In this document: piece after piece, positions 1 through 39,771 of the stretch
Layout of the letters: each line of letters opens with the position of its first letter
Numbering within the stretch: position 1 is the first letter of the stretch
DNA from: Candidatus Poriferisocius aerobius
GTDB taxonomy: Bacteria > Actinomycetota > Acidimicrobiia > Acidimicrobiales > Bin134
Length of the DNA stretch: 39,771 nucleotides
NCBI GenBank assembly: GCA_028278955.1
Contig: JAPYOC010000051.1
Span: 1-39,771 of the forward strand
Direction of reading: 5' to 3'
Notes under the pieces: generated by a model
What the model was told of the DNA's origin: nothing
What the model saw: only the letters and a program-made list of their open reading frames with translations
The model's database searches: none
Program-made: the position numbers and the translations under genes

Positions 1-980
1 CCGTTGATGTGGGGGGCCAGCTTGGAGAGGTCGATCTCCACCACCCGGTCGAAGTAGCTGCCGGGGTCGGCCAGCACGGCGCTGTCGGCCCTCAGGTTGT
101 GGGCGGCGGCGTCGGCCGCGTCGGCCACGGCCTGTCGGCCGGTGGCCTTGAGGTAGCGGGCGACGGCATCGTCATAGGCGAACAGCGAGGTGGTGGCGCC
201 GATCTCGGCGCCCATGTTGCAGACGGTGGCCTTGCCGGTGGCCGAGAGCGAGTGGGCCCCCGGTCCGAAGTACTCCACGATGGCCCCGGTGCCCCCGGCC
301 ACGGTCAGGATCTCGGCCACCTTCAAGATCACGTCTTTGGGGGCGGCCCAGCCGTCGAGCTCCCCGGTGAGGCAGACGCCGATGAGCTGGGGCCAGCGCA
401 CGTTCCACCCGAAGCCGGTCATCACGTCCACCGCGTCGGCGCCGCCCACCCCCACCGCCACCATGGCCAGGCCGCCCGCGTTGGGGGTGTGGCTGTCGGT
501 GCCGATCATCATGCCGCCGGGGAAGGCGTACTGCTCCAGCACCACTTGGTGGATGATTCCCGAGCCCGGCTTCCAGAATCCGGCGCCGTAGCGGGCGCAC
601 ACCGACTCCAGGAAGTCGTAAACCTCTGCGTTGTGGTCGAGCGCGGCGGCTAGGTCGCGCTCGGCGTCGAGGCGGGCCGAGATGAGGTGGTCGCAGTGGG
701 TGGTGGTGGGCACCTGCACCTCGTCGAGCCCCGCGGTCATGAACTGGAGCCAGGCCATCTGGGCGGTGGCGTCCTGCATGGCCACCCGATCCGGACGCAG
801 ATCCACGTAGGTGGCTCCTCGCTCCGGTGTAAGGGAGGGCTCGTCGAGGTGGTTGACCAGGATTTTCTCAGCCAGGGTGAGCTCTCGTCCGAAGCGCTCT
901 CGGGCGGTGCCGACTCGTTCGCCCAGGGTGGCGTACACGTTTTGGATCAGCTCGATGGGGGTGGAAGCGGCTACCGGCAT
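1..980 (-). CDS. Aconitate hydratase, mitochondrial (ACO2) type, N-terminal part
   Basis: Partial gene: 326 codons are visible from an ATG at 980, and the frame stays open to the left edge. The protein interconverts citrate and isocitrate in the TCA cycle using a [4Fe-4S] cluster. The translation contains [66 protein letters not shown] and [15 protein letters not shown]-like segments (here [15 protein letters not shown]), which match the animal mitochondrial ACO2 layout better than AcnA or AcnB as I know them. The DSH catalytic triplet is present; the cluster cysteines lie beyond the edge. It looks like a housekeeping gene flanking the catabolic island. Its promoter would lie in 981-1075, where I see no clear -10/-35 pair. 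The family assignment is secure; the start is likely but not proven. Confidence 0.93.
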
Positions 981-1075
981 GGATCGGATTCTACGGGCTT
1001 GCGGGCGTTTCGGCCTTGTCGCGAGGCGATGACACGGCGACGGCAAAGACGGGTCGGTGTGTCGCCGCTGCTGAT

Positions 1076-3517
1076 TCAGGGGCCGGCGTCCAAGACCGCG
1101 CCGGTCGTCACGAGGCCGTCGATCTCCTCCGGCGACATTTCTGTCCAGCGCTCGAGTATCTGGCGCGAGTGCTCGCCGAGCCTTGAGGGGGCGACCGCGA
1201 ACGCGCTCCTGGCCCCGACGGCGCCCGAGAGCCGCTGAGGAGAACCGGGGAGCACGAGATGGCCGAGGTCGGGGTGAAGGACGTCTTCGAGGAAGCCGCG
1301 GCTCGCGAGCTGGGGGTCGTTGTACACCTCTTCGCTGTTGGCGACGCTGGCCGCAGGCACTCCCGCCCTGGTCATCACCTGGCCGACCGATCGGGGAGTG
1401 CGCCGCAACGCCCACTCGTCGATCTCTCGGGCCAGAAGGCCGGTGTCCGGCTCGTCGGGCGAAGACGGATCCTGGGCCAGGTCTTCGCGCCCCACCAGGC
1501 GGCAGGCCGCGTTCCACTGCGCGAGGTCCTCGATCTCGATGATCGCCCATCGGTCATCGCCCTCGCACCGGACCACGCGGGAAAAAAGCACCCCCTCGGC
1601 GCGGTCTCCCCCAATGGAAGACTCCCTGCCGTTGACAAGTGGATCGAGGAAGACGCGGGCCGCCATCGCGGGGAATATCTCGGTTTGGGCGGCATCCACG
1701 TAGACGGCCCGCCCCGAAGCGGCAGTGCGGATTCGGGCGGCGAGCACGGCGAGCGCGGCGTGTACCGCGGCCACATAGTCGGTGAGGGTGCCCGAGTTCC
1801 ACCAGATCTCGCCGAGGCCGGTATGGCTGGCAATGCTCGAGGCGTAGGCCTTGCTCGACCCCTTCGGTCCGGTGCGCCCATACCCCGACAGGGACACCAT
1901 GATCAGCTTGGGGTTCAGCTTGGCCAGATCATCGAAGCCCGCACCCCACCTCGCCATCACGGTGCCGCCGAAGTTCTCTATGACCACGTCGCTGTTGGCC
2001 GCCAGCTTTCTCAGGGCCTGCTGCCCCTCATCGCGGTACAGGTCCAAGCCGACGTTCTTCATGCCCCTCGACAGGTAGGCGTTCAAAGGGGTGTTGGTGG
2101 CGCCCGACGGCTCTTGCGCCAGTCTCTCGCCGTCGTTGTATCCCCCGCCGCGCAGCGATTCAGGCCGCCGCAGGTTCTCCACCTTGACGACATCCGCCCC
2201 CACTCCGGCGAGGATCTGGGCGCATATGTTGCCGGCGACGTAGGTGCCCAAAGACAAGACTCGAAAGTCCGCAAGAGGCCGGTCGGGCTCGTTGCCGGGG
2301 CGTGGGGCTGCCCCCGCGCTCGCCGGTGCGCCCGGGGGCTCATCGCTTGGCCCCTCGCGGCGTGCCGCGGTCTCAGCGGGTCGGAACAGAGGGGGGCGGG
2401 CCAGGACCGGTGCCCCGGGGGCGGCGAATGGCAGGTCGCAGGCCCGGCAGTTGTAGGCCCAATAGCCGCGTTCGGCCAGCTGCGGGTCGGCCACGAACTC
2501 CGAGGGTGTGTTGCGGAGGCAGACCGGGAGGCCGGCACTCTGGCCCCTGTCGAACAGCTCTTCGCGATTGAAGCCGGCCACGATCTCGGCGATCACCGGT
2601 ATGAGGCCGTCGAATATCTGGCGCCGCACCGCCATGTCGGCCAGCGAGGGCTCGGACAGCTCGGGGGGGTGGTCGAGCATTTCCAAGAAGGCCGGCCAAT
2701 GGTGGTCGGCGTAGGCCGCCACGTCGATGCGCCCATCCGCGCATTCCCACAATCCGCTGGGGGGTATGAGCTTGCCCGCCCGGCGCTGGCCTGAGACCGC
2801 TCCCTGAGCATGGTATGCGCCCACGGCTGCGAGTTGGAACGCCTCGACCTCCTGCGCCGAGATGTCGAGGAAACGGCCTCCGGCCCCATGGCGCGCCGCG
2901 AGGGCGGCCAAGACGGCGACCGCCGCGTGAGCCGCCGCGCCGTGCCAGTGGATCTCGGCCGGCAGGGCGCGGGGCGCCGCCTCCGCTTCCCCGGTTTCGG
3001 CCATCTGCCCGCCCAAGGCGAACGAGGTGGCATGGGTGAACGGCCGAAGCCAGTAGGGCCCGCCGACGCCGAACGGGGTGATCGAGCAGACGATGGCGTC
3101 TCTGGGCGCCCATGCCAGCTCGCGCGTCTCGGGGTTGAACCCCCACAGCCGGCGCTGAGCGCAAGGCGAGATCAAGACCACGTCGGCGTCGGCCCCCAGC
3201 TCGGCGAGCCTCGACTGTCCGGCTTCTGAGCCCAGATCCAGCACTGCGCTGGTCTTGCCGGCGTGGTAGTAGCCGAACACAAGACTGGCGGCCGGGTCGG
3301 CGATGCCGTCTCGAAACGGGCCCAAACGCCGATAGGGATCGCCTTCGGGCGGCTCGACCAGCGTCACGCTGGCCCCGAGATCGGCCAGCAGGCGCCCGCA
3401 GTAGGGGCCGACCGGCGAACTGAGGTCGACGACTCGAACTCCGGCAAGGGGGAGCGCGAAGGCGGCTTCTTCTCCCGCTGGCCCAGCTTCTCCCGTTGGC
3501 CCAGCCCCCGGTGTCAT
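1076..3517 (-). CDS. Tandem-domain CaiB/BaiF (class III) CoA-transferase
   Basis: This 813-aa protein is about twice the usual 400 aa because two class III CoA-transferase domains are fused, at about residues 20-395 and 412-800. Each begins with the family N-terminus ([19 protein letters not shown] and [17 protein letters not shown]). The family moves CoA between carboxylic acids through an aspartyl-CoA intermediate. By hand alignment the catalytic Asp is D580 in domain 2 (context [12 protein letters not shown]), while domain 1 has Trp (W191, context [12 protein letters not shown]). The N-terminal domain may therefore be non-catalytic or structural. Start: the ATG at 3517 overlaps the TGA of the upstream transporter gene (ATGA), indicating translational coupling; the frame is open further upstream, but that stretch resembles nothing. 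Likely role: CoA activation of the island's substrate or an intermediate. Confidence 0.9.
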
Positions 3518-4134
3518 CGGCGCAGCCTCAACTGCTCTTCTCGGGCCAAGGGGAACAGCGCGGCCACGGTGACGCCCATGCCGATGATCTGAGCTGCCAC
3601 CAGCGGCTCGTCCACCACGAGCCACGCCACCACTGCGGTCAGCACAGGCTGGAGCAGGTGCACGTTGCTCACAACATGCAGCTTTACATACGCAACGCTG
3701 TAATTGGTGAGGACGTGGCCGATTCCGGGCAATGCGGTCATCAGCGCCACATGTGGCCAGTCCGACGCCACCGGCAGCGGCATCAGCGTGCCTTCCGCCA
3801 CCGCCGCCGCAGGCAAGAGCACTGCCCCGGCCACGATGGTCATGGCGGTGCTGTAGGTGAGGGCGTCGTGCCTGTTTCGGGCGTTCCGGCTCAAGACCAG
3901 CAAGCAGGTGCCGGCCAGCATGCCCAGCAGGGCCAACATGTCGCCGAAGAGGGAGTTGCCGCTGTTCTCGCCCGCGCCGACCACCATGATGGACACACCG
4001 CCTATGGCGAGACAGGTCCACACCAAGGAGGTGATGCGGATCTTCTCGCCGAAAAGCGGGCCGACAACCAGCTCCGACTTGGCGCCAGCGGTCTGATTCA
4101 CAGCGGTCCACTGGCAGTGGAGTCGAACGGGCAT
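3514..4134 (-). pseudogene. EamA/DMT-family transporter, 5'-truncated
   Basis: The frame encodes the end of a first EamA repeat (PLFGEKIRITSLVW, then a hydrophobic segment with GGVSIMVVG) and a complete second repeat of about five membrane segments ending in VVDEPLVAAQIIGMGV. EamA transporters normally have ten segments in about 290 aa; here only about 206 aa remain from the ATG at 4134, and the first three to four segments are absent. No remnant is readable upstream, because the amidohydrolase gene and its regulatory site begin there. No convincing ribosome binding site precedes the ATG at 4134, so I call it a truncated remnant, though a short half-transporter cannot be excluded. Its TGA overlaps the start of the CoA-transferase gene. 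The native substrate is unknown (the family exports metabolites and amino acids). Confidence 0.65.
4107..4121. repeat. Perfect 15-bp palindrome at the transporter truncation point
   Basis: Arms TCCACTG and CAGTGGA flank one central G. The palindrome lies close to where homology of the transporter remnant to its family stops, and 22 bases before the TATAC-N3-GTATA site. It could be an operator for another regulator, a recombination scar, or chance. I did not notice another copy in the window. Confidence 0.5.
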
Positions 4135-4143
4135 TGCGACTAG

Positions 4144-4156
4144 TATACTTTGTATA
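4144..4156. promoter_or_regulatory. Operator-like palindrome A (TATAC-TTT-GTATA)
   Basis: Perfect 5-3-5 inverted repeat located 27 bases before the amidohydrolase ATG and about 10 bases before the putative transporter start, so it sits between divergent units. The stretch TATACT also reads as a -10-like hexamer, so a bound repressor would block the promoter. It is one of seven matches to TNTAC-N3-GTANA in this window. Confidence 0.7.
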
Positions 4157-4183
4157 GCAGCAACCAGCTTCGTGGAGGCCACC

Positions 4184-5521
4184 ATGACAACCGCACCTGC
4201 GCCCCCCGGATTGGACTATCCGATCAACGACGCCGACAACCACTTCAACGAGCCCCCGGACTGCTTTGAGCGCTACATCGACCCGAAGCACCGAGATTTG
4301 GCCATACGGCTGGTGACCGGACCGGGTGGGGAGCGCGTCGAGCTGTTCGCCGGGGCGCCCTCCAAGTTCAACACCAACCAGATCACCTTCTCGAAGGAAG
4401 AGCTGCGCGAGATGCTCGGGCAGGCGCCGGAAGTCGAGGCGGCGAGCTCGCAGCCGGCGGTGAGCGGGGATGAGGACGGCGCGGGCATCCTCCCCGGAAT
4501 GCTCCTGAACCGGCTCAATCCCCTGAAGGGCCTCTCCGAGGAAGAGCGCAGGGAGTTCATGGACGAGTTCAAGAACAAGTCCGAGGCCTATGGCAACCGC
4601 GATCTGCGCCTTGCGCTGATGGATGAGCAGGGCATCGACAAGGCGGTCATGTTCCCCGCCGCCGCCCACAACATCGAATACGAGTTCGCCGACAACATTC
4701 CGGCGCTGTACGCCAACGTCAGAGCCTTCAATCGTTGGATGCGCAACGAGCCCGGTTTCAACGCGATGAACCGCATGTTCTTGCCGCCCTACATACCCCT
4801 GGCCGACCCCGAGTTGGCGGTGCGGGAGCTCGAGACCGTCCTCGAGGAGGGTGCCATGATGATCCAGACCAAGTCGGGGCATGCCCACGGCGGTGCCGAC
4901 AACCCCTTCGGCGGGCGCTCAGTGGCCGACCCGGTGTACGACCGGTTCTGGTCCATCGCCAACGAAGCCGGCATCCGCTACGCGGTTCATTTGGGTGGCA
5001 CCGACTATCAGAAGTACGGGGCCGACTGGTCGTACAACGCCGATACCACCTTCGGCGACTTTGACGCCTTTCAATGGGTCATGTACTGGGGAGACCGGCC
5101 GGCAGCCGAATTGACCGCTGCGTTGGTGCTTCACAATTTCTTCGGCCGCTTCCCCAACATCAAGGTGCTCTTGGCGGAACAGGGGACGGTGTGGCTTCCC
5201 TACACCCTCCGCAAAATGGACCATGCCTTCATGATGGGCCGCAAGGTCCGCTGGCATGAGACGGGCCGGCTGGACGCCCGGCCGTCGGAGGTCTTCAAGC
5301 AGCACTTCTACGTGGCACCGTTCCCAGAGGAGAACGTCGGGCGTGTTGCGGCCGAGATCGGCGTCGAGTCGCTGGTGTTCGGCTCCGACTTCCCCCACGG
5401 CGAGGGTCTCGCCCGACCGGCTGAGTATGCGGGCTCGCAACTCTCAGGCTTCAGTGACGAAGACGTCCGCCGGATCATGCGAGACAACATGGAGGACTAC
5501 ATCGCTCCCTGCCTGGCCTGA
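4184..5521 (+). CDS. Amidohydrolase family 2 (ACMSD-like TIM barrel) protein
   Basis: This 445-aa protein belongs to the amidohydrolase-2 (PF04909-type) metal-dependent hydrolase/decarboxylase group. Candidate metal or catalytic residues: D18 and H20 in DADNH near the N-terminus, H269 (YAVHLGG), H317 (LHNFFGRFPNIKVLL) and D402 (VFGSDFPHGEG). The usual HxH is replaced by DNH, as in its paralogue at 18956. The ATG at 4184 is chosen because GGAGG (4174-4178) lies five bases upstream; a GTG at 4172 overlaps that site and is less likely. It heads an operon with crotonase and ACAD genes, the next ATG overlapping its TGA. In that context it may hydrolyse or decarboxylate a CoA-bound or free acid intermediate; the reaction cannot be read from sequence. 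Confidence 0.88.
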   Translation: MTTAPAPPGLDYPINDADNHFNEPPDCFERYIDPKHRDLAIRLVTGPGGERVELFAGAPSKFNTNQITFSKEELREMLGQAPEVEAASSQPAVSGDEDGAGILPGMLLNRLNPLKGLSEEERREFMDEFKNKSEAYGNRDLRLALMDEQGIDKAVMFPAAAHNIEYEFADNIPALYANVRAFNRWMRNEPGFNAMNRMFLPPYIPLADPELAVRELETVLEEGAMMIQTKSGHAHGGADNPFGGRSVADPVYDRFWSIANEAGIRYAVHLGGTDYQKYGADWSYNADTTFGDFDAFQWVMYWGDRPAAELTAALVLHNFFGRFPNIKVLLAEQGTVWLPYTLRKMDHAFMMGRKVRWHETGRLDARPSEVFKQHFYVAPFPEENVGRVAAEIGVESLVFGSDFPHGEGLARPAEYAGSQLSGFSDEDVRRIMRDNMEDYIAPCLA

Positions 5522-6261
5522 TGACTCCATCAGAGGGCAGCCGCTTCGTCCGCTACGAGATCCGAGAGGGCGTGTCGATCATCACGCTCGACCGTCGGCC
5601 TCTGAACGTGTACGACGCCGCCTTCAACGGGGAGTTCCAACGCTGCTGGCAACTCGCACGCGACGACGACCGCACCACGGCGGTGCTCATGTGGGCGAAG
5701 GGGAGGCACTTCTGCGCCGGGGCCAACCTGCGAGACCCGGCCCCGGCCCCCGAGGGCGGGGTTGGTCTCCCGGCGCCCGACGAGATTGAGCTGATCAAGA
5801 ACACGATGAAGCCCACCATCGCCGCGGTGAACGGCGGCTGCATCGGCGGCGGGCAGAGGATGGTGTGGCCGTGCGACATCATCTTCTGCACCGAAGACGC
5901 ATTCTTCATGGACCCAACGGCCGGCATGGGAATCGGCGGAATCCAGTCCCATGTCCACACCTGGTTCTACGGGCCCCGGCTGGCCAAGGAGATGATCTAC
6001 AGCGGCGAGCGGCTGGGCGCGTCGAGGCTGCACGCTCTCGGGCAGGTGAATCGAATCTATCCCGATGCGGAGACGCTCCACCGCGAGGCGTTCTCGTTTG
6101 CCCGCAACGTCGCGGCCAAAGACCCCGTGGCGCTGCGGCAGGCCAAGCGGGCCAGCGACATCACCATGGACATCATCGGCCAGCACTACGTGCTGTCGCG
6201 AATGCGAGAGCTGCTCGATGAGCCGGCCGTGCTCACTCTTCCCGCCGAGCAGCCCCAATGA
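5521..6261 (+). CDS. Enoyl-CoA hydratase/isomerase (crotonase) family protein lacking both usual glutamates
   Basis: This 246-aa protein has the crotonase fold signatures: oxyanion-hole segments HFCAGANL and GGCIGGG, and the C-terminal pattern GERLGASRLHALGQVNRIYP. In classical hydratases two glutamates act as acid and base. By hand alignment those positions are R113 (GGGQRMVWPCD) and T133 (MDPTAGMGIGG), so simple water addition seems unlikely. The superfamily also contains isomerases, C-C hydrolases, decarboxylases and thioesterases, and one of these is plausible. The start ATG overlaps the amidohydrolase stop (TGATG), so the two are translationally coupled and probably act in sequence. Confidence 0.88.
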   Translation: MTPSEGSRFVRYEIREGVSIITLDRRPLNVYDAAFNGEFQRCWQLARDDDRTTAVLMWAKGRHFCAGANLRDPAPAPEGGVGLPAPDEIELIKNTMKPTIAAVNGGCIGGGQRMVWPCDIIFCTEDAFFMDPTAGMGIGGIQSHVHTWFYGPRLAKEMIYSGERLGASRLHALGQVNRIYPDAETLHREAFSFARNVAAKDPVALRQAKRASDITMDIIGQHYVLSRMRELLDEPAVLTLPAEQPQ

Positions 6262-6323
6262 GGCTATGCCAGCCCTTTGGGCCGAATCGGTAGACGGCCC
6301 CGCGAGCGTCGAGGACTGAGCCA

Positions 6324-7484
6324 GTGTTGGGTCTGCCCGTGCAACTCCAGATGAGCGATGAGCAGGAGGCGTTCCGGGAGGCGATCCGCCGCTTCATCGA
6401 AACGGAGGTTCCCCTGTCCAAGGTGCGAGACCTCTATGGGGTGGCCGAGGGGTTCGAGTCGGCGTGGTGGCAGGAGGCGGCCAGGTTGGGATGGACGTCG
6501 CTGTTTGCGGACGAGCGCTACGGCGGGGGCAGCCTCTCCGGCGGCCGGGTGCGCGATGCGGTGATCCTCGCCGAGGAGATCGGACGGGGTCTTGCCCCCG
6601 GGCCGTTCCTCCCAGTGAACATCGTCGCGGCCGCCATCAGCCGAGGGGGCAGCGACGAGATCAAGACCGAGCTGCTTCCGGCACTGGTGGCGGGCGAGGC
6701 CGTCGCCGTGTGGGCTTTTGCCGAGCGAGCCGGGCGCTGGACGCTCAACGGCTTGGAGGCCGCTATAGATCGCACGGGCGACGGGCTCTTGTTGACCGGG
6801 GCCAAGCACTACGTGGAGGCGGCCGACAACGCCAGCCACGCGCTGGTGGCCGCGCTCTGCGACGGCCTCCCCACCCAGGCCATAGTGAGACTTGACGGCC
6901 CCGGGGTTGCGGTTCGCCGCGGTCGGAGCATCGACATGACCCGGAGGTTCGGCACCATCTGCTTCGAGAACGCCCCGGTCGAGCCCGCCTGGGTGGTTGG
7001 AGAGGTCGGACAGGCGGCCGAGGCACTGCATCAGCAGCTCCACATCGCCGTCGCCTTGCAGTGCGCCGAGCTGGTCGGCGTTGCCGACCGCACCCTCGAT
7101 TTCACCATCGAATACGGCCGAGACCGTTTCGCGTTCGGCCGGCCCATCTTGTCGTTCCAAGAGCTGAAGCACCGGATTGCCGACATGGTCCAGTGGCTCG
7201 AGGCGTCCAAGGCGCTCGCCGGGGCACTGGCCGAGGCGGTGGACGAGGGCGATGCCGATGCCGGGCGCCTGGCCCACACCGCCAAGGCCTATATCGGTGA
7301 TAAGGCGGCCCGCATCGTGGACGACTGCGTCCAGATAACTGGCGGCATCGGCGTCACCTGGGAGCACGACATACACATGTACAACCGCCGGGCCGCGCTC
7401 CTGCGCGCCCTCTACGGCTCTCCAGAGGAGCACAAAGAAGAGCTCTACTGTCTCTTGGAGGCCACGGTGGGCGCGAGCACATGA
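6324..7484 (+). CDS. Acyl-CoA dehydrogenase, small-subunit type (pair 1)
   Basis: This protein of about 386 aa has an ACAD N-terminal helical domain (MSDEQEAFREAIRRF), a middle beta domain and a C-terminal helical domain ending in GGIGVTWEHDIHMYNRRA. It lacks the later segment homologous to YEGTSQIQR of homotetrameric ACADs, which is typical of one partner of actinobacterial heteromeric ACADs (for example ChsE-type enzymes in mycobacterial cholesterol side-chain degradation). The start is uncertain: GTG 6324 has GAGG nine bases upstream, while GTG 6339 would give the family-like MQLQMSDEQ. It lies 62 bases after the crotonase gene and overlaps the next ACAD gene by ATGA. Likely role: FAD-dependent alpha,beta-desaturation of an acyl-CoA together with the 7481 product. 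Confidence 0.9.
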   Translation: MLGLPVQLQMSDEQEAFREAIRRFIETEVPLSKVRDLYGVAEGFESAWWQEAARLGWTSLFADERYGGGSLSGGRVRDAVILAEEIGRGLAPGPFLPVNIVAAAISRGGSDEIKTELLPALVAGEAVAVWAFAERAGRWTLNGLEAAIDRTGDGLLLTGAKHYVEAADNASHALVAALCDGLPTQAIVRLDGPGVAVRRGRSIDMTRRFGTICFENAPVEPAWVVGEVGQAAEALHQQLHIAVALQCAELVGVADRTLDFTIEYGRDRFAFGRPILSFQELKHRIADMVQWLEASKALAGALAEAVDEGDADAGRLAHTAKAYIGDKAARIVDDCVQITGGIGVTWEHDIHMYNRRAALLRALYGSPEEHKEELYCLLEATVGAST

Positions 7485-8737
7485 GCGGCGCCAGCGGTAC
7501 CGAGGCGCTGAGCGAGTTCCGCCGTCGCTGCCAGAACTGGATTGCCGCCAATCTTCCGCCCAAAAGCGCCCCAGCCGAGGACCCCGTGGCGCTGCAGCGC
7601 CTCCTGTTCGACAGCGGTTACGCCGGGATCCCCTTTCCCGAGGAATACGGCGGTGCGGGCCTGACCCTAGAGCACCAGCAGGCGTTCTACGACCTGGCCC
7701 ATGAGCTGGGCCGCCAGGTTCCATCCGGGGTAGCGCTCATGGTCTCGGTGGGGATGCTCGGACCGACCATCCTCGAACACGGCTCCCACGAGGTGAAATC
7801 CCGGTTCTTGCCCGGGCTGTTGAGAGGAGACGACCTCTGGATACAGCTGCTCTCCGAGCCCCGGGGCGGCTCGGACATGGCCGGGGCGCGGACCAGGCTC
7901 GTCCGCGACGGCGACAGCTATGTGCTCACCGGATCGAAGATGTGGAGCACCGGGGCCCATCAATCCGACTACGGGCTCTGCCTGGCCCGCACCGACTGGG
8001 AGGCGCCCAAGCACCGGGGGCTTTCGATGATCGCGGTGCCCTTGGCGCCCACCACGCCGGGGCTCGTTGTGCAGCAGACCCGCTCGGCCGATGGCACGAT
8101 GGGGGAGTTCTGCGAGGAGTTCTTCGATGACATCGTTCTCCCCTCCGAGAACCTCATCGGGGAGGAGAACATCGGATGGGCCGTTGCCCAGACCCTTTTG
8201 TTCCACGAGCGCAACGCGGTGGCCAATGTCGGCTACGGCTACATCGGGTGGGACCAGTCTGAAAGCCCTGCGGGCGCCTACGAGCCGGGACGGGTCTCCG
8301 ATCTCATCGGGATCGCCCGACAGCGCGGCGTCGACCAGAACTCGTCGGTACGACAGCTCATCGCCGACGTGTTCATCGAAGAGGCCGTCTTGCCGCTGAG
8401 CAGCGCCCGGGTGATGACTGGCATGGCGCTGGGAACCCATGAGGGCCAATGGGGCTCGCTGTTGAAGCTCCAAGAGTCTGAGGCCGCCATCGAAAGGGTG
8501 CGGGCCGCGCTGGCCGCTTGTGGCGCCGAAGGCGTCATCTGGGAGGGCGACGACATAGAGCTGGACAATCCGGGTACGAGTTGGCTCCTCGCGCGCGGGG
8601 GCACCCTGGCCGGCGGGAGCAGCGAGATGCAGCGCAACATCATCAGCGAGCGGTTGTTGGGACTTCCCCGCGAGCCGTCAGTTGAGCGGGGTCTCTCCTT
8701 CAACGAGGTGCTGAGGCGCCAAGAGTCGTTTGAGTAG
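7481..8737 (+). CDS. Acyl-CoA dehydrogenase, large-subunit type (pair 1)
   Basis: This 418-aa ACAD has YGGAGLTLEHQ in the N-terminal domain, LLSEPRGGSDMAG and LTGSKMWSTGAH for FAD/substrate contact in the middle domain, and AGGSSEMQRNIISERLLGLP near the C-terminus. The residue aligned with the catalytic Glu of medium-chain ACAD (in YEGTSQIQR) is Gly, so the base must come from another position, as in isovaleryl-CoA-dehydrogenase-like and ChsE-type subunits. Its ATG overlaps the TGA of the small subunit (ATGA), which supports a stoichiometric two-subunit enzyme. The gene ends head-on against ACAD pair 2. Confidence 0.92.
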   Translation: MSGASGTEALSEFRRRCQNWIAANLPPKSAPAEDPVALQRLLFDSGYAGIPFPEEYGGAGLTLEHQQAFYDLAHELGRQVPSGVALMVSVGMLGPTILEHGSHEVKSRFLPGLLRGDDLWIQLLSEPRGGSDMAGARTRLVRDGDSYVLTGSKMWSTGAHQSDYGLCLARTDWEAPKHRGLSMIAVPLAPTTPGLVVQQTRSADGTMGEFCEEFFDDIVLPSENLIGEENIGWAVAQTLLFHERNAVANVGYGYIGWDQSESPAGAYEPGRVSDLIGIARQRGVDQNSSVRQLIADVFIEEAVLPLSSARVMTGMALGTHEGQWGSLLKLQESEAAIERVRAALAACGAEGVIWEGDDIELDNPGTSWLLARGGTLAGGSSEMQRNIISERLLGLPREPSVERGLSFNEVLRRQESFE

Positions 8738-8751
8738 CGGGCTCGGCCCGC
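8737..8751. terminator. Hairpin between convergent ACAD operons
   Basis: A perfect inverted repeat GCGGGC-TCG-GCCCGC begins at the last base of the plus-strand ACAD stop and ends two bases before the minus-strand ACAD stop. It could act as a bidirectional terminator. No long T-tract follows, as is common in GC-rich actinobacteria. Confidence 0.55.
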
Positions 8752-8753
8752 GG

Positions 8754-9938
8754 TCAAGACCGGGGAAGCCCGAGCACGCGATCAGCGATGATGTTGCGCT
8801 GGATCTCCGAAGACCCCGCTGAGATCGTCCCTGCGAAAGTGGAGAAAAAATCCTCCTGGGTTCCCACCTCGGTGTCACGGCCCGATACCGGTCGCAGCCC
8901 GGCCGGGCCGGCCAGTTCGGCGGCGACGAGGGCCAGCCGCTGCCTGACCTCGCTGGTGTAGACCTTCATCAGAGCCTGCTCCGGCGCGGTGCCCCCTCTC
9001 ACATAGCGGGCAAAACCTCGGTATCCCATGCAGCGAGCGGCCAGGACGTCCACATGGAGGCCGACGAAGTCGTCGATGGCGCCGGCCCTCTCCAGAGGCC
9101 CCAAGTCCCCGAGGAGCTCGGGGGCGAGCTCGAGAAGCCGTTTGAGAGCCACCTCGTTTCCGAACACCGACATCAGCCACACCAAGCTCCGCTCGTGGGC
9201 CAGCGAGTCGTTTGCCATTCGCCAGCCGTTGTTCAGCGCTCCCACGAGGTTCTCGGCGGACACGGTCACGTCGTCCAGAAAAACCTCATTGAGGTCGGGG
9301 AAGCGAGGGTGGACGATCTCCATGAGGGGGCGCACGGTCACCCCGCCCGCGTCCATGGGGACCAACACGATCGAGATGCCCTGATGCTTGGGCACATCGG
9401 GATCGGTGCGGCAGAACATGAAGCAGAAATCTGCGTCGTGAGCGCCGGAGGTCCACACCTTCTGGCCGTTCAGGACGATTGAATCCCCGTCGAACACCGC
9501 CCGAGTCTTGAGGCTGGCCAGGTCGCTTCCGGCATCGGGTTCGCTCATTCCGAGGCACGCGGTGAGGTCGCCGCGCAACAACGGCATGGCATAGCACTCG
9601 ATCTGGTCCTCGCTGCCGTGGTCGATGAGCGACGGAGCGACAATCCCCAAGCCCTGCGGGTTGGTGGTCCGTGGGATACCCCTGTTGTCGAGCTCTTCTA
9701 GGTAGACCAGGGTCTCGACCGGGTCGGCGTTTCGACCGCCGAGTTCAGGCGGCCAGCCCGGTACCAGCCAGCCATCGTCGAACATCCGCTTGGCCCAGCG
9801 CCTTGCCCACGGAGGCCGGTGGGCAGAGGAGCGAACCGGCGCCGACTCCATCTCCTCTGGGGTCGGCTGGTTCTCGTCGAGCCATTCCTGGAACTGGCCT
9901 CGGAAGCGCTCCACGTCGTCGTCGTAGCGGAGCTTCAT
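8754..9938 (-). CDS. Acyl-CoA dehydrogenase, large-subunit type (pair 2)
   Basis: This 394-aa ACAD starts at ATG 9938 (MKLRYDDDVERFRGQF), with GGGGGAG just upstream and an ATGA overlap with the preceding small-subunit gene; the open frame further upstream is spurious. Visible motifs are WPPELGGRNADPVETL, GMSEPDAGSDLASL, LNGQKVWTSGAHDADFCF and AGSSEIQRNIIADRVLGLP. As in the other large subunits, the MCAD-type catalytic Glu position is not Glu. Likely role: partner of the 9935-11050 product in desaturating an acyl-CoA of the island's pathway. Confidence 0.92.
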   Translation of the reverse strand: MKLRYDDDVERFRGQFQEWLDENQPTPEEMESAPVRSSAHRPPWARRWAKRMFDDGWLVPGWPPELGGRNADPVETLVYLEELDNRGIPRTTNPQGLGIVAPSLIDHGSEDQIECYAMPLLRGDLTACLGMSEPDAGSDLASLKTRAVFDGDSIVLNGQKVWTSGAHDADFCFMFCRTDPDVPKHQGISIVLVPMDAGGVTVRPLMEIVHPRFPDLNEVFLDDVTVSAENLVGALNNGWRMANDSLAHERSLVWLMSVFGNEVALKRLLELAPELLGDLGPLERAGAIDDFVGLHVDVLAARCMGYRGFARYVRGGTAPEQALMKVYTSEVRQRLALVAAELAGPAGLRPVSGRDTEVGTQEDFFSTFAGTISAGSSEIQRNIIADRVLGLPRS

Positions 9939-11050
9939 GACTCCCCCCTGTCCGCGAGCCCCAGAATGGCCGCCAGCTCGCTGCGGTGGAAGCGGCTGCT
10001 TCCACACAGCAACTCGCCCGCCTTGGCCCGTTTGAGCAGAAAGTGCAGGTCGTTCTCCCAGGTGAAGCCGATGCCGCCGTGGAGTTGAAGCCCGTCTCGG
10101 GCCAGAAGCCTCTGGCAGTCTCCCGCCGCGATCTTCGAGGAATGGGTGGCCGCCGCTCGGCCCTCATTGTCTTCGGCGATGCACAGGCTGGCGTAGTAGC
10201 ACACGGCGGTGGCGCGCTCCACCGCCAGCAAGAGGTCGGCAAGACGGTGTTTGAGGGCCTGGAACGAGCCGATCGGCCGCCCGTACTGCTCGCGCCCCTT
10301 GGCGTACTCCAGCGTGACTTCGAGGATTCTGCGGCAAGCCCCAACCGTTTGCATCGCCATCGCCACCACCGCTTGCTGAAGCACCCGCTCGACCGCCTCG
10401 CTCGATCCGTCGCCCGGTTCGACGAGGGCCTTGGCCGGGGCTCCGTCGAACTCCACGTCGGCGAGGGCGAGGGTCGGCTCTATGGACGGCCGGGGCCGCG
10501 CCTCGGCGTCGCTGGCCTCCACGAGGAACAGCCCAGGTGCGCCGGTACGGCCGTGGGTGGCCAAGACCGCGAAGGAGCTGACTTCGCCGCCGGAGAGGGC
10601 ATCGGTCTTGGATCCCGAGATCCTCCATGCATTTGCGGCCGGCTGGGCCACGGTCTGAGGTTTCTCAGGCCGCCACCGGCCGCGTTCTGAAACAGCTAGT
10701 GCGCCGGTTCGCCGGCCGGCCGCCACCTCTTCCATCTCGCCGTGCGCCTTGGCCTTGAGCAGTGCGGGAGTGAGCTGCGAAGCGGTGGCCAGCAGCGGAC
10801 CCGGAGCAGTCGCCCGTCCCAAGTCTTCGGCGAGAAGAGCCACTTCGACGAACCCGAGGCCCAACCCGCCCGCGCCCTCCGGCACCGACAGGCCGGGCCA
10901 GCCGAGGTGGGTCATCTGCTCCCACAGCGCCGCTGCATTCCCGGTCCCCTCGTACACTGCTCGAACGGCGGCGGGCGGGCAGGCGCCTTCAAGCACGGCT
11001 CTTATGTTTTCCCGCAGGTCAAGCTGGTCATTGGAGAGTTCGAGATCCAT
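9935..11050 (-). CDS. Acyl-CoA dehydrogenase, small-subunit type (pair 2)
   Basis: This 371-aa protein begins MDLELSNDQLDLRENIRAVL, a classic ACAD N-terminus, and carries YGRPIGSFQALKHRLADLL and GGIGFTWENDLHFLLKRA. It lacks the C-terminal EIQRNII-type segment found in its partner, as expected for one half of a heteromeric ACAD. The ATG at 11050 is preceded by GGGAAGA. Palindrome B lies 19 bases upstream, in the gap shared with the divergent ABC-importer operon, so the two are probably co-regulated. Confidence 0.92.
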   Translation of the reverse strand: MDLELSNDQLDLRENIRAVLEGACPPAAVRAVYEGTGNAAALWEQMTHLGWPGLSVPEGAGGLGLGFVEVALLAEDLGRATAPGPLLATASQLTPALLKAKAHGEMEEVAAGRRTGALAVSERGRWRPEKPQTVAQPAANAWRISGSKTDALSGGEVSSFAVLATHGRTGAPGLFLVEASDAEARPRPSIEPTLALADVEFDGAPAKALVEPGDGSSEAVERVLQQAVVAMAMQTVGACRRILEVTLEYAKGREQYGRPIGSFQALKHRLADLLLAVERATAVCYYASLCIAEDNEGRAAATHSSKIAAGDCQRLLARDGLQLHGGIGFTWENDLHFLLKRAKAGELLCGSSRFHRSELAAILGLADRGES

Positions 11051-11069
11051 GCGTCTTCCCAGAGTTTGG

Positions 11070-11082
11070 TATACCTAGTATA
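11070..11082. promoter_or_regulatory. Operator-like palindrome B (TATAC-CTA-GTATA)
   Basis: Perfect 5-3-5 inverted repeat in the divergent gap, 19 bases before the ACAD ATG (minus strand) and 74 bases before the importer lipoprotein ATG (plus strand). It has the same arm sequence and spacing as sites A and G. One site could control both operons. Confidence 0.72.
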
Positions 11083-11156
11083 GTAAATCGTGTCCACGAA
11101 GACGGACAAAAAGCGCCGTTGGCTAGCCTGACGGCCGCCCCAAATGAGGAGAGACC

Positions 11157-12623
11157 ATGAGTGTTTCGTTTCGCCTGGTGATGCCGGTCGTGTTGGCGGT
11201 CGCATTGATTGCGGCCGCGTGCGGCAACGACGACGACTCATCGGCTGGCACCGATGTTTCCGCGACCGGTGAGGCAACGGCTGAGGCCGAGGTGCAAGCG
11301 ACGCCGGAGCCCGAAGAGCCGGAGGCAACGGCTGAGGCCGAGCCCGAAGAGCCTGAGGCAACGGCTGAGGCCGAGCCCGAAGAGCCTGATGAGAGCGATA
11401 TGTTTGTTCCCCTCGATGGCGTGCCGGGCGTGAGTGATGAGGAGATCGGCGTCGCCGTCATCGGGACGAATTCGAACAACCCGCTCGGAAATTGCGTCCT
11501 CGATTGCTACCAGACAGGCGTGCAGGCGTATTTCGACATGGTGAACAGCGAGGGCGGGCTGTACGGGCGCCAGCTTGTGATCAACCGGAGCATCGATGAC
11601 GAGTTGTTCAACAACCAGGCAGCCTCGCTGGAGGTCATTGCCGAAGACGACTCGCTGGCCGCGTTCACGGCCACGCTCTTCGCCAGCGGCTGGGCAGACC
11701 TCGATGAGGCCGGGATTCCCAACTACCACTGGGGTATCCACCCCACCGACGCGGCTGGCCTGCAGACCAACTTTCCCCTGCCCGCGGCAAGCTGCCCCAC
11801 CTGTACCAGTCGCTTCATTGCCTACCTCGCCCAGCAAGCCGGCGCCACCAGGGTGGCGGCGCTCGGCTATGGCATCACTGAGAACTCAAGGACCTGCGCC
11901 AACACCTATGCGGACTCGATCGACCTCTACTCCGGAGACATCGGCGCTGAAACCGTCTACCTCAACAACGAGCTGGAGTTCGGGCTGCCCAACGGGATCG
12001 GCCCCCAGGTGACCGCGATGGTCGAAGCCGGGGTGGACTTCATCGTGTCGTGCATCGACCTCAACGGGATGACGACCCTGGCCCAGGAGCTTGAGCGCCA
12101 AGGCGTGCGCGACCAGATAGCGATGCACCATGCCAACGGCTACGACCACGCTTGGGCGGCCAGGCTGGGCTCGCTCTTGGACGGCGACCTCGTTGCTTTC
12201 CAGCATGCGCCCTTCGAGGCCACCGGCGTGGCTGCGGTTGCCGATTTCCTGGAATGGACGGAGGCCAATGGGGGGCCCATAGGCGAGCCGACGATGTACG
12301 GTTGGGTCAACGCTGACTTGTTCGTGGCGGGCCTCAAGGCCGCCGGCCCTGAGTTCAGCCGAGAGGCAATCATCGAGGCCAGCAACACCGAACTCACCGA
12401 GTACTCGGCTAATGGCCTGGTCAACGAGACCGACTGGTCGCGCCAGCATCTACCGCCCGTTCCCGAAGATCGCATCACCAACGGGCACAGGAAGGAGTGC
12501 GTGGCGGCGGTGAGGATACAAGGAGGAGCGTATGAACTGCTGGGCACGGCCGATGCGCCGTTCCTCTGCTGGGACAACTCCAACACTGATTGGGCCGATC
12601 CTGAACCCACGAGCTTCAGCTGA
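11157..12623 (+). CDS. ABC importer substrate-binding lipoprotein (branched-chain amino acid/amide type)
   Basis: This 488-aa exported lipoprotein has a hydrophobic signal ending in a lipobox, with lipidated C22 (LIAAACG). A Glu/Pro/Ala linker (about residues 35-80) is followed by a type I periplasmic-binding fold: EEIGVAVIGTNSNNP, YFDMVNSEGGLYGRQL, then the second lobe from about residue 205. It would capture substrate outside the membrane and deliver it to the LivHM permease encoded next. AGGAGA (11147-11152) precedes the ATG. Family members bind amino acids, amides, short-chain acids or aromatics; the local context suggests the island's own carboxylic substrate, but that is inference. Confidence 0.9.
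   Translation: MSVSFRLVMPVVLAVALIAAACGNDDDSSAGTDVSATGEATAEAEVQATPEPEEPEATAEAEPEEPEATAEAEPEEPDESDMFVPLDGVPGVSDEEIGVAVIGTNSNNPLGNCVLDCYQTGVQAYFDMVNSEGGLYGRQLVINRSIDDELFNNQAASLEVIAEDDSLAAFTATLFASGWADLDEAGIPNYHWGIHPTDAAGLQTNFPLPAASCPTCTSRFIAYLAQQAGATRVAALGYGITENSRTCANTYADSIDLYSGDIGAETVYLNNELEFGLPNGIGPQVTAMVEAGVDFIVSCIDLNGMTTLAQELERQGVRDQIAMHHANGYDHAWAARLGSLLDGDLVAFQHAPFEATGVAAVADFLEWTEANGGPIGEPTMYGWVNADLFVAGLKAAGPEFSREAIIEASNTELTEYSANGLVNETDWSRQHLPPVPEDRITNGHRKECVAAVRIQGGAYELLGTADAPFLCWDNSNTDWADPEPTSFS
11322..11387 (+). repeat. 33-bp tandem repeat in the lipoprotein linker
   Basis: Two identical 33-base units (11322-11354 and 11355-11387) encode an 11-residue Glu/Pro/Ala-rich unit, EATAEAEPEEP. 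A 21-base partial copy starts at 11271. The repeat stays in frame and lengthens the acidic tether between the lipid anchor and the binding domain; copy number is likely to vary between strains. Confidence 0.85.
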
Positions 12624-12627
12624 TCCG

Positions 12628-12669
12628 CCCCGCGCATTTCCGCACGTGATCTAGAGCACCCAAGCGGGG
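12628..12669 (+). promoter_or_regulatory. Possible hairpin covering the livHM ribosome binding site
   Basis: CCCCGC (12628-12633) can pair with GCGGGG (12664-12669), leaving a 30-base loop. The right arm overlaps the G-rich ribosome binding site of the GTG-initiated permease gene. It could tune permease translation relative to the abundant binding protein; with a six-pair stem this is weak. Confidence 0.25.
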
Positions 12670-12678
12670 GGTACGAAT

Positions 12679-14805
12679 GTGATCTTGGCCTCGGTCGGAG
12701 AGGACTTCTTTCGAGCGATCCTGCAGGGAACGCCGTCGGGGACCGTTTTCGCCCTTGTGGCGCTTGGTTTCGTCCTCACCTACAAGACCTCTGGGGTGTT
12801 CAACCTGGCGTTCGGGGCCCAGGCCTACATCTCCGCGGCGCTGTATTTCCATGCCGTCAACCAGTGGGGCTGGTCGACGGTGCCCGCGCTCTTGCTCTCG
12901 GTCTTCGCGGTGGCCCCGGCCATCGGCCTGGTGCTGGAACGGACGATGTTCCGCAGGCTTCGCACGGCCAGTGCCGTGGCGAAGCTCGTGGTGGCCATCG
13001 GGTTGAATGTGGCCCTCCCCGCCATCTTCGAGCTGGCGGTGAGGTACGAGCCCGTTGCCGGGCGCACTCCGACTGGAATCGTGCCGAACGGCGCCAGCGT
13101 CTTCTATGACCCGTTCGGCATCTACCCCTTCAGCCGGGACGAGCTGGCCCAGATGGCCGTGGCCTTGTGCGGAGCGCTGTTGTTGGCCGCGCTGTTTCGA
13201 TTCACCTCCATCGGCCTGTCCATGCGGGCGGTGGTCGAAAGCCCCCGGATGACCGAGATGGCCGGTATCCGGGCGGATTGGGTGTCGGCGTTCGCCTGGG
13301 CGCTCTCCAGCGCGTTTGCGGGCATGGCGGGTGTGCTGATCGCTCCCCGCTTCAACACCCTGATTGCTCCCGACTTCTTCTACCTGGTGGTGGTGGCGAT
13401 AGCCGCCGCCGCCATTGGCCGCCTCGTCAGCCTGCCCCGCGCGCTTGCGGGCGGCCTGCTGTTGGGCTGGGGCACTGCGGTGTTCAACACCTTCGCCCCC
13501 GACTGGGCCGAGTCGTTCACCTTTCTGGAGCCCCTCACCGACAACATCACACCGGCGATTCCTTTCATCGTGCTATTTGGCATATTGGTTCTGTGGCCCG
13601 CCATCCGACGGTTGCGAGAGGCGAACGACCCCATGGCCGGAGTCGACCCTCCTCCGCCCGCCCCTCCCGACTACAAGCGCCACCCGTATCTGACCATGGG
13701 CATCCGGGCCTTCACCTTGTCGTTTCTCATCATCCTCGGCTGGGTGGTGTTCACCCAGGCCGATGTTCGATGGCTGTTCCTGGTGACTCAGGCGGTCGTC
13801 CTTTCCATCGTCTATCTGTCCATCACCGTCATCACCGGGTTCGCCGGACAGATCTCGCTTTGCCAGGGCGCCTTTGCGGCCATCGGCGGCTTCACCGTGT
13901 TCCAGATGGCCGACCGCTGGGACGTGCCTGTGCTCTTGGCCGCGGTGGCCGGAGCGTTCGTCGCCGCGGCCGTGGGCGGGCTGTTGTCGATACCGGTTCT
14001 GCGCCTCGGCGGCGTGTGGCTGGCGTTGGCCACGCTGGCATTCGCCTATTTCTTTGACGCAGTGGTGGTCAAGTTCCCTTGGGTCGGCGGCGGCGAAACC
14101 TCGCTCTTCCAGGGGACCCGGATCCCCCGTCCCCACTTGGGCCCGTTGGACTTCAACGACGACAAAGCGTTTCTCGTGCTAGCGCTCATCGTGCTGGTAG
14201 TGGTGTCGTCTTTGGTGATCCAGCTCCGAGAAGGCACGATCGGCCGCACCCTGCGCGTGCTGCGCGGCAGCGAGGTGGCCGCCGAATCCATCGGCATCTC
14301 CCCGGCCAAGGCGCGCGTAGCCGCCTTCGCGGTGTCGGCCTTCATCGCCGGGCTCGGCGGCGCGATGCTCTCAATGCACCAGGAGAACGTCAACTATCCC
14401 AACAACTTCGCGCCCGCCACGGCGCTGTTCTGGTTGGTCCTCGTGGTGTCGTTGAGCGCCCGCACCGTGGAGGGGGCCATCCAGGCCGGTGCCGCCTTCT
14501 CGCTGTTCCCGCCGATTATCCTCAACGGCACAATCCTGGCCTGGATCCTTCGGGCTGAGGAACGGGTGCCCGGGATCTTCCCCGTCTCGCCGAAATGGAG
14601 GTTCGTGCTGTTCGGACTCGCCGCCGTGCAATACGCCCGCCACCCCGAAGGCATGCTGGAGTTCAGCAAGCGCCGGTCGATCTCCCGACTGGACGCCCGA
14701 CTGTTCGAGAAATACCCCCACGCGGGCCACGCGAAGTTGCGCCGGGCTCGCCGCGGAGAGCCTGCGGCGCGGCCCGAAGCGGTCGCCGAGGAGTCAGAAT
14801 CGTGA
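12679..14805 (+). CDS. Fused LivH-LivM branched-chain-type ABC permease
   Basis: This 708-aa membrane protein fuses the two permeases that are usually separate. Residues 1-310 resemble LivH (GTVFALVALGFVLTYKTSGVFNLAFGAQ and GLSMRAVVESPRMTEMAGI regions). After a Pro-rich cytoplasmic linker (about 315-330), residues 335-690 resemble LivM (ITGFAGQISLCQGAFAAIGG and RGSEVAAESIGISPAKARV). The protein would form the whole membrane channel for the upstream lipoprotein. Start: GTG 12679; the overlapping ATG two bases earlier is followed at once by TGA. It is followed by the LivG gene with a GTGA overlap. The basic C-terminal tail of about 70 aa is longer than usual. Confidence 0.92.
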   Translation: MILASVGEDFFRAILQGTPSGTVFALVALGFVLTYKTSGVFNLAFGAQAYISAALYFHAVNQWGWSTVPALLLSVFAVAPAIGLVLERTMFRRLRTASAVAKLVVAIGLNVALPAIFELAVRYEPVAGRTPTGIVPNGASVFYDPFGIYPFSRDELAQMAVALCGALLLAALFRFTSIGLSMRAVVESPRMTEMAGIRADWVSAFAWALSSAFAGMAGVLIAPRFNTLIAPDFFYLVVVAIAAAAIGRLVSLPRALAGGLLLGWGTAVFNTFAPDWAESFTFLEPLTDNITPAIPFIVLFGILVLWPAIRRLREANDPMAGVDPPPPAPPDYKRHPYLTMGIRAFTLSFLIILGWVVFTQADVRWLFLVTQAVVLSIVYLSITVITGFAGQISLCQGAFAAIGGFTVFQMADRWDVPVLLAAVAGAFVAAAVGGLLSIPVLRLGGVWLALATLAFAYFFDAVVVKFPWVGGGETSLFQGTRIPRPHLGPLDFNDDKAFLVLALIVLVVVSSLVIQLREGTIGRTLRVLRGSEVAAESIGISPAKARVAAFAVSAFIAGLGGAMLSMHQENVNYPNNFAPATALFWLVLVVSLSARTVEGAIQAGAAFSLFPPIILNGTILAWILRAEERVPGIFPVSPKWRFVLFGLAAVQYARHPEGMLEFSKRRSISRLDARLFEKYPHAGHAKLRRARRGEPAARPEAVAEESES

Positions 14806-15572
14806 GCGGGCTGCTCGAAGCGACCGGAATCTCGAAGTCCTTTGCCGGAATCCAGGCCTTGCAGGACGTGACCCTCTCGGTCGACGCGCAACAGAGGACT
14901 GGCCTTATCGGGCCGAACGGCGCCGGTAAGACGACATTCTTCAACTGCTTGCTAGGGGTTCTCGCTCCCGACGAGGGCGAGGTCCGGTTCAAGGGTCAAG
15001 ACATGGGAGGGGTGCCGGTGAGCCATCGCGCCCGGGCCGGAATCGGTCGCACCTTCCAGCGCATCGAGCTGTTCGACGAGACTTCGGTTTTCGAGCACCT
15101 GTTCATCGCCGAGCGGGTCCGCAACGGCTCTGGGGCGTTCTGGAAAGACCTGGTCGGCCTGGGAAGGCCCAAGCCCGCCGAGATCAACCGGTGCCGGGAA
15201 ATGCTCGACCTTCTCGGATTGCTCCCCGTGGCCGATGAGCCCATCGAGGCGCTCAGCTTGGGCCAGGGACGCCTCGTGGAGGTGGGGCGAGCGCTCATGA
15301 CCAACCCTGAGCTGCTGCTCCTTGACGAGCCGAGTTCAGGCCTCGACCGCAAGGAGACCGCGGCTTTGGCCGCCACCCTTCGAGCGGTCCAGGCCGAGCG
15401 GGGGTTTGCCATTTTGCTGGTCGAGCATGACATCGAGCTCGTCGCCGATTTCACCGAGCACACCTACGTCCTCGATTTCGGCACCCTTATCGCCAGTGGC
15501 CCCACCTCCGAGGTCCTCGACGACCCCGAGGTGCGCGCCTCCTACCTCGGCACATTCGAGGCAGAGGCATGA
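14802..15572 (+). CDS. livG: ABC transporter ATP-binding protein, LivG type
   Basis: This 256-aa ATPase has Walker A GPNGAGKTT (K43), Q-loop region RTFQRIELF, signature LSLGQGRLVEVGRAL, Walker B LLLLDEPSSGLD and H-loop LLVEHDIELV. The LivG-type insertion after the Q-loop and the ending DDPEVRASYLG support LivG rather than LivF. The GTG start at 14802 overlaps the permease TGA (GTGA). It energises import through the fused permease together with the next gene product. Confidence 0.94.
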   Translation: MSGLLEATGISKSFAGIQALQDVTLSVDAQQRTGLIGPNGAGKTTFFNCLLGVLAPDEGEVRFKGQDMGGVPVSHRARAGIGRTFQRIELFDETSVFEHLFIAERVRNGSGAFWKDLVGLGRPKPAEINRCREMLDLLGLLPVADEPIEALSLGQGRLVEVGRALMTNPELLLLDEPSSGLDRKETAALAATLRAVQAERGFAILLVEHDIELVADFTEHTYVLDFGTLIASGPTSEVLDDPEVRASYLGTFEAEA

Positions 15573-16309
15573 AGCCGCCGGACTCTGCACCCCCGGTGCT
15601 CGAGATGCGAAGCGTGGAAGCGGCCTACGGGCCGTTCCGAGCGCTGTTCGGCGTCTCACTCCACGTCGGTGAGGGCGAGGCCGTCGGCATCCTCGGGGCC
15701 AACGGGGCCGGCAAGACCGCGGTAGCCCGGGTGGCCAGCGGGTTGGTGCCGCCGAACGCCGGCGCCGTTCATATCGGCGGGGTGGACATGAGCGGCGAGA
15801 ATGCCTACAAGTTCGCCCGCGCCGGCGTGGCCCACGCCCCGGAGGGCCGCTCGGTGCTGGCCACGTTCACGGTGAGGGAGAACCTCGAGCTTTCGTTTCG
15901 CCGGGCCCTGGGCCGGAGGGGGGTGAAATCGGGGCTCGACCGAGCGTTCGACTTCTTCCCCCGCCTCGGCGAGCGGCGGAACCAGATCGCCGGCACCCTC
16001 TCGGGGGGCGAGCAGCGGATGCTGTCGCTGGCCCGCGTGCTCGTCGAGGAGCCCCGGCTCCTGATCGCCGACGAGCTCTCGCTCGGCCTCGCCCCGATCA
16101 TCATCGACGAGGTCTACCGGATTCTCGAATCGATTCGGGGTGCCGGGACCTCGCTGCTCATCATCGAACAGCACGTCACCTACGCCCAGAACCTTTGTGA
16201 TCGGATCGTCTTGATGGACCACGGCCAACTCGACTGGGTAGGCCCAGCCCAACAGGCCGGAGACGCTCTTGCCGCCCGACTCTTCAGCCCCAACTCCCCA
16301 CGACAATGA
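15569..16309 (+). CDS. livF: ABC transporter ATP-binding protein, LivF type
   Basis: This 246-aa ATPase has Walker A GANGAGKTA (K49), the LivF-typical HAPEGRSVLATFTVRENLEL, signature LSGGEQRMLSLARVL, Walker B LLIADELSLGLAP and H-loop LLIIEQHVTYA. It starts with an ATGA overlap on livG. Complete with lipoprotein, LivHM and LivG, this makes a full HAAT-family importer. The operon probably continues into the VOC gene after 74 bases. Confidence 0.94.
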   Translation: MKPPDSAPPVLEMRSVEAAYGPFRALFGVSLHVGEGEAVGILGANGAGKTAVARVASGLVPPNAGAVHIGGVDMSGENAYKFARAGVAHAPEGRSVLATFTVRENLELSFRRALGRRGVKSGLDRAFDFFPRLGERRNQIAGTLSGGEQRMLSLARVLVEEPRLLIADELSLGLAPIIIDEVYRILESIRGAGTSLLIIEQHVTYAQNLCDRIVLMDHGQLDWVGPAQQAGDALAARLFSPNSPRQ

Positions 16310-16383
16310 CGCCTGATGGACGAGGCGGCTGGTTTGCGCCCGGCGTGGGAAGCAGCAGCCGATCTTGGGTGAGCCGGTAGCTC

Positions 16384-17277
16384 ATGGTCGGCATCAAGAT
16401 GTTGTGGCACACCACGGCCATGGGCGCCGACTACGACGAAATGCTCGGTCCGTTGCAGCGTTTGTTCGGCGCTGCGGTGATGCACGAGAACGTCTCTGAG
16501 GCAGTCGGCGTGGGAAGGCGTGGGGGGATGATCTGGGTGGGGGACAACTCGATAGAAATCGGCGCTCCAGTGGGCGAGCGGTCGCCGGTTCGCAACTTCG
16601 TGGAGCGCTGGGGCGGCGGCATGCATTCGATCGCCCTGCAAGTGGATGACGCCAAGGCCACCGCCGAGCGGCTGGCCCGGCACCATGTCGCCCCGCAAGT
16701 CTGGATCGACGACGGCATCTTCTTCTCCAAGCCCCAAGACACCGCCGGCTTGTTGTTGGAATGGTCCGACCGCCACACCGACGACGATCCCCGTTGGGGA
16801 CATGCCCTCCGACCGCGGCCCGAGACGCCGGTGGCCCCGGCGTTGCAGTACGCGTTCGTCACCGCAGTAGTGGCCAGGCCCGCCGCCGTAGCCGATCGGC
16901 TGGCCGGCTTGTTCGACACCGAGGTTCTCAGCGCCAAAGAAAATCCGGCCCCGGACGAAATCGGGGCCATCGTGTCGCTCAAGGACTGCCTCCTGTTGCT
17001 GTTTCCCCTGCCAACGGAGGGCGCCTCAAAAGAGATATGGGGAAGCGGCATCACCCGCAATCGGTTCCATGCCCACGGACTGCTCGTCAACAACCTGGCC
17101 GAGGCCGTATCCGACTTGGCCTCCCACGGCGTCTGTCCAGTGGCCCAGATTGCGGGCATGGCCTATTTGGATCCAGAGGCCGTGCCGATTCCGACCTTCC
17201 TCGTCGAAGCGCTCTTGGTCGAAGACCCCCGGCACGCGCTTGCCCAACCGCACGCACAAGAGAAACAGGAGCCATGA
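16384..17277 (+). CDS. VOC (glyoxalase/dioxygenase fold) protein with two half-domains
   Basis: This 297-aa protein appears to contain two vicinal-oxygen-chelate modules, about residues 1-130 (with GGGMHSIALQVDD and LLLEWSDRH) and 145-285 (with FVTAVVARPAAVADRLAGLF and FHAHGLLVNNLAEAVSDLASHG). Such proteins use a metal held by His/Glu residues for isomerisation, epimerisation or ring-cleaving oxygenation. H80 and E128-region residues are candidate ligands, but I cannot fix the set. It is adjacent to the importer genes and overlaps the next ORF by ATGA. A methylmalonyl-CoA-epimerase-like or ring-opening role is possible; the function is unassigned. Confidence 0.75.
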   Translation: MVGIKMLWHTTAMGADYDEMLGPLQRLFGAAVMHENVSEAVGVGRRGGMIWVGDNSIEIGAPVGERSPVRNFVERWGGGMHSIALQVDDAKATAERLARHHVAPQVWIDDGIFFSKPQDTAGLLLEWSDRHTDDDPRWGHALRPRPETPVAPALQYAFVTAVVARPAAVADRLAGLFDTEVLSAKENPAPDEIGAIVSLKDCLLLLFPLPTEGASKEIWGSGITRNRFHAHGLLVNNLAEAVSDLASHGVCPVAQIAGMAYLDPEAVPIPTFLVEALLVEDPRHALAQPHAQEKQEP

Positions 17278-17846
17278 TGCCATCGGCCTTCTTGCCTTCC
17301 CGCACCCAGGAGTGGCAGCCCGAGTCTGCCGACGAGTGCCTGGACCACCTTCGATCGGTCCAGCAGATACAGCAGCTTCCGGTGCGCTATGCCCTGGCCG
17401 TGGACAGTCGGGACATGGATGCCCTGGCCGAGCTGTTCGTGGAGGACGTACAAGTCGGCAAGCAGCTTTACGGGCGAGACGAGTTCAAGCGCTGGATGAC
17501 CGAGGCGTTGGGCAAGCTCGGTCGAACCGTCCACCTGGTGGCCAATCACATCCTGAGCTTCCGCGACGCCGATCATGCCGTGGGCGTGGTGTACTGCCGC
17601 GACGAGGTCGAGCATGAAGAAAGCTGGACAGTCGGACACCTCCAGTACTGGGACACCTATGAACGGCGAGCAGGTCGGTGGTACTTCGTTCGGCGCCTTT
17701 ATAACCGCTGGGCTGTGGTGGACGAGATCGCCAGATCCGACAGCGGTTTTGAGGACCAGGGCTTGACCACTCGCGAACTCCCCCAGGCCTGGCCCACTTG
17801 GGACCGGTTCCACAACCGGATCGCCTCTTCGGGGCGGACGGGCTAG
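17274..17846 (+). CDS. NTF2-like/SnoaL-type protein
   Basis: This protein of about 190 aa has a helical N-terminus (IQQLPVRYALAVDSRDMDALAELFVEDVQV), then RDEFKRWMTEAL, VHLVANHILSF and the strand-rich QYWDTYERRAGRWYFVRRLYNRW, the usual SnoaL-4-like NTF2 fold. Members are small cone-shaped dehydratases, isomerases or cyclases, including steroid delta-isomerase relatives. Two adjacent ATGs exist: 17274 overlaps the VOC stop, while 17277 is better spaced from AGGAG (17267-17271). It is co-transcribed with the VOC gene. A role as dehydratase or isomerase on a cyclic intermediate is inferred from family and context only. Confidence 0.8.
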   Translation: MMPSAFLPSRTQEWQPESADECLDHLRSVQQIQQLPVRYALAVDSRDMDALAELFVEDVQVGKQLYGRDEFKRWMTEALGKLGRTVHLVANHILSFRDADHAVGVVYCRDEVEHEESWTVGHLQYWDTYERRAGRWYFVRRLYNRWAVVDEIARSDSGFEDQGLTTRELPQAWPTWDRFHNRIASSGRTG

Positions 17847-17861
17847 ATTGAGAGTGTGTCC

Positions 17862-18830
17862 ATGGCAGAGACCCCTCGAATATCGCCTCCGGCGCCGAAG
17901 AGCCTCAGCGAAGAGGCTCAGGGCCACGTCAACCTCCTCTCGCAGTTTCCGGGTTCGTCCAGCATGCCCGCTCACGGCGCCGACCCCCAGGAGTGGCTGG
18001 ACTGGGCGGCCGGCGTCGACGAGCTGATCGTCGCTGCTTTTGCGGCGAGCGTGCCGCCTGGCGCCCCCATCAGGCACACGGAGTTCGAGCTCGACGGGGT
18101 TCGGACCAATGTGTTCACCCCTGACTCGGTGGCCGAGAACCCATCGCCTCCGCTCTTTATCGATGTCCACGGCGGCGGGCTGGTCTCTGGCGCTGGAGCG
18201 GCATGCGTCGCCCTGACCAAAGCGGCGGCGCTTGAGCGGGACATGATCACCTGGGCGCCCGACTACCGGATGCCCCCGTTGCACCCCTTCCCGGCCGCTC
18301 TGGACGACTTGATGGCCGTCTATCGAAAGGCGCTGAGCGAACGGGATCCGCTCGATCTCTTCGTCGGCGGCGGTTCAGCGGGCGGCAATCTGGCTCCAGC
18401 CATGCTGTTGAGGGCCAAAGACGAGGGACTTCCCATGCCGGCGGCTCTTGTGCTGTTGACCCCCGAGGTTGACCTCACCGAGTCGGGCGACAGCTTCCAG
18501 ACGAATCTGGGCATTGACCAAGTGCTGGGCAGCCTCATGGAGGCCAACCTCCTCTACGCCAACGGCCGCGATCTCGACCATCCGTATGTCTCGCCCCTCT
18601 ATGGCGACCTCCGGGGATTCCCTCCCACCTATTTGCAGACCGGCACCCGCGATCTATTCCTCTCGAACACGGTCCTCATGCACCGAAGGCTGCGCAACGC
18701 CGGGGTTCAGGCGGAGCTGCACATCGGAGAAGCCATGTCCCATGGCAATTTCGGCGGCAACACGCCTGAGGATCGAGAGCTAGCCGAGGAACTGGCCCGG
18801 TTTCTCCGCCGCCACACCCGACAGCCCTAG
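17862..18830 (+). CDS. Alpha/beta hydrolase fold-3 (HSL-like) esterase
   Basis: This 322-aa enzyme belongs to the hormone-sensitive-lipase/acetyl-hydrolase group. It has the oxyanion motif HGGG (103-106), nucleophile S172 in GGSAGG, probable acid D264 in GTRDLFLS and H294 in AMSHGNF, so the catalytic triad is intact. It would hydrolyse an ester or lactone. ATG 17862 is preferred because GAGAG sits seven bases upstream; an in-frame GTG at 17856 is closer to that site. It is the last gene of the importer operon; a hairpin follows. Confidence 0.9.
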   Translation: MAETPRISPPAPKSLSEEAQGHVNLLSQFPGSSSMPAHGADPQEWLDWAAGVDELIVAAFAASVPPGAPIRHTEFELDGVRTNVFTPDSVAENPSPPLFIDVHGGGLVSGAGAACVALTKAAALERDMITWAPDYRMPPLHPFPAALDDLMAVYRKALSERDPLDLFVGGGSAGGNLAPAMLLRAKDEGLPMPAALVLLTPEVDLTESGDSFQTNLGIDQVLGSLMEANLLYANGRDLDHPYVSPLYGDLRGFPPTYLQTGTRDLFLSNTVLMHRRLRNAGVQAELHIGEAMSHGNFGGNTPEDRELAEELARFLRRHTRQP

Positions 18831-18833
18831 CGG

Positions 18834-18852
18834 CGCGGCGGCCCAAGCCGCG
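18834..18852 (+). terminator. Hairpin after the esterase gene
   Basis: CGCGGC (18834-18839) pairs with GCCGCG (18847-18852) around a seven-base loop, four bases after the esterase stop. It probably ends the importer-esterase transcript before the next promoter. No T-tract follows. Confidence 0.4.
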
Positions 18853-18896
18853 GCACTTCCGCCGTCGGTCGGCAGTGGCGATGCGTTCAGTTTTGG

Positions 18897-18909
18897 TGTA
18901 CGCTGTATA
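18897..18909. promoter_or_regulatory. Operator-like palindrome C (TGTAC-GCT-GTATA)
   Basis: Palindrome with one arm mismatch, 46 bases before the second amidohydrolase start. TATAGC within it is -10-like. Same core TAC-N3-GTA as the other sites. Confidence 0.62.
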
Positions 18910-18955
18910 GCTAGGAGGGGCCGAGGCTTCGGCGCCTGAAGCTAGGAGGATGCAG

Positions 18956-20209
18956 ATGACCGACGATCATTTCATGTATGTGCGCAACCGAGATCTGCCG
19001 TACAAGACCTTCGACGCTGACAACCATCTCTACGAGCCCAAAGACGCGTTCACGAGATTCCTGCCCAAAGCCATGCAGGGCGTCATCAAGTACGTCGAGG
19101 TGGACGGTCGGACGAAGATCGCGCTGAAGGACCGGATCAGCGGGTACATCCCCAACCCCACGTTCAACCGGGTGGCGGCGCCCGGCGCGTGGGGGCTCGA
19201 TCCCGCGGCTGAGGGCGGCGAGCAGCCGAGAGGGTCGAGGACCGGGAACTTCGTCAGGTCGGAGGAATTCAAGCCGCAGGTCATTCCGGGGGTTGAGGCG
19301 TTCTTCGACCCCGAGCCCCGCCTGAAGCTCATGCAGGACATGGGGATCGACCGGACTCTGATGTGGCCCACGCTGGCCAGCGTGCTCGAGGAGCGCTTGG
19401 CCGACGATCCCCGCACCGTGTGCGATATCATTCATGCCTTCAACCAGTGGACCTACGATCACTGGACGTTCAACTACGCCGACGCCATCTACGTCACGCC
19501 GATCATCTCGCTCTCCATCCTCGACCGCGCCATCGAGGAGTTGCAGTGGGTAGCCGAGCGGGGCGCCAAGGTCTTCCTGCTCCGGGTGGCGCCGGTGCCC
19601 ACCTATGAGGGCCGCAAGTCTTTCGCCCTGCCGGAGTTCGACCCCTTCTGGGAGCTGGTCCAAGAGCTCGACCTCGCGGTCGGCATGCACTCGGGCGACT
19701 CGGGATACACCCGCTACACCGACGAGTGGGAGGGCCGCAACGGAGGGGAGTTCCTGGCTTTTGAGCCCAATGCTGCTCCAGGCTTTCAGCTCTTGGCATC
19801 GGAGAAGGACAACCTGGTCGATGCGATGGCGTCAATCATCGGCCATGGCCTTGCCAGCCGCTTTCCCGGCCTCAGGTTTGCGCCGGTCGAGTTCTCCAGC
19901 AAGTGGGTGAGGCCGTTCGTGGCCAAGCTGCGCGATGCATCGGAGAACAAGGCGATCCTCTTCGACGAGGATCCGTGCGACGTGTTCTTCCGCAACGTCT
20001 ATGTGCATTGCTTCCATGAGCCCGACCCCGCAGGGCTCCTGGCAGAGACCGGCATGCCGGCTGATCGCGTGATGTTCGGCTCAGACTTCCCGCATCCCGA
20101 GGGTATGGCCGATCCCCTTGCCTACGCCGACCTGGTCAAAGACATGCCGGCCGAAGAGCAGGAGCTGATCATGGGCGGCACCGTGGCCAAGCTGCTGGGG
20201 GTCTCCTAG
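18956..20209 (+). CDS. Amidohydrolase family 2 (ACMSD-like TIM barrel) protein, paralogue
   Basis: This 417-aa paralogue of the 4184 product shares the N-terminal DADNH (D22, H24) and the C-terminal FGSDFPHPEG (D377). H245 (VGMHSGDSGY) and H297 (IIGHGLASRFPGL) are further candidate metal or catalytic residues. The ATG at 18956 is chosen because AGGAGG (18944-18949) lies six bases upstream; the ATG at 18950 abuts that site and cannot be used well. It stands alone behind operator C, convergent with the Rieske gene five bases away. Likely role: metal-dependent hydrolysis or decarboxylation of a different intermediate from the first copy. Confidence 0.88.
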   Translation: MTDDHFMYVRNRDLPYKTFDADNHLYEPKDAFTRFLPKAMQGVIKYVEVDGRTKIALKDRISGYIPNPTFNRVAAPGAWGLDPAAEGGEQPRGSRTGNFVRSEEFKPQVIPGVEAFFDPEPRLKLMQDMGIDRTLMWPTLASVLEERLADDPRTVCDIIHAFNQWTYDHWTFNYADAIYVTPIISLSILDRAIEELQWVAERGAKVFLLRVAPVPTYEGRKSFALPEFDPFWELVQELDLAVGMHSGDSGYTRYTDEWEGRNGGEFLAFEPNAAPGFQLLASEKDNLVDAMASIIGHGLASRFPGLRFAPVEFSSKWVRPFVAKLRDASENKAILFDEDPCDVFFRNVYVHCFHEPDPAGLLAETGMPADRVMFGSDFPHPEGMADPLAYADLVKDMPAEEQELIMGGTVAKLLGVS

Positions 20210-20214
20210 TCAAG

Positions 20215-20562
20215 CTAGCCCAGGGAGACCTGTACCACCCCGTCTACCACTTGAGTCCTGAAGGTTCGCATCGGTCCAGACCAGCCGTCGTCGGAGGCGA
20301 GGACGCATTCGCCGGTTGACACATCGAACACCGACCCGTGCTCCGGGCACCGCAACAGCACGCCGCGCAAAAGCGGAACCCCGCCGAGCGGCGTTTCCTG
20401 GTGCGGGCACATGCTCTGAAAGGCGCACCACCGGTCGCCGGTGTTGGCGATGGTCACAGCAGTGCCGCCCACATCAACGGTGGCGGTCTCGCCGGGTTCT
20501 AGATAGTCGTCGGGCGCGGCATCCACGAACCTGGTTTCATCGGCTCCAGTCTCATCTGCCAT
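20215..20562 (-). CDS. Rieske-type [2Fe-2S] ferredoxin
   Basis: This 115-aa single-domain protein has a Rieske cluster motif: C52/H54 (CPHQETPLGG) and C72/H75 (RCPEHGS), giving CxH-17-CxxH. It has no signal peptide or oxygenase catalytic domain, so it looks like a soluble electron carrier, as in aromatic or steroid ring-hydroxylating systems. No Rieske oxygenase or dedicated reductase is in the window; possible partners are the P450 at 25023 or an enzyme elsewhere. ATG 20562 is chosen for the GAGGAG (20569-20574) six bases upstream; the longer upstream frame is spurious. It is divergent from the SDR gene, with palindrome D between them. Confidence 0.93.
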   Translation of the reverse strand: MADETGADETRFVDAAPDDYLEPGETATVDVGGTAVTIANTGDRWCAFQSMCPHQETPLGGVPLLRGVLLRCPEHGSVFDVSTGECVLASDDGWSGPMRTFRTQVVDGVVQVSLG

Positions 20563-20634
20563 GGAGTGCTCCTCGTGGCGCCCGGTCGGCCCGCCCGGCT
20601 CTCCAGGCTGTTTTGGCGACCCAAGCAAGTAAAC

Positions 20635-20647
20635 TTTACATCGTATA
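20635..20647. promoter_or_regulatory. Operator-like palindrome D (TTTAC-ATC-GTATA) overlapping a TATAAT
   Basis: Palindrome in the divergent gap between the Rieske ferredoxin (72 bases away) and the SDR (36 bases away). A perfect TATAAT (20644-20649) on the plus strand overlaps its right arm, placing the site over the probable -10 of the SDR promoter. No good -35 hexamer is visible. Confidence 0.68.
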
Positions 20648-20683
20648 ATAAACCCGGGCTCGTCAAAGCGGAGAGAGGTCGCG

Positions 20684-21499
20684 GTGAGCACAGTACCGCT
20701 GGAGAAATATGGGCCATGGGCCGCGGTGACGGGCGTGGCCCGACCCGAGGGGATCGGCTACGGCTATGCCCGCCGTCTGGCAGGCCAGGGGTTCAACCTG
20801 GTCCTCATCGACATTTGCACCGACGAGCTGCACGAGCGCGCCGAAGAGCTTCGGTCCGCCCACGGGGTGGAGGTGAAAGCAGTCGACTGCGACCTCGGCG
20901 ATCCCGATTTCCTCGATTCGCTGCGGCCGCAGACCGCCGAAATCGACGTCGGCTTGCTGATCGCCAATCATTACATCAGCCCTGAGGGCTCACCGTCTGT
21001 TCTGGAGATGGACCTGGCCGCCCATCACCGAATGCTGGACGTGAACGCTCGGGCCTACACCACCCTGGTGCATCACTACGGCGGGCGCATGGCCGAGCGC
21101 GGCCGCGGCGGGATCATCCTTACCTCGTCGGCCGCGGCGCTCCTCGGCGCGCCCTACATGGGCCCCTACTCGGCCAACAAGGCGTATCAGCGCAACCTGG
21201 CCGAGGCGCTTTGGAGCGAGATACGGCCGTTGGGCGTCGATGTCCTGGCGGTGCTGCCGGGCGCGGTCAACTCACAACCTGAGGGCGCGCTGGACCACTA
21301 CCCGAAGTGGCTGGTGATGGAAGTGGACGATCTCGTCAGCCGCGCCTTCGGTGCTCTCGGCCGAAAGCCGGTGCTGCTGCCCGGTCTGGCCAACGCGGCC
21401 ATCGGGGGGATCATGGTGCGCCTGCTTCCTCGGTCTGCGGCGCTCAAGCTGGGCGCCCGGCTCTCTGGCGGCACCCGCGGGGCCAGAGGCGGCCAGTAG
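20684..21499 (+). CDS. Short-chain dehydrogenase/reductase (divergent nucleotide motif)
   Basis: This 271-aa SDR has the active-site pair Y162/K166 in YSANK, with an upstream Ser cluster (LTSSAAAL). The dinucleotide motif is unusual, TGVARPEGIGYGYA, with a longer loop than the classical TGxxxGxG, as in some enoyl-reductase-like or 17-beta-HSD12-like SDRs. D and N of the standard NNAG motif are replaced (IANHYIS). GTG 20684 follows GGAGAGAGG. It probably oxidises or reduces a hydroxyl/keto group of a pathway intermediate with NAD(P). Confidence 0.9.
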   Translation: MSTVPLEKYGPWAAVTGVARPEGIGYGYARRLAGQGFNLVLIDICTDELHERAEELRSAHGVEVKAVDCDLGDPDFLDSLRPQTAEIDVGLLIANHYISPEGSPSVLEMDLAAHHRMLDVNARAYTTLVHHYGGRMAERGRGGIILTSSAAALLGAPYMGPYSANKAYQRNLAEALWSEIRPLGVDVLAVLPGAVNSQPEGALDHYPKWLVMEVDDLVSRAFGALGRKPVLLPGLANAAIGGIMVRLLPRSAALKLGARLSGGTRGARGGQ

Positions 21500-21517
21500 A
21501 GGCTCGTTCGGCGCCTC
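21499..21517. terminator. Weak hairpin between convergent SDR and LLM genes
   Basis: GAGGC (21499-21503) pairs with GCCTC (21513-21517) around a nine-base loop in the 23-base convergent gap. It could be a bidirectional terminator; the stem is short. Confidence 0.3.
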
Positions 21518-21522
21518 GGTTG

Positions 21523-22398
21523 CTACGTCCCGGTCGCCGACTGCTCGCCGAAGTGGCCGAGTTGCCCGCGCACCCGCACCATGGCGTCGAGCAGCTCGGC
21601 CCCGCGCCCGTCTCCCAGGTTGACGGAGGCGTGCGTCCCGCCGGCCGCGGCCCAGTTCGACACCGCCGCGCCATAATCGCCCGGTTGGTCGAGGGAGGCC
21701 TGAAAGCCGATGGCGTCGGGATCGCGCCCGACTTCGACCGCTCTGGCGCGGATGAACTCGATGCCGGCCCGGGACCAGCTCGTGTTGCCCGCCCACAGAA
21801 AGCCGTCGCCGATGCGGGCGCACCGATCCTGCTGCACTTTGGCGAATCCGCCGAACCAGATGGGAACCGGCTTGTCGAGCAGCGGGTTGAGCCCGGCGCG
21901 GTCGATGCGGTGGTGATCGCCGGTGAAGTCGATCACCGTCTCGCTCCAGAATCGCCGCAACAGGTTTACCTGCTCCTCGAGGCGGGCGCCCCGGCTTCGG
22001 TAGTCGGTGCCGAGCGACTCGTATTCGATGTGGTTCCATCCGCTGCCCACGCCGAGCCGGAACCGGTCTTCGCTGAGAATGGCGAGCTGGGCGGCCTGCT
22101 TGGCCACCAGAGCCGTCTGGCGCTGCGGCAAGACGAGCACCGCCGCGACCAGCTCGATGCGGCTGGTGACGCCGGCCCAGTAGGCGAAGAGGGTGAGAGG
22201 CTCATGGAACACGCTGTTCTCGTCGTAGAAACCGCCCTCGGGGAAGGGGGGCTTTCGGCGGTCGTGAGGCGTGCTCAACACATGGTCCACACAGGTGATG
22301 AAGTCGAACCCGAGCTCTTCGGCCCGCACGGCGAACTCGCGGATCACGCCGGGGTCGAAGCCGATCTGCTGTTCGGGGAGATGTACGCCGATCTTCAT
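21523..22398 (-). CDS. Luciferase-like (LLM class), probably F420-dependent oxidoreductase
   Basis: This 291-aa TIM-barrel protein has family segments MKIGVHLPEQQIGFD, AEELGFDFITCVDHVL, LVAAVLVLPQRQTALVAKQAA, LGVGSGWNHIEYESLG and PVPIWFGGF. The pattern fits actinobacterial F420-dependent LLM enzymes rather than FMN monooxygenases with a reductase partner, but cofactor choice cannot be proven here. Start ATG 22398 is family-like; GGGAGG lies about ten bases upstream. It is 26 bases downstream of the aldehyde dehydrogenase gene on the same strand, so they likely form an operon for alcohol/aldehyde or ene-type redox steps. Confidence 0.9.
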   Translation of the reverse strand: MKIGVHLPEQQIGFDPGVIREFAVRAEELGFDFITCVDHVLSTPHDRRKPPFPEGGFYDENSVFHEPLTLFAYWAGVTSRIELVAAVLVLPQRQTALVAKQAAQLAILSEDRFRLGVGSGWNHIEYESLGTDYRSRGARLEEQVNLLRRFWSETVIDFTGDHHRIDRAGLNPLLDKPVPIWFGGFAKVQQDRCARIGDGFLWAGNTSWSRAGIEFIRARAVEVGRDPDAIGFQASLDQPGDYGAAVSNWAAAGGTHASVNLGDGRGAELLDAMVRVRGQLGHFGEQSATGT

Positions 22399-22424
22399 AC
22401 GTTGCCCTGCCTCCCGGCTTTTCG

Positions 22425-23888
22425 CTAGGGGCCGGTCGGCCATCCGACGGTCTTGGTCTCGGTGAATATCTCCAAGCCCTCGACCCCGCACTGGCGACCG
22501 ACGCCCGAGGCCTTGTAGCCGCCGAAGGGGGCATCGGCGCCGTACCAGGAGCCGCCGTTGATCGCCAGCGTGCCGGTGCGGATCCGACGGGCCACCGCCA
22601 TGGCCCGGTCGAGGTCGGCCGAAGCGATGGATCCGGAGAGCCCATACTCCGAGTCGTTGGCGATTTGGACTGCATGGTCGTCGTCCTCGTAGCCGATGAC
22701 GGCGATGACGGGCCCGAAGATCTCCTCGCGGGCAATCGTCATGGAGTTGTCGACGTCCGCGAAGACCGTCGGTTCCACGAAGTACCCTTTGTCGAAGCCG
22801 CTCGGGATGCTGCCGCCGGTGACGAGCCTGGCCCCCTCGGCGATCCCTTTTTGGATATAGTCCAATACCCGGTCTCGCTGTTTGGCGGAGATGAGCGGGC
22901 CTTGCAGGTTGGCCGGATCGATGGGGTCGCCGTAGGAGACGCTCTCGAAGCCCGTCTTGACCAGTTCGACCGCTTCGTCGTACCGGGAGAAGGGCACCAA
23001 CAGCCGGGTGGTCATGGCGCAGCCCTGCCCGGCGTGCATGCACATTCCGGCGGCGGTGGGCACGGTGGCGGCGAAATCAGCGTCATCCAGGATGAGGTTG
23101 ACCGACTTGCCTCCCAACTCGAGGAAGACTTGCTTGAGCGTGGCCGACGCCGCTTCCATAATCCGGCGACCGGTGGCAGTAGACCCGGTGAACGCCACCA
23201 TGTCCACCAGCGGCGACGTCGTCAGCACCTCGCCCACGAGGTGGTCGCTGGAGGGAACGATGTTGACCACCCCGGGGGGGATCTCGGTCTGCTCGGCGAT
23301 CAGCCGGCCGACGCGGTTGGCGTTGAGCGGGGTGTCGGGCGCGGGCTTGATGACGCAGCTGTTCCCCATCGCGAGGATCGGGCCCAGCTTGTTGAGAATG
23401 ACCTCGAAGGGAAAGTTCCACGGCATGATGACCCCGACGACGCCGACCGGCTCCTTCCAAACCTCGCGGTGGGTTTGAAAGCCGAGGCCGAAGGCATCGT
23501 TGTCGGGAAGCCGGCGCGACCACGAGAACTGTTCGATCATCTCGGTGGGCCACCCCAGCGCTTCTCGCAGCGGCGCATCGAGCTGGGGTCCGTACGTGGT
23601 GAGCACCGGGCATCCGACCTCGGCCACTAGCTCGGCCCGAAACTCTTCCTGCTCGGCCTCCAGCGCGCTCTGAAGCTGGACCATGGATCTCTTCCGCAGC
23701 TCGGGGTCGGTGGCCCAGTCGGTGCTGTCTTGGGCTTGACGGGCCGCGGCCACGGCGCGGTCCATATCCGAGGCGTCAGCGTCGGCGCTCGTTCCCGCGA
23801 CCTCCTCGGTCGCGGGATTCAGCACGTCGAACTCCTGTCTCCCGGCGAGGAGTTCGCCGTCGATGAGCATTCGCGTTTCGCTGGACAT
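22425..23888 (-). CDS. NAD(P)-dependent aldehyde dehydrogenase
   Basis: This 487-aa protein is full length for the ALDH superfamily. Catalytic C290 lies in GQGCAMTTRLLV and the general base E257 in LELGGKS; the NAD-binding region shows VIMPWNFPFEV and FTGSTATGRRIME. It oxidises an aldehyde to the acid, feeding CoA activation. ATG 23888 follows GGAGGA with a nine-base spacer. It is first in an operon with the LLM gene. No operator-like palindrome precedes it; a poor half-match near 24004 was rejected. Confidence 0.95.
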   Translation of the reverse strand: MSSETRMLIDGELLAGRQEFDVLNPATEEVAGTSADADASDMDRAVAAARQAQDSTDWATDPELRKRSMVQLQSALEAEQEEFRAELVAEVGCPVLTTYGPQLDAPLREALGWPTEMIEQFSWSRRLPDNDAFGLGFQTHREVWKEPVGVVGVIMPWNFPFEVILNKLGPILAMGNSCVIKPAPDTPLNANRVGRLIAEQTEIPPGVVNIVPSSDHLVGEVLTTSPLVDMVAFTGSTATGRRIMEAASATLKQVFLELGGKSVNLILDDADFAATVPTAAGMCMHAGQGCAMTTRLLVPFSRYDEAVELVKTGFESVSYGDPIDPANLQGPLISAKQRDRVLDYIQKGIAEGARLVTGGSIPSGFDKGYFVEPTVFADVDNSMTIAREEIFGPVIAVIGYEDDDHAVQIANDSEYGLSGSIASADLDRAMAVARRIRTGTLAINGGSWYGADAPFGGYKASGVGRQCGVEGLEIFTETKTVGWPTGP

Positions 23889-24025
23889 GTGAGGTTCCTC
23901 CCCCTGTTCGTGGAGACGTGCCTGCCGCTTGCTTCCCGCGGCAGGCGCTATGCGTCGAATCTCGGGCTGTATGACGTGAGTGTTAGTTTAGGCTCAATCG
24001 GGTTCTACTGTGAAAGAGGTCAATT

Positions 24026-24970
24026 GTGGGTTCCAGCCGGGGCATGAGCAGGCTTGACCAGTTGCGGGCGCTGGCCGGGTCGATGTCGAGACAGCGGCGC
24101 AAGCCCGACCCGGCTCATGCGATTCCCGAAGCCGATCGCGACCTCGCGTCCAAGACGGTGGTCTTCACCGGGGGCACCGACGGGATGGGCCGAGTGGCGG
24201 TTGAGCTTTTCTGCGCCATGGGGGCCAAGGTCGTTCTGCTGGGGCGGAACGAGGCGAAAGGCCAGACGGTCGTGGATGAGTTGGGCCCGTTGGCCGAATT
24301 CTTCCACTGCGACCTTTCGTCTTTGGCGAGCGTTCGCAGCGCGGCGGCCAAAGTGCTCTCCGATCATTCCAGCATCCACGTTCTGGTCAACAACGCCGGC
24401 GTCAACGCCGGGGAGCGGCAGGTGACCGAGGAGGGGTTCGAGCTTCATTGGGTGGTGAACTATCTCGGTCCTTTCCTGTTGACCAGTCTCCTAGAGGAGC
24501 GGCTGAAAGCGTCGGCACCGGCGCGTGTCGTCAACGTCTCCTCCGCGATGGAGGTCTTCGGCCATGTGCGCTTCGACGACCTTCAGCTCGAACACGGCTT
24601 CACCACCGGCAAGGCGTATTCGCAGGCGAAGCTGGCACTCAACATGTTCACGCTCGACCTGTCTCGCCGGCTCGAGGGGTCGGGGGTGACGGCCAATGCG
24701 CTCAATCCGGGCTTCGTGAGCACCAACCTGCTCCGCGACCTGAAGGGCGCCCAGGCTGTGGGCCGGCCCTTGATGAGGCTCGTCGCCTCGCCCCCCCTCG
24801 TGGGTGCCGACCGCATCGTTCGGCTTGCCGTGTCGTCGGCCTACGAAGGGGTCAGCGGTCAGTTCATCTATGAGGACAAGGCCCGGCTGCCCAACAAAGA
24901 GGCGCTTGACGAAAAGATCGTGGAGCGCCTGACGGAGGTGAGCCGGGCCTCAGCCGGCCTTGAGCCCTAG
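24026..24970 (+). CDS. Short-chain dehydrogenase/reductase, retinol-dehydrogenase-like
   Basis: This 314-aa SDR has an N-terminal extension of about 40 residues, then TGGTDGMGRVAVE (cofactor), CDLSSLASVRSAA, NNAGVN and Y198/K202 in YSQAK, followed by NPGFVSTNL. The arrangement resembles the retinol-dehydrogenase/WW-oxidoreductase-like SDR group, which acts on bulky hydrophobic alcohols. GTG 24026 follows AGAGGT by six bases. It is convergent with the P450 gene and may act on the same substrate class. Confidence 0.92.
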   Translation: MGSSRGMSRLDQLRALAGSMSRQRRKPDPAHAIPEADRDLASKTVVFTGGTDGMGRVAVELFCAMGAKVVLLGRNEAKGQTVVDELGPLAEFFHCDLSSLASVRSAAAKVLSDHSSIHVLVNNAGVNAGERQVTEEGFELHWVVNYLGPFLLTSLLEERLKASAPARVVNVSSAMEVFGHVRFDDLQLEHGFTTGKAYSQAKLALNMFTLDLSRRLEGSGVTANALNPGFVSTNLLRDLKGAQAVGRPLMRLVASPPLVGADRIVRLAVSSAYEGVSGQFIYEDKARLPNKEALDEKIVERLTEVSRASAGLEP

Positions 24971-25022
24971 ACCTCGACCACTGCCTCTGACATCATATCT
25001 GCCGAGGTGAAGAGGTCGATTT

Positions 25023-26213
25023 TCACCAGATTATCTCCAGGTTATCGACCTGCCGCAGTCCCCCTTCGGAGTATTGGATGTCAACTCCGTCGGCAATCTG
25101 GTAGTGGGGCACCCTGGCGTGCCACTCCTCAAGCACCACCCGCAGCTCCATTCTGGCCAGGTGAGAGCCGAGACACCGGTGGACCCCGCCCCCGAAGGCG
25201 AGGTGCTTGTTGGTCTCGCGGTGGAAGTCGACCTCATCGGCGCGCGCCATGAAGCTCTCGTCGGTGTTCGCCGATATGAGCGCCGGCGATACCGACGTTC
25301 CCTTGGCTATCGGGCATCCAGACAGCTCGGTGTCCTGCGTGGCGATGCGGACCACTCTGCTGACCGGGGTTTCCCATCGCAACAGCTCCTCGATGGCGTT
25401 GGGAATGAGGGCGGGGTCGTCAAGCAGCTCTTGGCGACGCTCCGGATGGGTTGCCAAGAACGTGATCATGCAGTCGAGCGAAGCGGTTACGGTGTCAAGG
25501 CCGGCGAGGAAGAACAGGTAGCAGATGTCGATCACCTCTTCCACGGTCAGCCGGTGTCCGTCGACTTCGCTGTCGAGGAATCCCGAGATCATGTCGTCTC
25601 GCGGTTCGGCCACCCGGTCTTTGACCACTTCGTCGAGGACCGCGTAGATCTTGGCCCCGGTGGCGCGAACGGCTTCGGCTCGCTCCGCCATGGTCTGCAC
25701 CGGCGGGCGGATGATGCCGTCCTTCAGCTCGATGAACTCGGGGAGCCGAGACACCGGGAGCCCGAGGAGCTGGAGGAACACGATGCTGGGCACCGGTTCA
25801 GCAACCGCCTTGTGGAAGTTGGCCTTGCCGTTGCCGACGATCGCCTCGATGAGCCCGATGACGAGTTCCCTCGTGGTGCCTTCAAGGGCTGCCACCCGCT
25901 TGGGGGAGAAGAGCGGATCGGTGAGCTTGCGATACTTCGAGTGCTCGGGAGGATCGATCTCAAGCGGGGGAAGCGGTCGGATCTGCCCGACATCCGCGGC
26001 AGCATCGGATGAGAACACTTCTGGTGACCGCAGGACGGTGAGCACGTCTTCGTGTTTGGTGACCACCAAGCCTGAATCGTAAGCGCTCTCGGCCCTCGCA
26101 ACCGGAGTGGTTTGGCGGAGCAGTTTGTAGGCCTCTTGGGGGTGATTTCGGAAGTAGGAATTGTTGAAAGAGCGCGGCTGCTCTTCAGACGCCACCTTGG
26201 GCTCATCGTTCAT
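25023..26213 (-). CDS. Cytochrome P450
   Basis: This 396-aa soluble bacterial P450 has the I-helix oxygen-activation motif FFLAGLDTVTASL, the ExxR motif in EELLRWETPVSR, and the heme-binding segment FGGGVHRCLGSHLAR with ligand C347. The substrate is unknown; the general pattern is close to actinobacterial CYP families acting on terpenoids or steroids, but I cannot name the family. ATG 26213 is chosen because GGAGG lies six bases upstream. It is divergent from ACAD pair 3 across a 183-base gap in which I see no TNTAC-N3-GTANA site. It needs a ferredoxin; the only one in the window is the Rieske protein at 20215. Confidence 0.95.
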   Translation of the reverse strand: MNDEPKVASEEQPRSFNNSYFRNHPQEAYKLLRQTTPVARAESAYDSGLVVTKHEDVLTVLRSPEVFSSDAAADVGQIRPLPPLEIDPPEHSKYRKLTDPLFSPKRVAALEGTTRELVIGLIEAIVGNGKANFHKAVAEPVPSIVFLQLLGLPVSRLPEFIELKDGIIRPPVQTMAERAEAVRATGAKIYAVLDEVVKDRVAEPRDDMISGFLDSEVDGHRLTVEEVIDICYLFFLAGLDTVTASLDCMITFLATHPERRQELLDDPALIPNAIEELLRWETPVSRVVRIATQDTELSGCPIAKGTSVSPALISANTDESFMARADEVDFHRETNKHLAFGGGVHRCLGSHLARMELRVVLEEWHARVPHYQIADGVDIQYSEGGLRQVDNLEIIW

Positions 26214-26396
26214 TGGCGGCCTCCTTTCGGATCCCGTCATCCTACTTTTCTCCTAACGTTGGTGTCACCCCTGTCGGCCCCGAAGATGGGCTTCTCGACT
26301 GCCGGCGCTCGAGTAATCTAGTATCCGTGTCGTTCAAGGGAAGCTGGCGTTGGAGGCACCGAGGAGCACTTGTTCGCCGAGTAGGGGAAGGGGGCC

Positions 26397-27533
26397 ATGG
26401 ATTTCGCCTACAACGATGATCAAGAACTGCTGCGGGGCGTGACGCGCCGTTTCCTCGAGGAACGCCACCCGATGGCCTTGACGCGGACCCGCCTCGAGGC
26501 TGAGTCGACGTTCGACCGAGGTGTCTGGCGCGACGGCGCCGAGCTCGGTTGGACCGCCCTGGTTGTTCCCGAGCAATACGGCGGGGGCAGCGTGACTGAT
26601 CAGCCTGTCGTGGATCTCGCCGCGGTTGCCGAAGAGGCCGGACGGGCGCTCTTTCCGGGGCCGCTCCTGTCGACCAATGTCGTGGCCGATGCAGTTGCCG
26701 CCTACGGCGACGAGCAGCAGCGACAGCAGTTTCTCGGGGCCATTGCCCGCGGTGATTGCGTGGCCACGTGGTGTACCACCGCCGACGGGTCAGCCGAGGC
26801 GGACGCCATCGGCGTCGAGGCGGTGCCCGCACCAAGCGGGCTTAAGCTCGACGGGGTCGCCCGCTTCGCCCACGACGCCCACGAGGCTGACCTGTTGCTC
26901 GTGTCGTGCCAGGCGCCGAGCGGGCCCACGCTCGTGCTCATGCCGCTGCCGGCGCCCGGCGTGAGCTTTCGGGTGCTCGGTGGCCTCGACTTGACCAGGC
27001 GGCTGTGCGAGGTCAGCTTCGAGAGCGTTGAAGCGGCCGGCCACCAGATCCTGGGCGCGGTCGGCGCGGCGGGCCCTGCCATCGACCGCGCCTACCGCCT
27101 GGCCACCGTGCTGCAATCGGCCGAGGCGGTCGGCGCCGCGGAGCGCGTCTTTGAGATCACGGTGCAGTACGCCAAGGACCGCCGGCAGTTCGGCCGGGCG
27201 ATCGGCAGCTTCCAGGCCATCAAGCACCGGCTCGCCGACCTTTTGATTGAGCTGGAGGGAGCGCGCGCGGCAAGCTGGTACGCCGCGCTGGCCGTGGCCG
27301 ACGACCGGTTCGACCGTGACGAGGCGGTGGCGGTGGCGGGCGCGGCCGTGCGCGACGCATTCGCCTTCATTGCCGGGGAGTCGGTGCAGATCCACGGCGG
27401 CATCGGCTTCACTTGGGAGCACGACGCGCACCTGTTCATGCGACGGGCCAAGGTGGAGCAGCTGCTATTCGGCGATCCCGACTGGCATCGCGAGCGGCTC
27501 TGTCGTTTGGCCGAGGCGAAAGCGCCGGTCTGA
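26397..27533 (+). CDS. Acyl-CoA dehydrogenase, small-subunit type (pair 3)
   Basis: This 378-aa ACAD begins MDFAYNDDQELLRGVTRRFL and ends with the small-subunit signature GGIGFTWEHDAHLFMRRAK plus LLFGDPDWHRERL. It has QFGRAIGSFQAIKHRLADLL in the C-terminal domain and no EIQRNII-type segment. AAGGGGGCC precedes the ATG. The next gene's ATG overlaps its TGA by one base (TGATG). It is paired with the 27533 product as in the other two ACAD operons. Confidence 0.92.
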   Translation: MDFAYNDDQELLRGVTRRFLEERHPMALTRTRLEAESTFDRGVWRDGAELGWTALVVPEQYGGGSVTDQPVVDLAAVAEEAGRALFPGPLLSTNVVADAVAAYGDEQQRQQFLGAIARGDCVATWCTTADGSAEADAIGVEAVPAPSGLKLDGVARFAHDAHEADLLLVSCQAPSGPTLVLMPLPAPGVSFRVLGGLDLTRRLCEVSFESVEAAGHQILGAVGAAGPAIDRAYRLATVLQSAEAVGAAERVFEITVQYAKDRRQFGRAIGSFQAIKHRLADLLIELEGARAASWYAALAVADDRFDRDEAVAVAGAAVRDAFAFIAGESVQIHGGIGFTWEHDAHLFMRRAKVEQLLFGDPDWHRERLCRLAEAKAPV

Positions 27534-28705
27534 TGGACGTGGACATTCCCGAGATTCCATCTCGCTACGATGCCTACCGCCAAGGTCTCCGGGAGTTCAT
27601 CGTCGGCAATCTTCCCGAGCTGGCCTTCAAGCAGCGTTCCGGTTTGCGGGCGCCCGAAGATCCCGAAGACGTGGTAAAGCTGCGCCGCTGGGTCCGAGGT
27701 CTGCACGACGCCGGCTACGGCGCCAACCGCGACGACCCCTTCGAGGCCCGCATCAGCATCGAAGAGCTCGAGCGCACGCGGATCCCCTATGTGCTGGGCA
27801 ACCCGCTGGTGGCCGGGGCCATCGTGCGTTTCGGGACCGAGCAGCAGCGCGCCGCCTATCTGCCCGCCATCGCCTCGGGCGAGCACATCTGGACGCAGCT
27901 TTTCAGCGAGCCGGATGCCGGCAGCGACCTGACCTCTCTCAGAACGCGGGCGGTGCTCGACGGCGGCCACTATGTGGTCAGCGGGCAGAAGGTCTGGAGC
28001 ACCTGGGCCCAGTTCAGCGACTTCGGCTACCTGCTGGCCAGGATCGGGTCGGGCGCAGGGCGCGACGGCATCACCGCTTTCATACTGGACATGAAAAGCG
28101 AGGGGGTGACCACCCGCCCGCTGCGCGAGATCACGGGCACCACCGACTTCAACGAGGTGTTCTTGGACTCGGTGCGCATCCCGGTCGAGAACATGATCGG
28201 CGAGCCCGGAGCGGGCTGGAGCGTCGCGCAGGCAAGCCTGGCCCATGAGCGCGGCACCCTGCCGGGCGACAAGGAGCAGGATCCCGCGGGTGCGCTGGTG
28301 CGGGCGGCGCGCCACCGTCGCCGGGGCGGCCGGGCGGCCATCGAGGACGGCGCGGTTCGCCAGCAGATCGGCCGGGTGGCCGCCCGCAGCCTGATGGAGC
28401 GCTACCTGGGCTATCGGGTGCAGACCCGGGCCGCGAACAACCAGACCGCCGCATGGGACGCACCGTTGGTCAAGATCTGGTTCAGCGAGCTGAACCTCGA
28501 GGTGGCCGACTATGCGCTTCGGCTGCTGGGCGGGCGCGGCGCGCTGGTGGAGGACGAGCCGCTGGCCCACGAGGACGGACGCTGGCAGGACACGTTCTTG
28601 TACGCGCGCTCTTGGACCATCGCAGGCGGCTCCAACGAGATCCTGCGCAACGTCATCGGCGAGCGGGCCTTAGACCTCCCGCGCGAGCCCCGGGGCGACC
28701 GCTAG
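27533..28705 (+). CDS. Acyl-CoA dehydrogenase, large-subunit type (pair 3)
   Basis: This 390-aa ACAD has FSEPDAGSDLTSLRTRAV, VSGQKVWSTWAQFSDFGY and AGGSNEILRNVIGERALDLP. Gly again occupies the MCAD-type catalytic Glu position. The N-terminal domain is shortened where family members carry a WPxEYGG loop: here it runs GLHDAGYGANRDDPFEARISIEELE with no EYGG, so the pocket entrance may differ from pairs 1 and 2. The start ATG 27533 overlaps the small-subunit TGA. The crotonase gene follows after 51 bases. Confidence 0.92.
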   Translation: MDVDIPEIPSRYDAYRQGLREFIVGNLPELAFKQRSGLRAPEDPEDVVKLRRWVRGLHDAGYGANRDDPFEARISIEELERTRIPYVLGNPLVAGAIVRFGTEQQRAAYLPAIASGEHIWTQLFSEPDAGSDLTSLRTRAVLDGGHYVVSGQKVWSTWAQFSDFGYLLARIGSGAGRDGITAFILDMKSEGVTTRPLREITGTTDFNEVFLDSVRIPVENMIGEPGAGWSVAQASLAHERGTLPGDKEQDPAGALVRAARHRRRGGRAAIEDGAVRQQIGRVAARSLMERYLGYRVQTRAANNQTAAWDAPLVKIWFSELNLEVADYALRLLGGRGALVEDEPLAHEDGRWQDTFLYARSWTIAGGSNEILRNVIGERALDLPREPRGDR

Positions 28706-28756
28706 CGGAGCGCTCTTAGAATATGCCGACGAGAAACGCCGAGGGGAAGACCATCC

Positions 28757-29560
28757 ATGAGTGAGCCAACCGTCATCCGCGACGACCGCGAGGGGGTCGC
28801 CAACGTCATTTTGAACCGCCCCGAGAAGCTCAACGCGGCCACCGTCGAGATGGTCGAGGCGTTGTGCGCGGCGCTTGAAGAGCTGCGAGACCGCGACGAC
28901 CTGCGGGTTCTCGTCGTCAGGGCACGGGGCCGCTACTTCTGCGCGGGATTGGACATCTACCAGAACCCGCAGCCCGATTTCGCAGGGAGCAGCCGGGCCG
29001 CTCGCCGCTGGTACCGGGGCAACGCGCAGCCGCGCCAGAACTTCCGCTGGGCGGCCGAGCTGGCCGAGACGATCGAGAAGCCGACCATCCTCGCGGCCCA
29101 CGCCCCTTGCCTCGGCGGAGCGCTGGAGTTCGCGCTGGGCTGCGACTTCCGGCTGGCCGCCGAGAGCGCCAGCTTCGGGCTCCCGGAGGTGACGTCGGTG
29201 GGGGTTCTGCCCGGCAGCGGAGGCGTAAGCCGGCTCTCGCGTCTGGTCGGCCCCGCCTGGGCGCGGTGGCTGGTGCTCGCTGAGCAGAACGTGTCCTCAG
29301 AGCGCGCCCTGGCGATGGGGCTGGTCCACGACGTCTATCCCGACGACGAGTTCGATGAGCGCGTTGACGCGTTCGCCCGCCACATGGCCGCCCGCCCGCC
29401 CGAGGCCTTTGCCGTGGGCAAGGTGGCCATCGAGCTGTGCGCCGACCTCGGCCTCTCCGACTCGCGGAGCATCGAGGTGCTCGCCAACGGCCAGCTGCTC
29501 ACCGGTGTCGAGGCAGCAGACCTTCGGCATTCCTTCGCCGAGCGACACCGAGGAAGGTAG
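28757..29560 (+). CDS. Enoyl-CoA hydratase (crotonase) with intact catalytic glutamates
   Basis: This 267-aa crotonase has oxyanion-hole segments YFCAGLDIY and CLGGALEFALGCD, and both usual catalytic glutamates by hand alignment: E124 (GALEFAL) and E144 (GLPEVTSVGVLPGSGG). It should hydrate the enoyl-CoA made by the neighbouring ACAD pair 3. GAGGGGAAG precedes the ATG at 28757. It is the last gene of the 26397-29560 operon. It contrasts with the 5521 paralogue, which has neither glutamate. Confidence 0.92.
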   Translation: MSEPTVIRDDREGVANVILNRPEKLNAATVEMVEALCAALEELRDRDDLRVLVVRARGRYFCAGLDIYQNPQPDFAGSSRAARRWYRGNAQPRQNFRWAAELAETIEKPTILAAHAPCLGGALEFALGCDFRLAAESASFGLPEVTSVGVLPGSGGVSRLSRLVGPAWARWLVLAEQNVSSERALAMGLVHDVYPDDEFDERVDAFARHMAARPPEAFAVGKVAIELCADLGLSDSRSIEVLANGQLLTGVEAADLRHSFAERHRGR

Positions 29561-29579
29561 CGGCACCGGCTCGATAGGC

Positions 29580-29592
29580 GAGCGCGTCGCTC
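29580..29592. terminator. Hairpin between convergent crotonase and SDR genes
   Basis: Perfect repeat GAGCG-CGT-CGCTC at the end of the 30-base convergent gap, touching the SDR stop codon. Similar in form to the hairpin at 8737; possible bidirectional terminator. Confidence 0.4.
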
Positions 29593-30478
29593 ACTCGACC
29601 TCTTTGCCCTCTAGGAAGACGTCGATCACCGCCTGCTGCATGCGGCGGCCGGTGGGATCGGCTTCGGTCTTTATCCGGCACATGGCTTCGGCCCATGCGG
29701 ATGTGATGAGGCGGACGGGCGGCGAGTCGAGCTCGATGCAGTTGGCGACGATTGCCGCTACCTCGGCCGCAGACTGCACGATCCCGCTCTCGGGGCTGGA
29801 GCGGCGAGCCGCACCGGCCAGGTACTTCTCCCGGATCGGCCGGTAGTCCTCCCGCTCGACCGGCGCCGTGCCCTGCACCAGCCGCGCCGCGTTGGCGCCG
29901 AACTCGGTGTCGATCCGACCCGACAGGACAGAGGTGAAGTGAATGCCGAAGGCCGGCGCCATGTAACTGGCCATAGCCTCGGTGTAGCCCTCGACCGCGA
30001 ACTTGGAAGCGCAGTAGATCTCATTGAACGGCTGGCCCACGAGGCCGGCCAGCGAGGAGATGTTGACAACATGCCCCCGGCGCGCCCTGCGCATATGGGG
30101 AATCACCGATCTCGTGCCGCGCACGACGCCCATCACGTTGATGTCTAGGACCTGCTGGATGTGCTCCTCGTTTGCGTCCTCGGTCGCGAGGAGGAAACCC
30201 ACCCCGGCGTTGTTGACGAGGACATCGATTCGCGTGTGCTCCTCGACGATCCGGTTGACGAGAGAATCGAAGCCTGGGCCGTGCTGCACATCGAGAGCGG
30301 CAATCTCTGTCTCCACCTCCGCGTCGCTGAGAGCGGCGCGGAGGGCGGCCTGCTTGTCGAGGTTGCGCATCGTTGCGATGACGATGTGGCCTCTTTGGGC
30401 CAACTCGACGGCGAGGCCGATGCCGAGCCCGCTGGAGCAGCCGGTAATGAGGCAGACTTTCTCGTTTGCACCCGTCAC
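29591..30478 (-). CDS. Short-chain dehydrogenase/reductase, classical
   Basis: This 295-aa classical SDR has TGCSSGLGIGLA (cofactor), LDVQ, NNAGVGFL, NISSLAG and the catalytic Y155/K159 in YCASK. The extended C-terminus resembles oxidoreductases acting on bulky alcohols (17-beta-HSD1/retinol-type), though specificity cannot be read. GTG 30478 follows GAGAG. Palindrome E lies 34 bases upstream and is shared with the divergent cupin gene. Confidence 0.92.
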   Translation of the reverse strand: MTGANEKVCLITGCSSGLGIGLAVELAQRGHIVIATMRNLDKQAALRAALSDAEVETEIAALDVQHGPGFDSLVNRIVEEHTRIDVLVNNAGVGFLLATEDANEEHIQQVLDINVMGVVRGTRSVIPHMRRARRGHVVNISSLAGLVGQPFNEIYCASKFAVEGYTEAMASYMAPAFGIHFTSVLSGRIDTEFGANAARLVQGTAPVEREDYRPIREKYLAGAARRSSPESGIVQSAAEVAAIVANCIELDSPPVRLITSAWAEAMCRIKTEADPTGRRMQQAVIDVFLEGKEVE

Positions 30479-30512
30479 GTAATTGCTCTCTTTCTTGTTC
30501 CGCGGCTTTTGC

Positions 30513-30525
30513 TGTACACAGTAAA
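30513..30525. promoter_or_regulatory. Operator-like palindrome E (TGTAC-ACA-GTAAA)
   Basis: Palindrome placed almost exactly midway between the divergent SDR start (34 bases) and the cupin start (35 bases). The core TAC-N3-GTA is intact; the outer positions vary. Its central position suggests control of both genes. Confidence 0.6.
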
Positions 30526-30560
30526 GTCGAGACAGCTCCAGCTATTTCTTGGAGGTGCCT

Positions 30561-30956
30561 ATGCGCTGCGTGATAACTGCTAACGACGAACAGGGGCGGT
30601 CCTTCGTCGCTCGGGAGATCGAGGTCGGGAGCGGGCTCACCGATGTGTTCGCGCACGACGACGTCGCCTCCTTGGCGCCGTTGGGCGAAGTTGTGGACTG
30701 GGGAGACGAGATGCCGGCACCGGGCGGGGTCCGCTGGCTGTTCAACCGGGTGGCGCCCGGGCAGCGCTGGGAGATGCACGCCACTCCCACCATCGATCTG
30801 GATGTGGTCATCGAAGGCGAGGCGGATCTCATCCTCGACAGCGGCACCGTGAAGCTCGGTGCCGGAGATGGCGCACTGGTGACCGGACGCCATGGCATCC
30901 AAGGTGGCCCCGAGGGCTGTCTGATGGCGATCGTGCTGCTCGGGATCGGCGGCTGA
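30561..30956 (+). CDS. Small cupin-domain protein
   Basis: This 131-aa single-cupin protein shows motif 1 around PGQRWEMHATPTIDLDVVIEGEADL (H and E positions conserved) and motif 2 around GDGALVTGRHGIQG. Such proteins are small metal-binding isomerases, dioxygenases or sensors. ATG 30561 is set by GGAGG (30551-30555) five bases upstream; a TTG at 30549 overlaps that site and is rejected. It shares operator E with the SDR, so it is probably part of the pathway; the reaction is unknown. Confidence 0.82.
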   Translation: MRCVITANDEQGRSFVAREIEVGSGLTDVFAHDDVASLAPLGEVVDWGDEMPAPGGVRWLFNRVAPGQRWEMHATPTIDLDVVIEGEADLILDSGTVKLGAGDGALVTGRHGIQGGPEGCLMAIVLLGIGG

Positions 30957-31003
30957 GCGGGCCGGCAAACCCTCGCTGCGGTCCCCGCTTGGCGTCCGTC
31001 GCG

Positions 31004-32257
31004 CTACCACACGCATCCCGGCGTGTCGACGGCATAGGCCGTCTTCAGCGGCGACGGCTCGACATCGGTTGCCGGGATCGCAACCGGGCCGCGCCGACGC
31101 GAGGGCAGAAGAACTTTAGCCCGGCCCGGCGCGGTGACCTCCCCCCGCTGGTTTTCGCACCAGATCTCCAACTCCACCAGATTGCGCTCCCCCTCCTGGC
31201 GCTTGTCGGCGACTTTGGCGTTCACCCAGGTCGTGTCGCCGTGGAAGTTGAACACCCGGACCTCGTCGGCCAGTTCCCAGACGAAGCCGTCGTCGCCCAC
31301 CCAGTTGGTGAGATAGTGCATCATCCACGAGGTGCGCATGAACGCGTAATCGTAGGCCCGGGGATTGCCGACCTCCTTGGCCCGGTCGTCGTCCCAGTGC
31401 ACCCGCATTGTTGAAGACCAGGCCCCGTCTTTGGTCTTGCTGTAGAAGGAGGGGATGCGCTTTCGGTTCAGGTAGTCGAGGCGGTTGACACCGTTGCGGA
31501 ACATGCCCCAGCCCATCCCCATGTGCCAGGCGATCATGTCCTGCACCTGCAGCGGCCCCTTGACCATCGAGGGCATCTCCATGCCGGGCTCGACGTCTTC
31601 CCAGTAGAGCGTGTCGGAACCCCGGCGAAACTCGTTCTCGTAGGCCCCGTCGATTCGAGTGAGATAATCCTCGTCGTAGAAGGGCGGCTCATAGGTCTTG
31701 GTGTTCTTGCTCGCCTTCTCCGACGCCTCCCGCTCGACGTAGAAGAAATGGAAGCGGCGGATCGCAATCATTTCGTTGCGCTGGTTGACGTACTCCTTGC
31801 GGTGGCGAACGATCAATGCCCTGCCGCCGCCGAACTCGCTTTTGGTTTCCTCAACGTCTTCGACGAAGTGGTTCAGATGGACGAGGTCGCCCGGTCGGAT
31901 GGGCCGAATCAGCTCGTAGCTGCCGCCCGCTAGGTAGTTGGGCACACCGCGCAGTGCTCCAGACCCGGCGGCGCGAACCTCTTTGGGCACCGGCGGAGTC
32001 CCGGTGTTGTCGAGCGAGAGGAGGTACATCGGAGGGGCGACAACCCCTCCCCATCGCGTGGTTTTGGCGTAGTCCTCGTCGCAGAAGATCGGATTGTCGT
32101 CACCGTAGGAGTGGGCGAAATGGCGGATCGTGTCCTTGTGCGGCTCCTGGTTGAACGGAGCGCCCTCTTTGATCAAAACCCCGATCCTCTTGCGGTATCT
32201 CTCGATCCCGTCTGCCGTTATCTTCCCGGTCACCTCGGCGTCCCCCTGCTTGGCCAT
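31004..32257 (-). CDS. MaoC/FAS1-like double hot-dog dehydratase
   Basis: This 417-aa protein has two hot-dog domains. The N-terminal one (about 15-180) carries HSYGDDNPIFCDEDYA and WGGVVAPPMYL, the FAS1-like dehydratase form in which the MaoC His is replaced by an aromatic residue. The C-terminal one (about 215-400) contains GPLQVQDMIAWHMGMGWG and a FNFHGDTTWVNAKV stretch. The family hydrates or dehydrates enoyl-CoA thioesters, often of bulky acyl chains. AGGAGGAGG-type sequence sits just before ATG 32257. It is the third gene of the TetR-ligase-dehydratase operon, 22 bases after the ligase stop. It probably adds water to an ACAD product. Confidence 0.9.
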   Translation of the reverse strand: MAKQGDAEVTGKITADGIERYRKRIGVLIKEGAPFNQEPHKDTIRHFAHSYGDDNPIFCDEDYAKTTRWGGVVAPPMYLLSLDNTGTPPVPKEVRAAGSGALRGVPNYLAGGSYELIRPIRPGDLVHLNHFVEDVEETKSEFGGGRALIVRHRKEYVNQRNEMIAIRRFHFFYVEREASEKASKNTKTYEPPFYDEDYLTRIDGAYENEFRRGSDTLYWEDVEPGMEMPSMVKGPLQVQDMIAWHMGMGWGMFRNGVNRLDYLNRKRIPSFYSKTKDGAWSSTMRVHWDDDRAKEVGNPRAYDYAFMRTSWMMHYLTNWVGDDGFVWELADEVRVFNFHGDTTWVNAKVADKRQEGERNLVELEIWCENQRGEVTAPGRAKVLLPSRRRGPVAIPATDVEPSPLKTAYAVDTPGCVW

Positions 32258-32279
32258 GGCCTCCTCCTCTGGCCGCGGG

Positions 32280-33845
32280 TCAGATCCGCCGGCCGGAGTC
32301 GGCCCAGTAGCGGTCGCGGATCTCGCGTTTGAGCACCTTGCCGGTGTCGCTGCGGGGCAGTTCACCCACGAAGTCGACCGAGCGGGGGCACTTGGACGGC
32401 GCGAGCTTCTCCCGGCACAGGGCGATCAGCTCGTTCTCCAGGGAGTCCATCTCCGCCGCGGTGGCGGGGGCAACGACCGGCTCCACCACCGCCTTCACCT
32501 GTTCTCCCCACTCGTCGTCGGGGATGCCGACGACGGCCGTGTCGGCCACTGCGGGATGGGTGGCGAGGACGTTCTCGATCTCCGAGGGGTAGACGTTGAC
32601 GCCCCCGCTGATGATCATGTCCTTCTTCCGGTCGGCGAGGAACAGGTAGCCGTCTTCGTCCAGGTAGCCCAGATCTCCGATGGTGAAAGCGGTGTCCTGG
32701 AAGACCTCGTCGGTTTGGGCCGGATCGCCGGTGTACCGGAAGAGCCGCTCGCCGGTGTCGATGAACACCTCGCCGACCTCGCCCGGAGGCAGCAGACCGC
32801 CGTTGTCGTCGCGGATGGTCACGGTCACGCCCCGCACACTGCGCCCGACCGTCCCCGGCTTCTCGAGCCAGCGGTAGGGCTTGGCGATCGTTGCCGCGCC
32901 TTCGGTGCCGCCGTAGGTCTCCCAGAGCACGGGTCCCCACCAGTCCATCATGCGGTGTTTGACCGACGGAGGGCACGGTGCAGCGCCGTGGACCACGACT
33001 TCGAGGCTTGAAACGTCATAGGCGGCTCGGGTGGCCTCGGGGAGCTTGAGCAACCGGTGGAACATGACGGGCACGGCGTAGACGGTGGTGACGCGGTGCT
33101 CCTGGATCGCCTTGAGCATTTTCTCAGCGTCGAACCTCGGGTGGATCACAACGGCCTGTCCCATATTGAGCGCCGCCATGTAGAACACGCGGCTGCCGCC
33201 ATGGAACATCCCGGCCGTCATCAAGAGACTGCCCCGCAGCGGCGAGAGCGAGAAGGCCCTGCCGGTGAGCGCGGCCTCGTGGGCCAGCTCTGAGGGGTCC
33301 CCTTCCCGCAGTCGCCGTTTGATGCCCTTCGCACGGCCGGTCGTGCCGGAGGAGAACGCGAAGAACGCCCCCGGGCTCCGTTCTTCGGGTATGGTGGCCG
33401 GGTGGGGCTCAAGGAACGCGTCAACCGACGTGATTCCGGGAACCTCCCCGACCGAGACGAGCGCGCGCAGCCCTTGGCACCGGGCGATGCCGCTCAGCGC
33501 CTCGGCGTTTGAGGCGTCGAAGACGAGCGCTGACGCCTCGGAAGCCTCCAATACCGCCTCGATCTCATCTGACGATGAGCGTGGGTTGATCATCGTCAGA
33601 TGGAGCCCGCTCTGCTCGCACGCGAGCAACCACTCCACAAGCTGGCAGTCGTTGGGCAGCAAGGCGGCAACGGCTCCACCGCGCTCGAGGCCGGCGCCGC
33701 GCAGCGCATGCACGATCCGGTGGGCCTGCTCGGCCAGCTCGCCGAACGAGCGGGGGCCCGAGGGGGAGGCAAGGATGGCCGGCAGCTCCGGATGGTCCTC
33801 GGCGATCCACCAGAATCCCAGCCGCTGTGGCCCCGGATCGGTCAC
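32280..33845 (-). CDS. Acyl-CoA ligase (AMP-dependent synthetase), copy 1
   Basis: This 521-aa adenylate-forming enzyme has the phosphate-binding loop SSGTTGRAKG (the usual Pro before KG is Ala), YGGTEGA, IGDLGYLDEDGYLFLADRKK and the C-terminal catalytic K503 in SDTGKVLKREIR. It activates a carboxylic acid to acyl-CoA through acyl-AMP. The GTG start at 33845 overlaps the TetR stop (GTGA), so regulator and ligase are translationally coupled. The CoA ester made here may be the regulator's ligand, as is common for TetR proteins in catabolic clusters; that is inference. Confidence 0.93.
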   Translation of the reverse strand: MTDPGPQRLGFWWIAEDHPELPAILASPSGPRSFGELAEQAHRIVHALRGAGLERGGAVAALLPNDCQLVEWLLACEQSGLHLTMINPRSSSDEIEAVLEASEASALVFDASNAEALSGIARCQGLRALVSVGEVPGITSVDAFLEPHPATIPEERSPGAFFAFSSGTTGRAKGIKRRLREGDPSELAHEAALTGRAFSLSPLRGSLLMTAGMFHGGSRVFYMAALNMGQAVVIHPRFDAEKMLKAIQEHRVTTVYAVPVMFHRLLKLPEATRAAYDVSSLEVVVHGAAPCPPSVKHRMMDWWGPVLWETYGGTEGAATIAKPYRWLEKPGTVGRSVRGVTVTIRDDNGGLLPPGEVGEVFIDTGERLFRYTGDPAQTDEVFQDTAFTIGDLGYLDEDGYLFLADRKKDMIISGGVNVYPSEIENVLATHPAVADTAVVGIPDDEWGEQVKAVVEPVVAPATAAEMDSLENELIALCREKLAPSKCPRSVDFVGELPRSDTGKVLKREIRDRYWADSGRRI

Positions 33846-34450
33846 TTGCCGCTCTCGTGCTGGGCGCGGTCGAGCATCGCCTGGAGTCCGGCGATGACGG
33901 TCTCCACCCCGAAGGCCAAATGCTTCTTGGCCGAGATATCGCTGAGCCCCATGGCCCGCGCTGCCTCCCGGTCCAGGTTCGCGTCGACACTGAGGCGACC
34001 GTGGACGTAGGTGATTGCACATGGCCAGGCGAGTCGGGCTAGGCGGGGCGGGAAACCGGCGCGCTCCAAGAACTCGATCCCGCCGTGGTAGACGTCAGGC
34101 GACATCCCGAGATCAGGCAGCGCGATCAGGTGTTCGTCCAAACCCCGATACGCCCGCAGCGTGGTCCACAGTGACGTCAAAAAGCTGTTCAGGGCCTCCT
34201 CCCACGTCGTGTCGCCTAGATCACTCGGGAGGTCGGACTGCTCGGCGATGACTGCCGCGGCGAGCAGTCCGAGGAGATCGTCTTTGTTCTTCACGTGGTA
34301 GTAGAGCGCCATGGGCGTGACCTCGAGCTCTGCCGCCACCGATCGCATGGTGACGGCATCGACCCCCTGGTCGCGTGCGAGCCGCAGGGCGACCTCCACG
34401 ATCTCATGGCGCGACAGGGGAGAACTCCGGCGGCTTGGGGCGACAGCCAT
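33842..34450 (-). CDS. TetR-family transcriptional regulator
   Basis: This 202-aa protein has an N-terminal TetR helix-turn-helix (LSRHEIVEVALRLARDQG, then TMRSVAAELEVTPMALYYHV and KNKDDLLGLL) and a helical ligand/dimerisation domain. It is the only DNA-binding regulator I find in the window. ATG 34450 gives a normal family N-terminus; a GTG at 34459 is possible. Palindrome F lies 86 bases upstream, so it may repress its own operon (TetR, ligase, MaoC dehydratase). I propose that it binds the recurrent TNTAC-N3-GTANA sites; the pairing is inferred from location only. Confidence 0.92.
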   Translation of the reverse strand: MAVAPSRRSSPLSRHEIVEVALRLARDQGVDAVTMRSVAAELEVTPMALYYHVKNKDDLLGLLAAAVIAEQSDLPSDLGDTTWEEALNSFLTSLWTTLRAYRGLDEHLIALPDLGMSPDVYHGGIEFLERAGFPPRLARLAWPCAITYVHGRLSVDANLDREAARAMGLSDISAKKHLAFGVETVIAGLQAMLDRAQHESGK

Positions 34451-34536
34451 GGCGCTCACGGTAGCGTCAGTCGCAGGGCGGGCGGCGCAGTGGCCGCCGC
34501 GCAGTTGGCATCGAAGCAACCGAGCATTGGCTTGAC

Positions 34537-34549
34537 TCTACACTGTACA
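34537..34549. promoter_or_regulatory. Operator-like palindrome F (TCTAC-ACT-GTACA) before tetR
   Basis: Palindrome 86 bases upstream of the TetR start, in the 143-base gap after the second ligase gene. The core TAC-N3-GTA is intact. It would place the regulator's own operon under the same control as the catabolic units. Confidence 0.58.
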
Positions 34550-34557
34550 GCGAACAG

Positions 34558-34570
34558 GCCCGCCACGGGC
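34558..34570 (-). terminator. Hairpin after the second acyl-CoA ligase gene
   Basis: GCCCG-CCA-CGGGC lies 23 bases beyond the ligase stop (minus strand), with an alternative GGGC-AGC-GCCC (34567-34577) next to it. It could terminate the ligase transcript just before the tetR promoter region. Confidence 0.4.
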
Positions 34571-34593
34571 AGCGCCCTGAGAGCAGGCCCGCT

Positions 34594-36237
34594 TCAGAGC
34601 TGCTGGCGCAACTCGACCTTTTTGATCTTGCCCGATGCCGTGCGGGGGAAGTCCGCCACCGCCACCACCTTTTCCGGAGTCTTCTGCTTGGCCGCCCCGA
34701 GCTGGGCAAAGTGATCGGCGAGCGCGGCAACGGTGGGCGCTTGCGCTCCCTCGGCCGGCCTCACGAAAATGCAGACCCGCTCTCCATACCGCGGGTCTTC
34801 CATGCCGACCGCGGCGGCCTCTGCGACGGACGGATGGCGTCGGACGAGGTCTTCGATCTCGAGGGAGGAGAGGTTCTCGCCGCCCCGGATGATGATGTCC
34901 TTTATCCGGTCAGTGATCGTGAGGTTGCCCTGGTGGTCGAATACGCCGACGTCGCCGGTGCGGAACCAGCCGCCGGGCGCGAAGGCCGCTGCGTTGAGCG
35001 CCGGATCGGTGTAGCCAACGAACTGGTCGGGTCCGATCGTCCAGATCTCCCCCTCTTCGCCGGGTTCCAGATCGCGCCCGTCCCCGTCGACAATGCGCAG
35101 TCGGGTTCCCTCATAGATCTGGCCATCGGTCCTCGACCGCTGGCCGAGCGGGGTTGAGCGAAGGCCCATGCTGACCGACGGGTGCTCAGAGGATCCGTAG
35201 GTGCGCCGCATGGTCCATCCCAGTTTTTCTGAGCGCTCGACCAGCGAGGGCGGCACACCGGCGGCGCCACAGGTGGCCTCTACCACCGTGGCGAGTCTCG
35301 GGTCGCCGGCTTCGTGCAGATCCATCAGGGCGCCGACGTGGAACGGGGTGCCGTTCACCAGGGTGACTTGGTGGGCTTGGATCTGGTCCGCAGCCGCGTC
35401 TGGATCCCAGCGGTCGAGCAAAACGTTCCGCAGGCCCGCGACGACTGGGTTGAGGAGCATGATCAACCCGGCGATATGGCCGGCGGGGAAGGGGTGGAGC
35501 GCAACCATGCTCTTGTCGCAGACCGGGGGAGCGAAGATGTCGCGCACCTCGGTGATAAAGGTTTCGTGGGTGTGGATAACCCCTTTGGGGTCTGAGGTGG
35601 TTCCCGACGTGTAGACCACCAACAAGGGGTCGCCAGCGTCGAGCGCCGCGGGCTCGAAGGCCGGCTCGGCTCGGGCCCGGCCCTCGAGTTCGCTCCAGGC
35701 CACTGTCTGGGGTGGAGCGTCATCTCCCACGATGATGACATCGAGGTTTGCGGTCGCCGGCATATCGTGCAGGCGGCCCGCGAAATCGAGGTTTCCCCAA
35801 CGGTCGGGGCACATGTACAGGCGCGCCCCCGATGCCTGGAGGATCCAGTCGGTCTCACGAGGCCCATACGTATGCACAATCGGGACGAACACCACGCCCA
35901 GCGTCGCCAGCGCCAGGTAGGCAACGGCCGTCTCGCGCCAGTTGGGAAGCTGAACCGCGACGACGTCGCCATGCCGGAGCCCCGTGGCGGCCAGGGCGCT
36001 GGCCATGGTGAGCGAATCGCGCTGAAGCTCCTCAAGGGTGAAGACCGAGGGACGCTCCATTGAGTGCAGCACGAGCTGAAGGTCGGGGGTGCGCCGGGCC
36101 GAGTCCGCCAAAGCCTCCGGCAGCGTTCGACCGTCGTACCGGCCCGTGCTGCGCCAGTGCTGGCGCAGACGCCGTCGAGCGTCTCGGATCCCCTCGTCGG
36201 CAAAGAGCGCATCGGGATTGAATGGGTGATCTAGCAT
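34594..36237 (-). CDS. Acyl-CoA ligase (AMP-dependent synthetase), copy 2
   Basis: This 547-aa adenylate-forming enzyme has YTSGTTSDPKGVIHTHE as phosphate-binding loop, TYGSSEHPS in the A5 region, GWFRTGDVGVFDHQGNLTITDRIKD and catalytic K537 in TASGKIKKVELRQQL. By eye it is only distantly similar to the other ligase, so the two may act on different acids. ATG 36237 follows GGAGGAG; the open frame upstream is discarded. A degenerate palindrome lies 84 bases upstream. The gene appears monocistronic. Confidence 0.93.
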   Translation of the reverse strand: MLDHPFNPDALFADEGIRDARRRLRQHWRSTGRYDGRTLPEALADSARRTPDLQLVLHSMERPSVFTLEELQRDSLTMASALAATGLRHGDVVAVQLPNWRETAVAYLALATLGVVFVPIVHTYGPRETDWILQASGARLYMCPDRWGNLDFAGRLHDMPATANLDVIIVGDDAPPQTVAWSELEGRARAEPAFEPAALDAGDPLLVVYTSGTTSDPKGVIHTHETFITEVRDIFAPPVCDKSMVALHPFPAGHIAGLIMLLNPVVAGLRNVLLDRWDPDAAADQIQAHQVTLVNGTPFHVGALMDLHEAGDPRLATVVEATCGAAGVPPSLVERSEKLGWTMRRTYGSSEHPSVSMGLRSTPLGQRSRTDGQIYEGTRLRIVDGDGRDLEPGEEGEIWTIGPDQFVGYTDPALNAAAFAPGGWFRTGDVGVFDHQGNLTITDRIKDIIIRGGENLSSLEIEDLVRRHPSVAEAAAVGMEDPRYGERVCIFVRPAEGAQAPTVAALADHFAQLGAAKQKTPEKVVAVADFPRTASGKIKKVELRQQL

Positions 36238-36321
36238 TGGACTCCTCCGGGCAGGTTCGCCGTCGCCGCCCCTGAGACGAAGACGAGTCCGAGATCTCGG
36301 CGTGCGCTCACTTGGCCGCAG

Positions 36322-36334
36322 TTTACGCCGCAAA
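36322..36334. promoter_or_regulatory. Degenerate operator-like palindrome H (TTTAC-GCC-GCAAA)
   Basis: It matches TNTAC-N3-GTANA at all but one defined position (C for T in the right arm). It lies in the 265-base divergent gap (36238-36502), 84 bases before the ligase and 168 before the WS/DGAT start. Nothing else in that gap is recognisable. Confidence 0.35.
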
Positions 36335-36502
36335 GTAGGTTGATCTGATGGACATATCAAGCCACTGCTGGCTTGAGAGCCCCTCTGTTTGTCGGCCGGG
36401 CTTGCCGCCCTACCCTGTAGGAGTGTCCCGCCGTTGCTGGCTCTGGTCCGCCGTCGTTCGGCCGCGGTTTTGGGGGCCGCACTCTCTGGGAAGGCCGACG
36501 GC

Positions 36503-37870
36503 GTGATCCGACTCCGACCCGACGACGACTACATGCTCGCGGTCCACCACCCGACGACGCCGGCGCAGATCGGAGCGCTGCTCACGTTCGAAAGTGCCGG
36601 CGCCCCCGCGGAGCAGTTCGCCGATGCTGCGAGGTGCCACCTCGCCGGGCGCCTGCCGCTCACGCCGCTGCTGCGGCTTCGGCGTTCGGCGCCGGCTCAT
36701 ATCGATTGCGACGCCTGGTTCGAGCTGGCCGATATCGACGTCGACCGCGTGATCACCGTTGCGGGCCAAGACGACGAGTTCAGCGACGATGGGCTCCACG
36801 ACCGCACCGCGCAATGGGCGATGGAGCAGCTCGACCCCGAGGGTCCTCCGTTCCACTTCATTGTGGTGCCGCGTGTGGCGGGTGGGCGAAGTGCGGTGTA
36901 TCTGCGAACCCTGCACGCGCTCGCCGACGGCGTCGGCTTCCAGTCGATTGTCCGCGATCTGACCGACGGCGAAGGCGATGCCCCTCCACAGGGCCCTCGC
37001 CGGGGCCGCGACGAGCGCATCCCCGGCCGGGTCGAATGGCTGGTGCGCTCAGGTCTCGCCCTGCTGGGCGACTCATGGCGGGCGCGGTCGACCCGGGCCG
37101 AGCAGGCCCACGCCCGCGAGGCTCTCGCCGCGTTCAAGGCCGATCCGGCGAAAAAGCGGGCGCGAACACCCAAGCTGGAGATGGGCGGGCCAAACTCGAC
37201 GAGCCGATCGTTCGCCACGCTGACCGTTTCGCTCGACCGCTTGCAGCGCCTCGGCACGGCGCTGCAAGCCACGGTGAACGATGTCTTCCTCCTCGTCGGG
37301 TCGGGTGCGGTTCGAGGCTTCCTGTCGGAGATCGGCGATCTTCCCGACGAGCCGATCGTGGCGAACGCGGCGCGGAGTTATCGGCGTCCAGAGCACGGCG
37401 AGATCGGCAACCGGATCATCTCGCTCCACCCCCACCTGGCAACCCATCTCGATGATCCGCTGGCCCGCTTGGAGGCAATCCAGACGTCGATGGCAGCCGA
37501 AATCGAACGGAGCCGGCTCCAAGAAGCGACCATGGACCAGAGCGCCACCTTCTTCTCGGCCCGCAAGATTCGGAAGCTGGCCGCCTCACGGGTGCGCGAC
37601 GGTGGCATGATGACGCCGGGGAACGTGACCCTGTCAAACGTGCCCGGCCCCGCGGCCCCGCGGTTTCTGGCCGGCTATCGGATGGTCGGAAACTATCCCA
37701 CGCCGATCGTCGGCTCGGGCCGCTTCCTCAACGTGACCATGCGCCGGTACTGCGACGGCCTCGACATGGGCATCATGACCGACGCCGAGAAGGTGGCAGA
37801 CGCCCGCCTGATACGCCGGCACATTGAGAGCGCCCTCGAGCAGCTCGAACAATTGGTCGCCGCCCGGTGA
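36503..37870 (+). CDS. WS/DGAT-type acyltransferase (wax ester synthase/diacylglycerol acyltransferase)
   Basis: This protein of about 455 aa fits the bacterial WS/DGAT length. The active-site motif is LHALADG (H138, D142): the second, catalytic His of HHxxxDG is kept and the first is Leu. The C-terminal NVTLSNVPGP matches the family. GTG 36503 is preferred because it gives a family-like start (MIRLRPDDDYMLAVHH) and GGGAAGG lies eight bases upstream; a TTG at 36389 also opens the frame. It would esterify an acyl-CoA to an alcohol or diacylglycerol, storing excess carbon or acylating a hydroxylated substrate. Confidence 0.85.
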   Translation: MIRLRPDDDYMLAVHHPTTPAQIGALLTFESAGAPAEQFADAARCHLAGRLPLTPLLRLRRSAPAHIDCDAWFELADIDVDRVITVAGQDDEFSDDGLHDRTAQWAMEQLDPEGPPFHFIVVPRVAGGRSAVYLRTLHALADGVGFQSIVRDLTDGEGDAPPQGPRRGRDERIPGRVEWLVRSGLALLGDSWRARSTRAEQAHAREALAAFKADPAKKRARTPKLEMGGPNSTSRSFATLTVSLDRLQRLGTALQATVNDVFLLVGSGAVRGFLSEIGDLPDEPIVANAARSYRRPEHGEIGNRIISLHPHLATHLDDPLARLEAIQTSMAAEIERSRLQEATMDQSATFFSARKIRKLAASRVRDGGMMTPGNVTLSNVPGPAAPRFLAGYRMVGNYPTPIVGSGRFLNVTMRRYCDGLDMGIMTDAEKVADARLIRRHIESALEQLEQLVAAR

Positions 37871-37903
37871 TCGAGCGGCAGAGGCGGCTTGGCCAACCGC
37901 GCT

Positions 37904-37923
37904 CAGCAGGGCTGGTTCTGCTG
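37904..37923. terminator. Hairpin between convergent WS/DGAT and SDR genes
   Basis: CAGCAG (37904-37909) pairs with CTGCTG (37918-37923) around an eight-base loop in the 86-base convergent gap. Possible bidirectional terminator. Confidence 0.35.
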
Positions 37924-37956
37924 GGGTGAAGAACTCGGCGCCGCCGTGGACTGCGG

Positions 37957-38784
37957 TTAGCGGTTGGCCGGCGCCTGGCGCCCCACGACGTCTTTCTCCC
38001 ACCCGTCGGCGCGCCGAACAAAGGCGTTGATCTTGTCGGCGACTGCCTCGGTTCGCGGCACGAGGTCGGCAATGAAGTCGATTTCGGCGGGGTAGATGTC
38101 GGGCTCGCCTGCGAGTATCCCTTTGACTGAGAAGCGGGCGAATCGGTCGATGGCCTCGGCGCCGAACTGCTCCTTGCCCGGGAGGCTCATGTCGGGGGCC
38201 AGCCCGGTGTCGAGAAGGGGCGGGTAGATCTCCACGACCGTCACCGGGGTTTCGGCAAGCTGTCGGCGAAGCCCCATGGTGAACATGTGGAATCCTGCCT
38301 TGGACGCGGAATAGAGCGGGTTAGGCTCGAGCGGGAACAGCGCCCCGGGCGTGCCAATGTTGGCGATGGTGGCAGAGCGCTCCTCCCAGCCCTGCTCGCG
38401 GCGCATCCACAAGAAGCGGCGGGTGAGCTCCACCGGCGCGGCGAAGTTGGTCTCGATCTCGGCGCGGGCCAGATTCTGCGAGAGGGTGGTGTCGTTGGTG
38501 TAGTCGCAGGCGAAGCTGACCCCGGCGTTGTTCACCAGCAGGTCCAACGGCTTTCCGGTACGCAAGACCTCGGTGCAAAGCCGATCGAGGTCGGCGGTAT
38601 CGGTGATATCGGCTTGCGTCACCCGCAGCGCCGGTACATCGGCTCGGGCGGCCTCAAGCCGCGCCGGTGTCCGCCCGCAGGCGAGCACGTCGTAGCCGGC
38701 GGCTAGGAGGTGGCGCGACAACGCCAGGCCGAGTCCATAGGTTCCGCCGGTGACCAAGGCGAGCTGCCGGTCGGATTCGCTCAT
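37957..38784 (-). CDS. Short-chain dehydrogenase/reductase, classical
   Basis: This 275-aa SDR has TGGTYGLGLALS (cofactor), ACGRTPARLE, ADITD, NNAGVSF and the catalytic Y158/K162 in YSASK. The usual catalytic Ser region reads NIGTPGA, so the Ser appears to be Thr or Gly. By its segments (for example EIYPPLLDTGL) it resembles the DltE/YbbO-like SDR group. ATG 38784 follows GGAG by six bases. Perfect palindrome G lies 44 bases upstream, which ties this gene to the proposed regulon. Confidence 0.92.
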   Translation of the reverse strand: MSESDRQLALVTGGTYGLGLALSRHLLAAGYDVLACGRTPARLEAARADVPALRVTQADITDTADLDRLCTEVLRTGKPLDLLVNNAGVSFACDYTNDTTLSQNLARAEIETNFAAPVELTRRFLWMRREQGWEERSATIANIGTPGALFPLEPNPLYSASKAGFHMFTMGLRRQLAETPVTVVEIYPPLLDTGLAPDMSLPGKEQFGAEAIDRFARFSVKGILAGEPDIYPAEIDFIADLVPRTEAVADKINAFVRRADGWEKDVVGRQAPANR

Positions 38785-38828
38785 CGCCTGCTCCTTTCGG
38801 GTCGCGGTGCTCGATGCAGCACCGCTGT

Positions 38829-38841
38829 TATACACAGTATA
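38829..38841. promoter_or_regulatory. Operator-like palindrome G (TATAC-ACA-GTATA)
   Basis: Perfect 5-3-5 inverted repeat 44 bases upstream of the SDR start (minus strand). On the minus strand TATACT reads as a -10-like hexamer; on the plus strand TATAAT (38838-38843) overlaps it but leads to no gene. Confidence 0.7.
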
Positions 38842-38876
38842 ATAAAGGGGTGGGGCCGTGGCCCTGCCCAGCAGCA

Positions 38877-38915
38877 GGAAACCCCAGCGGGAAACCCCAT
38901 CAGTGGGAAACCCCA
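38877..38915. repeat. Three copies of GGAAACCCCA
   Basis: The 10-mer GGAAACCCCA occurs at 38877-38886, 38890-38899 and 38906-38915, with start-to-start spacing of 13 and 16 bases, in the gap between the acyltransferase stop and palindrome G. No reading frame on either strand explains it. It could be a protein-binding cluster or a small expansion. Confidence 0.7.
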
Positions 38916-38928
38916 GCGGCGGGACATC

Positions 38929-39771
38929 TCAGGGCCAGCGGCGGTGCTGGCGACGGGATCGGGGGGAGCGGTCGCCGAGGGCCCAGGCCCGCCGCCAGGG
39001 GGAGACCGCGGGGCCACCGAGGCCGGGGGTGGTTCCGGCGTGGGCCCGGCGCCGGGCCTGGTACCAGTCGGTGGCGCACTCGTCGGCCAGGGCGGCCACC
39101 GCCACCTCGACGCGGGCCGCAAACCGCCGGGCGTTGTCCTGCTCGGCAGGCACGAGGGGATCGCCGAAGGCCACGGTGGTGGCCGACACCCTGGGCATGA
39201 TGCGGCCCTTGGGCAGAATCCGGTCGGTGCCTTCCACATGCACCGGCACCACCGGCACGCCGCAGCGCACGGCTAGATAGCCGGCCCCGCCGAGGAAGGG
39301 CTGGCCCCAGCCGTCGGGACTGCGGCCGCCCTCGGGGAAGATGAGCAGGCTCCAGCGGTCCTCGATGAGCGATGCGGCCAGCCGGGCCGAGCGCCGTCCC
39401 ACTTTGGAGCGCTCGATGGGGATGGCCCCGATGAACAGGGCCGAGGCGGCCGACCTGAGCGCCCCGGTGAAGAAATAGTCGGACGCGGCCCCCACGACCA
39501 GCCGGTTGCGCCACCGGGGCGGTATGGAGGTGAACAGCAGGGGGGTGTCGATGTGGCTGTGGTGGTTGGCGGCGAAGATGACCGGCCCCTCGAGGTGCTC
39601 TATCCGGTCGAGGCCCCGGCGCTGGGGGCGGGCCACCCCAGCCATGGCCGGCTGCATCACGACTTCGGCGATCACCCGCCGGGCCGCTTGAGCCGCGGGC
39701 TTGCGAGCCCAGTCGGTGTCGTAGTCGGCCCCCTGCTTCTTGGCGGTGGGCGCAGGCGGCACCCCGAGGGG
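38929..39771 (-). CDS. PlsC-type 1-acylglycerol-phosphate acyltransferase, possibly running off the right edge
   Basis: At least 277 aa. The acyltransferase motifs are NHHSHIDTP (catalytic HX4D), IPIERSKVGRRS and FPEGGRSPDGWG (acceptor binding), then VPVVPVHVEGTD. It would acylate lysophosphatidate or a related acceptor at the membrane. A GTG at 39762 could be the start, but the frame remains open to the edge and no ribosome binding site can be checked, so I mark it to the end as possibly incomplete. It is read in the same direction as the SDR; the repeat cluster and operator G between them suggest separate transcription. Confidence 0.85.
   Translation of the reverse strand, partial: PLGVPPAPTAKKQGADYDTDWARKPAAQAARRVIAEVVMQPAMAGVARPQRRGLDRIEHLEGPVIFAANHHSHIDTPLLFTSIPPRWRNRLVVGAASDYFFTGALRSAASALFIGAIPIERSKVGRRSARLAASLIEDRWSLLIFPEGGRSPDGWGQPFLGGAGYLAVRCGVPVVPVHVEGTDRILPKGRIMPRVSATTVAFGDPLVPAEQDNARRFAARVEVAVAALADECATDWYQARRRAHAGTTPGLGGPAVSPWRRAWALGDRSPRSRRQHRRWP

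Follow-up and report, generated by a model that had tools for sequence, protein, structure and literature searches.

A palindrome, TNTAC-N3-GTANA, recurs in the promoter gaps of a putative acyl-CoA catabolic cluster in the window, that is, the whole stretch of 39,771 nt analysed here, and its copies in all likelihood serve as operators for a TetR-family protein of 202 aa (33842-34450), which is predicted to repress the promoters of the cluster as one local regulon until a metabolite of the pathway releases it. The link between the palindromes and this TetR is well supported and very probably correct while falling short of proof, as it is built on the sites themselves, on where they lie in promoters, on how they are conserved and on how their core follows the TetR and its subfamily, from which binding, repression, effector and substrate are predicted. 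The genes concerned are as follows.

4184..8737, plus strand: operon of an amidohydrolase, an enoyl-CoA hydratase and two acyl-CoA dehydrogenases
8754..11050, minus strand: acyl-CoA dehydrogenase pair 2
11157..18830, plus strand: ABC importer (binding protein, permease, two ATPases) with glyoxalase-like, SnoaL-like and alpha/beta hydrolase genes
18950..20209, plus strand: second amidohydrolase
20684..21499, plus strand: SDR oxidoreductase
21523..22398, minus strand: luciferase-like monooxygenase, neighbour of the SDR that follows site 20635
29591..30478, minus strand: SDR oxidoreductase
30561..30956, plus strand: small protein that resembles a cupin by eye only, without a Pfam match
31004..33833, minus strand: MaoC/FAS1-type dehydratase and second acyl-CoA ligase, both reading in the direction of tetR and lying downstream of it (left ends at 31004 and 32280; start of the ligase approximate)
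33842..34450, minus strand: TetR-family regulator of 202 aa with recognition helix VTPMALYYHV, the proposed palindrome-binding protein
34594..36237, minus strand: first acyl-CoA ligase (AMP-binding)
37957..38784, minus strand: SDR oxidoreductase

The tetR gene is thus flanked by two acyl-CoA ligases, with the MaoC-like dehydratase farther on. At the contig edge lies a partial aconitase gene (3-1550, minus strand), which is probably outside the catabolic cluster.

The predicted operators are listed below without strand, together with their fate in two congeners (G001 and G004) and in a member of another family (G351).

4144..4156: predicted operator TATACTTTGTATA, before the amidohydrolase-hydratase-dehydrogenase operon; kept in G001, G004 and G351
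11070..11082: predicted operator TATACCTAGTATA, between acyl-CoA dehydrogenase pair 2 (minus) and the importer operon (plus); kept in G001
18897..18909: predicted operator TGTACGCTGTATA, before the second amidohydrolase; kept in G001
20635..20647: predicted operator TTTACATCGTATA, before an SDR; kept in G001 with a changed spacer
30513..30525: predicted operator TGTACACAGTAAA, between a divergent SDR (minus) and the small cupin-like ORF (plus); G001 keeps the arms in diverged flanks
34537..34549: predicted operator TCTACACTGTACA, 86 bp upstream of tetR; absent in G001
36322..36334: predicted weakened operator TTTACGCCGCAAA, ahead of the first acyl-CoA ligase; G001 has the intact form TTTACGCTGTAAA
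38829..38841: predicted operator TATACACAGTATA, before the last SDR; kept in G001

Pattern searches of the window with TNTACNNNGTANA returned 7 matches where 0.02 were expected, and none of 100 shuffles reached 7. These are the seven palindromes of the initial annotation, recovered exactly where it had placed them, including the perfect TATAC-N3-GTATA form at the same three sites (4144, 11070 and 38829). The eighth palindrome that it had placed at 36322, one mismatch off, does carry that mismatch, which breaks the right arm. The core alone, TACNNNGTA, occurs 8 times in the window against 0.44 expected; the eighth of these matches, at 36411 (TACCCTGTA), was set aside as chance since it lacks the outer T and A and is not kept in G001. 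The operators lie about 19-87 bp upstream of the start codons, mostly 19-44 bp with a few at 74-87 bp, and each promoter that was checked has its best -10-like hexamer overlapping the palindrome, a weak indication since the motif is itself AT-rich. Site 4144 is also spanned by a minus-strand EamA transporter frame (3514-4185), seemingly half a normal transporter and perhaps a gene remnant.

A scan of the contigs of the whole 2.48-Mb genome, which had been proposed as a test of the regulon, found only 9 TNTAC-N3-GTANA matches, and the 7 that fall within the window occupy 1.6% of the genome (binomial P ~1e-11), while the two outside it, on contigs C60 and C97, are inside long ORFs; the motif is therefore concentrated in the gaps of the cluster and not in unrelated promoters. 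The core by itself is not rare, with 60 copies genome-wide against 166 for a reversed-pattern control, and as it is this common the specificity must be carried by the outer bases and the position in gaps. Alignment of 16 sites from the window genome and G001 gave a longer consensus of about 19 bp, t(a/g)cTaTAC-N3-GTAtAg(t/c)a, so that the 13-bp palindrome first described holds as the inner part of a longer motif. With up to 3 mismatches allowed, TACTATAC-N3-GTATAGTA matches the window genome at 4 places, none of them outside the window, and G001 at 6, each of which is a regulon position.

The list of targets drawn up earlier also stands, except for a supposed Rieske/SDR pair, since the neighbour of that SDR is the luciferase-like monooxygenase at 21523-22398. 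The claim of a TetR regulon across 35 kb applies to most of the cluster but not to all of it, as no palindrome was found in the block 22425-29560, which contains ALDH, SDR, P450, a third acyl-CoA dehydrogenase pair and an enoyl-CoA hydratase. One acyl-CoA dehydrogenase of this block resembles IpdE2 with a score far below the cut-off. On the distribution of sites, the regulon probably covers most, not all, of the putative acyl-CoA catabolic cluster.

Conservation in G001, where the cluster is spread over several contigs with DNA about 82-92% identical to the window, provided a further line of evidence. Seven of its 10 TNTACN3GTANA sites are orthologous to those at 4144, 11070, 18897, 20635, 30513, 36322 and 38829, and at these orthologous promoters both arms are kept while the flanks have diverged at several and the N3 spacer at some. 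The right arm of the 36322 site, broken in the window (GCAAA), is intact in G001 (GTAAA). An extra site, a perfect 19-mer at 1428-1446 of contig C11, stands before an acyl-CoA dehydrogenase gene adjoining a P450 gene, and the counterpart gap of the window genome (on its contig C180), between flanking genes that are 94% identical, has only the half site CTACTATAAG. The sites on G001 contigs C40 and C150 lie inside open frames and were discarded as chance matches. The 34537 site is probably the autoregulatory site of tetR; G001 has almost no gap left between the first acyl-CoA ligase and tetR and lacks this site, so tetR there probably depends on the upstream site, and the difference, judged from two genomes, looks like turnover of an autoregulatory site. 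G001 also encodes a tandem double TetR (C8, ~12190-13560), with two TetR_N domains in one frame as in Mce3R, between P450 and acyl-CoA dehydrogenase genes; this gene falls in the cluster block without TAC-N3-GTA sites, and the window has only about 40 bp at that position (junction 26275-26314).

The product of 33842-34450 is a convincing member of the TetR family, with a Pfam TetR_N match of 41.8 bits (cut-off 24) and an AlphaFold2 model (pLDDT 83.5) showing the all-helical TetR fold with a ligand-binding domain, which Foldseek aligned over its whole length with TetR(D) (E 1.6e-7). The nearest solved structures by sequence are TetR(D), PamR2, ActR and SimR, and the first three are also the nearest by fold; the top fold matches are antibiotic-linked regulators of 24-28% identity, and as TetR(D), PamR2 and ActR bind antibiotics they do not settle the ligand of the window TetR. 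A close orthologue (77%) was found in just one of the 21 congeners checked, G001; no relative in a named genome exceeds 43% identity, and a search of 397 genomes from the order added three relevant, more distant relatives, in G351, G204 and G121.

The G351 orthologue (54%) comes third in an amidohydrolase-hydratase-tetR operon, after two genes with 77% and 72% identity to window genes. CTGTAC-CCA-GTACAG lies some 25 bp ahead of the first ATG of this operon, where the window has site 4144. The motif thus precedes orthologous genes in both G001 and G351, a check that the initial annotation had suggested; two further G351 matches (C31 and C11) are inside open frames and were rejected as chance. 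The 2.9-Mb genome of G204 has only 4 CGTAC-N3-GTACG sites, 3 of them within about 4 kb of the gene for its TetR orthologue (41%); these three read CCGTAC-N3-GTACGG, one being 77 bp before the tetR start and one before an enoyl-CoA hydratase gene. From the window to G351 and G204, then, the outer bases vary along with the protein and the TAC-N3-GTA core is retained. No site was found at the orthologous amidohydrolases of G089, G067, G213 and G204, as would be expected if the palindrome accompanies the regulator and not the gene family. On a plasmid of the alphaproteobacterium Shinella sumterensis a distant TetR homologue (28%) adjoins an amidohydrolase gene, as in the G351 operon, with no TAC-N3-GTA upstream.

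Some observations count against the proposed regulon: G004 has a site with no TetR match, the tetR promoter of G001 has no site, and no convincing site was found near the TetR homologue of G121 (42%). In G004 (cluster contig 54% GC) the orthologous amidohydrolase operon is preceded by a good site, ACTTTACGATGTATAGT, and no TetR match was found in its assembly; the gene may lie in the missing 5% of the assembly or may have been lost. Two copies of TTGTAC-N3-GTACAA on contig C53 of G121 were not accepted as support because the contig encodes a different TetR (41% over the HTH) and the sites overlap long open frames. These palindromes, at 88492 and 104413, are 16 kb apart on a contig whose TetR is similar in the HTH, and the pair may represent another regulon with this class of operator.

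The association of core and protein was also evident from 44 loci of distant homologues that were chosen by protein similarity alone, for which 704 dyads (64 triplets with gaps of 0-10) were scored in the 350 bp upstream against an expectation taken from the rest of the same loci. TAC-N3-GTA ranked first of the 704, with 27 copies in 19 loci as compared to 0.93 expected, and it was again first in a hold-out of 15 plasmid loci, likewise selected by protein similarity only (14 copies in 7 loci against 0.56 expected), with two copies per motif-bearing promoter. This enrichment joins the palindrome to the window TetR by a route independent of the window cluster. A methionine in the recognition helix (xxM-x-x-Y) was present at 25 of 26 motif-bearing loci as compared to 17 of 33 others (Fisher P ~1e-4, kinship uncorrected and classes set post hoc), and about half of the Met-helix homologues tested have no TACN3GTA upstream. 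The window TetR has both an xxM-x-[LI]-Y helix (VTPMALYYHV) and TAC-N3-GTA upstream of its own gene, at 34537. TAC-N3-GTA is, from these upstream regions, the predicted operator core of a wide TetR subfamily, of which the window would be a local regulon. We lean, with some hesitation, towards the broader proposal that it is a readable operator code of a large subfamily in Actinobacteria and beyond, in which proteins with the Met-containing xxM-x-[LI]-Y helix would recognise this core, and the outer bases (TA, TG, CG, CA) would drift along with the protein. Text searches of one literature library found no earlier statement of such a subfamily-wide core and no TetR paper for TACNNNGTA or its variants, literal operator strings leading mostly to unrelated papers.

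That the palindromes are a chance or promoter-composition effect of AT-rich gaps in a GC-rich genome is scarcely credible: the arms do look like -10 hexamers and the A+T content of the gaps exceeds that of the genome, but the shuffles never reach the observed count, both arms are kept at seven orthologous promoters in G001, and in the relatives the outer bases turn to G/C (CGTAC) while the core is unchanged. Conservation in particular leaves this explanation strongly disfavoured. It is improbable, if less extremely so, that some other regulator, with its gene elsewhere in the genome, binds the sites and that the window TetR has another target; this could account for the site kept at the orthologous promoter of G004 without a TetR match, and the tandem TetR inside the G001 cluster would offer a candidate, yet the tandem protein is absent from the window genome where the sites are still kept. 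The core moreover follows the window TetR into G351 and G204, and two independent samples show it tracking the subfamily; the other TetR proteins of the window genome have different recognition helices where these were read; no TACN3GTA was found within about 1.5 kb of its four other TetR_N proteins or of those of G001.

Slightly less probable than a different regulator is that the TetR binds these sites mainly as an activator or mixed regulator instead of a repressor. Some TetR proteins are activators, and the few sites at 74-87 bp upstream of the start codon would suit such a role; most sites, however, are 19-44 bp from the start codon and coincide in part with the best -10-like hexamer, a place at which a bound protein would block polymerase. 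Repression by the window TetR through the palindromes accordingly remains the preferred reading, and the link that the initial annotation had offered between the two is strengthened by a core that follows the TetR down to 41% identity (G204) and into subfamily promoters. A TetR homodimer would bind the ~19-bp palindrome over the core promoter of each operon and block RNA polymerase by occlusion, thereby controlling the amidohydrolase/hydratase/acyl-CoA dehydrogenase operons, the ABC importer, several SDRs, the acyl-CoA ligases and tetR itself. Given that the targets include an importer, amidohydrolases, acyl-CoA dehydrogenases and SDRs, and that tetR is situated between acyl-CoA ligases, the releasing metabolite would most likely be the imported acid or a CoA thioester thereof, and the pathway would be switched on when its substrate arrives.

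A similar arrangement is found in the KstR/KstR2 regulons of sterol catabolism, in which a TetR protein governs a catabolic cluster containing acyl-CoA enzymes through many of its promoters. The KstR and KstR2 operators differ from the window palindrome, and the NCBIfam KstR equivalog scores the window TetR at 22.4 bits, against a cut-off of 280. The best NCBIfam full-length match is MftR2, at 92.3 bits far below the cut-off of 285; MftR responds to long-chain acyl-CoA (PMC8728441), and its operator, T-N2-GGCA-N5-TGCC-N2-A, differs from the window palindrome. Pip, the pristinamycin-responsive TetR-family repressor of the ptr promoter, has a published operator geometry of two 4-bp palindromes with a 3-bp spacer, which matches the GTAC-N3-GTAC of G351 and G204, whereas the window arms are mostly TATAC/GTATA and share only TAC-N3-GTA. 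The comparison with Pip is one of operator geometry. Pip controls antibiotic efflux through three clustered operators at one promoter, in contrast to the single operators spread over the catabolic cluster of the window.

The analysis provides a specific predicted regulator-operator pair for a large uncharacterised catabolic cluster in a genome known only from contigs, and the palindromes mark which genes of the cluster probably act together. The common core could help to find the operators and targets of many TetR proteins that are as yet unstudied and could supply biosensor parts; if the operator code is true, it would allow the regulons of many uncharacterised TetR proteins to be read from sequence, with the 35-kb cluster as a worked example.

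Follow-up and report, generated by a model that had tools for sequence, protein, structure and literature searches.

The TetR/AcrR-family regulator P0001 is probably an autoregulated repressor of an entire catabolic gene cluster, of the KstR2 type, that has an operator of its own and is released by a metabolite of the pathway. The first-pass annotation had limited regulation to a loop between the tetR gene and the acyl-CoA ligase gene that overlaps it; a palindrome that recurs in the window, i.e. in the whole stretch of 39,771 nucleotides that was analysed, points instead to a regulator of the whole cluster. In the circuit that we propose, P0001 would be a homodimeric TetR-family repressor, local to a large cluster of CoA-thioester-based catabolism, and would bind at about eight places before cluster genes to a palindrome of 13-15 bp (TNTACNNNGTANA, often as part of CTNTACNNNGTANAG). 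It would also repress its own operon, and a pathway metabolite, presumably an intermediate, would release it so that the whole cluster is induced together.

As judged by Pfam and NCBIfam matches, the cluster encodes a CoA-transferase III, two amidohydrolases, two enoyl-CoA hydratases, six acyl-CoA dehydrogenases, branched-chain-type ABC transporter proteins, four SDRs, an F420-type monooxygenase, a Rieske protein and an aldehyde dehydrogenase; a P450, a WS/DGAT and a PlsC-type acyltransferase are among its other products. P0001 is the only PF00440 match on the window contig (five such matches were found in the window's own genome, G000, and six in G001, another genome of the genus). Pfam scans of 48 window ORFs (of 156 ORFs of at least 100 aa) revealed no other HTH family, nor did the Pfam scans of window ORFs reveal a drug efflux pump family, and the Rfam scan of the window gave no match at gathering cut-offs. 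The genes around tetR follow one another on the minus strand in the order ligase 1, tetR, ligase 2, MaoC-like hydratase:

34594..36237, minus strand: acyl-CoA ligase 1 (PF00501 and PF13193), upstream gene, same probable operon
33842..34450, minus strand: tetR (P0001, 202 aa), TetR/AcrR-family regulator (PF00440 at 7.7e-11; relatives in G001, 77%, and in G351, 54%)
32280..33845, minus strand: acyl-CoA ligase 2 (PF00501 and PF13193), whose GTG start overlaps the tetR stop by GTGA
31004..32257, minus strand: MaoC-like double hot-dog hydratase (PF13452 at 2.8e-17), next gene downstream of ligase 2

P0001 contains a single PF00440 domain (TetR_N), whose HTH scores 42 bits against a Pfam cut-off of 24 and thus places the protein in the TetR/AcrR family. 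A GTG at 34459 is also in frame, but its counterpart in G001 is not, so the start of tetR was set at the ATG at 34450. Direct reading of the sequence confirms the overlap described in the first-pass annotation: GTGA is common to the tetR stop and to the ligase 2 start (GTG at 33845, minus strand), and the same overlap is kept in G001. The next gene upstream, ligase 1, has the same orientation and is separated from tetR by 143 nt in the window and by 29 nt in G001, therefore the transcription unit may begin further up than had been thought. The proposal that tetR and the ligase are made together holds in part: the overlap would couple both genes, and regulator and ligase 2 would come from one message in this lineage, but the ligase neighbour is not conserved in G004 and G351. 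This feature follows from gene position and would not belong to the core of the circuit. In the streptomycete data given in PMC3511530, 55 of 372 TetR genes of three species are probably co-transcribed with a neighbour, so the arrangement is an ordinary one, and the ligase coupling of tetR is best read as specific to a lineage.

The palindrome TNTACNNNGTANA occurs seven times as an exact copy in the window (at 4144, 11070, 18897, 20635, 30513, 34537 and 38829), whereas 300 first-order Markov simulations gave 0.02 copies on average and never more than one. One of these copies belongs to the palindrome that the first-pass annotation had placed upstream of tetR (palindrome F, 34536-34550), which is thus present and, as a member of the motif, lies beyond chance. 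The other six candidate operators are the following (given without strand):

4143..4157: GTATACTTTGTATAG, core 27 nt before the ATG of amidohydrolase 1 (4184), which is followed by an enoyl-CoA hydratase gene; aligns with a site in G001
11069..11083: GTATACCTAGTATAG, between an acyl-CoA dehydrogenase gene (minus strand) and ABC transporter genes (plus strand); identical in G001
18896..18910: GTGTACGCTGTATAG, upstream of the second amidohydrolase; identical in G001
20634..20648: CTTTACATCGTATAA, between the Rieske protein gene (minus strand) and an SDR gene (plus strand); core kept in G001
30512..30526: CTGTACACAGTAAAG, between SDR (minus strand) and cupin (plus strand) genes; core kept in G001
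38828..38842: TTATACACAGTATAA, exact motif upstream of an SDR gene (minus strand, start 38784); beyond the G001 contig

All seven copies are intergenic in our gene list, by which 91.6% of the window is coding and in which some starts were set by us and the CoA-transferase gene was ended at 3700, its frame being open past 4143. The cores of the six sites listed above lie about 20-47 bp from the nearest start, where the ATG of amidohydrolase 1 is taken at 4184 (vs 4192 in the gene list) and the SDR start at 38784 was set by eye, on a stretch that resembles a ribosome site. The concentration of the motif in the cluster is evident from the whole 2.48-Mb genome, which contains nine exact copies, seven of them on this 39.8-kb contig; the other two are found on contigs C60 and C97 and are not tied to genes. 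Control arms composed of the same letters gave no window copy in 10 of 11 cases and one copy in the remaining case, and among all 256 possible arms four GC-rich ones reach at least seven copies in the window. The window counts favour the motif, since it was derived from the window itself, so G001 and G351 are the more independent tests. Palindrome F resembles the 30512 site, and both fit the looser form CTNTACNNNGTANAG. With one mismatch allowed, this form is found at 22 places in G000, 26 in G001 and 25 in G004, i.e. less often than its reversed control (41, 55 and 42, respectively), therefore the excess of the motif is local and not genome-wide. A text search of the literature found no match to the motif, which may nevertheless be published. 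Short imperfect repeats around GGGAAACCCCAGCGG are present at about 38868-38930, near the 38828 operator and upstream of the SDR gene.

Among the 21 other genomes of the genus that were searched (E up to 1e-20), G001 is the only one with a relative of P0001 (77% identity). Between them, its contigs C41, C177, C87 and C8 cover almost all of the window at 81-89%. Six sites of the window align with sites in G001, namely five with exact cores and the site at 36321 with its one change. Within these alignments 47 of 48 core bases are kept, compared to 33 of 42 other positions; palindrome F is the exception among the sites compared. G001 contains ten exact copies of the core, of which eight were placed: six on the cluster contigs, one on C11 and one near the end of C185. 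The C11 copy is a perfect site (CTATACATAGTATAG, C11:1430-1444) situated between P450 and acyl-CoA dehydrogenase genes, with a CoA-transferase III gene further on, and is likely to mark a further member of the regulon; no comparable site is listed outside the window in G000. Two further observations were made in the cluster of G001. Upstream of amidohydrolase 1 there are two motif-like sites 14 bp apart (C41:7606-7634) where the window has one, and a protein of 456 aa with two TetR_N stretches, a tandem double TetR, is encoded between the P450 and an acyl-CoA dehydrogenase gene (C8:12198-13568).

In an order-level sample, P0001 finds a match in at least 5 of 397 genomes, the window's own included (E up to 1e-20); others may have been missed, as the order-level searches scored no more than 8 and 3 candidates per genome. 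Nine loci with relatives at 30-43% identity were seen in the genome contigs, seven of which were used for structure alignment. In G351, a member of another family, a TetR protein 54% identical to P0001 is encoded third in an amidohydrolase-hydratase-tetR run with no ligase adjoining. The amidohydrolase has 445 aa as in the window and shares 343 of 444 aligned residues (77%), the hydratase is 72% identical over 235 residues, and a CoA-transferase gene, its product 54% identical to that of the window, is convergent to tetR. An exact CTGTACCCAGTACAG lies 28 nt before the amidohydrolase ATG, vs 27 nt at window 4143, and a one-change site is found about 110 bp beyond the start of the CoA-transferase match. 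The evidence from G351 thus consists of one exact and one one-change site in the 13.8 kb read; an exact copy of the motif occurred in 0.6% of 1000 simulated loci. A stretch which we take to be the recognition helix is nearly identical in P0001 and its relatives in G001 and G351 (VTPMAVYYHV vs VTPMALYYHV), and differs in G204 and G121. At the G204 homologue (41% identity) the 13.2 kb examined contain no exact or one-change core; CCGTACCTTGTACGG, which has the same TAC-N3-GTA centre, lies there in the gap that separates tetR from a divergently oriented monooxygenase gene. The 18 kb around the G121 homologue contain two one-change cores, which are not tied to a promoter.

The genome G004 shows a different situation. 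Ligase 1 (75%) and ligase 2 (80%) adjoin each other without tetR between them, and no PF00440 match was found at E up to 0.01 in this genome of about 2.2 Mb (95% complete). Together with G351, where the TetR gene follows amidohydrolase and hydratase genes, this speaks against the ligase as a conserved partner of tetR. The sites are nevertheless recognisable. Five places were set beside window sites, by position except for the ligase 1 site, which aligns by itself, the counterpart of 11069 being left out. The core is exact at one of them (116 nt before amidohydrolase 1), carries one change at two (at ligase 1 and in a Rieske-SDR gap, counterpart of 20634) and is a two-change remnant at the other two. 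One of these remnants is found at the second amidohydrolase, where by eye one arm of the 18896 site is altered at the same place; the other precedes the cupin gene, where the 30512 site is degraded at the same place. As G004 keeps sites without a TetR_N match, either the loss of the regulator is recent or something else binds them. An exact core at C18:53503 of G004 was rejected as a cluster site and taken as chance, for it lies beyond the cluster and no window protein matched there. At the junction of ligase 1 and ligase 2 in the same genome (C18, about 7900-8080), some 15 bases (AAGCAGATCTCATGA) are directly repeated across the ligase 1 stop. No core with up to one mismatch was found at the weaker ligase-relative loci in G019, G009 and another contig of G000.

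It is necessary to ask whether P0001 is indeed the protein that reads these sites. That the motif is bound by another regulator, with P0001 regulating only itself or something else, seems improbable to us; candidates would be the tandem TetR of G001 and a protein of non-TetR type that G004 has kept. The tandem protein is encoded inside the G001 cluster and would be a rival binder there, and the persistence of sites in G004 agrees with a binder that lacks a TetR_N match. However, the tandem gene is absent at the same place in the window (26275-26314, only about 40 bp), though the operators are present, and Mce3R, a known tandem TetR, is described to bind non-palindromic DNA (PMC11667970), while the sites here are palindromes. 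In addition, a P0001 relative accompanies the motif in the 13.8 kb of G351. We therefore prefer P0001 as the putative binding protein and repressor. A more tentative extension, which is possible but which we would not favour as it stands, is that a TetR(D)/ActR-type repressor was recruited to read a CoA-thioester intermediate and controls about thirty genes, its operators staying in place while the regulator gene moves between operons. The tetR gene might accordingly have come to lie in the amidohydrolase run (G351) or the ligase run (G000, G001), or to be absent (G004). Equally tentatively, the regulator might stay behind one of its own operators wherever it is found with the motif.

The operator by which P0001 would control its own operon deserves separate discussion, as two sites have to be considered for this role. 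Both are given without strand, and the promoter-like block that overlaps one of them is given with its strand:

34536..34550: CTCTACACTGTACAG, palindrome F, which fits the cluster motif exactly; its segment is missing in G001
36321..36335: GTTTACGCCGCAAAG (one core change), probable operator of the ligase 1-tetR-ligase 2 operon; TTTTACGCTGTAAAG in G001, GTGTACGCTGTAAGG in G004
36332..36360, minus strand: promoter-like block of ligase 1 (TTGATA, 17 nt, TACTTT), a conserved non-coding block with hexamers assigned by eye

The first-pass annotation had treated F as the defining operator. This view could not be maintained, because the segment of about 110 bp that carries F is missing in G001, where 29 nt separate ligase 1 from tetR, and the conserved site lies upstream of ligase 1. 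There the -10 hexamer overlaps the palindrome, and the block is recognisable in G001 (TTGATT, TACTTT) and in G004 (TTGATA, TACCTT); it was not listed by the automatic scan, which found no consensus promoter or terminator in 30900-36700. It could be argued that F is a lineage-specific palindrome without function and that the only control of tetR is through the promoter of ligase 1. Apart from the absence of the segment in G001, this would agree with the lack of a good -35/-10 pair seen with F and with its distance from the start codon, the core being 87 bp upstream of the tetR ATG and thus further away than in the other six exact sites. We nevertheless find this explanation unlikely. An exact core in a 143-bp gap is very improbable by chance, given the expectation of 0.02 per 39.8 kb, and the ligase 1 site is about as far from its start as F. 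The ligase 1 site of the window has moreover lost one core base, so F may have taken over autoregulation. With the altered ligase 1 site and F directly upstream of tetR, we infer a turnover of operators that would keep tetR behind one of its own sites. The F segment was also considered as a repeat. Its partial matches in the genome (best 80%, query 18-63, E 1.5e-4) correspond to the GC-rich part and not to the palindrome, and we read them as unrelated; F with its flank is found at 51 places with up to three mismatches, vs 33 for the reversed control, with a single mismatch on contig C196.

As to the ligand, the loop originally proposed, in which the coupled ligase 2 makes the acyl-CoA that takes the repressor off palindrome F, appears doubtful in this narrow form. 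The precedent invoked for it is sound: the sources describe KstR2 as being released by HIP-CoA, the product of the FadD3 ligase of its own regulon (PMC5380842), and MftR by long-chain acyl-CoA, namely oleoyl-CoA (PMC8728441). The GTGA overlap here and in G001 fits the loop, and so does the best NCBIfam profile of P0001, which is MftR2 (NF038211, residues 12-196), but its 92.9 bits are well below the cut-off of 285 and by this measure P0001 is not a member of that family. Against the loop stand the missing ligase neighbour in G351, the ligases without tetR in G004 and the absence of F from G001. Several CoA-esters are candidates, as the cluster has two ligases and a CoA-transferase gene, and TetR(D), ActR and PamR2, which are among the best matches by sequence and fold, were crystallised with tetracyclines or polyketides. 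The structure model of P0001 is of moderate quality (mean pLDDT 73.5); in this model the all-helical ligand domain of the TetR fold is present, and its Foldseek matches are TetR-family chains (E about 1e-6, TM about 0.6, rmsd about 7-8 A). Product sensing by P0001 as such is plausible by analogy with KstR2 and MftR, and we prefer a cluster-wide repressor that would respond to a metabolite of the pathway.

It is instructive to compare this circuit to known systems. By circuit design the closest one appears to be KstR2 of mycobacteria and rhodococci, which is described as a repressor of a local cluster with ligase, acyl-CoA dehydrogenase, SDR and CoA-transferase genes, with palindromes in divergent intergenic regions, its own promoter included, and with the negative autoregulation that we propose here (PMC3068626, PMC5380842). 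The two differ in that no copy of the KstR2 operator AnCAAGnnCTTGnT was found in the window with one mismatch allowed, that there are three sites there vs about eight here, and that no KstR2 profile is among the NCBIfam matches listed for P0001. The KstR profile scores 22.8 bits vs a cut-off of 280. The KstR operator is TnnAACnnGTTnnA, and the window contains no exact copy of it and four at up to one mismatch, so P0001 does not belong to the KstR regulon by this measure. The MftR motif T-N2-GGCA-N5-TGCC-N2-A is likewise absent from the window at up to one mismatch, and the NCBIfam matches listed for 14 window proteins include no mycofactocin family besides the MftR2 match of P0001 itself. QsdR of Rhodococcus erythropolis is similar as a TetR repressor beside an operon with an acyl-CoA ligase gene, but it is reported to sense the lactone ring of the substrate and not acyl-CoA, and qsdR has its own transcription start (PMC6262395). 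TetR(D) and ActR are among the closest solved sequences and folds, but TetR regulates the efflux of tetracycline, and ActR a gene for an MFS transporter (PMC3511530). By its profile score P0001 is not a tetracycline repressor (58.8 bits vs 265 for NF010319), nor, with its one PF00440 stretch, a protein of the Mce3R kind, which has two TetR units per chain.

The neighbour of tetR changes while the amidohydrolase operator stays, so an overlap with a neighbouring gene is weak evidence of a regulator's target. What was a single speculative loop becomes a testable regulon, in which one regulator would act through a defined motif at about eight sites. Further genes of the pathway may be traced by this motif, e.g. 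the P450, dehydrogenase and CoA-transferase genes by the perfect site on C11 of G001. Provided that the repressor responds to a pathway metabolite, its ligand would give a lead to the substrate on which this uncharacterised cluster acts.
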